Assembly: GCA_030425425.1 (NCBI GenBank)
Contig: JAUIAO010000008.1
Location: 62,001 to 126,000 of the forward strand
Direction: 5' to 3'
DNA: 64,000 bases
Origin: Bacteroidia bacterium
GTDB taxonomy: Bacteria > Bacteroidota > Bacteroidia > Cytophagales > Cyclobacteriaceae
Made by a program: the position numbers and the translations under genes. Position 1 is the first letter of the stretch. Each line of letters opens with the position of its first letter. The notes beneath the pieces are model-generated. The model saw only the letters and a program-made list of their open reading frames with translations. It did no database searches and was not told where the DNA came from. Shown here in pieces: positions 1 to 64,000 of this stretch.

Positions 1-427
1 GTAAAAAATGAAGGTGAAAATTTTCAATTTTTGAAGTTTGCCGATCGAATAATAAAACACTCTCGTGAAGAAAACTAAAAAGTTGTTCATGAGATTCTCC
101 CTGTTCATGCTTAAGAATTTTTCCCAGTATTTCGGAGAGAAAAAGTGTGATCGAAGACTTCCTGATATCTTGCTGAATGTGATAGGTAGGAGTAAGATAT
201 TTGTAATCCGAAATTCTTTGTATCTCGCGATTAGGTTTAATATATGCGATCAGGTCTAGTAGAGAGAATGGCTGGAAATAACCAATACTTCTCTTAGATC
301 TGGCTGACCGAATGCCATTCACGATGAATGGTGTCAAGCCGTACTTTTCTGTGAAGATCTGAGCAATGATGCTTGTCTCCTGATATTTAAGATATTTGAT
401 GACGATCCCTCGAGTATTGGCTATCAT
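1..427 (-). CDS. recO: DNA repair protein RecO, N-terminal part (cut by window edge)
   Basis: The frame opens at an ATG whose first base is 427 and stays open to the window edge, giving about 142 N-terminal residues. It begins MIANTRGIVIKYLKYQETS, followed by IFTEKYGL and FIVNGIRS, the pattern of the RecO OB-fold domain (TRGIVLK, ETS, FTE, GVRS). RecO helps load RecA with RecR in recombinational repair. The start codon directly abuts the stop codon of porZ on the same strand, so the two are probably co-transcribed. The C-terminal zinc-finger and helical part lies outside the window. Family identity is secure for this portion; completeness cannot be judged. Confidence 0.88.
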   Translation of the reverse strand, partial: MIANTRGIVIKYLKYQETSIIAQIFTEKYGLTPFIVNGIRSARSKRSIGYFQPFSLLDLIAYIKPNREIQRISDYKYLTPTYHIQQDIRKSSITLFLSEILGKILKHEQGESHEQLFSFLHESVLLFDRQTSKIENFHLHFL

Positions 428-2596
428 TTAATTCACCACTGCAATTTTGCCAATGAAACTTTCCAATCCATCCCAGGAGCTAGATAAGATGATATATACT
501 CCACTTTTAACGCGCTCTCCATTGTAATCATACAAATCCCATGAGGCAGTACCACCGTTGGTATCCAGCTCTCTAATTAATTTTCCATTGATATCAGTGA
601 TTTTCACAAATGCATCGTTTGCCAGCCCACTGATACCGACTTCTCCGTCATAACCTGGTCTCACAGGGTTAGGGAAAATATTCACATTAGAATGATAGGG
701 AAGTCCCTCAGAGGAGTTGCTTCGGTAAGAAACCAGACCCACATCTGTTAATATGTACATTTCTCCATTTCTAGGATTATAGGTCATATCCTTAATATAA
801 TGGCTTGGGAGAGGAGAGTTTTCTGTATTAAAAAATGCCTCAACTTTGGAAATATTACTATCGAAGATCCATAATCCATCTCCCGTACTCACCCAAGGGC
901 GATCACCTCCATCAAATGCAATTGCCGTAAGGTTTTCATTATTAAATAACTCTTGATTTTCATAGATAGGACTGTAGGCTCTATTGTTGCTTTCTGTTAT
1001 ATATGAGGCATCGGAAAAGATTCTGACACCATCATCAGAAATGACCCATGCTTCGTCTTGATGGTTAATTCCAATTCCTTGAATAAAAAGGCTGGGCAAA
1101 CCAGCAGAAGATGAAAGGTATCTAATGTCTTCTGTAGACGGATTGAAAGTAATTACACCTCCGCCATCAGACAAACTATTATCTATCCAAAGAGTGCCAC
1201 CATCGGTTATATAAACTCCTTCTGGATAATAAGTTGTCAATTTAGATTTTGGGTAAGAAGTGAGATTGTTATTCTTATCCAATGAAAATAGGGATTGTGC
1301 GTGACGAAAAGAAATAGCAAAAAGTTGATCACCACTTGCTAGCATTGGTATCAATGGATCATAACCGTCGAGATTCGTTCCCATGCTGTCTATTATAGAC
1401 ATTTCCTGGCTATCAAATAAACCATACCCGATGGAGGAGAAAAATAGTCGACCATTGAAATACGCTCCGTCACTGATATTATAAAAACCGGGAATTATCG
1501 TGTGAGACCATGTATAATTATCAAATGCTTCATATCCCATTGAATCACTTTTTCCGATATAAGCTTCCGGAAGCATTCCATAAAAACCGTAAATCCTATT
1601 GTTGATATACCGGATTTTTGTCATTTCATCTGACACAGGTCCATTGGGAAGAACAAACTCATGAGAAGGCGTTTCCAGACCTTTAGCAGAATGGCCTAGC
1701 CAGAATCCATCATAATAAAGCGCTGTATTCACTTCTTCATGCTCCAAATCTAGCTCCAGGACCCATTCATTAGAATTAAAACGGGTCAATCCACTTAAAG
1801 TAAGGGCAATAAGCTCATTCTGTTTTACAATTAGTTTTTGAATGGTTTCTGTATTGGTGGAGTCAATGATTTCCCAATGATCTGACTCGAAACGAGCCAA
1901 CTTGCTATTATCGGCTACTGCGTAAAGTTCATTATTCCAGATAGTCAATTCTCTGAAATCGGTACTGTCATTAGGGTCATGAACCCAATTGTTGAAATCA
2001 GGTAAGTTTTTGTTGAGTTCTCCGTATTGAATGGATTGATTGGATGTGGCAAATAATTTATTGTCAAATACGATCATTTCTTTGACGTTGATTTGTTCAC
2101 CATTCAATCCAATTGATCTAAAATTATCGATGATACTTTTGGAGCCGATCGAAATTTCAAGAATACCAAAATTACATCCGGCAAAAACGCTCCCTTCATA
2201 AGAGATGGCATCATTTACCTTTTTACTGCCAACCAAAATTGATCTGTTTAGGTCACGAATGGTGCTGACCTTACCATTTGAAAATAGATCTATTAGTCCA
2301 GATTCATATGCCACTATGAGTGTCTTGGACTCTTCATCGTAATGAATGGACGTAATTGCAACATCAGAAAACCCATCAGTTTTTGACAAAGTTGTCACTT
2401 CACCAGAAATTGGGTCTAAAAAGAACAGCCCATGGTGACTGGCACAAATAATTTTATCATTTCCTTCGATGATTTCCTGAATGTCATTGTAGCTGAAATG
2501 ACTTCTCCATCCACCTATCGGTGGGTTTTGTGCATTCACCTCGATTCCGACTAGTAGCCAAAGTAGGCTGAGAGGTTTAACTATCCATTTTGTCAT
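428..2596 (-). CDS. porZ: PorZ-like type IX secretion system beta-propeller protein
   Basis: The product is 722 residues from the chosen ATG at 2596, which gives a clean signal peptide ([23 protein letters not shown] region, about 22 residues). A longer in-frame start at 2638 would add 14 non-signal residues and more overlap with tdk. The body has repeated propeller-type blades (for example near [12 protein letters not shown] and [12 protein letters not shown]), as in two-component-regulator propeller proteins. The last 75 or so residues form a type IX sorting domain with NIFPNPV and VKSGVYII. PorZ is a surface component of the attachment complex that processes T9SS cargo. The start overlaps the tdk stop by 20 bases. 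Other propeller proteins with sorting domains exist, but the recO/tdk neighbourhood and length fit PorZ. Confidence 0.8.
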
Positions 2597-3161
2597 AAAA
2601 ACATTTTCTACAAAGTGCTTCATATACGTCTTTCTCACCTAGAACGACTGTTTGCTTACTTTTAGTCCGTCTGTGCGAATAAGATGCTATTTTTCCGCAA
2701 TCCATACAGATGGCATGAACTTTTGTGATGTATTCTGCTGTAGCCATCAATTTGTCCATGGGAGAGAATGGTTTCCCCATAAAATCCATGTCCAGTCCGG
2801 CTATTATGACCCGTTTTCCTTGATTAGCCAATTCGTTAACCACAGAGATAATGTCATCATCGAAAAACTGAGCCTCATCTATTCCCACCACATCGCACTC
2901 TGTAGACCTCAGTAAAATATCCCTTGAGAAATCTACCGGAGTACTATGGATTGCGTTATCATTGTGAGAGACTACTTTTTTCTTAGAATAACGCTTGTCG
3001 ATGGTTGGTTTAAAAATTTCCACTTTCTGTTGAGCCAGTAGTGCTCTGTTGAGCCGTCGGATGAGTTCTTCCGTTTTGCCGGAAAACATCGAACCACAAA
3101 CTACCTCTACCCAGCCGGAGCGATTATGTGATAAACTACCAATATTTGGTTCTACAAACAT
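2577..3161 (-). CDS. tdk: Thymidine kinase (type II)
   Basis: This 194-residue protein phosphorylates thymidine to dTMP in pyrimidine salvage. The P-loop GSMFSGKT lies at residues 23-30, the Walker B-like DEAQFF near residue 97, and a structural zinc site is formed by C-x2-C near residue 153 and C184-x2-C187. Length and motif order match the type II (human TK1/bacterial) family. The ferredoxin gene ends one base upstream of its start, and its 3' end overlaps the porZ start, so the group ferredoxin-tdk-porZ-recO looks like one transcription unit. Confidence 0.95.
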
Positions 3162-3482
3162 CTATTCTGAATAATTAAGGTGAGGGAGTTTGTACTGCTC
3201 CGGAGTTTCTATGATTACGTCATCAGTTACTGTTACCTGACAGGCTAGCCGATGGTGCGTTTTCAGACGGCCTAATTTAACAAATCTCTTTTCTGCCTCG
3301 GTCAATTCTGACAAAGATGTCTCACCTTCTATCACTTTTGCCATGCAGGTGGTGCATTTTCCTTTCATTCCGCATGCATGCATCCAGTCTGTTTGCGTTA
3401 GTAATACATCAATTAGTTTTTCGGTATTAGATTCGCAATGAATAGATTTACTAAAGAGATTTTTGACGATTACTTGTGGCAT
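3162..3482 (-). CDS. 2Fe-2S ferredoxin
   Basis: A 106-residue soluble electron carrier. Cysteines C37-x5-C43-x2-C46 and C81 (RLACQV) give the adrenodoxin-type 2Fe-2S pattern. The redox partner is not visible in the window. The gene is the first of the minus-strand run leading to tdk and porZ and faces away from the acidic-protein gene, so the 113 bases upstream should hold divergent promoters; I see no convincing TAnnTTTG box there. Confidence 0.88.
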   Translation of the reverse strand: MPQVIVKNLFSKSIHCESNTEKLIDVLLTQTDWMHACGMKGKCTTCMAKVIEGETSLSELTEAEKRFVKLGRLKTHHRLACQVTVTDDVIIETPEQYKLPHLNYSE

Positions 3483-3595
3483 TTATACCGGACATTCGTT
3501 AATTGGTAAAACATTTATGGATCGTATTCATTGTCAGAAATTTATAGAACCCAGTAACTCATAAAATCAAAACTGGTTGATAATCTTCGATTGAT

Positions 3596-4933
3596 ATGCA
3601 AAAGAAACTAAACGAGTCATTTATTGAGACATATTCAGAGGACTTTTCCAATGAAGTGATCTCTGCTTATTTTGAAGATAAACATTCAATATCCGGTAAG
3701 GAGATTCTGAATTTATCGCCTTCACGTCAGGTCAATATGTTTGTGTTGATGATACTTTTTCGCAAATGGCAGGATGAAATTAAAGCTTTGGAAAGCCCTT
3801 ATTTTGACTATAAAAACCCGGAAGTGAGAAAAGCTATGATCCAATTTATGAATGTGCTTTCACAGCATATTGAAGTTGGGGCGACAGACCTGCACCCTTT
3901 ATTGGCACAGGCGGTGAAGCAAACTATACTACTCGCTTTAGATCCGGTAGCATATCTAAAATTAGAATTTGAGAGTCAGGAAGGGACGGCTGTTACAGAA
4001 AAGGTCACTCAGCCAATTTTAAAATACATCAAGCTTCACAAGGAAGATCTTCAGCAGTTTGCACAAATTAATATTCCATCTTCTACGGAGGAGTTTATTA
4101 ATGCTGCGAAGGACTATTTTGAGGATTTTGATACCTCAGAAGTATTAATTGATCAGTTGCAAAAGCTCTCAGAGGTACTTCAAATAAATGAAGACGACCT
4201 TTTCGAAAGTCAAGAAGAGGAATTGCCGGTCTTTGAGTCTGAAGAGATAGATGGTTCATCTTCTGATGAGATTTCATTTTTTGATCAGGATCTGGATGAA
4301 GAGGATGAGAGTGAAGCCGAGGAGGAACTTGAGGAGAAAAAATCGGAGCTAAAGCCTGAAGAGGTTGAAGAAGAACCAGTGGAATATGAAGAAAAAAGAA
4401 GCAGTCAAAGCAGTGTGATTTCTGAAGATCTAGAGGAGGACGATGTGGAAATAGAAGATGATGATATAGAGTTGATTGAGTTTGATGATGAAGAGCAAGA
4501 AACTACAGATGAAACTGAGGAAATAGAAGAAACAGAGGAGAAAACTGTAGCTGCTCCGGAGGAGGATGAAGAGGAAGAAGATGATGACGAAGAAGGCACT
4601 GTGAATTCCAGGTTTTCCAAACCTAGCGCGACCCTGAACGAAACCTATGGGAATAAAAAAGAGGATGAAACCTTAGGTGACCAGCTCGAAAAGCGAAAAG
4701 TCAATTCCATCATGGATGCTATCTCTATCAACAACAGGTACATGTTTACGAAAGAGCTTTTCAAAGATGACAAAGAAACATTCGTAAATGCTATCAATGA
4801 ATTGGAATCGATGAATTCCTTTGATGAAGCCGTGGAGAAACTCATTCATTCTTATGCCAAGACCTATGGATGGGATATGAATAGTCCTGAGGTGAAAGAA
4901 TTGCTAAAGGTTGTATTTAGAAGGTTTAGGTAG
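3596..4933 (+). CDS. Acidic protein of unknown function
   Basis: I do not recognise this 445-residue protein. Residues 1-195 look folded and mostly helical with no signal peptide, so it is probably cytoplasmic. Residues about 200-340 are a low-complexity acidic stretch with long runs of Glu and Asp. The last 90 residues again look helical and folded (MDAISINNRYMFTKELF, then DEAVEKLIHSYAKTYGW). Two globular ends joined by an acidic linker suggests a scaffold or a protein that binds a basic partner, but this is inference. Its stop lies two bases from the rodA stop on the opposite strand, so the genes converge with no room for a separate terminator. Confidence 0.85.
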   Translation: MQKKLNESFIETYSEDFSNEVISAYFEDKHSISGKEILNLSPSRQVNMFVLMILFRKWQDEIKALESPYFDYKNPEVRKAMIQFMNVLSQHIEVGATDLHPLLAQAVKQTILLALDPVAYLKLEFESQEGTAVTEKVTQPILKYIKLHKEDLQQFAQINIPSSTEEFINAAKDYFEDFDTSEVLIDQLQKLSEVLQINEDDLFESQEEELPVFESEEIDGSSSDEISFFDQDLDEEDESEAEEELEEKKSELKPEEVEEEPVEYEEKRSSQSSVISEDLEEDDVEIEDDDIELIEFDDEEQETTDETEEIEETEEKTVAAPEEDEEEEDDDEEGTVNSRFSKPSATLNETYGNKKEDETLGDQLEKRKVNSIMDAISINNRYMFTKELFKDDKETFVNAINELESMNSFDEAVEKLIHSYAKTYGWDMNSPEVKELLKVVFRRFR

Positions 4934-4935
4934 GT

Positions 4936-6204
4936 TTAGATCCTTTCCAATACTTGCATTCTGTGCGCATCCAGTTTCAGAAAAGTGAATAACAAAATGG
5001 TGAATCCCCACAATGCGGAACCTCCGTAGCTAAAAAAAGGAAGAGGAATCCCAATAACTGGAAACAATCCGATGGTCATGGCGATATTGAAAGCAAAGTG
5101 AAAAAACATGATGGAGACCACTCCATAACCATAAATTCTTGCAAAGGTGCTTTTTTGTCTTTCGGCAAGGAAAATAAGACGTAAAAACAAATAAGTAAAA
5201 GCAGCAACCAATAAAATGCTTCCAAACCAACCATGTTCCTCACCTACAGTACAAAAGATGTTGTCTGTGGTTTGGTCCGGGACAAAATTAAACTTAGTTT
5301 GTGTTCCCTGAAGATACCCTTTACCGGTCCATCCTCCAGAGCCAATGGCGATTTTGGACTGAGTTACTTGCCATCCGGCGCCCAAAGGATCTCTGTTTGG
5401 GTTAAGTAATTGCATCACACGTTGTTGTTGATGTGGTTTAAGGACATCAGTCAAAATAAAGTCCACACTTTTTACGAAACCTGCCGTTACCACTCCTAAT
5501 AGGAGGATAATGGCGATCTTTTTTGGTGATTTGGCCATAAGACCGACAAACAACAACGTGAGCACAGTAATGCCGATCAAAAGTACGGTTTGATTAAGCA
5601 ATAGGGTGAGTAGAAAAACAACGGCCACACTCAATCCGACAATCAAAATCAATGGGTGCATTCCTTCTCTGAACATGACCAAAACCAAGCTACCAAAAAC
5701 CATCGCGCTGCCCAGGTCTCCTTGTAGGATAATTAGAGCCATTGGCACCAGGAAAAATGCGAACCCAATCATTTGATTTTTCAGCTCAGAATTTTGTCTT
5801 AGGGGCTTACTTAAAAATTTAGCCAAACCTAAAGCCGTGGCGTATTTGGTGAATTCTGCTGGTTGTAAACGCATGGAACCAATTTCAAACCATGATTTGG
5901 AGCCCGCCACTTCACGACCGAACAAGAGCACTCCGATCAAAAGTGCAATGAGGATTCCATAAATGATATACGCAAATGAATCGTAGAACCTAAAATCCAG
6001 AAGCATGATGAATGTGATAATCCCAAGTGAGGTAATTATCCAAATCAATTGTTTACCCGAACTCATCTGGAGGCTAAGAATGCCCTGGTTGAGGTCTGGA
6101 TCATAATCAGCTGCATATATGTTGAGCCATCCGGCAAAAACCAGCACCAGATAAATGAGAATGACCTGCCAGTCCAGACTATTGATTAGTGATTCGTTTC
6201 TCAT
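4936..6204 (-). CDS. rodA: Rod-shape SEDS glycosyltransferase RodA
   Basis: A 422-residue membrane protein with about ten membrane segments. The family signatures are present: QPAEFTKYA, then PNRDPLGAGWQV, FVPDQTTDNIF with GEEHG, and FFSYGGSALWG near the C-terminus. SEDS proteins polymerise peptidoglycan glycan strands together with a class B penicillin-binding protein; here that partner is the adjacent mrdA, whose stop overlaps the rodA start by four bases. Position at the end of the mre operon favours RodA (elongation) over FtsW (division). Confidence 0.93.
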   Translation of the reverse strand: MRNESLINSLDWQVILIYLVLVFAGWLNIYAADYDPDLNQGILSLQMSSGKQLIWIITSLGIITFIMLLDFRFYDSFAYIIYGILIALLIGVLLFGREVAGSKSWFEIGSMRLQPAEFTKYATALGLAKFLSKPLRQNSELKNQMIGFAFFLVPMALIILQGDLGSAMVFGSLVLVMFREGMHPLILIVGLSVAVVFLLTLLLNQTVLLIGITVLTLLFVGLMAKSPKKIAIILLLGVVTAGFVKSVDFILTDVLKPHQQQRVMQLLNPNRDPLGAGWQVTQSKIAIGSGGWTGKGYLQGTQTKFNFVPDQTTDNIFCTVGEEHGWFGSILLVAAFTYLFLRLIFLAERQKSTFARIYGYGVVSIMFFHFAFNIAMTIGLFPVIGIPLPFFSYGGSALWGFTILLFTFLKLDAHRMQVLERI

Positions 6205-8057
6205 AGTGGATTGTTGGTTTTAGCTTTCGCTTTTTCCCTGTTCATTTCTTCCAGGGCTTTTTTCTGATCTTCATCCAGAAAATCCCCCTTCAGCACAAAA
6301 TCCTCTACCCATGATCTGGTGATATTTCCACGGATGTACTTTTCTATTACCAAACTGGCCGTACTAGCTGCAGCTCTTGCACCCCACCCGGCATTTTCTA
6401 CGTAAACGGCAATTGCAATTTTAGGGTCATCTTTAGGTGCAAATGCCATAAACCCAGAGTGGTCCATGCCCTGCGAATTCTCCACAGTGCTAGTTTTTCC
6501 ACAAATCGCAATGTCAGGGATATAGGCCCTGAATGCTGATCTTTTGATTACACTTTCCATCCCGTTGATCACAGATTCATAGTGAGTAGAGTCAATGCCC
6601 ATTTCTATTGGGGCTAAATACTCAGATGTTTCTCCGTCTATTGCTTTTAGAATATGTGGTGTGTAGTAGTACCCGCGATTGGCGAGAATTGCTCCCAGGT
6701 TAGCCATTTGCAGAGGGGTCACGAGCAACTCGCCCTGCCCAATACTCAAAGAGTAAATGTTGCTAAAGGCCCATCGATTTTCGCCGTACCACTTGTCATA
6801 AAACTTCACATCTGGCACCAGCCCTGATCCTTCATTGGGAATATCTACTCCAAGTCTGTGTCCCAGACCAAATCGTGAGATATAGTCATTCCATTTTTTC
6901 AGCCCAACTCTGGAATCCAAATAACGACTATCGTGTACTCCTTGCTCAATCACCCGTTTAAATACCTTGTAAAAATAATTGTTGGAAGAAAGCATGATTG
7001 CTTTTTCTACGTCGTAAATTCCCGGTGGAGCATGATCTCCAATTAGTGTCCCATCGCACCTTATTTTTTCTTCTGATGTTAATACACCCTCTTGCATGGC
7101 TATCAAAGACTGAATGGTCTTAAACATGGATCCGGGAGAGTATGTGGCTTGAAGTGGTCTATTATATAGTGGCTTTAGAGAGTCTTTGCGAATCTTGTCA
7201 AAATTCTTACCAAAATCTCTTCCGCTTAGAAGTGATGGGTCATAAGACGGTTTAGAAACCATAGCCAAGATTTCACCAGTACCAGGTTCTATAGCAACCA
7301 AACTAGCTACCTTTCCTTCTAGTAGATATTCTGCATAAGACTGAAGCTCCGTGTCAATAGTTAGTTGAATGCTTTGGCCTGGAATAGATGCTGTATCATA
7401 TTGACCATCGCTGAATTCTCCTTTTACCACTCCCTGAACATTGACGATTTTATATCTTACACCTCGTTTCCCTCTTAATATCTCCTCTTGCTCCTTTTCA
7501 ATTCCGGTCTTGCCTATATAATCTCCAGGTTTATAATAATTGGAGGTGTCCCGGTTAAGCTCCCGTCGATCAATTTCTGATACATAGCCGAGGGTATTAG
7601 ACAGGATGTGATGATTATAGCCTCTTACAGTTCTGGGTAAAGGATAAAATCCGCTGAAATTTATAAGTCTGTCCTGAATTTTCGCAAATTCATCATTCGG
7701 AATTTGCTCTACAAACTTCGAAGAAAGGATGGAGGAATACGACTTGGCTTTATTCAGTTTTTTGTTGAATGTTTGATGGTCTATACCCAATAATTTGATT
7801 AACTCAGAAGAGTCGGCAAGATCAACTTCTTTGGGGATGACCATGAGGTCATAGACAGGCTTGTTGTAAACCATCAAGTCACCATTTCGATCATAGATCA
7901 ATCCTCGGAATGGATAATCGACAATTTCCTGAATGATGTTGTTCTGGGCTGCTCGTTTGTATTCATCATTGACTACTTGTATATAAAATAAGCGGATCGT
8001 AAATATCAATCCGATCAATACAATAATACCTTGTATGATGAATGTTCTGCTGCTCAT
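6201..8057 (-). CDS. mrdA: Penicillin-binding protein 2 (transpeptidase)
   Basis: This 618-residue class B PBP has one N-terminal membrane segment, a dimerisation region, and a transpeptidase domain. The active-site serine is in S-M-F-K near residue 310, the SxN motif is S-S-N near residue 356, and the third motif near residue 521 reads K-T-S (in CGKTSTVEN) instead of the usual K-T-G. It crosslinks peptidoglycan during cell elongation with RodA. It overlaps mreD by four bases upstream and rodA by four downstream. The Gly-to-Ser change is the only oddity; the rest of the domain looks intact. Confidence 0.94.
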   Translation of the reverse strand: MSSRTFIIQGIIVLIGLIFTIRLFYIQVVNDEYKRAAQNNIIQEIVDYPFRGLIYDRNGDLMVYNKPVYDLMVIPKEVDLADSSELIKLLGIDHQTFNKKLNKAKSYSSILSSKFVEQIPNDEFAKIQDRLINFSGFYPLPRTVRGYNHHILSNTLGYVSEIDRRELNRDTSNYYKPGDYIGKTGIEKEQEEILRGKRGVRYKIVNVQGVVKGEFSDGQYDTASIPGQSIQLTIDTELQSYAEYLLEGKVASLVAIEPGTGEILAMVSKPSYDPSLLSGRDFGKNFDKIRKDSLKPLYNRPLQATYSPGSMFKTIQSLIAMQEGVLTSEEKIRCDGTLIGDHAPPGIYDVEKAIMLSSNNYFYKVFKRVIEQGVHDSRYLDSRVGLKKWNDYISRFGLGHRLGVDIPNEGSGLVPDVKFYDKWYGENRWAFSNIYSLSIGQGELLVTPLQMANLGAILANRGYYYTPHILKAIDGETSEYLAPIEMGIDSTHYESVINGMESVIKRSAFRAYIPDIAICGKTSTVENSQGMDHSGFMAFAPKDDPKIAIAVYVENAGWGARAAASTASLVIEKYIRGNITRSWVEDFVLKGDFLDEDQKKALEEMNREKAKAKTNNPL

Positions 8058-8569
8058 AAACTCCTTTTAGTGGGTGCCATTAAGAAGCTGATCCCAAATA
8101 CCAGAATAAATGAATAAAGCGTACTATAAAGCACTTTAGAGAATAATAAACCGAATCCATCAAATCCTCCATTCTCTATGCTGAATATCATCAAATGATG
8201 AATGAAAATCAGCGGTAATAAATATCCAATGGATCCAATAAATCCAAGCTCATTGAAATCCAACTGGATGTCGTCATCAGACTCTCCTTTGATGATATCA
8301 TGCCAGAAGTCTTTTGAAAAGGCAAGGAATATGCAGGCAGAGGCGTGAATGCCGGGAGTATTCGAGAAAATATCGATGAATAGTCCAGTGAAAAAGGCAA
8401 TGATCATAGCTAGACTTCTACTGATGCCGTATGGTAAAAACAAAATGAAACCCACGTAGAAAAAGCCAAATGCTACATCTAACAGGACCAATTTGTAGAG
8501 CAGTGGAATTTGTATCAATACAAATACGATTAAATGATAAATCTGCTGTTTGTAATCAATCCTAATCAT
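8054..8569 (-). CDS. mreD: Rod shape-determining protein MreD
   Basis: A small hydrophobic protein (171 residues) with five or so membrane segments, placed between mreC and mrdA as in most rod-shaped Bacteroidota. Sequence conservation in MreD is weak, so the call leans on position, size and membrane topology. It overlaps mreC by one base and mrdA by four, showing tight translational linkage. Confidence 0.85.
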   Translation of the reverse strand: MIRIDYKQQIYHLIVFVLIQIPLLYKLVLLDVAFGFFYVGFILFLPYGISRSLAMIIAFFTGLFIDIFSNTPGIHASACIFLAFSKDFWHDIIKGESDDDIQLDFNELGFIGSIGYLLPLIFIHHLMIFSIENGGFDGFGLLFSKVLYSTLYSFILVFGISFLMAPTKRSL

Positions 8570-9381
8570 TAGTCGCTTTTGGTTACAGATTCCAGACTAT
8601 CTTGTTCGGCCTTCATTTCATTTTTAATCACATATACGTAATCAATGCTGCTAAAATCAACCGCCAAATCGATTTTTGCCTCGTAAAAAACATCATTATC
8701 CGCGAGGTTCAATTCACTAATAATTCCCACCATAATGCCGTCAGGAAAGACAGCATTATATCCTGATGTAACCACCGTATCCCCAATTTGGACTGGAATA
8801 TGTCTTGGTACAAATTTGAGTGCAGCACCTTTGGGCTCTGCTCCATCCCATTGGACAGTACATAGGGTCTGAGTTCGTTTTATTTCACTTGAGATCAGTA
8901 AGTTTCTGTGCAATAAAGATATGACTGTGGCGAAGTTCGGTGTAGTAGCTTTAACCTGGCCAACGACTCCAGATTGATTGATGACAGCCATGCCGGGCTC
9001 TAAACCATCCTTGCTTCCTCTGTCTAAGGTCAGGTAATTCATTGAGCGCCGATAGGTATTATTAATCACTTTGGCCTCATAAAAATCATAAGTAGTGTTA
9101 ATGGTATCATGATTGGCATGCAAGAGGTTACTATTGGCAATCTGAATGCGTAATTGTTTGTTTTCTTCCAGCAGTTCATTGTTGACCTTTTGCAGATCAA
9201 AATAATCGCTGGTATTGTTGGTAAATGCATTAATTGCCCCGGCCAGAGCATTAGATGAATTTAAGAAAGAGGCATTTGCTCGCCTATTGTAAGAAACAAT
9301 TAGCCAAACACAGATTCCCTCCAATAGCAAGAACAACCCGAAGGTTCGGAACCGATAGAGGAAGAGTAATAAGTTTTGCAT
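8569..9381 (-). CDS. mreC: Rod shape-determining protein MreC
   Basis: A 270-residue periplasmic scaffold of the elongasome. There is one N-terminal membrane segment, a short coiled coil (about residues 60-85, ending NKQLRIQIANS), then the beta-barrel region with YLTLDRGSKDGLEPGMAVI and VVTSGYNAVFPDGIMVG, which are hallmark MreC motifs. It sits eight bases behind mreB and overlaps mreD. Confidence 0.93.
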   Translation of the reverse strand: MQNLLLFLYRFRTFGLFLLLEGICVWLIVSYNRRANASFLNSSNALAGAINAFTNNTSDYFDLQKVNNELLEENKQLRIQIANSNLLHANHDTINTTYDFYEAKVINNTYRRSMNYLTLDRGSKDGLEPGMAVINQSGVVGQVKATTPNFATVISLLHRNLLISSEIKRTQTLCTVQWDGAEPKGAALKFVPRHIPVQIGDTVVTSGYNAVFPDGIMVGIISELNLADNDVFYEAKIDLAVDFSSIDYVYVIKNEMKAEQDSLESVTKSD

Positions 9382-9389
9382 TCAGAAAT

Positions 9390-10418
9390 TTACGTCATTA
9401 AGACCGGCTTGAATTGATTGAGGTTTTTAAGTGCCAACCCTGTGCCACGAACAACAGCTCTCAATGGATCCTCAGCAATATGAATAGGCAACTTAGTTTT
9501 GAGTGAGAGTCTTTTATCCAACCCTCTCAATAAGGCACCACCACCAGTAAGGTAGATTCCATTGTCATAGATATCAGCAGATAGCTCAGGCGGGGAAATC
9601 TCCAGGGCTTTAAGCACCGCTTCCTCGATTTTGGAAACCGACTTGTCAATCGCAAAAGCAATTTCGGAATATGAGATTTTGATCACTTTCGGGATACCAG
9701 TCATAAGATCACGACCTCTGATTTCGAAATCCTCTGGTCCATCCTCTAGTTCTGTCAAAGCAGAACCTACTTCAATTTTCACACGCTCCGCAGTTCGTTC
9801 GCCAATAAGAAGATTATGCTGTCTGCGCATGTAATCTAGAATGTCCTTGTTGAAGGAGTCTCCCGCTACACGTATAGACTGGTCACAAACAATCCCACTT
9901 AAGGCAATTACAGCAATCTCAGTGGTACCTCCTCCGATATCTACGATCATAGATCCTACAGGCTGCTCGATATTGATGCCAATACCCACGGCAGCAGCGA
10001 TTGGCTCGTGGATCATGTAGACTTCTTTAGCTCCTGCATGCTCTGCAGAGTCACGAACCGCTCTTTTTTCTACTTCTGTGATTCCTGAAGGGATACAAAT
10101 CACCATACGGTGCGAAGATGGCATCCAGTTTTTCTTGCCATTATCGATCATCTTGATCAATCCACGAATCATGTGCTCTGCAGCATGGAAATCAGCGATC
10201 ACACCATCCTTCAATGGACGAATTGTTTTGATGTTTTCGTGAGTTTTCTCATGCATTTGCATTGCCTCACGACCGATTGCCAATACCTTATTATTGTTTT
10301 TGTCAATAGCAATGATGGATGGTTCATCCACCACTATTTTGTCCTTGCTGATGATCAGGGTATTTGCAGTACCCAAATCAATGGCAATATCACTATTGAA
10401 GAAATCAAAAAAGCCCAT
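9390..10418 (-). CDS. mreB: Actin-like rod shape protein MreB
   Basis: A 342-residue bacterial actin. Phosphate-1 motif IDLGTANTLI near residue 13, phosphate-2 VDIGGGTTEIAV near residue 160, and adenosine motif YLTGGGALLRGL near residue 290 are all intact. It organises lateral wall synthesis with MreC, MreD, PBP2 and RodA, all downstream in the same operon. The 61 bases between purH and mreB contain a TAnnTTTG-like match (TAGCTTTC on the minus strand), so mreB may be transcribed on its own as well as from purH. Confidence 0.96.
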   Translation of the reverse strand: MGFFDFFNSDIAIDLGTANTLIISKDKIVVDEPSIIAIDKNNNKVLAIGREAMQMHEKTHENIKTIRPLKDGVIADFHAAEHMIRGLIKMIDNGKKNWMPSSHRMVICIPSGITEVEKRAVRDSAEHAGAKEVYMIHEPIAAAVGIGINIEQPVGSMIVDIGGGTTEIAVIALSGIVCDQSIRVAGDSFNKDILDYMRRQHNLLIGERTAERVKIEVGSALTELEDGPEDFEIRGRDLMTGIPKVIKISYSEIAFAIDKSVSKIEEAVLKALEISPPELSADIYDNGIYLTGGGALLRGLDKRLSLKTKLPIHIAEDPLRAVVRGTGLALKNLNQFKPVLMT

Positions 10419-10479
10419 GTTGTCTGCTGTAATTTTTGGTCGCGAAAGCTACGAATATAATACTTAAACTACTGTAATT

Positions 10480-12006
10480 CTAATGTTTAAAATGTCTTGT
10501 CCCTGTAAATACCATCGATATGCCGTGTTCGTCACAGTAGTCGATAGATAGCTGATCCTTTACTGATCCACCAGGCTGAATTACTGAAGTAATTCCTGCC
10601 TTGTCTGCTATTTCAACACAATCAGGAAAAGGGAAAAATGCATCTGAAGCCATCACAGCTCCCTTTAGATCGAAACCAAATTTCTTTGCCTTGTCAATGG
10701 CTTGTTCTAAAGCATCTACACGAGAAGTTTGACCTACACCACTCGCCAGCATTTGACCATCTTTGGCAAGTATGATTGTGTTAGATTTGGATTGCTTACA
10801 GATTTTAGATGCAAATAATAGACTTTCGATCTCTTCAGGTGAAGGAGCAATTTTAGTTACGGTTTTCAGCATGTCAGCAGAGTCAGTAACATGATCATAG
10901 TCTTGTACCAAGGTGCCGTTCAACATGCTTTTGTGCGTCAATTGCCTATTCCAGCTTTTTTTCTGAATGAGCAGAATTCTATTTTTCTTCTGCTGTAGTA
11001 TTTCCAGTGCTTCAGGGGCAAATGACGGAGCAATTAAAATTTCGAAGAACAAGCTATGCATTTCTTCCGCTGCTTCTTTGCTCACCTCTTTGTTGGTGAT
11101 CAATACACCACCGAATGCAGAAATAGTATCTGCCTGAAATGCCCTCATGTAGGCTGATTTCACATCTGTTCCGGTTGCCACACCGCATGCATTGTTGTGT
11201 TTCAGGATAGCAAATGCTGTTTCATCTCCAAACTCTGCAATCAGTTGAATTGCCGCTTCAATATCTACCAGGTTGTTGTAGGAGATTTCTTTGCCATGTA
11301 TCTGATCAAAGTAAGGTTCAGATTCTTGATAGAACACGCCTTTCTGATGTGGGTTCTCACCATATCTAAGCACTTTCCCTTCACTCGCACTTACTTTGAA
11401 AGAAGGTACAGAGCCATCTTCGTTCATATAGCTGAAAATGGCAGAGTCATAATGTGATGAAGTATTAAAAGCCTTAGTTGCGAAGAGTTTTCTTTGCTCC
11501 AAAGTAGTCACTCCCTCTTGTGAATCTAAAACTTCAAGCAGATCCGAATAATAATTCCTTGAGCTCACGATCACTACATCTTTGAAGTTTTTCGCTGCTC
11601 CTCTGATAAGGGCTATTCCTCCTATATCGATTTTTTCAATGATGTCTTCTTCACTTGCTCCACTAGCGACCGTTTCTTCAAACGGATACAAATCCACAAT
11701 CACAAGATCGATTGGAGGAATCTCATACTGTTCTTTTTCTTTCTGGTCACCTTCGTGATCTCTTCTGTGGAGTATTCCGCCAAAAACTTTTGGATGAAGA
11801 GTTTTTACTCTTCCACCGAAAATGGATGGGTACTTAGTGATGTCTTCCACAGGAGTGACAGCAATCCCCATATCTTCAATGAATTTCTGAGTTCCTCCCG
11901 TTGAGTATAATTGAACGCCTTGATCGTTCAATTTCTCCACTATCGGAGCTAATCCATCTTTGTAAAAAACTGAAATTAGTGCTGATTTAATCTTTACTTC
12001 GCTCAT
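10480..12006 (-). CDS. purH: Bifunctional AICAR transformylase / IMP cyclohydrolase PurH
   Basis: Catalyses the last two steps of de novo IMP synthesis. From the ATG at 12006 the product is 508 residues, starting MSEVKIKSALISVFYKDG; a start seven codons earlier adds nothing conserved. The N-terminal cyclohydrolase domain shows STGGT and GGRVKTLHPKVFGGIL; the C-terminal formyltransferase has LRYGENPHQ, KHNNACGVA and ASDAFFPFPD with QPGGS near the end. It is on the same strand as mreB downstream and purN upstream, though separated from purN by about 135 bases. Confidence 0.96.
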   Translation of the reverse strand: MSEVKIKSALISVFYKDGLAPIVEKLNDQGVQLYSTGGTQKFIEDMGIAVTPVEDITKYPSIFGGRVKTLHPKVFGGILHRRDHEGDQKEKEQYEIPPIDLVIVDLYPFEETVASGASEEDIIEKIDIGGIALIRGAAKNFKDVVIVSSRNYYSDLLEVLDSQEGVTTLEQRKLFATKAFNTSSHYDSAIFSYMNEDGSVPSFKVSASEGKVLRYGENPHQKGVFYQESEPYFDQIHGKEISYNNLVDIEAAIQLIAEFGDETAFAILKHNNACGVATGTDVKSAYMRAFQADTISAFGGVLITNKEVSKEAAEEMHSLFFEILIAPSFAPEALEILQQKKNRILLIQKKSWNRQLTHKSMLNGTLVQDYDHVTDSADMLKTVTKIAPSPEEIESLLFASKICKQSKSNTIILAKDGQMLASGVGQTSRVDALEQAIDKAKKFGFDLKGAVMASDAFFPFPDCVEIADKAGITSVIQPGGSVKDQLSIDYCDEHGISMVFTGTRHFKH

Positions 12007-12141
12007 CTGCCTGAAAATAAGCTGCAAAAGTAGCTATTTTGTTGGTTGATATTGATTCGTTGAACAGTAAAAACAAGGATTTATTGAATTTTTCAGGGAT
12101 GAATCAATCTTTTGTTGACTCGGCTCGCAATTTTCTGAAGT

Positions 12142-12726
12142 TTATTGGTTGGATTCATAAAGTGTGATCACATATTCCTCAATGACTTTCGGAAAATGTT
12201 CATGTTCCAGCTTATGAATTCTGGAGGCTAATGTATCAGGAGTGTCATTTTTTTCGACCGAGCATTTTGCCTGAAAAAGATGCTCGCCTTCATCATAGTT
12301 TTCATTAACGAAATGAATCGTAATTCCGGATTCTTTCTCATTGTTTGCGATTACAGCTTCATGAACAAAATGCCCAAACATTCCTTTTCCTCCGTATTTT
12401 GGGAGTAGAGCTGGGTGAATATTGATGATTTTATCAGGGAATGCATCAATCATATACTGAGGGATTTTCCAGAGAAATCCAGCTAGTACGATCATGTGCG
12501 CATTGTATTTTTCGATGTGATTCAGAAATTCTGAAGATTTGAATTCTTCACGGTTAAATATTTCTGATGGAATCCCCAGGTTCTTTGCTCGCTCCAGCAC
12601 ATAAGCTTCGGGTTTATTTGCAAAAATTGCCGATACTTTAATGGATGGGTGGTTCGCAAAATGGTTGACAATTTGTTCGGCATTGGAGCCACTTCCTGAG
12701 GCGAAGATGATGAGGTTTATATCCAT
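12142..12726 (-). CDS. purN: Phosphoribosylglycinamide formyltransferase PurN
   Basis: A 194-residue enzyme that transfers a formyl group from 10-formyl-THF to GAR in purine synthesis. The N-terminus FASGSGSNAEQIV is the phosphate-binding loop, and NIHPALLPKYGGKGMFG carries the catalytic Asn and His; ENYDEGEHLFQ supplies the conserved Asp. Length is normal for the single-domain PurN family. It overlaps the upstream prenyltransferase gene by ten bases. Confidence 0.95.
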   Translation of the reverse strand: MDINLIIFASGSGSNAEQIVNHFANHPSIKVSAIFANKPEAYVLERAKNLGIPSEIFNREEFKSSEFLNHIEKYNAHMIVLAGFLWKIPQYMIDAFPDKIINIHPALLPKYGGKGMFGHFVHEAVIANNEKESGITIHFVNENYDEGEHLFQAKCSVEKNDTPDTLASRIHKLEHEHFPKVIEEYVITLYESNQ

Positions 12727-13589
12727 GATTTGGTAAGTATCATACTTATGAGACCCGAAATTATGATGACATTCGTAAATCGGACAAGACTTTTGTAATG
12801 TATTTGCCTGTCAGCAAGAATTAATCGATAAATGAAATATGCAAAGACAGGCAAAAGTCCTGTGAAATAAAACCTTACCACCCAGCTATCAATTTTGATT
12901 AAGTAATAAATGAGCAATCCAGCGCTACCAATACTTACTAAATAGATGAACCATTTGGCTCCTCTTATGCCGAAGATGACAGGGATGCTTTCTATGCCGA
13001 ACCTCTCGTCACCTTTCACATCTTCCATGTCTTTGATGACTTCTCTGATCAAAACGATAGCCATAGCAAAAAGTGAATATGCGTAGATTAATACCTCGCT
13101 TCTCTCCAGAAATATTGCGACAAGCAGCAGGGTGATTCCGGTCAGAAATGAGATGATAATGTTGCCAATTAACGTGATACGTCTGAGGTAATTTGAATAA
13201 TACCAGAGAAAGAAGGAAGAGAATAAATGAACTACTCCGATTTTGATATCGAGAAGAAAGCCGAGTGAAATGCCCCCGACAGTTAATAGAAAATGTGACA
13301 ACAAAGCTTTTCTTCGTCTTAGTTTCGTGCCGACTACTACTTTGTGTGGTCTATTCACTAAATCTACTTTTTGATCATAATAGTCATTGATGATATACCC
13401 ACCAGCTGCAATCATCACTGTACTAGCCACCATCAGGAAAAACCAGATACTTGTTAGGTCATCATATTTCTTAGGATATTCAGAAATAAGGAAGATGGCT
13501 GCAAGGTATTGAGTAGAACCAATTGTCAAGAGGTTTGGTATCCTGCTGGCCTTAAGAAAACCAATAAAATCCTGAAGCAGCCTTCTCAT
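12717..13589 (-). CDS. UbiA-family prenyltransferase
   Basis: An integral membrane protein of 290 residues with eight or nine membrane segments. Two Asp-rich metal-binding motifs are clear: NDYYDQKVDLVNRP near residue 67 and DMEDVKGD near residue 187. These transfer a prenyl group from a diphosphate donor to an acceptor. The form of the motifs and the lack of quinone-specific neighbours suggest the geranylgeranylglycerol-phosphate branch or a related Bacteroidota group, but the substrate cannot be read from sequence alone. It overlaps DUF2520 by four bases upstream and purN by ten downstream. Confidence 0.85.
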   Translation of the reverse strand: MRRLLQDFIGFLKASRIPNLLTIGSTQYLAAIFLISEYPKKYDDLTSIWFFLMVASTVMIAAGGYIINDYYDQKVDLVNRPHKVVVGTKLRRRKALLSHFLLTVGGISLGFLLDIKIGVVHLFSSFFLWYYSNYLRRITLIGNIIISFLTGITLLLVAIFLERSEVLIYAYSLFAMAIVLIREVIKDMEDVKGDERFGIESIPVIFGIRGAKWFIYLVSIGSAGLLIYYLIKIDSWVVRFYFTGLLPVFAYFIYRLILADRQIHYKSLVRFTNVIIISGLISMILTKSWI

Positions 13590-14353
13590 AATTTCAGGTT
13601 TGGATTGATTGATTTGCTAATTTGGGAATATAAACTTTTTTCGGACTCATTGCCATCCAATAATTCAAGATGAAGTCGGATTGTTTCCCCATCGCCTCTG
13701 ATTGCAGGTCCAGTCTGCGCTTTTTCTGGGCCAATTGCTACAGCCTTATCAATGGTTTCCTGAATCAAATGCTGTAAATCAGAAAACACTAGTCCTGTTT
13801 CGTTCAGGTGTTTTTGAGCCAGTTGGTAGAGATAGTTGGTGAAATTACATGACAATACTGCTGAGAGATGAACTTTTAGTCGTTCTTCAGAATTGCAGTG
13901 AATTACCTTCTTCGTAAGGAGTTCTGCAACGGATTTAATTTTCTCAAGTGTTAGTACATTATTGCCTTCTATCAATATTGGGATGTTGTCCCAATTGATT
14001 TGTTTTTCTTTAGTAAAGGTTTGGAGTGGATAGAGCACTCCGTAATTAGAAAATGAGCTTAGCGAAGTAATATTCTGACTCCCGGATAAATGTACTACAA
14101 TCGACTTCTGAAGATATTTTTCTTCAATGCTTTGATTGGCGATTTGCCGATCTGGTACGGCAAGAAAGATTAAATCGCAATCCTGACTGATCGCAGTAGA
14201 AATAGCCACTGAATCCAACCCAATTGAATCCACAAATGATTGACCATTTTTAAGGTTTCTTGAGATAATTAGTGATGGAGGGTTTCCTATTTCAATCAGT
14301 CGTTTTGTAAGGTGAAATGCTAAGTTGCCAGTGCCAATAATTGCGATTTTCAA
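13586..14353 (-). CDS. Rossmann-fold NADP-binding protein with DUF2520-type C-terminus
   Basis: A 255-residue protein. The N-terminus KIAIIGTGNLAFHL is a dinucleotide-binding loop of the F420-dependent NADP oxidoreductase / pyrroline-carboxylate-reductase type; LVVHLSGSQ-like text (SIVVHLSGSQNITSL) and the C-terminal helical part with AVLSCNFTNYL and GPAIRGD fit the DUF2520 family. The reaction is not established for this family. First gene of the run DUF2520 - ubiA-like - purN, all overlapping. Confidence 0.8.
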   Translation of the reverse strand: MKIAIIGTGNLAFHLTKRLIEIGNPPSLIISRNLKNGQSFVDSIGLDSVAISTAISQDCDLIFLAVPDRQIANQSIEEKYLQKSIVVHLSGSQNITSLSSFSNYGVLYPLQTFTKEKQINWDNIPILIEGNNVLTLEKIKSVAELLTKKVIHCNSEERLKVHLSAVLSCNFTNYLYQLAQKHLNETGLVFSDLQHLIQETIDKAVAIGPEKAQTGPAIRGDGETIRLHLELLDGNESEKSLYSQISKSINPNLKL

Positions 14354-14575
14354 TGCGATGATGATTTTCTTACAAAGCTATACGGATAACTTGTCAAATG
14401 TTTGACTATTTGCGCTGACTAGTTCCTAAAAACGGACGTATTTAATAAACATCGGGAGAATCCTGCCTGTCATCTAAGTTTTATGGATGATTCAGAAACA
14501 ATTAAGAACCTTTGTTCAGAATCAATGATCAAATAGTTGATTTTTCACATTTTTGTATTGAATCAAATATTCACC

Positions 14576-15622
14576 ATGAAAAAAATACTAATTACGGGAG
14601 GTGCAGGCTTTATTGGGTCCCATGTTGTTCGAAGATTTGTGAAGAATTATTCCGATTATCAGATATATAATTTGGACAAACTCACATATGCTGGAAATCT
14701 GGAAAACCTTAGAGATATAGAGGATGCTCCGAACTATACCTTTATTAAGGGAGACATCTGTGATGCAGGATTTATTCAGCAGATTTTTGTGCAATACCAG
14801 TTTGATGGTGTAATTCATCTTGCCGCTGAGTCTCATGTAGACCGCTCCATTACCAATCCAATGGCTTTTGTAGAAACGAATGTGATTGGTACGGTGACCT
14901 TATTAAACGCGGCAAATCATTTTTGGAAAGACAAAACAGACAAGCGTTTTTATCATGTTTCAACAGATGAGGTTTATGGCTCACTTGGTGAGGAGGGTTT
15001 TTTCCTGGAAACAACTTCGTATGATCCTAAATCACCATACAGTGCATCAAAAGCTTCTTCTGATCACTTTGTAAGAGCTTATCACAATACTTACAGTTTG
15101 CCGATCGTGGTTTCGAACTGTTCTAATAATTATGGTTCATTTCATTTTCCTGAGAAATTAATACCACTTGTTATCAACAATATCCAGCAAAACAAACCTT
15201 TACCGATATATGGTAAAGGGGAGAATATCAGGGACTGGTTATTCGTAGAGGATCATGCTCGTGCTATAGATGTGATATTCCATAAAGGAAAAGATGGAGA
15301 CACTTACAATATTGGAGGATTCAACGAATGGACAAACATAGATCTGGTGAAACTTCTCTGTAAGATCATGGATGAAAAGTTAGGCAGAGACCCTGGTACA
15401 TCGGAAAAATTGATAACCTATGTGAAAGACAGGGCTGGTCATGATATGAGATATGCTATCGATGCAACTAAACTAAAGAATGAATTGGGTTGGGAGCCGT
15501 CTTTACAATTTGAGGAGGGACTGGAGAAAACTGTAGATTGGTACCTGGCCAATCAAAAATGGATGAATGATATCACATCGGGAGATTATCAGAATTATTA
15601 TAAGGAACATTATCAGGCATAG
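14576..15622 (+). CDS. rfbB: dTDP-glucose 4,6-dehydratase
   Basis: Converts dTDP-glucose to dTDP-4-keto-6-deoxyglucose. From ATG 14576 the product is 348 residues and starts [20 protein letters not shown], the NAD-binding loop; a start 13 codons upstream only adds a hydrophobic tail and was rejected. STDEVYGSLG and SPYSASKASSDHFVRAY supply the catalytic Tyr-x3-Lys and the DEVYG motif of this enzyme. First gene of the polysaccharide locus, behind about 220 bases of non-coding DNA that must hold its promoter. Confidence 0.95.
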   Translation: MKKILITGGAGFIGSHVVRRFVKNYSDYQIYNLDKLTYAGNLENLRDIEDAPNYTFIKGDICDAGFIQQIFVQYQFDGVIHLAAESHVDRSITNPMAFVETNVIGTVTLLNAANHFWKDKTDKRFYHVSTDEVYGSLGEEGFFLETTSYDPKSPYSASKASSDHFVRAYHNTYSLPIVVSNCSNNYGSFHFPEKLIPLVINNIQQNKPLPIYGKGENIRDWLFVEDHARAIDVIFHKGKDGDTYNIGGFNEWTNIDLVKLLCKIMDEKLGRDPGTSEKLITYVKDRAGHDMRYAIDATKLKNELGWEPSLQFEEGLEKTVDWYLANQKWMNDITSGDYQNYYKEHYQA

Positions 15623-15666
15623 ATTTAGTCCCGATTGAAAAAACAGATTTTTAAAATTATAACTAT

Positions 15667-15707
15667 CCCTCTTCTCCTCTTTTGGTAAGAGATGGGCTGA
15701 GGGTGAG
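15667..15707 (+). repeat. Imperfect intergenic palindrome, CCCTC...GAGGG type
   Basis: Between rfbB and rfbA. Outer arms 15667-15671 (CCCTC) and 15699-15703 (GAGGG) enclose a perfect five-base inner stem 15677-15681 / 15687-15691 with a five-base loop. The layout resembles the CCCTCTCC...GGAGAGGG...GGGTGAGG intergenic palindromes scattered in many bacterial genomes. No T-run follows, so it is not a standard terminator. Confidence 0.5.
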
Positions 15708-15726
15708 TTGATATAAAATTGAACAA

Positions 15727-16593
15727 ATGAAAGGAATTGTATTAGCAGGTGGATCAGGCACAAGATTACATCCTTTGACGCTTGCAGTAAGTAAACAGAT
15801 TTTGCCGGTTTACGATAAACCAATGATTTATTATCCACTGTCTGTACTTATGCTGGCGGGAATCCGAGAAATTTTAATTATTTCTACACCGAGAGATTTG
15901 CCATTATTTGAGCAGTTACTAGGTGATGGAAAGTCTTTGGGCTGTGAGTTTACTTATGCCGTACAGGAAAAACCAGAGGGATTGGCTCAGGCATTCATCA
16001 TTGGGGATGAATTTATAGGGAATGATGCTGTCGCACTCGTGTTGGGAGATAATATTTTTTACGCATCTGGACTGTCAAAGAAATTACAGTCTTGTGTGGA
16101 TCCTGAAGGGGGACTTGTGTTCGCCTATCAGGTAAATGATCCTGAGAGATATGGGGTTGTAGAATTTGATCAATCAGGCAAAGCGATTAGTATTGAAGAA
16201 AAACCGGATGATCCCAAATCAAACTATGCAGTCCCGGGGCTTTATTTCTATGACAATGAAGTGGTAGAAATTGCTAAGAATGTAAAACCTAGTGCCAGAG
16301 GAGAATTGGAGATAACTTCAGTCAACAATCATTATTTAGAAAAAGGGAAGTTATCTGTTGAGAAACTTGACAGAGGAACCGCTTGGCTGGACACGGGTAC
16401 ATTTGCTTCTTTAAATCAGGCCGGTGCTTTTGTTCAGGCAATTGAGGAAAGACAGGGAATGAAGATCAGCTGTATTGAAGAAATCGCCTGGAGAATGGGA
16501 TATATCAATGATGAACAACTCTTGGAGATAGCACAGCCATTGGTAAAGAGTGGATATGGTCAATATCTGATAGATTTGCTGAAATGGAAATAA
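15727..16593 (+). CDS. rfbA: Glucose-1-phosphate thymidylyltransferase
   Basis: Makes dTDP-glucose from dTTP and glucose-1-phosphate. The 288-residue product starts [18 protein letters not shown], the nucleotide-binding signature, with LGDNIFY (metal-binding Asp), EEKPDDPKS and [12 protein letters not shown] downstream. It overlaps rfbC by ten bases. Its placement after rfbB is the usual rml order shuffled. Confidence 0.96.
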
Positions 16594-17123
16594 TAGAAAC
16601 ACCACTCAAAGATTGTTTCATCATTAAATCAAAGAAATTTGGAGATGATAGAGGATTCTTTTTGGAGGCACTGAATCAAAAGCACCTCAAGAATGCGGGG
16701 ATAGATCTCAATGTCCAACAAATCAACTTTGCGAAATCAGGGAAAAATGTACTGAGAGGCCTTCATTACCAACTGGAGCCAATGGCTCAGGCTAAATATG
16801 TAGGTGTAATATCTGGAGCAGCTGTGGATGTTGCAGTCGATATTCGTGAATCTTCTCCCACATTTGGTCAATATTTCATGGCAGAGTTGTCTTCACCTGA
16901 CACACTTTTTTATGTTCCAAGAGGATTTGCTCATGGATATTATACATTGGAAGAAAACACCATCTTTTACTACGCTGTGGATAATTTCTATTCACCTGAG
17001 CATGAAAGAGGAATATTATATAATGATCCTGATCTGGGAATAAACTGGGGTGATATCGAACCTTTAGTTTCAGAAAAGGATTTAAAACAATCGAAATTTA
17101 AATCTGCTGAATTATTCAGATAA
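16584..17123 (+). CDS. rfbC: dTDP-4-dehydrorhamnose 3,5-epimerase
   Basis: A 179-residue cupin epimerase. The motif VLRGLHYQ with the catalytic His near residue 61, [14 protein letters not shown], and VPRGFAHGY match RmlC closely. It works on the product of RfbB. No dTDP-4-dehydrorhamnose reductase (rfbD) gene follows; the next gene, overlapping by one base, is a UDP-glucuronate decarboxylase. Confidence 0.93.
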
Positions 17124-18067
17124 TGGGAAAAGAAAAAGTATTAATAACAGGAGGTGCCGGATTTTTAGGATCTCATTTGTGTGACCGATTCATAAAGGAA
17201 GGTTATCATGTCGTTGCAATGGACAACCTTCTTACTGGTGATATAGAAAACATTGCTCATCTGATGGGGCATCCTGACTTTGAGTTTCAACATCATGATG
17301 TTTCAAAGTATGTGCATGTTTCTGGTAAAGTCAAATATATACTTCATTTCGCCTCACCAGCCAGTCCAATTGACTATCTGAAAATGCCTATTCAGACTAT
17401 GAAGGTTGGATCGCTCGGCACACTTAACTGCCTCGGATTAGCCAAGGATAAAGGAGCTAGAATGCTAATTGCTTCGACTTCTGAAGTTTATGGAGATCCA
17501 CTTGTCCATCCACAAACAGAAGATTATTGGGGTAATGTAAATCCGGTTGGACCAAGAGGAGTATATGATGAAGCCAAAAGATTTCAGGAAGCATTGACCA
17601 TGGCATATCATACGTATCATGGTCTTGAAACTCGAATTGTTAGGATTTTCAATACTTTTGGCCCTAGAATGCGTCTGGATGACGGACGTGTGTTGCCAGC
17701 ATTTATTTCACAAGCTCTGAGAGGAGAAGACCTTACCGCATTTGGAGATGGATCACAGACAAGATCATTCACCTACGTAGATGACTTGGTAGAAGGAATT
17801 TATAGACTTCTGCTTAGTGATTATGCACATCCAGTAAATATTGGCAACCCAGATGAAATTACAATCAATGAGTTTGGAGAAGAGATCATTAGGTTGACTG
17901 GTAGTAAGTCAAAAATTAAATATTTTGATTTGCCAAAAGACGATCCAAAGCAAAGAAAACCAGATATCACACTTGCTAAAAAAGTATTAGGTTGGGAACC
18001 TAAATACACACGATCAAAAGGGTTGGAACCAACGTTAGAATATTTTAAAAAGAAGGTCTTAGGATAA
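17123..18067 (+). CDS. UDP-glucuronate decarboxylase (UDP-xylose synthase)
   Basis: A 314-residue short-chain dehydrogenase. The NAD loop GGAGFLG is at residues 10-16 and the catalytic pair Y148-x3-K152 sits in [32 protein letters not shown] and [18 protein letters not shown] are signatures of UDP-glucuronate decarboxylases, which make UDP-xylose from UDP-glucuronate. It is not an RfbD: that family has a different, shorter Rossmann protein. The source of UDP-glucuronate is unclear unless the next gene, or a gene elsewhere, provides it. Confidence 0.88.
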
Positions 18068-18077
18068 GTTACATAGT

Positions 18078-19334
18078 GTGGAAATAAGAGTTGGAGTAAT
18101 TGGGCTTGGATACGTTGGTTTACCTCTTGCTGTAGAAGCAGGTAAGAAATACACAACCGTGGGTTTTGATATCAGCCAGTTCAGGATTGGCGAGCTAAAA
18201 AGCGGAAAAGACCGGACCTTGGAGGTTTCAGAATTAGAATTGCGAGAAGCGAGGCAATTGTCCTTTTCAAGTAATATAGAATCATTAGCTGAATGTAATT
18301 TCTACATTGTTACTGTACCTACTCCCGTAGATGATCATAAAAAACCCGATCTCACACCTTTGAAGAAGGCTTCTGAAACAGTTTCCAAAGTGCTGAAAAA
18401 AGGGGATATAGTGGTTTATGAATCTACAGTATATCCGGGTTGCACAGAAGAAGTCTGTGTGCCTATCCTGGAGAAGGGAAGTGGTCTTAGATTTAATCAA
18501 GATTTTTTCTGTGGATATTCTCCGGAGAGAATTAATCCTGGTGACAAAGAACACCGATTGCCAAATATTCTAAAAGTAACAAGTGGAAGTACAGAGCACA
18601 CAGCGCGAATAGTTGATGATTTCTATAAGTCCCTGATAACAGCAGGTACTCATTTAGCATCATCTATCAAAGTAGCAGAAGCGGCAAAAGTTATCGAAAA
18701 TGCTCAGCGAGACATTAATATTGCTTTTATCAATGAGCTCTCGATGATTTTCGATCGAATAGGTGTGGATACAAGTGAAGTGCTTGCTGCTGCTGGTACA
18801 AAATGGAATTTTCTAAAGTTTACTCCAGGTTTAGTCGGAGGGCACTGCATAGGTGTGGATCCTTTTTACCTGACTTATAAAGCGGAAGAGCTTGGCTATC
18901 ATCCGCAGGTAATATTGTCAGGGAGAAAGATCAATGATAATATGGGTTCTCACGTTGCGCAGAGGACAATTAAGTTATTGTCTCAAAAAAAACAGCTTAA
19001 TCCTGATACTCGGGTGTTGATTCTTGGCATCACTTTCAAAGAAAACTGTCCGGATATTCGAAATTCAAGAGTAATTGATATTTACAAAGAGTTTGTGGAT
19101 TTCGGATTGAGTGTAGATGTATTTGATCCAAATGCAGACGAAGAGGAAGTATCAACAGAGTATGGGTTACAATTGACGTCTCATCCGGATTACTCTGGAT
19201 ATGGAGGAATAGTAGCAGCTGTGGCGCATCATCAATTTATTGATTTAGATTGGAAAACTATAAGAAATCAAGTTTCAGTAATTTTTGATGTAAAGGGTTT
19301 TTTACCAAAGGAATTCGTAGATTCGCGGCTTTAG
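18078..19334 (+). CDS. UDP-N-acetylhexosamine (or UDP-glucose) 6-dehydrogenase
   Basis: Oxidises the C6 of a UDP-sugar to a uronic acid. The 418-residue product starts at GTG 18078; the codons after it encode VGVIGLGYVGLPLAVEAG, the NAD loop, so no later start is possible. VPTPVDDHKKPDL, ESTVYPGCTEEV and the catalytic Cys in GGHCIGVDP are present. The PTPVD and YSPERINPGD text is typical of the TviB/WbpA group acting on UDP-GlcNAc or UDP-GalNAc, so I favour a UDP-HexNAcA product over UDP-glucuronate. It follows the decarboxylase by ten bases. Confidence 0.88.
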   Translation: MEIRVGVIGLGYVGLPLAVEAGKKYTTVGFDISQFRIGELKSGKDRTLEVSELELREARQLSFSSNIESLAECNFYIVTVPTPVDDHKKPDLTPLKKASETVSKVLKKGDIVVYESTVYPGCTEEVCVPILEKGSGLRFNQDFFCGYSPERINPGDKEHRLPNILKVTSGSTEHTARIVDDFYKSLITAGTHLASSIKVAEAAKVIENAQRDINIAFINELSMIFDRIGVDTSEVLAAAGTKWNFLKFTPGLVGGHCIGVDPFYLTYKAEELGYHPQVILSGRKINDNMGSHVAQRTIKLLSQKKQLNPDTRVLILGITFKENCPDIRNSRVIDIYKEFVDFGLSVDVFDPNADEEEVSTEYGLQLTSHPDYSGYGGIVAAVAHHQFIDLDWKTIRNQVSVIFDVKGFLPKEFVDSRL

Positions 19335-19384
19335 AATTGTAAAATTGTCAATAAAACCAGCAAAAAATATAAACTTCTACCAGA

Positions 19385-19981
19385 ATGGGAATAGAAGAAA
19401 ACATTATACCACACGATCACCTGATCAAGCAGTCAGACCGAATTAAAAAATTGGGTTATGGACCTAAATTGATTTGGTTTACGGGGCTCTCTGGATCCGG
19501 AAAATCTACATTGGCTAGCGCTCTCGAAACCTATTTGTATAATCAAGATTTTCTCACATATATTCTAGATGGTGATAATATTCGCTCTGGACTGAATAAA
19601 GATCTGGATTTCACAGACGAAAGTCGAGTGGAAAACATTCGTAGGATATCTGAAGTATCCAAGCTTTTTCTTGATGCCGGAGTAGTAGTTTTAACTGCTT
19701 TTATATCGCCATTTAGGGCAGATCGCCAACAAGCTAAAGAACTGGTAGGTGAAGAGAATTTTATCGAGGTATTCGTGGATACCCCACTCGAAATCTGTGA
19801 GAAAAGGGATGTGAAAGGTCTTTATGCCAAAGCTCGAGCAGGGAAAATCGCAAATTTCACAGGGATAGATTCCCCTTTCGAACGTCCTGAAAATCCTGAT
19901 GTCCATATATTGACAGATGGGCAAACCGTAGAGGATTCACTTAATGAACTAATCAAAAAAATAGTACCAAAACTCAAGTAG
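19385..19981 (+). CDS. cysC: Adenylylsulfate kinase
   Basis: Phosphorylates APS to PAPS, the universal sulfate donor. The 198-residue product has the P-loop GLSGSGKS at residues 34-41, DGDNIRSGL near residue 62, and AFISPFRADRQQA carrying the conserved Ser/Arg segment, followed by EVFVDTPLEICEKRD and KGLYAKARAGKI. It stands alone, not fused to CysN. Together with cysD (one base downstream) and cysN it forms a complete PAPS-making set inside a polysaccharide locus. Confidence 0.95.
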   Translation: MGIEENIIPHDHLIKQSDRIKKLGYGPKLIWFTGLSGSGKSTLASALETYLYNQDFLTYILDGDNIRSGLNKDLDFTDESRVENIRRISEVSKLFLDAGVVVLTAFISPFRADRQQAKELVGEENFIEVFVDTPLEICEKRDVKGLYAKARAGKIANFTGIDSPFERPENPDVHILTDGQTVEDSLNELIKKIVPKLK

Positions 19982-19982
19982 C

Positions 19983-20888
19983 ATGAAGAGCTATAATCTG
20001 ACACACATTAAAGAACTGGAGGCAGAAGCTATCTATATCCTCAGAGAGGTTTTTGCTCAATTTGAAAATCCTGCCATTCTGTTTTCCGGAGGGAAAGATT
20101 CTATTTGCGTCGCTCATTTAGCAAGAAAAGCATTTTACCCGGCGAAAATACCATTTCCTTTTGTTCATGTTGATACGGGACATAATTTTCCAGAAACAAT
20201 GGAGTTTCGAAACAATTATGTCGAGGAATTAGGTGTCAAATTGATTGTTGGTTCTGTACAAAAATCAATTGATGAAGGTTCTGCTGCTGAAGAGAAAGGG
20301 AAAAATGCCAATAGAAATGCAATTCAAACAGTAACTCTCTTGGATACCATTGAGGAGCATAAATTTGACGCATGTATAGGTGGAGCCCGAAGAGATGAAG
20401 AAAAGGCACGTGCAAAAGAAAGATTCTTCTCACATCGTGATGAGTTTGGTCAGTGGGATCCGAAAAATCAACGACCTGAGCTATGGAATATCTTTAATGG
20501 TAGATGTCACCATGGTGAAAATTTCAGAGTTTTCCCATTGAGTAACTGGACAGAGATGGACGTTTGGCAATATATTCTATCAGAGAACATATCCTTACCT
20601 TCTCTCTATTTTGCGCATGATCGTCAGGTTATAAGAAGAAATAATACATGGTTGCCCGTATCTGAGTTTATCACCATTGCAGAGGATGAAGAGGTTGTAA
20701 CAAAGCGAATCAGGTTTAGAACACTTGGCGACATTACCATAACTGGGGGCGATGAGTCTGATGCTGACACTCTTGAAAAAATCGTAGAAGAAGTGGCCTC
20801 TGCAAGACAGACTGAAAGAGGTAACAGAGACTTCTATGGAGGACAGGAAGAAGCAGGGATATTTTTAATTTTTGAATCAAAGACATAA
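19983..20888 (+). CDS. cysD: Sulfate adenylyltransferase small subunit
   Basis: The 301-residue catalytic subunit of ATP sulfurylase, which makes APS from ATP and sulfate. FSGGKDSICVAHLA is the PP-loop; HVDTGHNFPETMEFR and GGARRDEEKARAKER are CysD signatures, as is the C-terminal RFRTLGDITITGG. Pairs with the GTPase subunit CysN six bases downstream. Confidence 0.97.
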   Translation: MKSYNLTHIKELEAEAIYILREVFAQFENPAILFSGGKDSICVAHLARKAFYPAKIPFPFVHVDTGHNFPETMEFRNNYVEELGVKLIVGSVQKSIDEGSAAEEKGKNANRNAIQTVTLLDTIEEHKFDACIGGARRDEEKARAKERFFSHRDEFGQWDPKNQRPELWNIFNGRCHHGENFRVFPLSNWTEMDVWQYILSENISLPSLYFAHDRQVIRRNNTWLPVSEFITIAEDEEVVTKRIRFRTLGDITITGGDESDADTLEKIVEEVASARQTERGNRDFYGGQEEAGIFLIFESKT

Positions 20889-20894
20889 AGAAAA

Positions 20895-22181
20895 ATGGAT
20901 AAGGACATTCAAAAGCACGACAATACTGGTTACCTAAACATGGAACTTCTCAGATTCACTACCGCTGGTAGCGTGGATGATGGGAAAAGTACATTGATCG
21001 GTAGACTTTTATTTGATTCAAAGTCAATATTCCAGGATCAAATGGACCAAGTGGCTAAGTCTAGTGAAAGAAAAGGCCTAGAGCACACTGATTTAGCCTT
21101 GTTGACAGATGGACTGAAAGATGAGCGCGAGCAGGGAATAACAATCGATGTAGCTTATCGATATTTTGCCACACCTAAGAGAAAATTCATTATTGCTGAC
21201 ACTCCAGGTCATATTCAATACACCCGGAATATGGTAACAGGAGCTTCTACAGCGAATTGCGCCTTGCTTCTGGTTGATGCAAGAAAAGGAGTGATAGAGC
21301 AAACACAAAGACACTCCATTATTGCTTCTCTTTTGAAAATCCCTCATGTTATTGTTTGTGTGAACAAAATGGATTTGGTTGATTATTCTGAAGAGGTTTT
21401 TGAGAAAATTAAGGAGGACTATGAAGCATTTGCTTCTAAGTTGGAAGTTAAAGACGTTCGATTTATTCCGATTTCAGCTTTGAATGGGGATAATGTGGTA
21501 AATAGGAGTGAAAATATGCCTTGGTATGGTGGGTCAACTTTACTTTACACTTTAGAAAGCATTCATATTGGTAGTGACTATAATCATATTGATTGCAGAT
21601 TTCCTGTTCAAACAGTAATTCGCCCTAAGAATGATAAATATCATGACTATAGGGGTTATGCAGGAAGAATTGCTTCCGGTGTTTTTAAGCCAGGAGATGA
21701 AATTACAGTTATGCCTTCTGGATTTACTTCTAAGATAAAATCTATTGATACCTATGACGGTGAAATAGACGAAGCATTTGCACCAATGTCGGTTACGATT
21801 CAATTAGAAGACGAAATAGATATTGGAAGGGGAGATATGATTGTGAGATCTGGTAATAAACCTGAAGCAATTCAGGATATTGAAGTTATGATTTGTTGGT
21901 TAAATGTTAATGGTCCTAAGCCAAGAGCGAAATACATTCTTCGTCATACTACTTCTGAAGTTAAAGCGATGATAAAAGAAATCAGCTACAAACTAGACAT
22001 TAGCACACTACATAGAATTGAAGATGATATTCAGATTTCAGCTAATGATATCTGTAAAATGAAACTTAGAACCACTAAGCCATTACTCGCAGATTCATAT
22101 AGAAAAAATCGAATTACTGGGAGTTTAATATTAGTCGATGAAGCAACGAATGAAACTGTTGCTGCAGGAATGATTGTTTAA
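20895..22181 (+). CDS. cysN: Sulfate adenylyltransferase large subunit (GTPase)
   Basis: The GTPase subunit that drives sulfate activation, 428 residues. G1 loop GSVDDGKST at residues 25-33, then the conserved REQGITIDVAYRYF, DTPGH and NKMD motifs of translation-factor-like GTPases, and the beta-barrel domains. It ends without a CysC domain, consistent with the separate cysC upstream. A strong terminator follows at once, closing the cysC-cysD-cysN transcript. Confidence 0.96.
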   Translation: MDKDIQKHDNTGYLNMELLRFTTAGSVDDGKSTLIGRLLFDSKSIFQDQMDQVAKSSERKGLEHTDLALLTDGLKDEREQGITIDVAYRYFATPKRKFIIADTPGHIQYTRNMVTGASTANCALLLVDARKGVIEQTQRHSIIASLLKIPHVIVCVNKMDLVDYSEEVFEKIKEDYEAFASKLEVKDVRFIPISALNGDNVVNRSENMPWYGGSTLLYTLESIHIGSDYNHIDCRFPVQTVIRPKNDKYHDYRGYAGRIASGVFKPGDEITVMPSGFTSKIKSIDTYDGEIDEAFAPMSVTIQLEDEIDIGRGDMIVRSGNKPEAIQDIEVMICWLNVNGPKPRAKYILRHTTSEVKAMIKEISYKLDISTLHRIEDDIQISANDICKMKLRTTKPLLADSYRKNRITGSLILVDEATNETVAAGMIV

Positions 22182-22206
22182 AAGATTAGAATAAAATAAT
22201 GATATG

Positions 22207-22237
22207 CACACCTCGAATATTTCGAGGTGTGTTTTTT
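22207..22237 (+). terminator. Rho-independent terminator after cysN
   Basis: A perfect 11-base-pair stem (22207-22217 with 22221-22231, loop TAT) is followed by six T residues from 22232. It lies between cysN and cysQ, so cysQ and the genes after it need another promoter or read-through. Confidence 0.9.
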
Positions 22238-22255
22238 AATTCAACGCCACATACA

Positions 22256-23011
22256 ATGAACTACAACGAATTATTAGATGTAGCCAAAGAAGCATCCCAA
22301 AAAGCTAGTGATGCGATCATCAGGATATACGAGACTGGTGATTTTTCTATTGAAGCCAAAGCAGATGATTCACCTCTTACAAAAGCAGACAAGGCCTCCC
22401 ATAATGAAATAGTTGCACTATTGGAGGGCACAGGGCTTCCAATACTGAGTGAGGAAGGAAGCAAGATTCCTTTTGATGAGCGAAAAGATTGGGAATACTT
22501 CTGGATGATTGATCCACTTGATGGGACAAAGGAGTTTATCAAGAAAAATGGAGAGTTCACTGTAAATATCGCACTTATTCATAAAACAAAAGTTGTGCTC
22601 GGTGTTGTTTATACTCCGGTTTTGAAAGAGATGTTTTGGGCTATAGATGGTCAAGGAGCCTACAAAGATGGAAATAAAATATCTGTAAACTCTTTTAGTA
22701 CAGAAGATGAAAACCTCAAAGTAGTAGCTTCTCGGTCTCATTTAAATGATGACACTCAAGCATTTTTAGATAATCTGAACAACCCCGAAATTGTATCAAA
22801 AGGGAGCTCTCTTAAGTTACTGATGGTAGGTGAGGGGCAAGCTGACTTGTACCCTAGATATGCTCCAACGATGGAATGGGATACTGCGGCCGCTCAGATT
22901 ATTGTAGAGGAGGCTGGTGGCACTGTTAAGATAAAAGATACCAACGACCCTGTACAGTATAACAAAGAGGATTTGCTTAATCCGTATTTTCTGGTGGCAG
23001 GGAAGCATTGA
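22256..23011 (+). CDS. cysQ: 3'(2'),5'-bisphosphate nucleotidase CysQ
   Basis: Removes the 3'-phosphate from PAP, the by-product of PAPS-dependent sulfotransfer. The 251-residue product starts at ATG 22256 (MNYNELLDVAKEAS); an earlier in-frame ATG at 22199 would run through the terminator stem and is rejected. The inositol-monophosphatase fold motifs are present: LSEEGS, IDPLDGTKEFI and EWDTAAAQIIVEEAGG. With cysCDN and the sulfotransferase at 40098 it completes a PAPS use-and-recycle cycle. Confidence 0.95.
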   Translation: MNYNELLDVAKEASQKASDAIIRIYETGDFSIEAKADDSPLTKADKASHNEIVALLEGTGLPILSEEGSKIPFDERKDWEYFWMIDPLDGTKEFIKKNGEFTVNIALIHKTKVVLGVVYTPVLKEMFWAIDGQGAYKDGNKISVNSFSTEDENLKVVASRSHLNDDTQAFLDNLNNPEIVSKGSSLKLLMVGEGQADLYPRYAPTMEWDTAAAQIIVEEAGGTVKIKDTNDPVQYNKEDLLNPYFLVAGKH

Positions 23012-23045
23012 TTTTTACTCCAATTGTGATTCGATTCAACTACGA

Positions 23046-23597
23046 TTGAAAAAAGCACGTCAAATAATAGATCAGCATCTTCAAACAGTCAATGCAATAT
23101 CGGATGAGATATTAGTTATACTTGAAAATGTTGCAGATCTGATTAAGCGGGCACATCAACTTGGAAACAAAGTGATTCTTTTTGGTAACGGAGGTAGTGC
23201 GGCGGATGCTCAGCATATTGCCGCAGAGTTCGTAGTGAAGTTTCAGAAAGAAAGAAAGTCACTCCCCGCCATTGCCCTGACAACAGATACTTCGATCCTT
23301 ACAGCCATTGGAAACAATTTGGGGTTTGAATACATATTTTCGCGTCAACTGGAGTCTATTGCCAAAAATGGAGACGTGGTTATAGGTATTTCAACCAGCG
23401 GGGAAAGTCAAAATATACTTTATGGTATAAGAACCGCAAATGGATTGGGTTGTAAGACGGTAGGCTTTTCTGGTGGTGGTGAAAATAGTCTTTCTAAAGC
23501 TGTTGATATTAATCTTTTGGTACCTAGTACTGTGACTGCTAGAATTCAAGAAGTACATATTTTATACGGTCATATTTTATGTGATTTGGTAGAATAA
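23046..23597 (+). CDS. gmhA: Sedoheptulose-7-phosphate isomerase (phosphoheptose isomerase)
   Basis: A 183-residue SIS-domain protein that makes heptose-7-phosphate for heptose-containing surface sugars. The signature GNGGSAADAQHIAAEFV and the C-terminal EVHILYGHILCD are those of GmhA. The frame has no ATG near its start; TTG at 23046 is the best start, since it gives the family's usual N-terminus. No other heptose gene (hldE, gmhB, hldD) is in the window, so its substrate flow is not explained locally. Confidence 0.88.
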   Translation: MKKARQIIDQHLQTVNAISDEILVILENVADLIKRAHQLGNKVILFGNGGSAADAQHIAAEFVVKFQKERKSLPAIALTTDTSILTAIGNNLGFEYIFSRQLESIAKNGDVVIGISTSGESQNILYGIRTANGLGCKTVGFSGGGENSLSKAVDINLLVPSTVTARIQEVHILYGHILCDLVE

Positions 23598-23677
23598 CGT
23601 TTTTTAATTTTGGATGGCCAATATGAATGGTTGTATTTGTTAAATGGATCAATTAACAGAATTTGTTGTGTTTATCT

Positions 23678-23685
23678 TAACTTCG
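23678..23685 (+). promoter_or_regulatory. Candidate -7 box (TAACTTCG)
   Basis: One mismatch to the Bacteroidota TAnnTTTG consensus, followed by CGGC, 24 bases ahead of the export gene start. No clear -33 TTG. A promoter is expected near here. Confidence 0.3.
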
Positions 23686-23709
23686 CGGCAAATCAAAATC
23701 TTCAAATAA

Positions 23710-26136
23710 ATGAATTTATTTAAATTCCTGATGGTAACTCTAGTAATGTTAAATGTAACCCAATTTACTGTTGGGCAGGCATTAGATATTGATGTCAATC
23801 AGTTGAGTGATGAACAGATCAGGACTTTAGCTGAAAAGGCCAAGGAAAGTGGCTACTCCGAAGATCAGCTTTCCCAATTGGCGCAATCTCGTGGATTGTC
23901 CACATCCCAGATTGCAACATTGCAATCAAGAATTGAGAATTTAGAGCAAAATTCTGTCTCTTCACAAAGAACGCTGGTAGATTCAAATAAGAGATTGAGG
24001 CAAACAAGCAACGTAGACCCTTTTGATTATTTGTCAGTAGGTGCAGCGAGTGCTGATAAGTTGGGAACATTGCCCATTTTCGGAACTACATTTTTTAATA
24101 ATCCCAATCTCACTTTTACACCAAGTGTTAATGTACCGACACCTGCTACTTATCAATTGGGGCCAGGAGATGAGATTATTATAGATGTTTGGGGTGCATC
24201 AGAAAAATCCTACAGATTACAAGTTTCTCCCGAAGGGTCATTGATGATTCCTGGTGTGGGTCCTGTATATGTCAACGGATTGATGTTCGAAAAAGCAGAT
24301 AATAAGATCACACAATACTTAAAAAGAATTTACAGTTCACTAGGCGATAATACATTTTCTCAGATTAGCTTGGGCCAAACAAGGTCAATAAGTGTGAATG
24401 TAATTGGGGAGGTTACACGGCCGGGTACCTATTTGGTGTCGTCTTTTTCTACGGCATTCAATGCTCTCTATTTGTCAGGTGGACCCTCTTTGAATGGTAC
24501 TTTGAGAGCTATTGAAGTTTTTAGAGATGGCAGAAAAATAGCCACATTGGATACTTACAATTTTCTCGTATTCGGAGAGGGGCAAAACATTCAGTTACAT
24601 GATCAGGATGTAATACTTGTAAAACCATACCTGAGTAGAGTTTCAATCATAGGTGAGGTGAAAAGGCCTGCAGTTTATGAATTGAAAGAGGGTGAGACCC
24701 TTAATCAGCTTCTGCTTTATGCCGGAGGGTTTACTAGTTTGGCATTCAGAGAGAGGGTAACTTTTCAGCGTAATCTCAGCAATCAAAAGACAGTTTTAAC
24801 AGTCAACAAGAAAGACTTTGGTTCTACTCTTATGCAGTCTGGTGATCGTGTGAATGTTAATCAAATACAAAATCTATTTGTTAATAGAGTAACTATTAAT
24901 GGTGCCGTAAAGCAACCTGGAGATTATGAGCTAACAGAAGGCATGATGTTGAGTGAGTTGATTTATAAGACAGAAGGCTTCACTCCTGATGTTTTCCTGA
25001 ATAGGGCGACAATACTCCGCAAAAACGAAGATTATACACTCACAACAATTCCATTTTCACCTAAATCAGTGATATCTGGTGAATTTGACTTGAAACTGAA
25101 TTCTGAAGATGTCATTAAAATCAACACCATTTTTGACATGAGAGAAGGCCAGAATGTAACGATAAATGGTGAAGTTCAAAGTCCGGGCAGTTTTGCATAT
25201 ACGGAGAATATGACCATCAAGGACTTAATTTTTCTTGCGGATGGATTCAAGGTATCTGCTGCAAAATCATTTATCGAGGTGGCAAGAAGGTTTGATGGTG
25301 AACAAGAGGTAGAAAGTAAAAAGCTGTCGCAATTATTTACCTTTCAGGTGAATGAAGACTTAAGCTTGGAGGAAGAGGATGCCGCTTTCGTATTACAGCC
25401 TTACGACTTAGTGATGATTAGAAAATCCCCGTCTTATCAGTCACAAAGAATAGTTGAAATAGAGGGCGAGGTATTATTTCCGGGAAAATACGTAATTAGC
25501 AATAAAGGGGAGCGTATTTCTGATTTAATCGAACATGCAGGTGGCTTGACAAGTGAAGCATACGCTGAAGGAGCCACATTGATCCGAGAGTCTGAGTATA
25601 ATGGCAGTCAATATGACGCTGCACAAAAAAGAACAAGAATTCAAAACCTTGCTGATCGAGATAGTTTGTCAAATGAAACCACATATAAAATTAGTAGTCA
25701 AGAATCTATAGCGATTGAATTAGATAAGGTCTTGGCTAAAAAGGGTGGACCTGAGATCAACCTCAGGTTAATGGAGGGTGACATTCTTTCAATACCAAAG
25801 AAAATGGAAACAATTCGTGTGAGGGGTGAAGTAAACTCTTTTAGTGTTTTGCCATTTAATACACGTATGGGCTTAAGAGATGCGGTGACGCAATGTGGTG
25901 GGTTTACAAAAAATGCAAAGCGATCAAAAATATTTGTAGTATATGCTAATGGTGCGGCGATGAAAACAAGGAACATTTTAGGGATTAAAATATATCCAGA
26001 TTTGAAACCAGGATCTGAAATTATTGTTCCTCAGAAACCACCAAAGAAACCAGTCAATGGACAAAGAATCATTAGCGCATCCAGTAGCTTGGCATCTTTA
26101 GCACTTGTAATTAACTATTTGGTACGATCATTATAA
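23710..26136 (+). CDS. Wza-like polysaccharide export protein with multiple SLBB domains
   Basis: An 808-residue outer-membrane/periplasmic export protein. Residues 1-22 are a signal peptide ending VGQ; no lipobox Cys is visible, unlike E. coli Wza. Residues 30-80 form a helical segment (LSDEQIRTLAEKAKESG). The poly-export domain (YQLGPGDEIIIDVWGA) starts near residue 150 and is followed by about six SLBB repeats, each with V-x-GEV-x-PG or INGAVKQPGDYEL-type text. This is much longer than Wza and typical of Bacteroidota. It precedes the Wzz-like partner by eight bases. Confidence 0.93.
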   Translation: MNLFKFLMVTLVMLNVTQFTVGQALDIDVNQLSDEQIRTLAEKAKESGYSEDQLSQLAQSRGLSTSQIATLQSRIENLEQNSVSSQRTLVDSNKRLRQTSNVDPFDYLSVGAASADKLGTLPIFGTTFFNNPNLTFTPSVNVPTPATYQLGPGDEIIIDVWGASEKSYRLQVSPEGSLMIPGVGPVYVNGLMFEKADNKITQYLKRIYSSLGDNTFSQISLGQTRSISVNVIGEVTRPGTYLVSSFSTAFNALYLSGGPSLNGTLRAIEVFRDGRKIATLDTYNFLVFGEGQNIQLHDQDVILVKPYLSRVSIIGEVKRPAVYELKEGETLNQLLLYAGGFTSLAFRERVTFQRNLSNQKTVLTVNKKDFGSTLMQSGDRVNVNQIQNLFVNRVTINGAVKQPGDYELTEGMMLSELIYKTEGFTPDVFLNRATILRKNEDYTLTTIPFSPKSVISGEFDLKLNSEDVIKINTIFDMREGQNVTINGEVQSPGSFAYTENMTIKDLIFLADGFKVSAAKSFIEVARRFDGEQEVESKKLSQLFTFQVNEDLSLEEEDAAFVLQPYDLVMIRKSPSYQSQRIVEIEGEVLFPGKYVISNKGERISDLIEHAGGLTSEAYAEGATLIRESEYNGSQYDAAQKRTRIQNLADRDSLSNETTYKISSQESIAIELDKVLAKKGGPEINLRLMEGDILSIPKKMETIRVRGEVNSFSVLPFNTRMGLRDAVTQCGGFTKNAKRSKIFVVYANGAAMKTRNILGIKIYPDLKPGSEIIVPQKPPKKPVNGQRIISASSSLASLALVINYLVRSL

Positions 26137-26144
26137 AATCTGGA

Positions 26145-27239
26145 ATGGAAGGACAAAAAAAGAAGTCTGATGAATTGGATTTAGTAGAATTGTTAGGTCT
26201 GATTTGGGAGAAAAAGTTATTTATTCTCAAGATCGCATCTATAGTGTTTGTGGTTGGAATAGTTATAACCTTTACCACTCCGAAAGAATATGAAGCTTCC
26301 TCAACTCTAATTTCGGAAGCGGAAGGAAGTAATTCTGGTTTTTTAGGAGGAATTGCTGCTTCTTTGGCTGGTATTAATTTAGGAGGTAATGCGGCGGCAG
26401 CTACAATCAGCCCTGGTCTTTACCGATCAGTAGCAAAAAGTACTCCCTTTATTATGGATTTAATGAATCAGGAGTTTTATTATTCTGATGAAGACAAAAA
26501 AGTGAGTGTTTACGAACTGTACACCGAATATAAAAAGTCCAGCTTAATTGGAACGATCATTTCGGCTCCATTCAAATTATTAGGATATCTTAAGGAAAAA
26601 CCATCAGATGACCACAACGAGAAACTAGAGAAGCCTGGTTTAGTAAAAATGACAATTGATCAAGAGCGTGTAGCAAAAGCCTTATTGGAAGATATTTTGG
26701 TAACATTTGATTGGGAACTTAAGGTAGTGACAATAGAAGTGGAAATGCAAGACCCTTTGATCGCAGCTGAAGTAGCTGAATACACCAGGAAATATATCAC
26801 GGATTATGTAATAGAATATTCAAGGGCAAAGAATAAGGAACAACTAGATTTTATCACCGAGCAATATGAAATTCGTAAAAAAGAATTTGAAGCGATACAG
26901 TTGGAGTTGGCGACATTCAGGGATAAAAACAAGTATGTAACCACTGCTACAGCCAGAACACAAGAGGAAAAACTTCAATCGGAGTATAATCTGGCGTTTG
27001 GTTTGTATAGTCAGCTTGCGCAGCAAAAGGAGGCTATAATTTTGAAAATGAATGAAGAAACAGCAGTATTCTCAACATTGCAACCTGTAGTCGTTCCAAA
27101 CAAACATAGCAGCCCTCAGACGTTAATCATGCTTATCCTTTTTATGTTCTTGAGTGTTTTTATTCCAGTGGCTATGGTTATTGGGAAAGTGTTGATAAAA
27201 GGGTTCAATTCTGGCAGGACAGAACTTGAAAATGAATGA
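26145..27239 (+). CDS. Wzz-type polysaccharide chain-length / co-polymerase protein
   Basis: A 364-residue inner-membrane protein with membrane segments near residues 30-50 and 325-350 flanking a periplasmic coiled-coil region (about residues 225-300). PKEYEASSTLISE after the first segment and PVVVPNKHSSPQTLI before the second are PCP signatures. No tyrosine-kinase domain is fused and none is found nearby. It should work with the Wza-like protein upstream in polysaccharide export. Confidence 0.9.
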   Translation: MEGQKKKSDELDLVELLGLIWEKKLFILKIASIVFVVGIVITFTTPKEYEASSTLISEAEGSNSGFLGGIAASLAGINLGGNAAAATISPGLYRSVAKSTPFIMDLMNQEFYYSDEDKKVSVYELYTEYKKSSLIGTIISAPFKLLGYLKEKPSDDHNEKLEKPGLVKMTIDQERVAKALLEDILVTFDWELKVVTIEVEMQDPLIAAEVAEYTRKYITDYVIEYSRAKNKEQLDFITEQYEIRKKEFEAIQLELATFRDKNKYVTTATARTQEEKLQSEYNLAFGLYSQLAQQKEAIILKMNEETAVFSTLQPVVVPNKHSSPQTLIMLILFMFLSVFIPVAMVIGKVLIKGFNSGRTELENE

Positions 27240-27333
27240 TTCATGTTTTATGACTATTATTTCAATTAACCCAAAATAGCATTTCAGACATACCTGAATT
27301 TAGAGTTCATCACATTGTGAAGAGTCATTTACT

Positions 27334-28638
27334 ATGCTGATCAAACAATTAAAAGGTGCGGTTTTTAATAATGCGGTATGGTTGTTACTGGACAAGGCTT
27401 TGCGTATTATTCTGAAATTTACCACCTCCATAATTGTTGCCAACTATGTTGGTGTTGACTTTTATGGTGAGTTAAACTATGTTATTTCGGTTAATCTGTT
27501 AGTTTTCAGCTTGGCTAGTTTCGGACTGAGTGGAATTGTCGTAAGAGAGTTTATTAAATCCAGATATTCTAAACAGGAGATATTATCAAACTCATTATCT
27601 CTGAGGATTTTTGGTTCCATCCTCAGTCTAATTGTTTTGTTTATTGTCACACGGTTCTTTCATGCTTTTGAAGTTAGCACAGCACATCTTTTATTAATAT
27701 TTGCTTTAGGTTATGCTTTTACCAGTTTCGATATCCTCGATTTTTGGTTTCAATCTAAGCTAAACTCTAAGCCAGCGACAATAGTTAGAATGGGAAGTTT
27801 TGTTTTAATCTCATTGTCTCAAATTATTGCGGTTTACTTGGAGACAAAATTCACCACTTTTGTGGCTATTATGTCTTCAGAATATTTTTTGGTTGCTCTT
27901 ATTTATATTCTATTAGTTGCTGGCTCTAGCGATTTACGTATCTCACTAAAGGTGAATCTCGAAATAATTCAATACCTACTTAAGCAGTCATGGCCTTTGA
28001 TTATATCTGGCATAGGGGCAATCATATACCTTAAAATTGATGTGATTATGCTCAAGGAGATGATGGGTACTGAACCTGTTGGAGTGTATGCTGTGGCGGT
28101 TCAATTTTCTGAATTATGGTACTTTATACCCGTGGCGCTTGGAAGTTCTTTTTTTCCTAAGATGGTAGAAGTAAGCGGAACCGATGCTTTTGAAAAAAAA
28201 ACACAGGGGTACATTGCCATCATGATCTTGATTTCACTAATTATCGCAATCGGTGTTAGCCTATTAGGGCCCTATGTCATTCAACAGTTTTATCTTCCTT
28301 CCTATTGGCAAGCTGGAAGTGTTTTGTTGATTCATATATGGGCAAGTATATTCATTTTTATTAGACAGGTTTTTAGCAAATGGTTGATTGCGTGCGATTT
28401 GACAAAATATAGCTTGCACTCGCAGTTATTTGGTGCTTTGGTAAATGTAGTGTTGAACTTAATCTTCATTAAGTCATTAGGTTTGTATGGTGCTGCTATG
28501 GCTACACTTGTTTCGTATGCATCTTCATCTGTTTTTATTCTTTTTCTTACTAAAGACTTAAGACCTTTCGCCTACTTGATATTTAAAGCAATTTCTTCTC
28601 CTGTTGTTTCAATTAAATATGCCATACACAATGATTAA
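27334..28638 (+). CDS. Polysaccharide flippase, MOP superfamily (first copy)
   Basis: A 434-residue membrane protein with about twelve segments, typical Wzx size and start (FNNAVWLLLDKALRIILKFTT). It probably moves a lipid-linked oligosaccharide across the inner membrane. A second, dissimilar flippase lies at 40821. The gene's 3' end overlaps the nitroreductase-like gene by eight bases. Substrate unknown. Confidence 0.88.
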   Translation: MLIKQLKGAVFNNAVWLLLDKALRIILKFTTSIIVANYVGVDFYGELNYVISVNLLVFSLASFGLSGIVVREFIKSRYSKQEILSNSLSLRIFGSILSLIVLFIVTRFFHAFEVSTAHLLLIFALGYAFTSFDILDFWFQSKLNSKPATIVRMGSFVLISLSQIIAVYLETKFTTFVAIMSSEYFLVALIYILLVAGSSDLRISLKVNLEIIQYLLKQSWPLIISGIGAIIYLKIDVIMLKEMMGTEPVGVYAVAVQFSELWYFIPVALGSSFFPKMVEVSGTDAFEKKTQGYIAIMILISLIIAIGVSLLGPYVIQQFYLPSYWQAGSVLLIHIWASIFIFIRQVFSKWLIACDLTKYSLHSQLFGALVNVVLNLIFIKSLGLYGAAMATLVSYASSSVFILFLTKDLRPFAYLIFKAISSPVVSIKYAIHND

Positions 28639-29743
28639 AAAAATAATTAAGGCCGTGATTCCTTCTAGTTGGACAGAGGCCATTCAGAGGTTTAAATACA
28701 GTAAAGCATACAGGAACTATGTAGCCCGGGTAGAAAAAATGAAGTTACCTGTGTATTGGTTAATGTCAAGAAACAGGGTGTTGGCTTCAATTTTCTATTT
28801 AGTTTTCTCAAGAGAATTCGGTAGAGAATCAAAATCAGTACTTGCAGGTAGGCTACAATATTACAACAGAGTGCACTCTAAAAATTCAAAGGGGAATATC
28901 TTTCAGCTGAAGCGTAATATACACCGAATTGAAAAGGGCTTAATTATGCGTCCGAGAAGAGATGTTTTTGCTTTAGAGTACATTCATGGAACTGTAGATA
29001 ATTTTCGAAGATTATATCAAATCAATCAAAAACACGAAATTGTACAATGGGCAAGGGATGTGCTATTTCGCTACTTTGAGGTGATCAAGAAAACTGATGA
29101 TTTGAAAAAACTTGAGCAAGAGTACTTAGCAATTATCACTCCTTCTGATGAATCTTCGAGATCACCTTTTGCAAGGAACTCAAGACCTGATTCTGGTATT
29201 ACCTATGAGCAAATGTATACTATGGCCAGAAGAAGAAGATCCGTGAGATGGTACGAACCTAAAGCGGTACCTAATGAGCTCATTGATAAAGCTATGGCAG
29301 TGGCAAACGAAGCACCATCTGCCTGCAATAGGCAGCCATTTCGCTACGAAGTGTTTACGGAATATGACCTGGTGCAAAAAATTATAAATATTCCAATGGG
29401 TACTCCTGGATTCGGTAAAAATATACATAATGTAGCAGTTGTCATTGGCGATTACAGCGCATATTATAGCGAACGAGATAGGCATGTGATATATATTGAC
29501 GCTAGCTTAAGTGCGATGAGTTTTGTTTTTGCTCTAGAGACTTTGGGGTTGTCTAGTGTATGTATTAACTGGCCGGATGTCGAAAAACTAGAAAGAATGA
29601 TGGACAAAGCACTTAACTTGGCTCCATATGAAAGACCTGTAATGTTGATTGCTTTTGGATATGAAGATAATGTGGGAATGGTGCCATATTCCCAAAAGAA
29701 ACCTTTGTCTAATTTAAGGAAAATCAATAATCATGAATATTGA
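28631..29743 (+). CDS. Nitroreductase-like FMN protein of a polysaccharide locus
   Basis: A 370-residue protein from ATG 28631, which overlaps the flippase stop; a TTG start nine codons earlier is less likely. The N-terminal 190 residues are of unknown type; the C-terminal part has RRRSVRWYEPKAVP, EAPSACNRQPFRYEV and TLGLSSVCINWPD, the FMN-binding motifs of the nitroreductase fold. Its 3' end overlaps the pyruvyl transferase gene by eleven bases, suggesting a joint role. The redox reaction is unknown. Confidence 0.8.
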   Translation: MIKKIIKAVIPSSWTEAIQRFKYSKAYRNYVARVEKMKLPVYWLMSRNRVLASIFYLVFSREFGRESKSVLAGRLQYYNRVHSKNSKGNIFQLKRNIHRIEKGLIMRPRRDVFALEYIHGTVDNFRRLYQINQKHEIVQWARDVLFRYFEVIKKTDDLKKLEQEYLAIITPSDESSRSPFARNSRPDSGITYEQMYTMARRRRSVRWYEPKAVPNELIDKAMAVANEAPSACNRQPFRYEVFTEYDLVQKIINIPMGTPGFGKNIHNVAVVIGDYSAYYSERDRHVIYIDASLSAMSFVFALETLGLSSVCINWPDVEKLERMMDKALNLAPYERPVMLIAFGYEDNVGMVPYSQKKPLSNLRKINNHEY

Positions 29744-30863
29744 AATAAAAGGTGTAAACTTCTTTAATAAAGGGGCGGAGCTCATGCTTTTGAGCATTTT
29801 GAATGCGATAAATGAGGAAATTCCTAATGCTGAGTTTTGTGCTACTATCAATACTGGCACCAGAGATCAATTGAGGTCTTCAGGCTTAAAAGTGATTCCT
29901 TATTTCAATTCCCCACGATATCCAGTAGTAGACCGTATAATCGTACAACTAATGGAACTTCTTCCTGGCGTATTAATCAGGAAAATGGGATTTGTTAAGA
30001 TTTCTGATATTGATTTGGTTCTTGATGCTTCCGGTTTTGCCTATAGTGATCAGTGGACATATAAAAGCGTAGCCTTAAGTGCCTGGTATTTTAAAAAAAT
30101 AAAAAAGTCTGGTGGAAAGGTGGTGCTTATGCCACAGGCTTTAGGGCCTTTCACATCTGATTCTATCAAAAAGTACGTTCCTGAAATGATGAGTCAATGT
30201 GATTTGGTTTTTGTTAGAGATCGAATTTCCTTAGATCACCTTCAGGGATTATCAATTGAAAAAGAGCCCATTTTGTCTCCAGATTTTACGAATTTGTTGA
30301 AACCAGATCCTGCGAAATATGGCGAATTGCCAAAAGGAGTATGCATAATACCCAATTATCGAATGGTGGATATGGGTGCGGGTGAAGTGTATTATGATTT
30401 TTTGGCGAGTGTTATTTCAGTATTAGAAGATTCGAATAGACCATATTATTTCCTTATTCATGAGACAGATGTAGACTCAAAGGTTTTAAGAACTTTGGAA
30501 GGTAAAACAGGAAAATCTATTAGATCAATCCAGGAACGTAATGCGGAAAAATTAAAAGCCATCATTGGCAATGCAGATTTAGTCATTGGAAGTAGATTTC
30601 ATGGGTTGATCAGTGCTTTATCACAGGCCGTTCCAGTATTGATGACTGGCTGGAGTCATAAGTATGAAGAACTAGCAAAAGATTATGGTGTTGAAAAATA
30701 TTTGATAAAAGATCTATCTTCCCTACAAACTGTGAAAGAAGTAACCACTGATTTATTGAAAAATAGAGATGACATTTCAAAAGCAATTGAAGTAAAGTCT
30801 AATGTGATAAAAAAGGAGACCGGCCAGATGTGGGATAGAATTTTTAAGCTCCTTCGTTCTTGA
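29733..30863 (+). CDS. Polysaccharide pyruvyl transferase family protein
   Basis: A 376-residue GT-B-like protein of the CsaB/WcaK group, which adds pyruvate ketals to sugars using phosphoenolpyruvate. The family pattern is clear: FNKGAELMLLSIL near the N-terminus, VLMPQALGPF near residue 135, VFVRDRISLDHL, then SRFHGLISALSQAVPVLMTGWSHKYEELAKDYG. Pyruvylation would add negative charge to the polymer. Overlaps the nitroreductase-like gene. Confidence 0.9.
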   Translation: MNIEIKGVNFFNKGAELMLLSILNAINEEIPNAEFCATINTGTRDQLRSSGLKVIPYFNSPRYPVVDRIIVQLMELLPGVLIRKMGFVKISDIDLVLDASGFAYSDQWTYKSVALSAWYFKKIKKSGGKVVLMPQALGPFTSDSIKKYVPEMMSQCDLVFVRDRISLDHLQGLSIEKEPILSPDFTNLLKPDPAKYGELPKGVCIIPNYRMVDMGAGEVYYDFLASVISVLEDSNRPYYFLIHETDVDSKVLRTLEGKTGKSIRSIQERNAEKLKAIIGNADLVIGSRFHGLISALSQAVPVLMTGWSHKYEELAKDYGVEKYLIKDLSSLQTVKEVTTDLLKNRDDISKAIEVKSNVIKKETGQMWDRIFKLLRS

Positions 30864-30872
30864 TCACTCTAT

Positions 30873-31706
30873 ATGGAAAGCGACAAATTACCTTTGGTAT
30901 CCGTCTATATTCCTACGAAAAACCGCAGGAAATTGCTTGAAAGGGCAATTGAATCAGTACTTAATCAAACATATAGGAAAGTTGAATTAATTGTAGTCAA
31001 TGATGGTTCCACCGATGATACACAGAAATATCTCGAAGGTTTGACGGGAAAAAACAATATTAAGGTTATTCATAATGAGACCTCCAAAGGGGCAAATTGT
31101 AGTCGGAATATGGCAATTAATTGTGCAAATGGAACTTATGTTACCGGTTTGGATGATGATGATTATTTTGATTTGGAGAGAATAGAGATGTTTGTTCGGG
31201 CCTATGATGACAACTACAGCTTTCTTTGTGCAAATCAAAAATATGTACGAGGGAATAGGTTTGTCATAAAATCATCATTTGATGGTGAAATCACATTAGA
31301 TCATTTGCTTGCATTTAATGTGGTTGGAAATCAGGTTTTCACAATTAAACAGCATTATCTTGATGTAGGGGGATTTGATGAATCACTGTCAGCTTGCCAG
31401 GATTATGACTTATGGGTCAGGATGGTGAAAAAACTAGGCAATGCCTTTAAGATCAAGAATGCAACCTATATCGTCGATGAGGAAGCTACTGCGAATCGAA
31501 TTACCACTAGTTCAAAGGCATTTAGTTCTTATTTGCAGGTTTATCATAGCCAAAAACATTTCATGAATAGCTTTCAACGAGGGTCAAGATTATTAGCCAT
31601 TAGGGAATTACAGGGAAAAAGGCTTTCCAGATTCAATATTATTAAGTTTTTAAGAATTTTAGGCCTGAAAAACATATTGGCACATTTTTACAGAATGAGC
31701 AAATGA
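30873..31706 (+). CDS. Glycosyltransferase family 2
   Basis: A 277-residue GT-A enzyme. The N-terminus LVSVYIPTKNRRKLLERAI and VVNDGSTDDT are the nucleotide-binding region; GLDDDDYFD holds the metal-binding Asp motif near residue 92, and GGFDESLSACQDYDLW the acceptor/catalytic Asp. Adds one sugar of the repeat unit; donor and linkage cannot be told. It overlaps the acetyltransferase gene by four bases. Confidence 0.92.
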   Translation: MESDKLPLVSVYIPTKNRRKLLERAIESVLNQTYRKVELIVVNDGSTDDTQKYLEGLTGKNNIKVIHNETSKGANCSRNMAINCANGTYVTGLDDDDYFDLERIEMFVRAYDDNYSFLCANQKYVRGNRFVIKSSFDGEITLDHLLAFNVVGNQVFTIKQHYLDVGGFDESLSACQDYDLWVRMVKKLGNAFKIKNATYIVDEEATANRITTSSKAFSSYLQVYHSQKHFMNSFQRGSRLLAIRELQGKRLSRFNIIKFLRILGLKNILAHFYRMSK

Positions 31707-32212
31707 AAACTTCTAAATACAATATTTGTCAGGATTGGAGCTACAATGACGGAAATCTGAAGGGAAAGATACTTATGGTGCATTTCAGGTTAGCTTTTTT
31801 ACTCAGGTCGCATATTTTGTTCACTGTAATTGGTCTACCATTTTTAATTTATTACAGAATTTTTATAGAATGGGTAATGGGTGTAGAGTTACAGATGACT
31901 ACTCAGGTTGGAACAGGGTGTAGGTTAGAGCATGGTCAGGGCTTAGTTGTGTATTCGATGACTGTTATTGGCTCAGGTGCACTGCTACGTCAAAACGTGA
32001 CTATAGGTAATAAGAAAAATAAAGACGGATCATACTCAGATGCTCCGATAATCGGGAATAATTGTGACCTTGGCGCTGGTGCCATGCTAATTGGGGAAAT
32101 CACTATAGGTGATAATGTCACCGTCGGTGCTGGCTGTGTTGTGGTAAAAGATGTTCCTTCTAATTCCATTGTAATTGGTAATCCAATGAGAATAATTCCT
32201 AAGAAGTTATGA
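31703..32212 (+). CDS. Left-handed beta-helix O-acetyltransferase (serine acetyltransferase-like)
   Basis: A 169-residue protein with hexapeptide repeats from about residue 75 to the end (VIGSGALLRQNVTIGN, PIIGNNCDLGAGAMLIG, EITIGDNVTVGAGCVV, and IGNPMRII). The fold and C-terminus match CysE-like acetyltransferases of polysaccharide loci rather than true serine acetyltransferase. Likely acetylates a sugar of the polymer. It overlaps the polymerase by four bases. Confidence 0.85.
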   Translation: MKTSKYNICQDWSYNDGNLKGKILMVHFRLAFLLRSHILFTVIGLPFLIYYRIFIEWVMGVELQMTTQVGTGCRLEHGQGLVVYSMTVIGSGALLRQNVTIGNKKNKDGSYSDAPIIGNNCDLGAGAMLIGEITIGDNVTVGAGCVVVKDVPSNSIVIGNPMRIIPKKL

Positions 32213-33471
32213 GTTTTGGGTCGCTAATAGTATTGATACTAATTGAATTTTTTTTCTTCACAGTGGTTGTGCTGGCCAAGAGATTATACTTGAGACCTAT
32301 TGTGATGTATGTGGCATTTTTATTCCTTTACCCCATAGTATCATCTTTGATTTTTTATTTGAATCTGAATTTTTTGTATGATTGGGTGCCGTATTATCCG
32401 CAGGAAATATATGTGAAGGCCTTGAAAATTAGTATCGCCTCAATGCTTCCGCTTTGCATTATACCCGTATTTATGAAGAAATCTACGGTGAAGGCTTCAT
32501 TCAAACCGACAGTTGGTTTTGGGATCATAAAGAATATTTTTTTCTTAATTTTTGGCCTTTACTTCGTATTCGTACTGATTAATTTTAATACGCTTTTTTT
32601 GGGCTGGTATGGTACAATTAAGGCAGGTGCGTTTTTCAAACTATTAACTTTATTAGATTACTTATTATACAGTGCTTTTGTCTACCGAATGGCCTACCTC
32701 CCATCCCAAAAGTTTTCCAAAGCGGAGTACGGTGCACTAGGGTTTTATGCATTGGTGAAAATTGGTTCTGGTGGTCGAATGTTTTTGCTGGTATTTGTTT
32801 TAGCTTATTTAGTGCATTTTGTGAAACAGAGGGGAGATAAAGTGTTATCATTATCCAAGTTCATCCCAGTTTCTCTATTTACAATATTTGGTCTAGGCTT
32901 TATCGTTTCTATTCGTGAGCGAACTTTCGATGTGGCAAAATCATTTTACAGTTTATCATTAGAGTTTCTGAATTGCTATATATCTGCCTTAAAAACCGCT
33001 AGCCTTAGCGAAGATTTTATAGGAACTAATTATACGTTCTTTTTAGATCCAATACTGAGTTTTATTCCATCCGGCATATTTGATCGTGAAAACTTCTACT
33101 TTTTCCGCTTTCTGGATAGTATAGGGGGATATTATGCCTACTCTCCTATTGGAGGGCAATATTTACCTCACCAGATTTTCTTAATTCACCCAAGTTATAT
33201 TTTCGTGTTCATTTACTTTCTGTTACTAGCTATTCTGTTATACAATATGGATCGTATGACATTTAGTTCTAACAGATTTGTGAAATACAATTATCTCTAT
33301 TCCTTATTAATATTTTTGCAGTCTTTATTTCTCGTTTTTTCTGTACGGCATTATTTCTTTGCTCATGTAAAACATTTCCTCATTGTCATTGTATTTGGAG
33401 TTTTAATCAATATCGGTTTGAATCTCATCACCAGAGGCATGGGTAGAAAGCCGAGTAACAGGATTCTTTAA
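32209..33471 (+). CDS. Wzy-type repeat-unit polymerase (copy 1)
   Basis: A 420-residue protein with ten or more membrane segments and a large loop rich in conserved residues (about 260-330: SLSLEFLNCYISALK, FFLDPILSFIPSGIF, DSIGGYYAYSPIGG). The topology and locus fit an O-antigen/EPS polymerase that joins lipid-linked repeat units in the periplasm. It is about 60 percent identical by eye, over the same length, to the protein at 34837. Overlaps the acetyltransferase gene. Wzy proteins are poorly conserved, so function rests on context. Confidence 0.8.
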   Translation: MSFGSLIVLILIEFFFFTVVVLAKRLYLRPIVMYVAFLFLYPIVSSLIFYLNLNFLYDWVPYYPQEIYVKALKISIASMLPLCIIPVFMKKSTVKASFKPTVGFGIIKNIFFLIFGLYFVFVLINFNTLFLGWYGTIKAGAFFKLLTLLDYLLYSAFVYRMAYLPSQKFSKAEYGALGFYALVKIGSGGRMFLLVFVLAYLVHFVKQRGDKVLSLSKFIPVSLFTIFGLGFIVSIRERTFDVAKSFYSLSLEFLNCYISALKTASLSEDFIGTNYTFFLDPILSFIPSGIFDRENFYFFRFLDSIGGYYAYSPIGGQYLPHQIFLIHPSYIFVFIYFLLLAILLYNMDRMTFSSNRFVKYNYLYSLLIFLQSLFLVFSVRHYFFAHVKHFLIVIVFGVLINIGLNLITRGMGRKPSNRIL

Positions 33472-33649
33472 TACAATTTCCTTGCACAAGTTGAGATTGA
33501 TATTGAGTACTTACACAATTTCTGAACCTAATCTAAGTGTTTGCTGTCAATCAGTGAGGTAGAACATGTCAATTTCGTTGTAATCTTAAGAAATACCCCA
33601 ATTCCTGCTAATATTGTGGTGTAAAAACCAGAGTTACGATTAACTATTT

Positions 33650-34678
33650 ATGAACGTATTATTTATAGTAAGAAATGATGCTGGAGTCAAATCAGGAGGT
33701 GATTTGATACAAAGTCAGTATTACAAGAAAGTACTTGAGGATGAAATAGATGGGTTAAGCGTACAATATGCTCACGAGTTATCACCTAAACAATTATCAT
33801 CTAATAATTGGGATATAATTCATGCCTTCAATGTGGAAAGGTTGTTGGACTATTCGAAGTATATCACCACCAATATTAGTGCGTACAAAATATTATCACC
33901 AATACTACATCCTGGCTATAAACCCAATGTTACAAACAAAATAAAAACTTACATTAGGGCAGTGCTTTCTAAGCAACCGTTACCTAAACTGACTCACTCA
34001 ATTTCCAATACACTGGAGATATTTGATTTTTTTACTTTTTTATCTACATCCGAACAGGAATATTTTCAAAATACATTTCACAGAATGAAAATTGAAAGTA
34101 TGGTTGTAATAAATGCCGTTGATCAACGGTTAATTACTGATCGGGAGTTTCGAGATAAAGACAATGAACTATTGATTGTAGGAAGGATAGAAAGCCGCAA
34201 GAATATAATATCAACAATTAATATAGTAAATAAGCATTTTAGCTATGCAACCTTGAAAATTATTGGAAGTAAGAATAAGTATCAAAAAGCATATTTCAAA
34301 CAATTCCAGAAGTTGCTTAGAGAATCACCTAATGTAGAATACCTTGGAGTTCGGACTCATGAAGAGGTTCTTGAAATTATGAGGAAAACAAAAGTGTTAC
34401 TAACCTTGAGTAATGCAGAAGTATCACCTCTGGTAGATTTGGAAGCCTTGGCTTGTGGATGTAAAGTGTTGACCACTACACAGTCATGGACACATCTTAG
34501 TTCATCAAAGAACGTACTATTCGCAGATCCAAAAAATGAAATACAGGTAGTTAATGCAGTTAATATGCTTTTGAATAACGGATTTGATTATTCAGTCAAA
34601 GAAATTGTAGGGTGGGAAGAAGCCTTAGCGGGTCTTGTTGGCAAGTATAAGAGTTTACAAAGCCAAATCAAGAGATAG
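33650..34678 (+). CDS. Glycosyltransferase family 4-like (GT-B)
   Basis: A 342-residue retaining-type GT-B enzyme. ELLIVGRIESRKNI near residue 177 is the start of the C-terminal Rossmann domain; YLGVRTHEEV and LSNAEVSPLVDLEALACGCKVL hold the nucleotide-sugar-binding Glu. It lies between the two polymerase paralogues, with 178 bases of non-coding DNA before it and 158 after it; I see no features there beyond a weak TAATATTG match at 33618. Confidence 0.87.
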   Translation: MNVLFIVRNDAGVKSGGDLIQSQYYKKVLEDEIDGLSVQYAHELSPKQLSSNNWDIIHAFNVERLLDYSKYITTNISAYKILSPILHPGYKPNVTNKIKTYIRAVLSKQPLPKLTHSISNTLEIFDFFTFLSTSEQEYFQNTFHRMKIESMVVINAVDQRLITDREFRDKDNELLIVGRIESRKNIISTINIVNKHFSYATLKIIGSKNKYQKAYFKQFQKLLRESPNVEYLGVRTHEEVLEIMRKTKVLLTLSNAEVSPLVDLEALACGCKVLTTTQSWTHLSSSKNVLFADPKNEIQVVNAVNMLLNNGFDYSVKEIVGWEEALAGLVGKYKSLQSQIKR

Positions 34679-34836
34679 CGCAATAAAACAAGGATTATCG
34701 ATTTTAGTAATTGAATAGATTCGAAAACACCATTAAGCTAATCAATGAACAGACGTTACCCTCTGGGTTTTAATTGAATAGTCTTTTTTGACAATTGGCT
34801 ATATGGTAGCTTTAGAAATCCGAGAATGGATACTGC

Positions 34837-36099
34837 ATGAACATAGGAATATTAATAATAATTGGATTAATAGAGCTTATAATATTTATTTTACCTGTAA
34901 TGTGGAAAAAGCTTTATGTAAGGCCAATTGTCATTTACATATTGTTCCTTTTTCCATATCCGCTAGTACCCTCTATTGTTTTCTATCTTGACTTGAGTGT
35001 TTTGTATCCGTGGGTTCCTTCTTTTTCAGAGGAGGTATATATGAAAGCATTACTGATTAGTTTGGTGGCTCTTTTTCCTTTGAGCTTATTGCCCTATTTC
35101 ATGCAAAAGGCAATAACGAAGGCCGTCTTTTTGCCCAATAGTAGTTTCAAGTTAGTCAAACAAGTCTTTCTGGTCATTTTTTCACTTTACATGCTCTTCG
35201 TCCTGGTCAACTTTAAGGGTTTTTTCATTAATCACTATGGGGATATTAAAACAGGTATATTTTTTAAAATCATAACTCTATTTGATTATTTCCTATATAG
35301 TGCTTTTGTCTATCGTTTAGCCTACCTACCCGCACAAAAACTCTCAAGAGCAGAACTTGCGTCATTAGGCTTTTATTCTCTGGTGAAAATTGCTTCTGGT
35401 GGTCGTATGTTCTTGGTAACTTTTATTTTGGCATACGCAGTTCATTATGTGAAGCAAAAAGGGGAAAACATCATTTCTTTAGTGAAGCTAATACCCCTTG
35501 CATTTTTAATGATTTTCAGTTTGGGTTTTGTGGTTTCTATTCGGGAACGCACCTTCAATATTGCTAAGTCGTTTTATAGTTTATCACTAGAATATATGAA
35601 TTGTTATATCTCTGCATTGAAGTCTTCAAGTCTAAAAGAAGATTTTATAGATACACATTATACATTTTTCTTAGATCCGATTTTGAGTTTCATTCCTTCT
35701 GGAATTTTTAATAGAGAAAATTTTTATTTTTTTAAGTTCCTGGATAGTATCGGTGGGTATTATGCCTATTCACCTGTTGGTGGTCAGTATTTGCCACATC
35801 AAGTATTCTTAATTAATCCGAGCTTTATTTTCGTATTTATCTATTTTTTCATTTACGCGATCATTCTCTTCGTAATAGACCGAATGACTTTTGGATCAAA
35901 CAAATATGTTAGGAATAACTATGTGTATTCGTTGCTGATTTTTCTACAATCCATATTTCTGATTTTTTCAGTAAGGCACTATTTCTTTGTGCACATTAAG
36001 CATTTGCTGATGGTTGTTGTATTTGGGCTATTGGTCAATCTAATAATCAATCTTCTTTTAAAAGGAACGGGTCGAAATGAAAGTAATCGGATCATGTAA
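34837..36099 (+). CDS. Wzy-type repeat-unit polymerase (copy 2)
   Basis: A 420-residue membrane protein, the paralogue of the one at 32209. The central loop is nearly the same in both (FFLDPILSFIPSGIF, DSIGGYYAYSP, GGQYLPHQ), as is the ending (SNRI plus one residue). The N-terminal 100 residues differ more, with roughly half identical. DNA-level differences are mostly at third positions, so the duplication is old and both copies are kept intact. Start ATG 34837 aligns with the start of copy 1. Confidence 0.8.
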   Translation: MNIGILIIIGLIELIIFILPVMWKKLYVRPIVIYILFLFPYPLVPSIVFYLDLSVLYPWVPSFSEEVYMKALLISLVALFPLSLLPYFMQKAITKAVFLPNSSFKLVKQVFLVIFSLYMLFVLVNFKGFFINHYGDIKTGIFFKIITLFDYFLYSAFVYRLAYLPAQKLSRAELASLGFYSLVKIASGGRMFLVTFILAYAVHYVKQKGENIISLVKLIPLAFLMIFSLGFVVSIRERTFNIAKSFYSLSLEYMNCYISALKSSSLKEDFIDTHYTFFLDPILSFIPSGIFNRENFYFFKFLDSIGGYYAYSPVGGQYLPHQVFLINPSFIFVFIYFFIYAIILFVIDRMTFGSNKYVRNNYVYSLLIFLQSIFLIFSVRHYFFVHIKHLLMVVVFGLLVNLIINLLLKGTGRNESNRIM

Positions 36100-36198
36100 A
36101 CTCTTACGATGAATAAATAGATGAAGAACGCTAATTTTATTATCAGAAAAATGATTTCGGAAAAAGATTCTGGAGAATTACAGTCAATTTAGATTAAA

Positions 36199-37017
36199 AT
36201 GAATAAAAACCTATCAGCCTGCATAGTCACTTATAATCATAGCCTGGAGGAGATCGGTGCTATCGTGGAGATGTTTCACCAATACTATGAAAAAGTACAC
36301 TTAATAATAAGTGACAATTCATCAAGAGATACAGGACTAGCGCAATTGGCTGACAAGTATGATTTTGTAGATTACACGAATGCAGGGGGAAACATTGGAT
36401 TTGGTGCTGGTCATAATAGGGTACTTAATCGGATTGAATCAGAATATCATATTATTGTAAATCCCGATGTTGCCTTTGATTCGGTAGCTTTAGATAGTTT
36501 GGTTTCCTATATGGACAACAATCCAGATGTGGGAGTATGTTCACCTGCCGCAGTTTATACATCAGGAGAGGAGCAGGTAGCTTCCAGGTTAATACCGGCA
36601 TTTTTGGATTTGCTTATAAGACGGATGGGTATTTTACAGCGAGTATTTGATCGGCGGCTGAAATTGCATGAATTAAAATCTCAAACCGGAGAACCTTTTG
36701 AGTGCTATTTCATGCACGGTTTTTTTCTGTTTTTTCGAACGAAAGTGTTTAAGAAAATCGATGGTTTTGATGAATCATTCTTCATGTACTTTGAGGATTT
36801 GGATATACTCAGGAGAGTTGCAAGAGAAGAGGGTTATAAAAGTATGTTTCTGCCATCTGTAAGGATAATTCATGGCTATAAAAGAGAATCCACTATGTCT
36901 AAAAAATTGTTGTATCATCTTATTGTTTCCGCTTTACGCGTTATCTGGAAATATGGATGGATTTTCGATTTTGAACGACGAAAGCTCAATAAGAAAGTCT
37001 TGCAACAATTCTCTTAG
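36199..37017 (+). CDS. Glycosyltransferase family 2, rhamnosyltransferase-like
   Basis: A 272-residue GT-A enzyme. SACIVTYNHSLEEI, NAGGNIGFGAGHN and IIVNPDVAFD form the donor-binding region, and IDGFDESFFMYFEDLDI carries the catalytic Asp of the WbbL-type group, many of which transfer rhamnose from dTDP-rhamnose. That donor would fit the rfbABC genes here, though rfbD is missing from the window. Donor call is tentative. Confidence 0.87.
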   Translation: MNKNLSACIVTYNHSLEEIGAIVEMFHQYYEKVHLIISDNSSRDTGLAQLADKYDFVDYTNAGGNIGFGAGHNRVLNRIESEYHIIVNPDVAFDSVALDSLVSYMDNNPDVGVCSPAAVYTSGEEQVASRLIPAFLDLLIRRMGILQRVFDRRLKLHELKSQTGEPFECYFMHGFFLFFRTKVFKKIDGFDESFFMYFEDLDILRRVAREEGYKSMFLPSVRIIHGYKRESTMSKKLLYHLIVSALRVIWKYGWIFDFERRKLNKKVLQQFS

Positions 37018-37085
37018 CACAAGTTGTTTTAATGAATAGACTTTGTGTATTCAATAACTTTGTTTCAACTGCACATTACACGGTA

Positions 37086-37568
37086 TTAATCAATCTTCGA
37101 CAATATGTCGTTGTATAAAATCCGCCCCCCTTCAATAGCCAGAAGTATAAAAGGTAAACCGAATAGTTTGTAAAAAAGATTTCTAAAGAAACCAGCTATT
37201 TCAGGGTTACCCAGCTGCAAGAATATGAACCAGAGAACAACCAGCATTATGACCAAAGCTGTAAGGCCAATTGAAAGTACTTTCTTTATATTGGGTTGTT
37301 GGTAGAACAACAAATGAATGAATAATAGATGTAACAGCAAATATGTAGGATAATAGATGACCCAGCCCAAGCTATAATTTGCCATATCTGCATGATCGCC
37401 CTGTTTGTATAAAAAGCTTAATATTCCATCGGCAGGTAAGTTAAGAAGATCAATAAGTCGTTTCAACCCCGAGGCATATAGTCTTAATACAGGGATTTTG
37501 AAAACTCCATACACCAGTATGGATAACAAAGAGATTACAGCCCAGAACCTTTTCGTTTTAATTTTCAT
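37086..37568 (-). CDS. Exosortase-associated membrane protein
   Basis: A 160-residue membrane protein with four or so segments and no motif I know. It overlaps the exosortase gene by eleven bases and follows it on the minus strand, the arrangement of the small membrane partners known beside exosortase X-type genes in Bacteroidota. Its role is unknown; the name rests on position, size and topology. Confidence 0.6.
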   Translation of the reverse strand: MKIKTKRFWAVISLLSILVYGVFKIPVLRLYASGLKRLIDLLNLPADGILSFLYKQGDHADMANYSLGWVIYYPTYLLLHLLFIHLLFYQQPNIKKVLSIGLTALVIMLVVLWFIFLQLGNPEIAGFFRNLFYKLFGLPFILLAIEGGRILYNDILSKID

Positions 37569-38106
37569 GCTTTTGGCTAATCAATGAATAATTATTGAGC
37601 CAAAATCTCCAAATAAGAAAAATGACGGAATAAACAACAAACACATAGGTGTACTTGTGATTAAAATCAAATGACTCCTGGAAATACTTGTAATTCAAAG
37701 CTAAGACTACTTCACGCAAGATATTAACTGTAAAAATCACCACGGTTCCGGCAGGAACGAATGCAGCTTTCCATTTCCATGGACCTGGAAAAGCCAGTAA
37801 AAACCCTATATACAATGCCATTAATTCAAAACCATTGCATTCATCTGCAACAAGCACCACCGGTTGATTATCAATATAAATGTATTGAGAACTTTGAGGG
37901 TTATTGATATCTGTTTGCCCGAAATCACTGTCATAACCAAGCAAGTCAAGGCCTATTTTGGTGCCAGTAACGACCTGTTTGGTGAGCCAGGTATTTGCTC
38001 TGCCATCTGGATGTATAAATCCATAATATGCCACTTGCCACACCACAAAAATGATGATGGCTTTGATTAAAAACGATTTGAGAATGGATTTTACTTTATC
38101 CTTCAT
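37558..38106 (-). CDS. Exosortase/archaeosortase family protein (XrtX/XrtF type)
   Basis: A 182-residue membrane transpeptidase. The catalytic triad of the family is visible: C90 in ADECNGFELMAL, R131 in NILREV, and H150 in NHKYTY. Five or more membrane segments surround it. Exosortases cleave and re-anchor proteins with a C-terminal sorting signal and sit next to exopolysaccharide loci. No protein with a recognisable target tail is in the window. The subfamily (X or F) is a judgement from length and the partner gene. Confidence 0.82.
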   Translation of the reverse strand: MKDKVKSILKSFLIKAIIIFVVWQVAYYGFIHPDGRANTWLTKQVVTGTKIGLDLLGYDSDFGQTDINNPQSSQYIYIDNQPVVLVADECNGFELMALYIGFLLAFPGPWKWKAAFVPAGTVVIFTVNILREVVLALNYKYFQESFDFNHKYTYVFVVYSVIFLIWRFWLNNYSLISQKHEN

Positions 38107-38219
38107 TTTAGAATTGATCTGTAGTAAGTCAAAGTTAGATTAATTCGAAAGATTATAAATTTTGAACAGATTGTTTTATCTGGAAGAAGGAATCCAAATC
38201 AATTAAAAACAGTAATTTC

Positions 38220-39452
38220 TCACTCTAGCTTCATTAGAGATTTTTCATTAGGTACAGTGCTTGGTTTCTCTAAAGCTAAGTAGAAAGCTTTTCTATCATC
38301 CACCACATTGGTGACTGGATGAGATGATGTACGAAATGGTCCCAAACCAAAATAGTAATTATCAAAATACATTAAAGTTCCAGTAATGAAATCATCGTGA
38401 CTTTCATTTCTCAAATTGCCTTTGACAGTCTGCTGTGGTATCCATTTTTGCAAAATGTAATCATGGATTTCTGCGGACAACATGATGTCATCCCACTCTT
38501 TTTGTCTGGTCACAGGTCCTGCATAGATAGATTTACTTTTGCCTAAGGCACGATGTTTCAAGATCCAACGATCTTTACAATCCTTTGCGTCTTTCCATTC
38601 CTCTGATTCTGGTAAATAATTATAAGTGGGTATAAGGAAAGGTTTCAGAAATGCACGTTCTTCAATGGTCAATAAGTCCTGTTGAATTTGTTCATTGTAT
38701 AAGACAGAGAAGAATCGCTTGTCATGAATAAGTAGCACTGTCCTGAAATCATTAATGAGGTGACATTCTGAGAGAACTTTTAAAGTTTCCTTATCTAATT
38801 GGACAATTTCGTCCAATGTTAGTTCTGATATAACGAATGCTTTTTTCAGATATTGATGATGTGATGAAAGTTCACTCCATATTATTTCCCTAACTTCAAG
38901 TCCGGCATCCAGAAATATTCCTTTAAAAACCCTTGAAGAGTTCTTTAGATCACTGCCCTTAAGAATTATAATTTGCCTTTTGTCACCGATCAAATGTGAA
39001 AGATGTGTAAAGATGTTTTCGTATTCATTCAGCATTGGCTGAACGCCTGTATTAGACAGAACAAATTCTTTCGAAAACTCATGAAAAACAGATGATTCGA
39101 ATACCGAATTTAGTGAAAATCTACAGGTGATTTCGATCAGTTTTTCATGCCCCTGATTGTCATAAACGAAATCAGTCCTGTATGTCCCAGGAGAATAACT
39201 ATCGCTATTATTAAACACCTCTATCACTTGGAGTTCATTGGTGTTTAGCGGCATGGCTGATTGATATTTTGCCAAATAGTTAGTGACGAATCCAGCAATA
39301 AACTTAAACATGATTTGTTGGAGTCTTTCTAATTTGTCATTGCGATTTTTGGATATCACTATTGGGTAGTCAAAAAGCCAATTTCTAAAATACTCCTTTT
39401 TGTCCGCTACAAATCCCCAAGTCGCCTTCTTCAGTTTATCTTGCATGTGCAT
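38220..39452 (-). CDS. ATP-grasp-like protein of unknown substrate
   Basis: About 410 residues from ATG 39452 (MHMQDKL); ATG 39446 is equally possible, and 39485 would be the longest. YRTDFVYDNQG with LIEITCRFSLN, then RWILKHRALGKSKSIYAG, ILQKWIPQQ and FITGTLMYFDNYYFGLGPFR recall the circularly permuted ATP-grasp fold, with Lys residues for ATP and a late Glu/Asn site less clear. ATP-grasp enzymes join carboxylates to amines. It follows the exosortase pair's strand, 113 bases upstream of it. The family call is moderate and function is unknown. Confidence 0.6.
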   Translation of the reverse strand: MHMQDKLKKATWGFVADKKEYFRNWLFDYPIVISKNRNDKLERLQQIMFKFIAGFVTNYLAKYQSAMPLNTNELQVIEVFNNSDSYSPGTYRTDFVYDNQGHEKLIEITCRFSLNSVFESSVFHEFSKEFVLSNTGVQPMLNEYENIFTHLSHLIGDKRQIIILKGSDLKNSSRVFKGIFLDAGLEVREIIWSELSSHHQYLKKAFVISELTLDEIVQLDKETLKVLSECHLINDFRTVLLIHDKRFFSVLYNEQIQQDLLTIEERAFLKPFLIPTYNYLPESEEWKDAKDCKDRWILKHRALGKSKSIYAGPVTRQKEWDDIMLSAEIHDYILQKWIPQQTVKGNLRNESHDDFITGTLMYFDNYYFGLGPFRTSSHPVTNVVDDRKAFYLALEKPSTVPNEKSLMKLE

Positions 39453-39655
39453 TGCCGAGCCTTTTTTTATTTCTGTAATACCCAAAGCACAGGGTAGTAT
39501 GTCCTGTTTTGGTAATCTGGGTTTCCCTGACTTTCTTCACCTGAAACTCTGTTATAGCCAATGATAATTTGCTAGCCATTTTCTTTGATTGATGGTTTAT
39601 ATTAGATTTCCTTATCCTGCATATGAAGATTAAAGTCATTCTTTCTTTATGGAAA

Positions 39656-39949
39656 TTATTCGGCGAGCTTCCATAAATAAGCTTCATATGAATAAAATTT
39701 ACTTGTCCTTTTTTCAATGTAAGTGGATACTATATGTTTTCCCTGTTCGTCAATAAAGTCAAACAGTCCATTCACATTTTTGATTCTTGCTTCGCAGAAT
39801 TTTATCAGGCTATTGCAAAAAATCCAATTTTGACGGTTTTCGATTAAGTAAAGAAGACTTATATCTATGGTCACGTCTTGAAAAGGAATCCATGCTATAA
39901 TCATTTTGCCTGTAGAGGGTTTTATTGAGAGATTGCTAATTTCAATCAA
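39656..39949 (-). CDS. Possible small hypothetical gene
   Basis: A 97-residue frame with balanced composition (MIEISNLSIKPSTGKM at the start, SYEAYLWKLAE at the end) in an otherwise empty stretch of about 645 bases between the ATP-grasp-like and sulfotransferase genes. No family is recognised. It could be a real orphan, a remnant, or chance. The remaining bases on either side (39453-39655 and 39950-40084) show nothing I can name. Confidence 0.4.
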   Translation of the reverse strand: MIEISNLSIKPSTGKMIIAWIPFQDVTIDISLLYLIENRQNWIFCNSLIKFCEARIKNVNGLFDFIDEQGKHIVSTYIEKRTSKFYSYEAYLWKLAE

Positions 39950-40084
39950 ATGTGTAAAGCTAACTCTTGTCTGCGCACGAATTCAAACTCAATTAGGATA
40001 AATCTTCAGTTGAGTTTGATCTGATTGGTTAAACATGTTTTCGATTTTCATTTTGTTTATAGAATATTGTAATTCCAAATCAGA

Positions 40085-40092
40085 TATTTTTG
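40085..40092 (+). promoter_or_regulatory. Candidate -7 box (TATTTTTG)
   Basis: Exact match to TAnnTTTG, ending five bases before the sulfotransferase ATG at 40098. It implies a leaderless or nearly leaderless transcript and argues against the longer start at 40035. No -33 TTG at standard spacing. Confidence 0.4.
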
Positions 40093-40097
40093 CTCCG

Positions 40098-40781
40098 ATG
40101 AAGATAAAGCCTCATTCTCGCAAAATTCTCACAAGATTAAAAGCATTTAGACATAGAAAATCTCAAAAGATTATTTGCATTGGTAAGAATAAAACCGGAA
40201 CAACTTCTATCAGTGCATTGCTCAAGCAATTGGGATATGTTGTGGCGCCACAAGAACCTGCTGAATTACTTGTGCATGATTGGTATAAGAGGGATTTCCG
40301 GAAGATCATTGATTATGTGAAGAATTATGGAGAGGCATTTCAAGACATTCCTTTTAGCCTGGAGGAGACTTACGAACACCTGGACAAAGCATTTCCTACG
40401 GCAAAGTTTATTTTAACCATACGGGACTCCCCGGAGCAATGGTATCAATCTCTTACGAAATTTCATGGTTTGCAATTCGGCAAAGGTGGTCGACTTCCAA
40501 CCAAGGATGATCTCATGAATGCTACATACAGATATCGAGGTTTTGCATGGGAGGTGAACCGAATGCTTCACAATACACCTGAAGAAGAGCCTTATCAAAA
40601 AGAAAGACTGATTGAAGCTTATCATCGATACAATCAAAATGTTATTGACTATTTTGAAGGTAAAGATGATAAGCTTTTGGTTGTAAACCTTGCATCATCT
40701 GATGCACTGACCAAAATACTTGCTTTTTTGAACAAAACAGGAGAGTTGGCCCAAATGCCCTGGGAAAACAAGACGCTATAG
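40098..40781 (+). CDS. Sulfotransferase family protein
   Basis: A 227-residue PAPS-dependent sulfotransferase. The 5'-phosphosulfate loop IGKNKTGTTSI is at residues 28-38, and the 3'-phosphate site R109-x-S111 is in TIRDSPEQWYQSL. It probably sulfates a sugar of the polysaccharide made by this locus, using PAPS from CysC/D/N and leaving PAP for CysQ. A start 21 codons upstream (40035) is hydrophobic but lies before a promoter-like box, and the shorter start is preferred. A protein or lipid acceptor cannot be excluded. Confidence 0.88.
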   Translation: MKIKPHSRKILTRLKAFRHRKSQKIICIGKNKTGTTSISALLKQLGYVVAPQEPAELLVHDWYKRDFRKIIDYVKNYGEAFQDIPFSLEETYEHLDKAFPTAKFILTIRDSPEQWYQSLTKFHGLQFGKGGRLPTKDDLMNATYRYRGFAWEVNRMLHNTPEEEPYQKERLIEAYHRYNQNVIDYFEGKDDKLLVVNLASSDALTKILAFLNKTGELAQMPWENKTL

Positions 40782-40820
40782 CTTATTTATTAGTTTTCAT
40801 AAATTTATGTCGATTCTATT

Positions 40821-42266
40821 ATGAGCTTTAAAAACCAGGTTGCGTCAGGACTGAAATGGAATATCCTAGATACAGTAGCTGTGAAGGGGTTTGGCTTCCT
40901 CGTGATATTACTGTTGACCAGACTCTTATCACCGGATGACTTTGGGGTTATCAGTATTGTTACTGTGTTCATAACGATAGGCACTGCTATAGTTGATGGC
41001 GGACTTGGGGTCTCTCTAATTAGAGATGATGAAGTGAACCAAGAAGATTTCTCCACGGTTTTCATAAGTAATCTTGGGCTCGGCATATTATTGTATGTGC
41101 TATTATTCTTTCTTGCACCAGCCGTTTCTTGGTTCTATGAAAGACCTGAAATCACACTGTTGATCAGAGTATTGGGCCTTAATTTCATCATTATGAGCTT
41201 TTCGGTTGTTCAAAACAACCTTTTGATGAAAGAAATGGACTTTAAGAAACTTACATTTGCCGCTTTACCAGGGACTTTAATTGGTGGTATTCTTGGAGTG
41301 AGCATGGCATATTCGGGATATGGAGTGTGGAGTTTGGTGGTCATGCAGTTGGTTACTCAGCTCATGAAAAGTATAGTGGTATGGGTCATTTCCAAGTGGC
41401 GATTTCCTATGGTTTTTTCTAAATTAAAGTTTTATCGACATTTTTCATTTGGTTATCGTTTGGTATTGTCCAATGTGCTTTCCTTAGTATTTGCTGAATT
41501 ATATGCGCTATTAATTGGAAAACGTTTTTCGGTAGTCATATTGGGATATTATAACCGCGCCAAAACATTCACTCAATTTCCAGTATCTATGGTGGGAATG
41601 GTGATAAGCAAAGTTTCCTATCCCATGCTGTCTTCACTGAAAAATGAACCTGGATCTGTCTTGGTCTATTACCAAAAAATAATTCGTAGTGCCTTTTTTT
41701 TGCTCGGAGGCATAATGGTAACATTATTTGTTACTGCAGATCCACTTTTCAATTGGCTCTTTACAAAAGAATGGGCACCATTTATTCCATTTTTTAAAAT
41801 ATTGTGTATTTCAGCGGTATTGATACCCATTCATGAAATAAACCTGAATGTATTTAAGGTATTTAACCGCACGGATCTTTTGCTAAAGGTGGAAATAGTG
41901 AAAAAAATATTCATATTAATTGTTTTTATAATAGGGTATTTAAAAGGAATGGACTCCCTGCTCTTAGCTATTGTATTTTTCAGCTATGTAGCACTATTTG
42001 TAAATAGCTATTATGCTGGGAGATTGATTCAATATGATACCATTACGCAATTGAGACATATGCTGCCTACATTTATTGTATCCGTATTGACCTCTTTTAT
42101 CATGTTCCTTATTTCTCGATATTTTGAGAATTCAATGTTGGTTCTTCAGGTAATTTTGCTGGGCCTTCTAGCAATGATGTTTTATATTTCTCTGAGCATT
42201 ATTGTACAAAATAGAGGTATGTACGAATTTATAGATTTAGTTTTTACCGTTTTAAAGAGAAAGTGA
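40821..42266 (+). CDS. Polysaccharide flippase, WzxC type (second copy)
   Basis: A 481-residue membrane protein with 12 to 14 segments. The opening (FKNQVASGLKWNILDTVA, then LLTRLLSPDDFGVI and FRRKxL-like region NNLLMKEMDFKKL) is typical of the WzxC/MurJ-like polysaccharide exporters. It differs plainly from the first flippase at 27334 and is therefore not a duplicate. Substrate unknown. Confidence 0.9.
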   Translation: MSFKNQVASGLKWNILDTVAVKGFGFLVILLLTRLLSPDDFGVISIVTVFITIGTAIVDGGLGVSLIRDDEVNQEDFSTVFISNLGLGILLYVLLFFLAPAVSWFYERPEITLLIRVLGLNFIIMSFSVVQNNLLMKEMDFKKLTFAALPGTLIGGILGVSMAYSGYGVWSLVVMQLVTQLMKSIVVWVISKWRFPMVFSKLKFYRHFSFGYRLVLSNVLSLVFAELYALLIGKRFSVVILGYYNRAKTFTQFPVSMVGMVISKVSYPMLSSLKNEPGSVLVYYQKIIRSAFFLLGGIMVTLFVTADPLFNWLFTKEWAPFIPFFKILCISAVLIPIHEINLNVFKVFNRTDLLLKVEIVKKIFILIVFIIGYLKGMDSLLLAIVFFSYVALFVNSYYAGRLIQYDTITQLRHMLPTFIVSVLTSFIMFLISRYFENSMLVLQVILLGLLAMMFYISLSIIVQNRGMYEFIDLVFTVLKRK

Positions 42267-42292
42267 AAATACAACGAAGCAATTAATCAAAA

Positions 42293-43372
42293 ATGAGAAT
42301 TGATGTTACTAAGCCATACTTGCCTGATTCTGATGCCTATAAAAATTACATTAATCAGATCTGGGAAAGTGGCTGGCTTACCAATGGGGGAAATTTGCTT
42401 CAAAAGTTAACTACTGAGTTGACCACTTTTTTGGGTGTGGAAGATTTGGTATTAATGTCCAATGGTACCATTCCAATCCAGATGGCTTTATTTAATCTGG
42501 CAAATGAAGGAGATGTAATTACAACTCCATTTAGCTATGTAGCTACTACTTCCAGCATACTGTGGCAAAGTTGTAAACCCGTATTTGTAGATATTGATCC
42601 CAAATATTTTACAATCGATGAATTGAAAATTGAGGATGCAATTACGCCCAAAACTACGGCCATATTAGCGACCCATGTTTTCGGAAACCCTTGCAATATT
42701 GAGGTTTTGCAGGAAATAGCGTCCCGACATAATTTGTCACTTATTTTTGATGCAGCTCATTGTTTTGGCGTAAACTACAGGGGTCAATCCATATTTAACT
42801 ACGGAGATGTAAGCACCTGTAGTTTTCACGCTACTAAAGTGTTTCACACGGTAGAGGGAGGAGCAGCAATTTCAACTAATACGGAACTGCTCCAAAAGAT
42901 ATCTTATAACATACATTTCGGTCATAAAGGACCTTATGATTTTTTTGGAATAGGTATAAATGGTAAGATGTCCGAGCTTCATGCTGCTATGGGCCTATCA
43001 GTTCTGCCAAAGATGACAGCTGTCATAAATGATCGTCAGAGAATAGTTGAACAGTATAAAACGGAGCTCGCTGAGTTACCTTTAGGTTTTATCAATATTC
43101 GACAGGGTACAAAATGGAATTTCAGCTACTTCCCGATTACGTTTGAAACCGAAGACAGACTAACAAAAACGGTTTCAGATTTAAATGAGAAATACATTTT
43201 TCCAAGAAGGTATTTTTATCCCTCTTTGAACACGATTCACTACATCAATGGAGACAAAATGCCTATATCAGAGGATATTAGTAGTCGTGTATTGTGTCTG
43301 CCATTATTTTTTGGTCTTGATCCTGATGATATATCCAGAATATGTCAGATTATTAAAAATTCGCTTAAATAA
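42293..43372 (+). CDS. DegT/DnrJ/EryC1/StrS aminotransferase
   Basis: A 359-residue PLP enzyme that aminates a nucleotide-linked keto sugar. The PLP lysine is K182 in SFHATKVFHTVEGGA, with D153 in IFDAAHCFG stacking on the cofactor; LMSNGTIPIQMALFNL is the phosphate-binding region. RfbB's 4-keto sugar is a possible substrate. It lies 12 bases before the WbqC gene, so the two are likely co-transcribed. Confidence 0.92.
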   Translation: MRIDVTKPYLPDSDAYKNYINQIWESGWLTNGGNLLQKLTTELTTFLGVEDLVLMSNGTIPIQMALFNLANEGDVITTPFSYVATTSSILWQSCKPVFVDIDPKYFTIDELKIEDAITPKTTAILATHVFGNPCNIEVLQEIASRHNLSLIFDAAHCFGVNYRGQSIFNYGDVSTCSFHATKVFHTVEGGAAISTNTELLQKISYNIHFGHKGPYDFFGIGINGKMSELHAAMGLSVLPKMTAVINDRQRIVEQYKTELAELPLGFINIRQGTKWNFSYFPITFETEDRLTKTVSDLNEKYIFPRRYFYPSLNTIHYINGDKMPISEDISSRVLCLPLFFGLDPDDISRICQIIKNSLK

Positions 43373-43384
43373 ACTCAAAACAGT

Positions 43385-44125
43385 ATGACGTTGGGAATAA
43401 TGCAAAGTTATTTTTTCCCCTATCTAGGTTACTTTTCCTTAATTGATGCAGTGGATAAAATGATGTTATATGAGCATGTTACTTACAGAAAAAGAACTTG
43501 GGTCAACCGAAACCGATTGTTAAACAAAGGTACTGGCGAACCGACTTTTATCACAGTTCCGGTTAGTGGGATTTACAGCAATATCTTGATGAGGGATGTA
43601 CAGATAGACCAGACTTCAGGTTGGCAGAAGTCGATTAAAAATTTTTTACTTTTCAATTATCGAAAGGCCGAATACTTTGAAGAAATCTTCCAATTTGTAA
43701 GTGACCTTCTAAAGGATAATAGTACTTCTTCTTTGCATGAAATGAATGCATCTATTATCATAGCCATAAGTGTCAAACTTGGATTAACAACAGATATAAC
43801 CTATAAACATGATCAATACCTAGATTTGGAGCAAAAACTAATGTCTGAAGATGATCGAGAAATACCGATTAAACTTCAAAGAATCGCATCTGTTTGTCAC
43901 GAAGAAGGAGCATCAATTTATATCAACCCTAGTGGTGGACAAGACCTCTATGACCCTGAGATGTTCTATAAATTAGGTATTTCACTTAAATTCATTTTGC
44001 CAGATTCATTCCTTTACAGCCAGTTTGGAAAGTATGAAGTGCCGAATCTTTCAATCATTGATTGTCTGATGCACAAAGGATGGATTGATACACGTGAAGC
44101 AATCAGGAAATATGATTTCAAATAG
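43385..44125 (+). CDS. WbqC family protein
   Basis: A 246-residue protein starting LGIMQSYFFPYLGYFSLIDAVD, with YRKRTWVNRNRLL shortly after, the family's defining N-terminal text. WbqC proteins occur in O-antigen loci next to aminotransferases and may act in N-acylation of the amino sugar, but their reaction is not settled. About 204 bases without a gene follow; they hold no feature I can name. Confidence 0.85.
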   Translation: MTLGIMQSYFFPYLGYFSLIDAVDKMMLYEHVTYRKRTWVNRNRLLNKGTGEPTFITVPVSGIYSNILMRDVQIDQTSGWQKSIKNFLLFNYRKAEYFEEIFQFVSDLLKDNSTSSLHEMNASIIIAISVKLGLTTDITYKHDQYLDLEQKLMSEDDREIPIKLQRIASVCHEEGASIYINPSGGQDLYDPEMFYKLGISLKFILPDSFLYSQFGKYEVPNLSIIDCLMHKGWIDTREAIRKYDFK

Positions 44126-44329
44126 ATAAGAAATCATTTGAGAATCAATTTGTGGTTTTCACTTAAGGATGAAGAGTAGGTAAAAAACCTATTTTGTCTG
44201 ATATTCTATCATCCAGAGAAATAATTGATTTGTAAGAATTATCTTGCGTAACATTTTTCACGAATCGTACACATAAGCGATAATTTCTAATTAACAGCAA
44301 TTTTCACTGATCTTTCGCAAGAGCAGAAA

Positions 44330-45436
44330 ATGGAGTTAAATAAAATATCATTTGACCATATTCCATCATTTTTGATAGGTAATAAGAGTTTTGAGTCTTT
44401 TCAGCAGAATCATCAGAAGGTACCAGTTTTAGAATTTCCAAATCGGATAGATTCCTCGTCTAAAATCCTAAGTGTTCGTTTACTGGCATATAATCATTCT
44501 AAGTACATCTCGGAATGTATAGAGGCAATTTTGAATCAAGAAACTAATTACGATTATGAAATAGTCATAGCAGAAGATGCATCTACAGACGGTACGAGAG
44601 AAATATGCATTAAATATGCGGAGCAATATCCAGATAGAATAAGACTATTGCTGAATGATAGAAAAAACAACATGTCTATCTATGGCAAGCCTTCAGGGTT
44701 ATTTAATAGTATTTATTCAAACTTCATGATCAACTCCAAATATGTTGCTATGTGCGAAGGGGATGATCTATGGTGTGATCCATTGAAAATCCAAAAATCT
44801 GTTGATTATTTAGAGAATCATTTTGATACGGTCCTGTGCTTTGGAAATTCATTGCTTTATAATACCACCAAGCCTGAAACCCAGCTAGAGAGAATGGTTC
44901 ATTTTAATGAGTGTCGCACACTTACAAGTGAAGAGGTTTTGAACACTTTGTTTCAAACCTCAAATATTATATATAGGAATGGTTTGATTGATAAATACGA
45001 CCCGCGAGCTCTCAATATTTTATCTGGCGATCTACTGTTAAAAGTCAAAATGAGTCAAAAAGGAAAAATCTATTTCATTTCCGATATCAAGCCTTCTATA
45101 TACAGAGTACATCAGTTTGGAAGCTATGGACCACTAGGTAAAATTAAAAAGTTGCAGATAGACATAAGTGCTTATAAATATCTCATTTCGTATATCTCCG
45201 AAGAAAATACAATGACAAACGCGCTGAAGAATAATCTTGCTTGGAGCTATCTCCGCATTATTGTTTTAACCTTATTTCAGCAAAAGCGCATTTTTCGTTC
45301 TGATATTAAAGGCTTTTATCGAACTCTTTTTGCTGCGGGACCACAGTTTTTATTTTTTTTGGTTCGACGAGTTATCCAGTTGTTAAAAAAAATTCTACCA
45401 ATAAATCATGAAAGTTTTAGAACAAAATTTCGGTGA
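44330..45436 (+). CDS. Glycosyltransferase family 2
   Basis: A 368-residue GT-A enzyme. After a 45-residue N-terminal extension, LSVRLLAYNHSKYISECI and IAEDASTDGTREI form the donor site and CEGDDLWCDP the metal motif; the end of the chain has a basic, hydrophobic segment (FLFFLVRRVIQLLKK) that could touch the membrane. Its last 29 bases overlap the TauD-like gene in another frame. Confidence 0.88.
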   Translation: MELNKISFDHIPSFLIGNKSFESFQQNHQKVPVLEFPNRIDSSSKILSVRLLAYNHSKYISECIEAILNQETNYDYEIVIAEDASTDGTREICIKYAEQYPDRIRLLLNDRKNNMSIYGKPSGLFNSIYSNFMINSKYVAMCEGDDLWCDPLKIQKSVDYLENHFDTVLCFGNSLLYNTTKPETQLERMVHFNECRTLTSEEVLNTLFQTSNIIYRNGLIDKYDPRALNILSGDLLLKVKMSQKGKIYFISDIKPSIYRVHQFGSYGPLGKIKKLQIDISAYKYLISYISEENTMTNALKNNLAWSYLRIIVLTLFQQKRIFRSDIKGFYRTLFAAGPQFLFFLVRRVIQLLKKILPINHESFRTKFR

Positions 45437-46181
45437 ACAAGTCCGAGACATCAAGGAAAAGCTCGACAAACAAGGATATGTTGTTTACAAAAATTGGATT
45501 AATACAACAAGCACATTAGAGGAAGCCAAAGCATCCTTTCTAGAAATATCTAAAATGGTTGGTGAGCCAATTTCACATGATGTTAATAATTCGATCATTT
45601 GGGATATCAAATCAAGACCGACCAGTGAGGGGGGGGTAATTACCTATTCAGAGCATTCGCATGAAGCTGAGTTGCATACTGATAGTCAATACAGTACTTA
45701 TCCAGAGGATTATTTTGGTTTATTAACTCTAAAGAGAGCAAGTTGCGGAGGAGGGTTGTCATTGATACTTACATTAGATGATATTTTGCGCGAATTACGA
45801 TCTAATGCCAATGGCGAAGAAGTAGAGAGTATTTTAAGGAATAGTGATTTTCCTTTTATTATCCCTAGAGTCTTTAAGAGAAATCAAATGTCAGAAGATC
45901 CAGAATTTAATTTTGGTCCAATTCTTAGAGATAATGAGATCAGGTTTAGAGTGGACACTCTTGAGAAAAGTATCGAGCTATACCCAGAATTTTGTAGTAC
46001 TCAGCAAGTAGAAGCGTATCGGTTATTAAAAAAGATTATTTTAGAATCTGCTTCGATAAAGAGGTTTTATTTAGAAGATGGTGACTTGATTTTTATTAAT
46101 AATAAAACTGTTTTACACGGTAGAACTCAGTTTATGGATCAAGACAGACATCTCCTCAGAATAAGAATGAATAAAAGGTGA
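45408..46181 (+). CDS. TauD/TfdA-like Fe(II)/2-oxoglutarate dioxygenase
   Basis: A 257-residue protein with the facial triad H90-x-D92 (AELHTDSQYS) and the distal H237, plus R251 for 2-oxoglutarate (LHGRTQFMDQDRHLLRIRM). This is an intact double-stranded beta-helix hydroxylase. In this locus it might modify a sugar, a sugar substituent, or an amino acid, but the substrate is not known. The ATG at 45408 overlaps the GT2 stop, a tight link. Confidence 0.85.
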   Translation: MKVLEQNFGEQVRDIKEKLDKQGYVVYKNWINTTSTLEEAKASFLEISKMVGEPISHDVNNSIIWDIKSRPTSEGGVITYSEHSHEAELHTDSQYSTYPEDYFGLLTLKRASCGGGLSLILTLDDILRELRSNANGEEVESILRNSDFPFIIPRVFKRNQMSEDPEFNFGPILRDNEIRFRVDTLEKSIELYPEFCSTQQVEAYRLLKKIILESASIKRFYLEDGDLIFINNKTVLHGRTQFMDQDRHLLRIRMNKR

Positions 46182-46239
46182 GTCCTCTTGTTTTTATGAA
46201 ATGTGCAATAATTGTGAGTGTTTGTCAGTCTTGATTCAT

Positions 46240-46247
46240 TAAATTTG
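46240..46247 (+). promoter_or_regulatory. Candidate -7 box (TAAATTTG) before wcaJ-like gene
   Basis: Exact TAnnTTTG match, 19 bases before the ATG at 46267. TTG triplets upstream are not at the usual spacing. Confidence 0.4.
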
Positions 46248-46266
46248 CTATTCTATTAACTAATTG

Positions 46267-47655
46267 ATGTACGAACACCGTTTTTCAAAGTATTTCCCAA
46301 TTCTGTTTTTATTGACAGACTTGATATGTCTCAATCTTGGTATATCCTATGCCAATTTTGAAAAATTTGGTCAATGGGTAAACTCAGACGATCACTACCT
46401 TACTCTTCAGATCATTCTGAATGTTTCTTGGGTAGTCATTTTCGTGATTACTAGGCTTTATGAAATTAGTCGTGAATCCAGGTTGATTGATCATCTGAAC
46501 AAGGTTCTCAGTGGTCTTGTAATTAATCTTTCGGTGGTTTTTGCCTTATGGTTTATTGCTAAACCAGTCTATTATTCCAGGCAACATTTATTCCTTACCT
46601 ATCTTGCCTTCACATTGTTGCTGGTATTATGGAGAACGTCCTGGCACTTTTTGATCAGATATGGAAGAACCAGAGGGTATAATGTCAGAAATGTGGCCTT
46701 TGTAGGATATGGTGATCTCGCGACTGAGTTAGAATTGTATTTTAGATCCAACAAAGGACTTGGGTATATATTTAAAGGCTATTTTGATAATAATCCTCCG
46801 GATCGAAAAAGAAGATATTTAGGAGATATCAGTTCAATAAAGCAATATGTATCAACAAAAGACCACATAGATGTGTTGTTTTGTAGCCTCCCGAGTTTAA
46901 ATGACGATGAAGTCAAATCTTTGATCAATTTCGCTGAAAACAATCTGATTAAAGTCAAAATTATTTCTCAGTTTAGTCGTCTGGGAAATAAGAGTTTGAG
47001 TATTCAGAAACTAGGACAGATTCCAATTATCAATGTTGGAGCAATTCCATTGGATAGTGTAGTAAATCAGTTTGTAAAAAGAGCTTTCGATATTTTATTT
47101 GGAACCCTTGTGCTTGTTTTCATATTCTCTTGGTTGATTCCAATTATTGGTTTGTTAATCAAGCTCGAATCTAAGGGCCCTATCTTTTTTAAGCAATTGC
47201 GAAATGGAAGAGATAATCATCCATTCTTATGTTGGAAATTTAGAACAATGGTGGTCAATAATGAATCTGACACAAAGCAGGCTACTAAAGGAGATGCTCG
47301 TATTACCAAAGTCGGTGCGATTTTAAGAAAGACGAGCATTGACGAAATTCCGCAGTTTATCAATGTTTTGCTGGGCGATATGTCAGTAGTAGGTCCAAGA
47401 CCACACCCCATCAAGTTAAATGAAGAGTTCAAACCGAAAATAGATCGATTTATACAGAGACATGCTGTGAAGCCTGGGATTACAGGTCTGGCTCAGGCCA
47501 AGGGCTTCAGAGGAGAAACGGCCGCATTTAGTGATATGAACGGTCGTGTTAGGCTGGATCGGTTTTATGTAAAAAACTGGTCAATGTTTCTCGATTTGAA
47601 AATCATCATTTTGACTATTGTCTCTATTTTGAAAGGTAGTGAAAATGCTTATTGA
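46267..47655 (+). CDS. Undecaprenyl-phosphate sugar-1-phosphate transferase (WcaJ/PglC family)
   Basis: Starts polysaccharide repeat units by loading a sugar-1-phosphate on undecaprenyl phosphate. The 462-residue product has four N-terminal membrane segments, a CoA-binding-like domain (VAFVGYGDLATELELYF), a fifth membrane helix and the catalytic domain: KRAFDILFGTLVLVF, GPIFFKQLRNG, WKFRTM, and PGITGLAQ after DMSVVGPRPHP. ATG 46267 is used in place of the adjacent TTG. The sugar is probably glucose or galactose, which is a family-level guess. Confidence 0.92.
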   Translation: MYEHRFSKYFPILFLLTDLICLNLGISYANFEKFGQWVNSDDHYLTLQIILNVSWVVIFVITRLYEISRESRLIDHLNKVLSGLVINLSVVFALWFIAKPVYYSRQHLFLTYLAFTLLLVLWRTSWHFLIRYGRTRGYNVRNVAFVGYGDLATELELYFRSNKGLGYIFKGYFDNNPPDRKRRYLGDISSIKQYVSTKDHIDVLFCSLPSLNDDEVKSLINFAENNLIKVKIISQFSRLGNKSLSIQKLGQIPIINVGAIPLDSVVNQFVKRAFDILFGTLVLVFIFSWLIPIIGLLIKLESKGPIFFKQLRNGRDNHPFLCWKFRTMVVNNESDTKQATKGDARITKVGAILRKTSIDEIPQFINVLLGDMSVVGPRPHPIKLNEEFKPKIDRFIQRHAVKPGITGLAQAKGFRGETAAFSDMNGRVRLDRFYVKNWSMFLDLKIIILTIVSILKGSENAY

Positions 47656-47753
47656 GACATTATGTCCATCTGTCCCGGTATTTTCTTCATTCATCGAAAT
47701 AGTTATATTAATTCTTTCTCCTTTTATACTTTAGTTATTGTAAAATTGATTAG

Positions 47754-48854
47754 ATGCTAATAATTCTTGCGATAACGACGGCTTTTACAGTGGCTTTTAT
47801 TCTTCTGCCAGTGATCATCAAGGTAAGTAGATCAATAGATTTGCTTGATGCTCCTGATAGAAGAAAGATTCACAATGTATCAACCCCTGCTCTCGGGGGA
47901 ATCGGGATATTTATCGGTGGTATTACGGCAGCTACTATGACCATTCCTTTTGCGGAATTGGCTGGGTTGAAGTTTTTGTTCTTTGGGCTTCTTATCATCT
48001 TTTTCATGGGTCTTAGGGATGATATTTCCAGTCTTGTAGCCAAGCACAAGTTGTTTGCTCAAATTTTTGCTGCGATTTTGATCGTAGTTTTTTCGGATAT
48101 TCAGCTTAGAGGACTCTATGGCATTTTTGGGATTAATGAGATGCCAATTTGGTTCAATATCCCTTTTACTATTTTTGTGATTGTAGCACTTACAAATAGT
48201 TTCAATCTAATTGATGGAGTGGATGGCCTTGCTGGATCTGTGAGTATATTGATTTTGACGTTCTTCGGAACTGCATTCATGTTTTTGGGTCTAGATGCCT
48301 ACGGAATATTTGCCTTTTCTATTGCTGGTGCTGTATTTGCCTTTTTGTTTTTCAATTGGCATCCATCTAAAGTTTTTATGGGTGATACAGGGTCTATGAT
48401 TTTGGGCTTTGTAATATCTGCATTGGCGATTGAGTTTATTAATAGCAGTCCACAGATTGATATTCTAGGATTAAGTATAAACTCGCCCGTAGGAGTAGCG
48501 ATTGGAGCTCTCATCGTTCCAATTTTCGATACGCTCAGGGTCTTCGTTATACGTTTTATAAATGGTAAAAACCCGTTGGATCCAGATCGAAATCATTTGC
48601 ATCACGGGTTACTAAAATTAGGTTTCAATCATTCTCAGGTTACTTTGACTCTTCTAGGACTCAATGTATTTATTCTCTTGACTATTCTTGTCTTGGATTC
48701 ATTTGTAGGTAATCTGGGTTTGATATTGACATCTATAGCAATTGCAGGTGGTCTCTCTTTAATACTGGGGTTAAAACTTTCTAAAAAACGATTCATGGGG
48801 AAAGAAGCTGCAGTTCTAACAAAATCGAATCTTTATATTTCTAAATCTGCCTGA
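47754..48854 (+). CDS. MraY/WecA-type undecaprenyl-phosphate HexNAc-1-phosphate transferase
   Basis: A 366-residue membrane enzyme with about eleven segments. FNLIDGVDGLAG, FMGDTGSM and DPDRNHLHHGLL are the Asp- and His-rich catalytic motifs of the WecA group. It is a second initiating enzyme, of a different fold from the WcaJ-like protein beside it. It may start a second polymer such as O-antigen or be the general WecA. About 98 bases separate it from the WcaJ-like gene. Confidence 0.92.
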   Translation: MLIILAITTAFTVAFILLPVIIKVSRSIDLLDAPDRRKIHNVSTPALGGIGIFIGGITAATMTIPFAELAGLKFLFFGLLIIFFMGLRDDISSLVAKHKLFAQIFAAILIVVFSDIQLRGLYGIFGINEMPIWFNIPFTIFVIVALTNSFNLIDGVDGLAGSVSILILTFFGTAFMFLGLDAYGIFAFSIAGAVFAFLFFNWHPSKVFMGDTGSMILGFVISALAIEFINSSPQIDILGLSINSPVGVAIGALIVPIFDTLRVFVIRFINGKNPLDPDRNHLHHGLLKLGFNHSQVTLTLLGLNVFILLTILVLDSFVGNLGLILTSIAIAGGLSLILGLKLSKKRFMGKEAAVLTKSNLYISKSA

Positions 48855-48869
48855 GAAAACTTGATTAAT

Positions 48870-48877
48870 TACTTTTG
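48870..48877 (+). promoter_or_regulatory. Candidate -7 box (TACTTTTG) before pheS
   Basis: Exact TAnnTTTG match, 17 bases before the ATG at 48895. It covers the alternative GTG start at 48877, favouring the ATG. Confidence 0.4.
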
Positions 48878-48894
48878 TGACAGATTTGAAGATC

Positions 48895-49902
48895 ATGAAA
48901 GAGAAAATCGAGGCGTACAAAAAGCAAATCCAAGAAAGTGTAGCTAACACTAGTGAACAACTAGAAGACTTCAGACTGAGGTTTATTAGCAGAAAGGGTG
49001 TTCTTACCGATTTATTTGATGAATTTAAGACAGTTCCTAACGACCAAAAACGATTCTTTGGAAGTGAGCTGAATGTTCTTAAGCAATTGGCTCAGGATAA
49101 GTTTAAGGATTTGGTTGCCAGTCTAGAAGAAGGAAACACGAAGGAAGAGGCCGCAATAGACGTTACCTTACCGTCTCTCACATCAAAAGGTACAATTCAT
49201 CCATTGTCTCAAGTTAAAAACAGAATCATTCAGATCTTTGAGAGACAAGGTTTCAGTGTGAAAGATGGACCGGAAATAGAAGATGATTTTCACAATTTTA
49301 CTGCATTGAATTTCCCGGAGAATCACCCGGCCAGAGAAATGCAGGATACTTACTTTATAGAAAAGAATCCTGACGTCTTATTAAGGACGCATACTTCAAA
49401 TGTGCAGATTAGGTTGATGGAGCATGGAAAGCCACCTTTCAGATCAATTATGCCTGGTAGGGTTTATAGAAATGAAGCTATTTCAGCCAGAGCACATTGC
49501 TTTTTCAATCAGGTGGAAGGGCTCTATGTGGATCGGAATGTATCTTTTAAAGATCTCAAGCAAACTTTATATCACTTCTCAAGAGAGCTATTCGGGAAGG
49601 GTACTCAGATTCGTTTTAGACCATCATTTTTTCCTTTTACAGAACCAAGTGCAGAGATAGATATCAGCTGCTTTATATGTGGTGGAGACGGCTGTAAAAT
49701 TTGTAAAAATACTGGTTGGGTGGAGATCGGAGGTTCGGGAATGGTAGATCCGAATGTATTAGAGAGCTGTGGAATAGATTCGAAGGAGTATAGTGGATTT
49801 GCATTTGGTATGGGTATCGAGCGAATTGCTATGCTTAAATACCAAATAGGAGATATTCGATTGTTTTCTGAGAACGATCTAAGGTTCTTACAGCAATTCT
49901 AG
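48895..49902 (+). CDS. pheS: Phenylalanyl-tRNA synthetase alpha subunit
   Basis: Charges tRNA-Phe together with PheT, which is not in the window. From ATG 48895 the product is 335 residues: an N-terminal coiled coil, then class II motifs with HPLSQVKNRI, LRTHTSNVQIR, FRPSFFPFTEPSAEID and FGMGIERIAMLKY. A Cys-rich stretch CFICGGDGCKICKNTGW replaces the usual sequence, as in Bacteroidota. GTG 48877 is rejected because it overlaps a promoter-like box. Confidence 0.95.
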   Translation: MKEKIEAYKKQIQESVANTSEQLEDFRLRFISRKGVLTDLFDEFKTVPNDQKRFFGSELNVLKQLAQDKFKDLVASLEEGNTKEEAAIDVTLPSLTSKGTIHPLSQVKNRIIQIFERQGFSVKDGPEIEDDFHNFTALNFPENHPAREMQDTYFIEKNPDVLLRTHTSNVQIRLMEHGKPPFRSIMPGRVYRNEAISARAHCFFNQVEGLYVDRNVSFKDLKQTLYHFSRELFGKGTQIRFRPSFFPFTEPSAEIDISCFICGGDGCKICKNTGWVEIGGSGMVDPNVLESCGIDSKEYSGFAFGMGIERIAMLKYQIGDIRLFSENDLRFLQQF

Positions 49903-49927
49903 AGGAGTTACCTTTATAGTAACTCCT
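49903..49927. terminator. Convergent hairpin between pheS and moxR
   Basis: A perfect nine-base stem (AGGAGTTAC 49903-49911 with 49919-49927) around a seven-base loop directly follows the pheS stop and overlaps the last codons of the moxR-like gene. Neither strand has a T-run after it, so it is a weak or non-canonical bidirectional terminator. Confidence 0.55.
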
Positions 49928-50879
49928 TGATCAGAATCTCCTCTGTTTTGCCTTCAGTTTCTGCTTTGAAATTTCGCACTATTCTGTGAACCAATACTGG
50001 CTGAGCGATTTCTTTTACATCCTCAATATCTGGAGAGTATTTTCCTTTGAGTAAGGCGTTACACTTTGCAGCTTGTACCAAAAACTGGCTAGCTCTTGGT
50101 CCAGCTCCCCACTCCAGATATTCATTGCTCACTGAGGAAGAATGATCCGTAAATGGTCTTGTTTTATGTACTAGTTTCACAATGTATTCAAATACATTGT
50201 CGGCCACAGGTATCTTCTTTATCAACCGCTGAAAACTGAGGATCTGCTCTTTTGAAATAACCTTTTCGATAGTTTTTTCTTCACTAGAGGTCGTTTGCTT
50301 GATGATATCCAATTCTTCTTCCATAGTTGGATACTCGAGTTTGATCATGAACATAAACCTATCCAGCTGTGCTTCCGGGAGAGGATATGTTCCCTCTTGT
50401 TCAATTGGGTTTTGTGTAGCCAAAACGAAAAACGGCTTATCCAACACATGATTCTTTCCACCAATTGTTACAGCGCCTTCTTGCATCGCTTCCAATAGTG
50501 CCGATTGAGTCTTGGGTGGTGTTCTGTTAATCTCATCGGCAAGAATCACATTTGAAAAGATAGGGCCTCTAATGAATCTGAAATTTCTATCGGCATCCAG
50601 AGTTTCAGCCCCCAGAACATCAGATGGCATTAGGTCAGGAGTAAATTGGATGCGGTTAAAATCCAATCCTAAACTCTCTGCGATGGTATGAACCAATAGG
50701 GTTTTTGCCAAACCAGGCACACCGACCAGCAAGGAATGACCTCCACAGAAAATGGAAGTAATTAATAGTCTCACTACTTCTTTTTGACCAATTACTACTT
50801 TACCAATCTCCTGCTCTAACTGCTTATATGCTTTGAATAATTCGTCAGCTAATTCAGCATCTTTTTCTATTTCTGCCAT
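49914..50879 (-). CDS. MoxR-family AAA+ ATPase
   Basis: A 321-residue AAA+ chaperone-like ATPase. Walker A VGVPGLAKT near residue 57, Walker B ILADEINRTPPKTQSALLEAMQE near residue 110, and sensor ATQNPIEQEGTYPLPEAQLDRF. MoxR proteins often work with a DUF58 protein encoded next to them, but none is seen here, as the gene is last in its run and faces pheS. It follows the SurA-like gene by six bases. Confidence 0.94.
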   Translation of the reverse strand: MAEIEKDAELADELFKAYKQLEQEIGKVVIGQKEVVRLLITSIFCGGHSLLVGVPGLAKTLLVHTIAESLGLDFNRIQFTPDLMPSDVLGAETLDADRNFRFIRGPIFSNVILADEINRTPPKTQSALLEAMQEGAVTIGGKNHVLDKPFFVLATQNPIEQEGTYPLPEAQLDRFMFMIKLEYPTMEEELDIIKQTTSSEEKTIEKVISKEQILSFQRLIKKIPVADNVFEYIVKLVHKTRPFTDHSSSVSNEYLEWGAGPRASQFLVQAAKCNALLKGKYSPDIEDVKEIAQPVLVHRIVRNFKAETEGKTEEILIKELL

Positions 50880-50885
50880 TCTTTT

Positions 50886-52235
50886 TTAGTCTTCTAGTAG
50901 GTTACAATGATCATATTCAGGATCGATTTCAATATACACCTTGTCACGTGCATCATCAAACCATTCCGAAAGGATTCTATTTTGTTTGTCATTTTTGGCA
51001 GCCATTGCAATTTTCTGATAATCATCCTTCAGGTTGGCTTCATGTGGAGGAACCTTATCCTTGTAATATAATATCCGATATGCTCTGGAGCCATCTGCTT
51101 TTTGAAACTCTATAGGCTTTGTAATATTTCCAATTTGCATGGTATCTATCGTGAAGAAGATAGTTGGATCCAATTCTTCGACAGACACTCTCGTGCCTTG
51201 ATTCTGATCTGTAAAAAATCCTCCGGATTGAGATGTCATTTGGTCATCAGAATATTCCTTAGCTGCTTCTCTGAAGGTAATACTGTCATTGATTATCGTG
51301 GTTCGGAGACTGTCCAGGTATTTCTCTGCAGCAATGTAGTCTTTGTTCGATGGTTTTGGCGAAATTAATATATGTCGGGTTTTGAATTTATTCCCAAGTT
51401 TTTGCTGCAATTCTATCAAGTGGAATCCAAACTGTGTTTCTACCGGCATAGACAATTCACCCTCTTTCATAGTCATTGCTGTTGCTTCGAACTCCGGGGC
51501 TAATTCACCTCTTTTGTAAAATGGGAGCTCACCTCCTCGTGCCGCAGAACCAGGATCTTCTGAATACTGTCTCGCCAAAGAAGCAAATGATTCTCCTTTG
51601 AGTATCCTGCCCCTTAGCTCATACATGAGATTTTTAACTTCGTCTTTTTGTGCTTTGCCAGGTTTAGGGTCCACTACAATCTGAGCTACAGAAACTTCAG
51701 TGCTGAAAAATGGGAGACTATCAGTTGGAATCTTTTTAAAAAACTTCTTGACTTCAGATGGAGTTACCTCCAAATCAGCTGTAATCTCTTGCTGCATTCT
51801 TTGAACGGTCATTTGTTCCTTGATGTCATCAAATAGCTCAGCTTCAATCTGGTCAATAGACTTTTTGTAATATTTCTCTATCTCTTCCCTTGAACCAATC
51901 TGAGATATCATGTATTCCATTCTATTGGTGAGGTTACTTTGGACTTCCGCATCCTCTACTATTACAGAATCAATTTCGGCTTTAGCAACCATCATCTTAT
52001 TCACGACTAGTTGCTCCAAAATCTGACATTTAGCATTGGGTCTTCTAAACTCACCTCTTGATAAAAAGTCAATATATGCCTTTTCAAGGTCTGACTTCAT
52101 TACGATGTAGTTATCAACTTTTGCAATGATTTTGTCAATGACTACAGGATCCTGCGACCAACTCATTAGTGGCAAGAACAGGAGGAAACTGTTAACGATA
52201 TATTTCAAATAAACTGTTTTGCTTTGCTTCATCAT
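50886..52235 (-). CDS. SurA-like periplasmic peptidyl-prolyl isomerase
   Basis: A 449-residue outer-membrane-protein chaperone. After a signal peptide (residues 1-27, ending MSWSQ) there is a SurA N-domain (NRMEYMISQIGSREEIEKYY) and two parvulin domains at about 170-275 and 285-385 (FASLARQYSEDPGSAARGGEL; TRHILISPKPS, YSDDQMTSQSGGFF). This is the usual SurA layout. Its 5' end overlaps the upstream lipoprotein gene by 44 bases, one of the longer overlaps here. No later start is plausible because it would delete the signal peptide. Confidence 0.93.
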   Translation of the reverse strand: MMKQSKTVYLKYIVNSFLLFLPLMSWSQDPVVIDKIIAKVDNYIVMKSDLEKAYIDFLSRGEFRRPNAKCQILEQLVVNKMMVAKAEIDSVIVEDAEVQSNLTNRMEYMISQIGSREEIEKYYKKSIDQIEAELFDDIKEQMTVQRMQQEITADLEVTPSEVKKFFKKIPTDSLPFFSTEVSVAQIVVDPKPGKAQKDEVKNLMYELRGRILKGESFASLARQYSEDPGSAARGGELPFYKRGELAPEFEATAMTMKEGELSMPVETQFGFHLIELQQKLGNKFKTRHILISPKPSNKDYIAAEKYLDSLRTTIINDSITFREAAKEYSDDQMTSQSGGFFTDQNQGTRVSVEELDPTIFFTIDTMQIGNITKPIEFQKADGSRAYRILYYKDKVPPHEANLKDDYQKIAMAAKNDKQNRILSEWFDDARDKVYIEIDPEYDHCNLLED

Positions 52236-53043
52236 AAATTTTTTCTTCTAGCTCCTTCTTCAGTGCAATTTTGCGTTTATTAATGAGTATGTCTCTGATT
52301 TGATCCTGAATGAACTCTAACGGAGAAACTTCATTGGATATTTTGTAGTCAAATATTTTGATAAAAAACAGGTTGCCATCCTTGGACGTTTCTGAATACT
52401 TATTCCTTGTTAAAAAAGTGTTTTTATTCTCTATGTTTTCCATCGGAGTGCCCAAGATTAAATCATCGAAAATGATCCAGGTACTATCTTCCATATAAGA
52501 TTTTACCGCAAACTGTGTGATGTAAGATTTCAAGTCATCAACATTGCCTTCAGGATATGCTTTGAAGTTTCTTCTGAATTGTCTGATGTTTGGTGCTGAT
52601 TCTGGAATTTGCGCATAGATGCACTTTATAATATTTTGTTTGAGTAGGAAGTTTTCAGACCTTTCGTGATAATATGATTCAATGCTTTCACTATTCACCT
52701 CCGTGTTGAGGTGTTTATTGATATATTTTCTCTCAAATGCATGAACCATCAGAGCGTACCTGTAATCCAAAACCTTTCTTTCGATTTCAGCCTCTACAAA
52801 ATCAATTTCGTCTGCAGATTTGGAAATCATCAGTTGTTTTTTCACCCAGTCCAAGACATATTTTTCACTGAGTTTAGTGCTGTCTTCTTTACTTATGTTT
52901 TCAGGGATCAGGCCTGTGAGATCCGAACGATAAAGGTAACTGTCCATACTTCGAGCGATAGCAGGCTCAGTGGTGGTTTCCTTAGGCTGGAAAAATTCGC
53001 ATCCCGAAATAAAAATGATCATCAAGTACGGCACGTACTTCAT
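52192..53043 (-). CDS. Lipoprotein with parvulin/SurA-like N-region
   Basis: A 283-residue protein with a lipoprotein signal (lipobox ISGC near residue 14, Cys at 15) and a helical SurA-N-like body (KYVLDWVKKQLMISKS, DFVEAEIERKVLDYRYALM). A clear parvulin catalytic domain is not visible, so it may be a degenerate foldase or a SurA helper in the periplasm. It overlaps the HATPase gene by four bases and the SurA gene by 44. Confidence 0.75.
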   Translation of the reverse strand: MKYVPYLMIIFISGCEFFQPKETTTEPAIARSMDSYLYRSDLTGLIPENISKEDSTKLSEKYVLDWVKKQLMISKSADEIDFVEAEIERKVLDYRYALMVHAFERKYINKHLNTEVNSESIESYYHERSENFLLKQNIIKCIYAQIPESAPNIRQFRRNFKAYPEGNVDDLKSYITQFAVKSYMEDSTWIIFDDLILGTPMENIENKNTFLTRNKYSETSKDGNLFFIKIFDYKISNEVSPLEFIQDQIRDILINKRKIALKKELEEKIYDEAKQNSLFEIYR

Positions 53044-53456
53044 TTACTTAGCTTTTTAGTGAGCTTGCAAATATTGTAATTCTTATCGTTAGTGAATTCA
53101 ATTTTGTCCATAATTCTCTTCACTAAGAGTAAGCCAACTCCACCTTTTCTTCTAGAAGAGATAATTTCATCCATCGATGGTTCTGTATAGCTGTTAAGGT
53201 TGAACTGGACTCCCTTGTCTTTGATGGTAAAAGTGACCATATCAGCCGGCTTGAAATCCACCAGCACTTCCAGTTGATGTTGTGGGTTGCATTGATTAGA
53301 ATGGATGATAAGGTTGGCGCATATTTCATCTACAGCAAGAACCATTTTATGTGCTTCTATGTCTCTCACATCATGTGAGTGGAGGGCTTGCATCACAAAC
53401 GACCTGATCTTAGTCAAGTTGGACTTATTGCACGCTATGGTAATCTTATCCTTCAT
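53040..53456 (-). CDS. Anti-sigma-factor-type HATPase (RsbW/SpoIIAB-like)
   Basis: A 138-residue single-domain GHKL kinase. N-box E44 and N48 (AVDEICANLIIH), G1 box DKGVQFNL and G2 box GGVGLLLVKRIMD are intact. In partner switches this kinase phosphorylates the STAS protein and, when freed, binds another protein. No sigma-B-like factor is in the window and Bacteroidota generally lack one, so its target is unknown. It overlaps the STAS gene by eleven bases. Confidence 0.9.
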   Translation of the reverse strand: MKDKITIACNKSNLTKIRSFVMQALHSHDVRDIEAHKMVLAVDEICANLIIHSNQCNPQHQLEVLVDFKPADMVTFTIKDKGVQFNLNSYTEPSMDEIISSRRKGGVGLLLVKRIMDKIEFTNDKNYNICKLTKKLSK

Positions 53457-53787
53457 TCAAAAACTCAATAGCTTCTTTTTCAGATGTTTTGATATTCATT
53501 AGATGCTGTAATCCCAAAATACTGAAGACTTCACTTACGGTTTCCTGAAGTCCAAACACCACCAAGCGAATCTGTTGATTTTTCAGATCCTCCAGGTAAG
53601 AAATAAATACTCCCAGTCCTGCAGAGGAAATATAATCCAGTTGCTGCAGGTCCATTAGGATTTTCTTATGGTTTTTGGCGGCTTCTTTGATCGCATTATC
53701 CAACTCTATAGAAGAGCTCGCGTCTATTTCACCGACTACCGAAATCCGATGTATATCTTCTATAAGTTCTGTATTTATTGCTACCAT
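53446..53787 (-). CDS. STAS-domain anti-sigma-factor antagonist (RsbV-like)
   Basis: A 113-residue STAS protein. The phosphorylatable serine is S54 or S55 in LDYISSAGLGVFISYLEDL, the standard signature. Paired with the HATPase downstream and the SpoIIE phosphatase five bases upstream, it forms a complete three-part partner switch. Its N-terminus EIDASSSIELDNAI is typical. Confidence 0.93.
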   Translation of the reverse strand: MVAINTELIEDIHRISVVGEIDASSSIELDNAIKEAAKNHKKILMDLQQLDYISSAGLGVFISYLEDLKNQQIRLVVFGLQETVSEVFSILGLQHLMNIKTSEKEAIEFLNEG

Positions 53788-53792
53788 ATTTG

Positions 53793-55841
53793 TTATTTAA
53801 ACCTGACCAGCGTCAGGGTATAATCATCATCAAGTTTGTTGTTATCCAGAAATGTTACCAAATCGCCAATGATGGATTCCTTCATTTGATCCAATGGTTC
53901 ATCGATGTGGTTAAGTAGTGAATTGATTAGCCCCTCTGAGCCGAACTGTTGTTTTTCATGATTCTTTGCTTCTGCTATTCCATCTGTATAAAGCAATAGC
54001 AAATCTCCTGGTGAGTAGCTAATTGTACCCTCTTCAACGTAGGAGTCGAAACCGGAGTTTCTTATTATTCCTAAACCTACTCCTTCAGTGGTCAAATTGG
54101 TGATTTTCTTCGATGAAGCAGAATAAAACAGACCCGGACAATGACCAGCTCTGGTAAAGCAAATCTTCTGTTCTATTGTATTCAGAACAAAAAACATTGC
54201 TGTGATAAACGAGGACTTTTCAAGGCATTTGCCCAATGCAAGATTTGCTCGAGTTGTAAATTCTTTCGGTGAAACCTTACTCTGTGCAATACTGTGGAAA
54301 ATACCGCGCATTTGCGCCATGTTGAAGGCCGCAGAGGTTCCTTTGCCAGATACATCTGCAATGACCAGGTTGAATAGGCCCGGTAAAGGTTCAATAATGT
54401 CATAATAATCTCCCCCAACCTCATCTGCGGCCATACTGAAAGCTACAATGTCAAATTTGTCATTATGCTCAAGTACAGAAGGCAACAAGCTTTTCTGCAC
54501 ACTCTTAGCAATTTTCAACTGCTCTTTGTAACGCTCGTTTTCCAATGCTTCCTGGATCAACTGAAAATTTTCGATCGAAATACTGGCCTGGTTTACGAAA
54601 GTGGTGATAATATCCACCATCTCACGGTTAAACGCGTCACTGACTTCTTGCAATAAAGCAAGGCTTCCTATTTGTTGACTTTGTACCAAAATAGGTATGG
54701 CAATGATCGATTTAAAATCCGGGTGATTGAGTGACCCTATAACCTTGGCGGATGAGAATTCATAAGTGACTTGATATGAAAGGATTTTACGGATAAACTC
54801 TTGTTTCACGGTGGTTTTAATATCGCCAATCGTTTCTTTGGCAATTCCGCGTGAAATGACATGATTCGCAGAGCCACTTTTGATTTCGAGCCACGCAGCA
54901 TCAGCAAACACAGCGCTCATAGAGCTTTCCAATAAAATATCATAGGTCTGCTCTTCACTTTGACCCGCTGGGATCGATTGACTTAGTTTTTGAAAATCTA
55001 TGGCTTCCTGTAGTTTTCGCTCAAAAACGGAAGAAGTAGGTAAATTGAATAAAGTGACCAGTATAGCTATTCCCGCATAGAGAATGATAAACACGAACAG
55101 GGATACAAAGTATACACGATCCAGCAGATCAATACTCAGTGCCTTGGTATCTGCAAAACTCATCAGGTTGAGGAGGAAATGATAGAGGTAAATTCCAGAA
55201 AGCAGGATAAAAAGGATACTCTTCCACTTTTGCTTGAAGTTGAGATAAGCAATCCACTTTAAGTTAAAAGACAGAATGAGTGCTAACCCACCCAGAAAAA
55301 TGAGTGCAGTGTTGAAATTGACACTGAGAAATTTATTTCCAAATAAGTCAAAGACAAGGCTTCCATATAGCGCATATTCGAAGAATCCCCATAGTTGAAT
55401 CAGGTTTTTAGACTTCTGATAAAGGATCAATCGCTTCCATACCACGAACGTTGATACCAGATATACGATGATCAGCGCAATGAGAATATTGTACAGAAAA
55501 TTGATTGTAAGCGGGTTTGCGCTAATATTGCTACTTCCAAAGACATAGAAAAATACCCTGATGAGCAGCGAACCAATAGTGGTAATCAGACCGGTAATAA
55601 ATACTCGCCAGAGTAAATCCAGAAAATTAATACTATCTGCTTTGGTGATTGAGAATCTGTAAAAAGCAATTGTAGATAGTACTAAGGTGCTGAGAAATAT
55701 TTGTGGGAGCATTCTGGATAGCTCAATATTGAGCTGGTATCGCTCCACAAACAGCAAGTACAAATCAAAAAACGTAAACAGCAACCAGGAAAGAATTCCT
55801 GCCAGTAGGCTTAAGCGTATTTTGAGTTTGTTAGACAGCAT
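53793..55841 (-). CDS. GAF and SpoIIE-type PP2C phosphatase with membrane sensor
   Basis: A 682-residue protein that dephosphorylates the STAS partner. About seven N-terminal membrane segments (residues 1-270) precede a GAF domain (about 290-430) and a PP2C domain (about 460-680) with EVGGDYYDI, VIADVSGKGTSAAF and LLLYTDGIAEA, the metal-binding Asp motifs. The ATG at 55841 is preferred because the frame upstream runs back into the guaB terminator and a promoter-like box. The signal sensed by the membrane part is unknown. Confidence 0.94.
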   Translation of the reverse strand: MLSNKLKIRLSLLAGILSWLLFTFFDLYLLFVERYQLNIELSRMLPQIFLSTLVLSTIAFYRFSITKADSINFLDLLWRVFITGLITTIGSLLIRVFFYVFGSSNISANPLTINFLYNILIALIIVYLVSTFVVWKRLILYQKSKNLIQLWGFFEYALYGSLVFDLFGNKFLSVNFNTALIFLGGLALILSFNLKWIAYLNFKQKWKSILFILLSGIYLYHFLLNLMSFADTKALSIDLLDRVYFVSLFVFIILYAGIAILVTLFNLPTSSVFERKLQEAIDFQKLSQSIPAGQSEEQTYDILLESSMSAVFADAAWLEIKSGSANHVISRGIAKETIGDIKTTVKQEFIRKILSYQVTYEFSSAKVIGSLNHPDFKSIIAIPILVQSQQIGSLALLQEVSDAFNREMVDIITTFVNQASISIENFQLIQEALENERYKEQLKIAKSVQKSLLPSVLEHNDKFDIVAFSMAADEVGGDYYDIIEPLPGLFNLVIADVSGKGTSAAFNMAQMRGIFHSIAQSKVSPKEFTTRANLALGKCLEKSSFITAMFFVLNTIEQKICFTRAGHCPGLFYSASSKKITNLTTEGVGLGIIRNSGFDSYVEEGTISYSPGDLLLLYTDGIAEAKNHEKQQFGSEGLINSLLNHIDEPLDQMKESIIGDLVTFLDNNKLDDDYTLTLVRFK

Positions 55842-55851
55842 TGCGAAGGGG

Positions 55852-55859
55852 CAAAAATA
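55852..55859 (-). promoter_or_regulatory. Candidate -7 box (TATTTTTG) for the partner-switch operon
   Basis: Exact TAnnTTTG on the minus strand, ten bases before the ATG at 55841 and after the guaB terminator. It suggests a very short leader. Confidence 0.45.
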
Positions 55860-55876
55860 CGCGTAGGGGTGGTAAT

Positions 55877-55911
55877 AAAAAAACCATCCCAAGAGCACTC
55901 AGGATGGCTTT
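55877..55911 (-). terminator. Rho-independent terminator of guaB
   Basis: On the minus strand, stem CCATCC (55907-55902 read as its complement) pairs with GGATGG (55889-55884), 12-base loop, with A-run before and seven T residues after (55883-55877). It lies 25 bases after the guaB stop. Confidence 0.8.
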
Positions 55912-55935
55912 CACGTTTTTTAACGGAATGTTATT

Positions 55936-57447
<1,512 letters not shown>

Positions 57448-57492
57448 TCACATACAGATTGTAAAACATAAAGGGATTTATAATTTCACGGC

Positions 57493-58104
57493 ATGAATGA
57501 TTTCTTTTCTCTTCTTCTCGATCAAATCTACCAAACTACTTGGCTGGAAGCCGTAGCAGTGTTTTTTGGCCTACTCAGCGTTTGGTATTCCAAGCAGGAA
57601 AATATTTTGGTGTATCCAACTGGGATAGTATCAGTGTTGATATATATCTACATCACACTAGAATACAAGCTATATGCTGATATGGGGATCAATGCTTATT
57701 ATTTCATCATGAGTGTGTATGGTTGGTACAATTGGAGACATACCAATAAAGCAGAAGTGGAGCAGATTCCGGTAACTAAAAATGATCGGAGTGAAAATCA
57801 TTTAAGTATTCTATTTCTGGTCTGTGCTTTTCTATTGATTCGATGGGTTTTGATTACGTACACAGACAGTGACGTGCCGAATTTGGATGCAACCACGACA
57901 GCTTTTGCGTTAGTGGGAATGTGGCTGATGGCAAAAAAGAAAATTGAAAACTGGATTGCCTGGATCATTACGGATATTATTTCTGTGCCTCTTTATTTGT
58001 ACAAAGGCTTGCCTTTTACAGCTTTCCAATTTTTAGTGTTTACAGTTTTGGCGACCTGGGGTTATTTTTCGTGGAAACGATCATTGGAGGCAAATAAATC
58101 ATGA
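57493..58104 (+). CDS. pnuC: PnuC-family vitamin transporter
   Basis: A 203-residue membrane protein with seven or so segments. The start (ALGVVFGLLSVWYSKQENI-like AVAVFFGLLSVWYSKQEN), WYNWRHT and WGYFSWKR at the end are PnuC signatures. PnuC takes up nicotinamide riboside; close homologues (PnuT) take up thiamine in Bacteroidota. The NadR-like kinase nearby supports the former; the TPP-riboswitch gene nearby leaves the latter open. The 3' end overlaps the coiled-coil gene by six bases. Confidence 0.9.
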   Translation: MNDFFSLLLDQIYQTTWLEAVAVFFGLLSVWYSKQENILVYPTGIVSVLIYIYITLEYKLYADMGINAYYFIMSVYGWYNWRHTNKAEVEQIPVTKNDRSENHLSILFLVCAFLLIRWVLITYTDSDVPNLDATTTAFALVGMWLMAKKKIENWIAWIITDIISVPLYLYKGLPFTAFQFLVFTVLATWGYFSWKRSLEANKS

Positions 58105-58380
58105 ATCAAGTTTTTCGAATCTTTTCATAATAAATTCAAATTGGGCATCTCTAAGTTGTTGCTCTTCCCTGAATTGCTCATCTCTCGATTCCAATCTTTC
58201 TAAAACCTTGTCAAACTGCTCGGCATGGTCGTCAAGTTTGTGAAGAATGCTATTTACAACTTTATTGTTTTCGTATGCATAATTTTTGAACTCTTCCATA
58301 TCTGCAGATAGTCTATCCACATTTCTGGTAAGGTTTGCCATCAATTCTTCTAACTGATTAAATCTCTGATTACTATTCAT
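58099..58380 (-). CDS. Small coiled-coil protein of unknown function
   Basis: A 93-residue, charged, almost wholly helical protein (NQLEELMANLTRNVDRLS, then heptad-like DKVLERLESRDEQFREEQ). It has no signal peptide or membrane segment. It lies on the strand opposite pnuC and nadR, filling nearly all the space between them. Similar short coiled coils are common in Bacteroidota and near toxin genes, but no partner is obvious. It could instead be a decoy, yet composition and lack of stops argue for a real gene. Confidence 0.65.
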   Translation of the reverse strand: MNSNQRFNQLEELMANLTRNVDRLSADMEEFKNYAYENNKVVNSILHKLDDHAEQFDKVLERLESRDEQFREEQQLRDAQFEFIMKRFEKLDS

Positions 58381-58393
58381 AAATTAAAGATAA

Positions 58394-58401
58394 TAAGTTT
58401 G
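58394..58401 (+). promoter_or_regulatory. Candidate -7 box (TAAGTTTG) before nadR-like gene
   Basis: Exact TAnnTTTG ending seven bases before the ATG at 58409, identical to the box before the TPP riboswitch. Implies a leaderless transcript separate from pnuC. Confidence 0.45.
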
Positions 58402-58408
58402 CCAGATC

Positions 58409-58933
58409 ATGATCAAAAAAATTGCAGTAATAGGTCCGGAATCGACAGGGAAAAGTGAACTCTGCCAGCATTTGGCGAGGATTTACAATACGGAGTGGGT
58501 GCCAGAATATGCTCGTTTTTACCTTGATAGGCTAGGAAGAGAATACGAAGAGTCAGATCTACTGGAGATAGCCAAAGGCCAGATGGCGTGGGAAGATGAT
58601 AAGGCCGAGTATGCCAGTAACTATTTATTTTGTGATACCAATCTCATAGTGATGAAAGTCTGGAGTGACCACCGATATGGGAGGACTCACAATTGGATAC
58701 GGGAAGAGCTGGAGAAACGGGAATACGATTTTTATCTGCTCGGGAATATCGATTTGATTTGGAGACCTGATCCCCAGCGTGAGCATCCAAAGCCAGAAAT
58801 GAGGAAGCACTTTTTTAACGTTTATGAGAGTTATCTTAAAGAACATAATCTGCCTTATGGATTGGTCTCCGGCATTGAAGACATGAGAGTGAAGTGCGCT
58901 CAGGATCTGATAGAGGATTTTTTCGCGAATTGA
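58409..58933 (+). CDS. NadR-like nicotinamide riboside kinase (AAA)
   Basis: A 174-residue P-loop kinase. GPESTGKS is at residues 9-16, followed by EYARFYL, FCDTNLIVMKVW and DLIWRPDPQREH, as in the C-terminal kinase domain of NadR. It makes NMN from nicotinamide riboside, matching uptake by PnuC. It lacks the NMN adenylyltransferase and DNA-binding domains of full NadR. Confidence 0.9.
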   Translation: MIKKIAVIGPESTGKSELCQHLARIYNTEWVPEYARFYLDRLGREYEESDLLEIAKGQMAWEDDKAEYASNYLFCDTNLIVMKVWSDHRYGRTHNWIREELEKREYDFYLLGNIDLIWRPDPQREHPKPEMRKHFFNVYESYLKEHNLPYGLVSGIEDMRVKCAQDLIEDFFAN

Positions 58934-59028
58934 AATCGTCCTCCAGATCATTTTCTTTTTTGTGCGTGTAGTCTAATTGATTCTTTCAATTATTCAGTCA
59001 GAGTTTTTATGAACAAAAAGAATTGATC

Positions 59029-59036
59029 TAAGTTTG
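59029..59036 (+). promoter_or_regulatory. Candidate -7 box (TAAGTTTG) for the TPP-controlled transcript
   Basis: Exact TAnnTTTG ending six bases before the riboswitch stem at 59042, exactly where a transcription start would be expected. The best-supported box in the window. Confidence 0.55.
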
Positions 59037-59041
59037 CAACA

Positions 59042-59155
59042 TGATAGGGGTGCCTTACGGGCTGTCGCTGCTTTTATAAAGAAAGCACGTTAGTCTATCG
59101 GGCTGAGATCATACCCAAGAACCTGATCCAGATAATGCTGGCGTAGGGAGGATCG
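59042..59155 (+). ncRNA. TPP (thiamine pyrophosphate) riboswitch
   Basis: The classical thi-box is present: AGGGGTGCC at the 5' side, GGGCTGAGATCATACCC at 59100-59116, and GAACCTGATCCAGATAATG (59119-59137) with CTGGCGTAGGGA (59138-59149). The P1 stem closes with GAT (59043-59045) and ATC (59152-59154). There is a long variable arm between GGTGCC and GGGCTGAGA. A hairpin-rich expression platform spans about 59171-59213, just ahead of the receptor start. It should turn down the TonB receptor when TPP is high. Confidence 0.95.
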
Positions 59156-59228
59156 AATTGATCGAGTATGATAACCAAGGTGGGAAGTTCCCCGCTTTCC
59201 GTATGGTTAAAATTAAATTTTCAAAACA

Positions 59229-61724
59229 ATGAAAACTTTGTGGATGTCAGCAGTAATGCTGATCATTTCATTCAGTGCTTATACCCAGTATAAGCTGAGT
59301 GGAAAAGTATCAGATGCAAATGGTGAAGAATTGCCAGGAGCATATGTATGGTTGGAAGGGACGAGAAATGCAACAGCTGCGGATTTGAATGGCAATTTTG
59401 CGATTGGTAGGATTTCAGAAGGAGATTATGTGCTGAAGGCTTCTTTTGTGGGTTATGAGACTTACAGTGAACCAATAGAGGTCAATCAGAATACAAATAT
59501 TCAGATCAGTTTAGAGGAAAGTGTCATCAAGGCGGAAGAAGTGATTGTTTACTCCACCAGAGCAAATGACAAAACGCCAACAACCTTTTCAGACATTTCA
59601 AACGAAGAACTGGAAGAGCGCAATCTTGGTCAGGATCTGCCATTTTTATTGAAGTTTACTCCGTCAGTAGTGGTGACATCTGATGCCGGAAATGGTGTTG
59701 GTTACTCAGGAATCAGGATAAGAGGTAGTGATCCTACACGTATCAATGTGACGGTAAATGGCATTCCACTTAATGATTCAGAATCACATGGAGTGTTTTG
59801 GGTAAATATGCCAGACTTTTCTTCTTCGGTAAACAACATCCAGATTCAGCGAGGTGTTGGTACTTCTACGAATGGTGCAGCGGCATTCGGCGCTACTATA
59901 AATCTTCAAACTGACATGCCTGCCCAAGAGGCTTATGGAATGGTGAAAACTGGCTTTGGATCATTCAATACGTGGAGAAACACTGTAGAGTTCAATACGG
60001 GGTTGATCAATAAACGATGGGCTTTTCAGGGACGTTTATCGAGCATTGAATCGGATGGATACATTGACAGAGCAACTTCTGATTTGAAATCCTATTATTT
60101 ATCAGGAGGCTATTATGGAAAAAAGACCACTGTAAAGGCTTTGACTTTTTCTGGCAAAGAGGTGACCTATCAGTCATGGTATGGTACTCCGGGTGTTGTG
60201 CTTGGTAAGTATGATAACTACAAAGAAATTTTTGGTGAAGAGCCAACAAATCGTCAGGAGGCTTTGGATAATCTTGTCGGCTTAGGTGGAGAATATTCTA
60301 CACAAGAGCAATTAGATAATCTGTACAGTTCAGATCGCAAGTTCAATTACTATTTATACGATCGTGAAGTGGATGATTACGGTCAGGATCATTACCAACT
60401 TCACTTTGCGCATAGTTTCAGTGATCAGCTGAATGTTTCTGCTGCCGTTCATTATACGCATGGAGAAGGTTATTTTGAGCAGTATCGGAATGATGATGAT
60501 TTCTCAGATTATGGATTTGATGATGTGGTTTTGAAAGATACTACCATTTCGTCTACAGATCTGATCAGAAGACGCTGGCTCGACAATGATTTTATTGGAG
60601 GGGTCTTCTCTATAAACTACAACACATCGGCCTGGAGCACCACTTTTGGAGGAGGATTTAACTATTATGACGGAGACCATTTTGGTGAAATAATTTGGTC
60701 AGAGTATGCTAGTAATTCCCAGATCAGAGATCGATATTATGACAACTATGGCAAAAAGACCGATCTCAACTTCTATTGGAAAAACAATTATCAGGCTACC
60801 GAGCGATTGAACTTGTTTGCTGATTTGCAAGTGCGCGCTTTGAGCTATAAGACCAAAGGTGTAGATAGCGATTTGAGAAATATTGATGTGGGAGATGACT
60901 ATTTTTTCTTCAATCCTAAATTCGGAGCAACGTTCACCTTGTCTAATTATAGCAATGTGTATGCTTCGTTTGCAGTAGCTAATCGTGAGCCCGTACGTGG
61001 AGATTTTGTAGATGCACCTGCTGGGGAAGTTCCGAATCCTGAAAATCTCAAAAATATAGAAGCAGGTTACCGTTTCAATTCTGAAAACGCAATGTTCAAT
61101 GCCAATGTCTATTACATGGGTTACGATGATCAATTGGTTTTGACAGGAGCGTTGAACGATGTGGGATCAGGAATCCGAACCAATGTGCCGGAAAGCTATC
61201 GTGCTGGTATCGAACTTGTAGGAGGTTACAAAGTAGCTTCTAATGTCAATATTGGCGGTAATTTGACTTTGAGTCAAAACAAAATCAAGGAGTTTACAGA
61301 GGTGCTTTATGACTATGGTCCGAATGCGGCCTCTTATGAAGTGACGAATACTTACATTGACACAGATATCGCTTTTTCTCCAAGTGTGATCACCGGAGGA
61401 CAGATAGAAGTGATTCCTGTAAGTGGACTTTCGCTGCAGATTTTGCCAAAGTATGTAGGCAAACAATATCTTGATAATACCAGCAATGAAAACAGAGTGA
61501 TTGACGCGTATTTCATTACGGATTTACTGGCGAGCTATACGCTGAAGCCAAAATGGGCGAAAGAAGTCAATGTTTCATTGATGGTGAACAATGTTTTTGA
61601 TGCCATGTATGAGTCAAACGGATATACCTGGGGATATATGTGGGACGGATTTTTGTATCAACAAAACAATTATTACCCACAGGCAGGAACCAATTTCCTG
61701 ACTTCTCTGACTTTGAAATTTTAG
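59229..61724 (+). CDS. TonB-dependent outer-membrane receptor, probably for thiamine
   Basis: An 831-residue outer-membrane barrel. Signal peptide about residues 1-19, then a carboxypeptidase-regulatory-like domain (about 22-100, LSGKVSDANGEELPGAYVWL), a TonB plug (DLPFLLKFTPSVVV, GIRIRGSDPTRINV, VNGIPLNDSES) and a beta-barrel ending in aromatic residues (TSLTLKF). The TPP riboswitch just upstream points to thiamine or a precursor as substrate. No TonB box was identified. Confidence 0.93.
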   Translation: MKTLWMSAVMLIISFSAYTQYKLSGKVSDANGEELPGAYVWLEGTRNATAADLNGNFAIGRISEGDYVLKASFVGYETYSEPIEVNQNTNIQISLEESVIKAEEVIVYSTRANDKTPTTFSDISNEELEERNLGQDLPFLLKFTPSVVVTSDAGNGVGYSGIRIRGSDPTRINVTVNGIPLNDSESHGVFWVNMPDFSSSVNNIQIQRGVGTSTNGAAAFGATINLQTDMPAQEAYGMVKTGFGSFNTWRNTVEFNTGLINKRWAFQGRLSSIESDGYIDRATSDLKSYYLSGGYYGKKTTVKALTFSGKEVTYQSWYGTPGVVLGKYDNYKEIFGEEPTNRQEALDNLVGLGGEYSTQEQLDNLYSSDRKFNYYLYDREVDDYGQDHYQLHFAHSFSDQLNVSAAVHYTHGEGYFEQYRNDDDFSDYGFDDVVLKDTTISSTDLIRRRWLDNDFIGGVFSINYNTSAWSTTFGGGFNYYDGDHFGEIIWSEYASNSQIRDRYYDNYGKKTDLNFYWKNNYQATERLNLFADLQVRALSYKTKGVDSDLRNIDVGDDYFFFNPKFGATFTLSNYSNVYASFAVANREPVRGDFVDAPAGEVPNPENLKNIEAGYRFNSENAMFNANVYYMGYDDQLVLTGALNDVGSGIRTNVPESYRAGIELVGGYKVASNVNIGGNLTLSQNKIKEFTEVLYDYGPNAASYEVTNTYIDTDIAFSPSVITGGQIEVIPVSGLSLQILPKYVGKQYLDNTSNENRVIDAYFITDLLASYTLKPKWAKEVNVSLMVNNVFDAMYESNGYTWGYMWDGFLYQQNNYYPQAGTNFLTSLTLKF

Positions 61725-61756
61725 TTCATTGTGTGAATGAACAAATCTTAGGTTTC

Positions 61757-61788
61757 ACAGCTGCTCTTTATAGGGCAGCTGTTTTTTT
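61757..61788 (+). terminator. Rho-independent terminator after TonB receptor
   Basis: Ten-base stem ACAGCTGCTC (61757-61766) with 61773-61782, six-base loop, one G-T pair, followed by seven T residues (61782-61788). It ends the TPP-controlled transcript before the TPK-like gene. Confidence 0.92.
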
Positions 61789-61833
61789 ACTCTGAAAATC
61801 GAAGACTTTTCCTCATACTGATTGTTATCAACT

Positions 61834-61941
61834 AGGTTGAGTTTGATTGGGAGAACCCACAGGCTCAACCTGATAATAACCAGTGGCATACAGCCAACTA
61901 ATGTATGGTTTAATTACCGCCGGGTTAGTAACTTAGTAACC
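61834..61941 (+). other. Structured leader of unknown type before TPK-like gene
   Basis: Three stacked hairpins are visible: an eight-base perfect outer stem 61834-61841 / 61864-61871 with an inner TGGG/CCCA stem (61848-61851 / 61856-61859); a five-base stem CATAC/GTATG (61887-61891 / 61903-61907); and GGTTA/TAACC (61923-61927 / 61937-61941). It contains AACCTGAT, as in the TPP switch, but not the rest of the thi-box. It may be a riboswitch-like or attenuation element. Confidence 0.4.
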
Positions 61942-61956
61942 AGAACCCCAACAACC

Positions 61957-62583
61957 ATGTCTTCACATCACATCGTCCGAGACCGACAAGAACCAGCACT
62001 TTTAATTCATAGACTGTCTGATTTTGACACCTCCCAACTTCATGGGCTTTTGGAGTGGTCACCAACAGTGGTTTGTTGTGAGCCAGCCTTGGAGCGATAT
62101 GTGGAGCTGGGTCACAAGGTGGATATTGCTCTGGTGAGTTTCAATTTTCAGGATCGATGGGAGAAGTTTCTGGCCAATCAACAGCCTCTGAAAATACTCG
62201 CTCTTCACAATGCTCAGCTGATGGACACAGGGCTGGAAGTTTTAGAACGAGAGAATTATCCAGCGGTGAACATTGTCACAGATACAGATTCACTTCATGA
62301 TGTGATAGATGAGTTGATCGATTGGATTAAACTGATAGATGTGGTGGTTTATTCTGGTAAACAGCGCTATGTTTTTGCAAGGAATGGGGAGTTTTCAAAG
62401 TGGTTGGCTGCAGATAGTCATTTGAGGGCACTTGCTCTGGATGAAGACCCGGTGTGGACTACTGAGGGATTTGACAAAAATTTTTCATCCGAAGAAACAG
62501 ATGAGATAATGTTGAAAATAACCAATGAAGGAACAGGAAAAATTCATTGCAATGTGCCTTTCGTGATCGAAGAAGACTTGTAG
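61957..62583 (+). CDS. Thiamine-pyrophosphokinase-like protein, probably inactive
   Basis: A 208-residue protein from ATG 61957 (MSSHHIVRDRQEPALLI, the characteristic start of Bacteroidota TPKs). LLEWSPTVV and the late VNIVTDTDSLHDV and GTGKIHCNVPFVIEEDL keep the family look. The expected GDFDR/DxDS aspartate motif after KVD reads IALVSFNFQDRW (residues 57-68), so catalytic Asp residues seem lost. TPK makes TPP from thiamine; this one may instead be regulatory or non-functional. The frame continues upstream to a TTG at 61822 without a stop, but that stretch is the structured leader. Confidence 0.7.
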   Translation: MSSHHIVRDRQEPALLIHRLSDFDTSQLHGLLEWSPTVVCCEPALERYVELGHKVDIALVSFNFQDRWEKFLANQQPLKILALHNAQLMDTGLEVLERENYPAVNIVTDTDSLHDVIDELIDWIKLIDVVVYSGKQRYVFARNGEFSKWLAADSHLRALALDEDPVWTTEGFDKNFSSEETDEIMLKITNEGTGKIHCNVPFVIEEDL

Positions 62584-62616
62584 TCGATGATTGCCAAATG
62601 CAGAACGCCGTTTGCT

Positions 62617-63468
62617 TTACGCTTTCTGACAGTATGCAGAAATCATTCTGTCTTTTCCATTCAAATCCTGATGTATTTGGATATTCTGATAACCTTGTTG
62701 TTCGAGCAAAGACTTTGTTTCATTACCAAAATTCCCGTGTATCTCGAAATACAGTCTTCCTCCTTCATTCAGCGATTTCAATCCTAACTCTCCGATTTTT
62801 CTATAAAATAGCAGCGGGTCATTATCGGGAACGAAAAGAGCAGAACCCGGCTCATATTTGGTGACGTTGACATGCATTGTGTCAAACTCTTGATTTGGGA
62901 TGTATGGAGGATTACTGACAATGATGTCATATTTCTCTTCTGAATCAGAATTCAAGACATCATTGATTTCGAAGTTGACCTTTGCATTGATAGCGGAAGC
63001 ATTTTTCTTGGCAACTGCGATTGCCCCCTCTGCAATATCCCAGGCTTCAACAGAAGCATTATTAAGTCCAAGAGCTAAACTTATTGCAATGCAGCCAGTA
63101 CCCGTTCCAATATCCAATATTTTGAGGTTTGGTTTTCTTTCGGCATTAGAAATAATTAGATGAACCAATTCTTCAGTTTCCGGGCGGGGGATCAGCGTGT
63201 TTTCATCTACCGAAAATTGATGACCATAAAACTCAGAAAAGCCCGTAATGTGCTGGACAGGAACAGCATTCTTGAGTTTTTCAATAGCCGACTCCCATTT
63301 CTTAAGTTGCTCTTCTGAAATCTCAAGATTTGTATTGGTGAGTCGCTGAATTCTGGAAATGCCCAGATAATCCTCAAAAAGAATATTGACGACAGATTCT
63401 GCCTCACGCTCATCATAAATTCCCGCAAGCGCCAGAACAGATTCTTTGTAAATTGCAGCCACTTTCAC
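62617..63468 (-). CDS. prmC: Release factor glutamine methyltransferase PrmC
   Basis: Methylates the GGQ glutamine of RF1 and RF2. The catalytic motif NPPYIP is near residue 185 (numbered from GTG 63468), with LDIGTGTGCIAISLAL before it and ETEELVHLII in front. The frame is open to an ATG at 63495, but that overlaps ribD and precedes a promoter-like box, so GTG 63468 or GTG 63462 is favoured. About 283 residues, normal for the family. It is divergent from ribD. Confidence 0.9.
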   Translation of the reverse strand: MKVAAIYKESVLALAGIYDEREAESVVNILFEDYLGISRIQRLTNTNLEISEEQLKKWESAIEKLKNAVPVQHITGFSEFYGHQFSVDENTLIPRPETEELVHLIISNAERKPNLKILDIGTGTGCIAISLALGLNNASVEAWDIAEGAIAVAKKNASAINAKVNFEINDVLNSDSEEKYDIIVSNPPYIPNQEFDTMHVNVTKYEPGSALFVPDNDPLLFYRKIGELGLKSLNEGGRLYFEIHGNFGNETKSLLEQQGYQNIQIHQDLNGKDRMISAYCQKA

Positions 63469-63472
63469 ACGG

Positions 63473-63480
63473 CGAAGATA
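63473..63480 (-). promoter_or_regulatory. Candidate -7 box (TATCTTCG) for prmC
   Basis: One mismatch to TAnnTTTG on the minus strand, ending four to eleven bases before the candidate GTG starts of prmC. Confidence 0.35.
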
Positions 63481-63483
63481 AAT

Positions 63484-64000
63484 ATGTCTGATCAAGCATA
63501 CATGCAGCGAGCCCTTCAGTTGGCAAAATTAGGTTTGGGGAATACCAGTCCAAACCCCATGGTAGGGTGTGTGATCGTGCATGAAGGTCAAATAATTGGA
63601 GAAGGCTATCACATGGTCTATGGAGGGCCACATGCGGAGGTCAATGCTGTGAATGCTGTTGAGAATAAGGAGCTACTCAAAGAGTCGACCGTTTATGTGA
63701 CGCTGGAGCCGTGCTCGCATTTTGGTAAAACGCCACCTTGCGCAGATTTACTAGTCAGCCATCAGGTAAAAAAGGTAATCGTCTGCAACATTGACCCACA
63801 CCCAATAGTCTCTGGTTCCGGGATAAAGCGATTGCAAAATGCCGGGATAGAAGTGGAAGTAGGCTTGTTGGAGGAGGCGGGAGAAGAGCTCAATAAAAGA
63901 TTTTTCACAGCTTTTCGGCAGCAGCGTCCTTATGTGATCCTGAAATGGGCTCAAACTGCTGACGGCTTCATTTCCAGAAAGAATTTTGATAGCAAATGGA
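63484..64000 (+). CDS. ribD: Riboflavin biosynthesis protein RibD, N-terminal part (cut by window edge)
   Basis: The frame opens at ATG 63484 and stays open to the window edge (about 172 residues). It starts MSDQAYMQRALQLAKLG, with NPMVGCVIV, the zinc-site GGPHAEVNAV and PCSHFGKTPPC of the deaminase domain, then the start of the reductase domain (WAQTADGFISRK). RibD performs the deaminase and reductase steps of riboflavin synthesis. No FMN riboswitch precedes it. The C-terminal half is outside the window. Confidence 0.93.
   Translation, partial: MSDQAYMQRALQLAKLGLGNTSPNPMVGCVIVHEGQIIGEGYHMVYGGPHAEVNAVNAVENKELLKESTVYVTLEPCSHFGKTPPCADLLVSHQVKKVIVCNIDPHPIVSGSGIKRLQNAGIEVEVGLLEEAGEELNKRFFTAFRQQRPYVILKWAQTADGFISRKNFDSKW

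Follow-up and report, generated by a model that had tools for sequence, protein, structure and literature searches.

The window, i.e. the whole 64,000-nucleotide stretch analyzed here (contig JAUIAO010000008.1 of a member of the Cyclobacteriaceae), carries a polysaccharide locus at approximately 14.5–48.9 kb, and inside this locus cysC, cysD, cysN, and cysQ form a compact run at 19385–23011. The four genes are all intact and lie on one strand with gaps of 1, 6, and 17 bases; their products retain P-loop, SGGKDS, GTPase, and DPLDGT/WDTA motifs, and each scores above a curated cut-off. Upstream are RmlB/A/C, epimerase, and NDP-sugar dehydrogenase genes, and downstream are genes for Wza(SLBB)/Wzz, two flippases, glycosyltransferases, and two initiating transferases. 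The family scores, motifs, and flanking genes bear out the first-pass annotation, which had placed the cys genes within a polysaccharide cluster. The features, all on the + strand, are as follows.

14537..15622, +, RmlB-type dTDP-glucose 4,6-dehydratase (TIGR01181, 480 bits; cut-off 365)
15727..16593, +, RmlA-type nucleotidyltransferase (PF00483, 5e-72)
16584..17123, +, RmlC-type 3,5-epimerase (PF00908, 3e-61)
17123..18067, +, NDP-sugar epimerase/dehydratase (PF01370/PF16363)
18078..19334, +, NDP-sugar dehydrogenase, TviB-like (TIGR03026, 385 bits, above cut-off; NF011729, 569 bits, slightly below its cut-off of 592)
19385..19981, +, CysC, APS kinase (TIGR00455, 251 bits; cut-off 139)
19983..20888, +, CysD, sulfate adenylyltransferase small subunit (NF003587, 425 bits, cut-off 195; TIGR02039, 390 bits, slightly below its cut-off of 397)
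20895..22181, +, CysN, sulfate adenylyltransferase GTPase subunit (TIGR02034, 557 bits; cut-off 336)
22199..23011, +, CysQ, 3'(2'),5'-bisphosphate nucleotidase, which removes PAP (TIGR01331, 262 bits; cut-off 229)
23046..23597, +, SIS-domain isomerase, GmhA-like (under the TIGR00441 cut-off)
23710..26136, +, Wza-type export protein with SLBB domains (PF02563, PF10531)
26145..27239, +, Wzz-type chain-length protein (PF02706)
27334..28638, +, Wzx-type flippase no. 1 (PF01943)
29733..30863, +, polysaccharide pyruvyl transferase (PF04230)
30873..31706, +, glycosyltransferase family 2 (PF00535)
32209..33471, +, candidate Wzy polymerase, polytopic-looking, without a family match
33650..34678, +, glycosyltransferase group 1 (PF00534)
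34837..36099, +, candidate Wzy no. 2 (65% identity to the candidate at 32209..33471)
36199..37017, +, glycosyltransferase family 2 (PF00535)
40035..40781, +, PAPS-dependent sulfotransferase, Sulfotransfer_4 (PF17784, motifs, predicted fold)
40821..42266, +, Wzx-type flippase no. 2 (PF13440, 5e-82)
42293..43372, +, DegT-family sugar aminotransferase, DesI-like (under the DesI model cut-off)
43385..44125, +, WbqC-like protein (PF08889)
44330..45436, +, glycosyltransferase family 2 (PF00535)
46264..47655, +, WcaJ-type initiating sugar transferase (PF02397)
47754..48854, +, WecA-type initiating transferase (PF00953)

The epimerase/dehydratase at 17123..18067 is 82–94% identical to its counterparts in the loci of eight relatives, and a PHROGs search with three window proteins returned no match. 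Wza, Wzz, the two flippases, and the initiating transferases provide export and assembly functions, to which one or both polytopic candidates may add the Wzy polymerase.

PAPS genes and sulfotransferases across the family

CysC is encoded by 108 of the 148 family genomes sampled, with 15 weak APS-kinase matches (best E ∼1e-4 to 9e-4) scored as absent. A sulfotransferase (PF13469, PF17784, or PF00685) is present in 99 of the 108 genomes with CysC versus 5 of the 40 without, counted at E ≤ 0.001; among genomes with each family, 94 of 95 (PF13469), 34 of 37 (PF17784), and 94 of 96 (PF00685) exceed the family cut-off. These genomes are mutually related rather than independent, and a table restricted to one genome per genus and omitting PF00685, which lessens but does not abolish kinship and leaves genome size uncontrolled, gives 55 of 62 with CysC versus 2 of 22 without. 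The genome under study encodes nine sulfotransferases, eight of them outside the polysaccharide locus; as our home-made profiles had been trained partly on these enzymes, they were re-checked with Pfam. A scan of genome contigs with the window sulfotransferase yielded 34 stretches matching a pattern, of which none was confirmed as a relative. Sulfatases (PF00884), counted in 59 genomes (10 in this one), were dropped as a discriminator because they also occur in CysC-less genomes, e.g. 21 in G006.

The gene neighborhoods of cysDN also differ. We compared stretches of ∼20 kb around 80 CysC-linked loci with 20 cysDN loci of CysC-less genomes. The 80 loci represent as many of the 107 remaining genomes with CysC, a sample that favors long contigs; contig ends truncate some of the stretches, and in L111 and L195 no CysC was called. 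Because marker genes were called from BLASTP matches to window proteins at E ≤ 1e-8, their counts are minimum values. Export, flippase, or initiation genes (relatives of Wza, Wzz, Wzx1, Wzx2, WcaJ, or WecA) lie near cysDN in at least 46 of the 80 CysC-linked loci versus at least 1 of the 20 CysC-less loci. The pattern for cysH is reversed, with 0 of 80 versus 18 (BLAST) or 19 (profile) of 20, and sulfite reductase accompanies cysDN in 18 of the 20 CysC-less loci. Thus, neither the window's contig nor the CysC-linked stretches show the arrangement of an assimilatory cluster, cysDN beside cysH and sulfite reductase; a named MAG outside the 80-stretch sample (L219) does carry a CysH relative in one stretch with cysCDNQ and Wza. 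Wza is found in 19 of the 80 stretches, and the order sugar-nucleotide genes, cysCDNQ, Wza is kept by eight relatives among the first 20 examined (G001, G002, G005, G120, G060, G090, G157, G086) as well as in Reichenbachiella agariperforans (L221). A second scan of genome contigs, with the epimerase as query, returned 80 named loci with CysC near 7, a figure that gives no rate for CysC loci because the epimerase determined the selection. On two named contigs whose titles place them outside the family (L272, L275), cysCDN and sulfotransferases share a 21-kb stretch.

A CysD tree, which by length range included 74 of the 80 CysC stretches and 17 of the 20 controls, resolves two clades split by a branch with 100% SH-aLRT. 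On one side are 16 of the 17 controls and on the other all 74 CysC-linked sequences together with the window CysD, which therefore falls outside the clade of cysH-linked CysD. The exceptional control (L217, from genome G075, with no strong CysC) groups with the CysC-linked clade and sits beside Wza/Wzz. Gene content, co-occurrence, neighborhood contrast, and the CysD tree strongly support the earlier proposal that the cys genes supply PAPS to sulfotransferases, and the recurrence of this arrangement in related genera suggests that sulfated surface sugars are produced in this group.

A dedication of the cassette to one polymer is weakened by the nine sulfotransferases of the genome, by the finding of a sulfotransferase in only 2 of the 80 CysC-linked stretches (L110, L152; home-made profiles), and by the longer loci of relatives. 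In nine relatives with longer flanks (of the first 20 stretches, the nine that contain Wza), the longer locus contains a sulfotransferase in three, and none was found in the other six (G001, G002, G005, G060, G086, and G046, the last read to a point short of its far end); Pfam likewise gave no sulfotransferase among the 25 of 34 families shown for 32 of the 41 unassigned proteins in five of these relatives. The cassette might then be a general PAPS source that happens to lie in the locus, feeding sulfotransferases elsewhere that act on other glycans, proteins, lipids, or small molecules while the polymer itself stays unsulfated. Bacteroides thetaiotaomicron, of the same phylum, offers a parallel in BT_0411–BT_0416, where putative PAPS genes adjoin a sulfotransferase; its BT_0416 sulfates cholesterol, and the available portion of that report describes no polysaccharide locus (PMC9417993). 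We nevertheless regard a general source without polymer sulfation as unlikely, given that this genome does have a sulfotransferase within the locus, beside a flippase gene and amid sugar-modifying and glycosyltransferase genes, that three of the nine relatives do as well, and that two other glycan-like stretches of the genome (L298, L299) also carry sulfotransferases.

The sulfotransferase encoded within the locus

The sulfotransferase gene starts 17 kb beyond cysQ and ∼20 kb beyond cysC. Its 248-residue product scores 73.3 bits against PF17784 (cut-off 22.8) and carries KTGTTS at residue 53 and RDSPEQWYQS at residue 130; KTGTTS and R130/S139 are presumably the 5' and 3' phosphate-binding motifs, in agreement with the earlier claim of an enzyme with both PAPS-binding motifs some 20 kb on. 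Residues T54, G55, T56, R130, and S139 are invariant across 20 aligned sequences, comprising the window protein and 19 of 30 fetched PF17784 loci; 11 of the 30 lie outside the alignment, and three of these 11 (L071, L083, L084) deviate in motif 1 (KTAT, KMGT). An AlphaFold model (pLDDT 88.6) retrieved 22 PDB matches at E ≤ 0.001, all described as sulfotransferases, with top TM-scores of ∼0.6, and the weaker matches are for the most part adenylate kinases. Family match, motifs, and predicted fold all identify the product of 40035–40781 as a PAPS-type sulfotransferase.

The fold matches are spread over Schistosoma enzymes, SgdX2, and tyrosylprotein sulfotransferases, with a heparan 3-O-sulfotransferase lower in the list, and the acceptor is not readable from sequence. 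It is conceivable, albeit improbable, that its gene simply accompanies the polysaccharide genes and that the protein modifies a different acceptor, such as a small metabolite, another protein, or a lipid carrier. Against this, two congeners have glycan loci in which relatives of the sulfotransferase, the DegT aminotransferase, WbqC, and a glycosyltransferase recur as a group. The closest relatives of the window enzyme in G002 and G005 lie in another glycan locus, a point against the reading favored below.

Sulfur assimilation genes elsewhere in the genome

The first-pass annotation saw no cysH, cysI, or cysJ reduction genes in the window, and indeed no cysH or sulfite reductase matched anywhere on the window's contig. 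The genome's matches lie on contigs C15, C22, and, weakly, C92, such that CysH and a sulfite-reductase-like protein are encoded outside the polysaccharide locus. Elsewhere the genome showed no further CysD or CysC and no Sat-type sulfurylase; the single CysC and single CysD detected are both in the locus. The separation from assimilation that the annotation implied is accordingly only half borne out: CysDN is probably shared, CysC is not. The annotation had also proposed a search for a separate assimilatory pathway, with dependence of the reduction genes on these cysCDN copies speaking against its reading; with cysH and sulfite reductase elsewhere but no second CysD, such dependence appears to hold in part.

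The cysteines of CysH help to define what is shared. This protein carries CC at residue 101 and CEPC at residue 183, the CC...CxxC pattern whose cluster cysteines we take to mark APS reductases. The pattern occurs in 23 of 23 CysH matches (22 distinct places, 19 of these in CysC-less genomes), and this CysH type thus exists without CysC. The best NCBIfam name for the protein, in contrast, is phosphoadenylyl-sulfate reductase (220 bits, above cut-off, with NF002537 and TIGR00434 both above their cut-offs), versus 154 bits for the APS-reductase model, below its cut-off of 235. With APS-reductase cysteines, this CysH should require APS, the product of CysDN, and not CysC. As the genome yielded a single CysC and a single CysD, the locus probably feeds sulfur assimilation too, with CysDN but not CysC shared between the two pathways. 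That cysCDNQ constitute plain assimilatory sulfate activation, a PAPS route to cysteine with no functional tie to the neighboring polysaccharide genes, is very improbable: with CysH elsewhere and no other CysD found, assimilation does need at least the CysDN of this locus, but the cysteine pattern of CysH, the pairing of cysDN with cysH and sulfite reductase in CysC-less genomes, the tracking of sulfotransferases by CysC, and the lack of cysH in all 80 CysC-linked stretches (L219 aside) argue otherwise, and since CysC-less genomes hold the same CysH type beside cysDN, we do not take pure assimilation for the chief role of CysC.

A probable sulfation route and its precedents

We favor, as fairly probable, a reading in which the polysaccharide locus hosts a conserved PAPS cassette that feeds several sulfotransferases; one of these enzymes probably sulfates the locus's own polymer. 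The locus would produce a surface polysaccharide and export it by a Wzx/Wzy-type route, in which we infer the Wzy step. CysDN would convert sulfate and ATP to APS, CysC would phosphorylate APS to PAPS, and the sulfotransferases would consume PAPS while CysQ clears the by-product PAP. The in-locus enzyme most likely acts in the cytoplasm and sulfates one of the polymer's sugars, perhaps the amino sugar that the neighboring aminotransferase helps to make, and sulfation of the polymer is on these grounds likely. The other eight sulfotransferases probably draw on the same PAPS pool, and the APS-reductase-type CysH outside the locus probably receives its APS from the same CysDN.

Rhizobia offer a similar pairing in NodPQ and NodH, where a carbohydrate sulfotransferase has sulfate activation genes of its own and the target is a signaling lipo-oligosaccharide. 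The capsule clusters of a Cobetia and a Vibrio strain are precedents for a PAPS cassette in a polysaccharide locus. According to the accessible part of its report, the Cobetia marina KMM 1449 cluster combines cysN/cysC, cysD, and cysQ with sulfotransferase genes, and its polymer, of determined structure, contains sulfated rhamnose; unlike the present locus, it belongs to another phylum, exports through an ABC transporter (kps), and has a bifunctional cysN/cysC and a sulfate permease in the operon (PMC11766843). The sulfated capsule cluster of Vibrio sp. KMM 8419, as far as its report is accessible, likewise holds cysC, cysN, cysD, and three sulfotransferase genes, but relies on ABC export, and its cys genes are second copies (PMC11641403), whereas here the only CysC and CysD found are those of the locus. 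The synechan (xss) clusters of cyanobacteria join sulfotransferases to standard exopolysaccharide machinery, Wzx/Wzy- or ABC-dependent, but have their own regulators, and the accessible text mentions no PAPS cassette in the cluster (PMC13125312). By gene content, the present locus resembles the Cobetia and Vibrio clusters in bringing together cysC/D/N/Q, a putative sulfotransferase, and export and assembly genes.

Bacteroidota are discussed chiefly as degraders of sulfated polysaccharides. In one metagenome survey, as seen in part of its text, all Bacteroidetes MAGs lacked the sulfotransferase gene searched for (PF13469; PMC9723792), and our search of open-access titles and abstract openings found no locus for making sulfated polysaccharides described for Cyclobacteriaceae. 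The family as a whole nevertheless appears equipped to make sulfated compounds, as judged from the prevalence of CysC and its accompanying sulfotransferases. The CysC-linked CysD clade, often within an exopolysaccharide locus, offers a genomic marker of this capacity, and the locus offers candidate enzymes for making sulfated polymers. More tentatively, we consider it only slightly less likely than not that a distinct cysCDNQ clade became fixed in a conserved exopolysaccharide locus, that sulfated surface glycans are widespread in the family, and that in lineages such as this one the same locus took over sulfate activation for cysteine, one sulfurylase serving both. In such lineages, sulfation and cysteine synthesis may be rivals for a single sulfurylase.

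Architecture of the polysaccharide locus

The genome that holds the window (5.85 Mb in 121 contigs, estimated completeness 99.4%) encodes on contig C30 a compact cassette for PAPS synthesis and PAP removal, each protein of which scores over one or more curated NCBIfam cut-offs and retains the expected motifs. The cassette lies within the following array:

5' of the cassette: RmlB, RmlA, RmlC, an epimerase and an NDP-sugar dehydrogenase
19385-23011: cysC-cysD-cysN-cysQ, an unbroken run with spacings of 1, 6 and 17 bases
3' of the cassette: a SIS isomerase, Wza (SLBB), Wzz, a flippase, a pyruvyl transferase, glycosyltransferases and a candidate Wzy pair (32209-33471 and 34837-36099)
37086-38106 (-): exosortase X and a weakly matching XrtX-associated membrane protein, a cassette on the opposite strand between the candidate Wzy/glycosyltransferase part and the sulfotransferase
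38220-39485 (-): a 421-aa protein adjoining the exosortase cassette
40035-40781 (+): the sulfotransferase, a member of PF17784
Beyond it: a second flippase, a DegT aminotransferase, a WbqC-like protein, a glycosyltransferase and a TauD-family protein
Then: initiating transferases of the WcaJ and WecA types, with pheS after them

In 9 of the first 20 relatives' stretches read, cysCDNQ adjoins Wza, and in the following 40 kb of those nine a WcaJ-type gene lies downstream in eight and pheS in seven. We therefore read 14.5-48.9 kb as a single locus whose ends are fixed and whose middle varies, the sulfotransferase being part of that variable middle. Contigs that share the gene order around cysCDNQ include those titled Reichenbachiella agariperforans DSM 26134 (L221), Cyclobacteriaceae MAG (L219) and Flammeovirgaceae MAG (L220). 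Within the 21-kb stretch read of L221, no in-locus sulfotransferase was found. A close version of the locus, with an epimerase 93% and a CysN 92% identical, is also found on a contig titled Rickettsiales bacterium (L218, PBTY01000009.1), likely a mislabelled MAG.

The candidate Wzy proteins are 420 aa each and 65% identical across 400 residues; Pfam and NCBIfam searches gave no family, and such a duplicated pair in one locus could be Wzy polymerases. The exosortase X matches NF046081 (195 bits against a cut-off of 170), whereas its XrtX-associated partner is a weak match; two family genomes, G001 (L121:1504-2513) and G002 (L122:12711-13746), have relatives of the two proteins close to this end of the locus. 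For the adjoining 421-aa protein, no family was found in Pfam, NCBIfam or PHROGs.

CysC and sulfotransferases across the family

Strong CysC matches (E <= 1e-30) occur in 108 of 148 family genomes. Of these 108, 99 have a PF13469, PF17784 or PF00685 match, compared with 5 of the 40 others (Fisher p = 3e-20, uncorrected for relatedness), leaving nine CysC genomes in which none of the three families was found and five genomes with a sulfotransferase match in the absence of a strong CysC. With one genome per genus, and PF13469 and PF17784 only, the counts are 55 of 62 with CysC versus 2 of 22 without. Two members of genus g68 (G072 and G132, completeness 89-90%) carry sulfotransferase matches yet neither a strong CysC nor a PF01507 match; at that completeness the assemblies may simply lack the genes, or another source may supply the donor.

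For the surroundings of CysC, stretches of about 20 kb around it were set against control cysDN loci from CysC-less family genomes. A Wza, Wzz, WcaJ, WecA or Wzx relative lies in 46 of 80 CysC-linked stretches versus 1 of 20 controls, and CysQ in 68 of 80 versus none of 20. The reverse holds for CysH (0/80 versus 18/20 by BLAST or 19/20 by profile) and sulfite reductase (0/80 versus 18/20). In a CysD tree of 92 rows, 16 of 17 control sequences split from the 74 CysC-linked sequences and that of the window along a branch with 100% SH-aLRT support. One CysD of the CysC-linked clade (L217, G075:C1:563500-583400) comes from a genome with no strong CysC, where CysC was perhaps lost or missed; its neighbours are Wza, Wzz and an NDP-sugar dehydrogenase. 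Outside the family by title, contigs of Bacteroidetes and Saprospiraceae MAGs (L272 and L275) each have cysCDN and sulfotransferase-profile matches, two in L272 and three in L275, in one 21-kb stretch, that of L272 also holding a WcaJ relative.

Sulfotransfer and sulfate assimilation

The genome encodes one APS kinase and one CysD, and no Sat-type sulfurylase was found in it. Its CysH lies on contig C15 (L014:8826-9482), and contig C22 encodes a sulfite-reductase-like protein, a reading based on PF01077 and on the presence of its relatives next to cysH in 18 of 20 controls; a third PF01507 match, on contig C92, is weak (25.5 bits, 405-aa frame). CysH contains CC and CxxC, the cysteines that bind the iron-sulfur cluster in APS reductases. 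In phmmer alignments these match cysteines of 7lhr and are absent from 6vpu. Both structures are deposited as phosphoadenosine phosphosulfate reductase, and the NCBIfam name for this CysH is phosphoadenylyl-sulfate reductase; the names therefore do not settle APS versus PAPS use. The CysC-less controls are more telling. The same pattern is present in all 23 CysH hits from the controls and five other loci (22 distinct places, as two hits coincide), 19 of the 22 places being in CysC-less genomes; a CysH of this type can therefore exist where no APS kinase does. Judged from these sequences, namely the CysH cysteine pattern and the CysC-less controls, we conclude that CysC and CysQ of this locus would serve sulfotransfer, and that CysDN probably serves sulfotransfer and assimilation alike. 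The separate assimilatory pathway raised in the first-pass annotation is thus borne out in part: CysH and the sulfite-reductase-like protein lie off the locus, and the only CysD found lies within it, CysDN being probably common to both routes. In L219, a CysH relative (19365-20105, 42% identical to the CysH of this genome) shares a 21-kb stretch with cysCDNQ and Wza; the separation of cassette and cysH is therefore not absolute.

A fixed cassette and a movable sulfotransferase

An alignment of the window sulfotransferase with 19 of 30 fetched PF17784 loci has invariant columns that include T54, G55, T56, D104, P106, R130, W136 and S139; three of the remaining 11 loci (L071, L083 and L084) carry KTAT or KMGT as the first motif. 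Its AlphaFold model (mean pLDDT 88.6) has 22 PDB matches at E <= 0.001, all sulfotransferases; weaker matches are mostly adenylate kinases, with which sulfotransferases have the P-loop in common. Both its enzyme activity and its acceptor are inferred.

The first-pass annotation had proposed a sulfated polymer made by this locus, and several findings speak against a simple pairing of one locus with one polymer. The genome has nine sulfotransferases over Pfam cut-offs, eight of them elsewhere (C58, two on C34, C60, C33, C7, C97 and C21), and C34 and C60 resemble glycan loci. The C34 pair (L298, 8642-12722, -) lies with a Wzz/tyrosine-kinase-type gene and WcaJ-like and glycosyltransferase relatives. 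By home-made profiles, a sulfotransferase falls inside only 2 of 80 CysC-linked stretches (L110 and L152). In the longer flanks of nine relatives, an in-locus sulfotransferase is present in three (G120, G090 and G157) and was not found in six, the far end of G046 not being reached. Of 41 unassigned proteins from five of these six, 32 were scanned against Pfam, and the 25 of 34 families listed included no sulfotransferase. The relatives closest to the window enzyme within G002 (46% identity) and within G005 (43%) sit in a different locus together with DegT, WbqC and glycosyltransferase relatives; the sulfotransferase, DegT and WbqC relatives lie at L020:16279-19878 and L023:3579-7253, and additional PF00685 matches are found nearby (G002:C5:90542; G005:C4:827 and 16196). 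Of the two, therefore, it is the cassette that is fixed and the sulfotransferase module that is movable.

The kind of arrangement is already known. Sulfated capsule structures were determined for Cobetia marina KMM 1449 (PMC11766843) and Vibrio sp. KMM 8419 (PMC11641403), whose capsule clusters, like the present polysaccharide locus, hold PAPS genes together with sulfotransferases. In Bacteroides a putative PAPS cluster adjoins a cholesterol sulfotransferase (PMC9417993), and Pontiella sulfatireligans makes glycosaminoglycan-like sulfated polymers and has a putative sulfotransferase-containing cluster (PMC7356697). What is added here is its recurrence across genera in a Wzx/Wzy-type locus of Bacteroidota, along with a CysDN that probably serves two routes.
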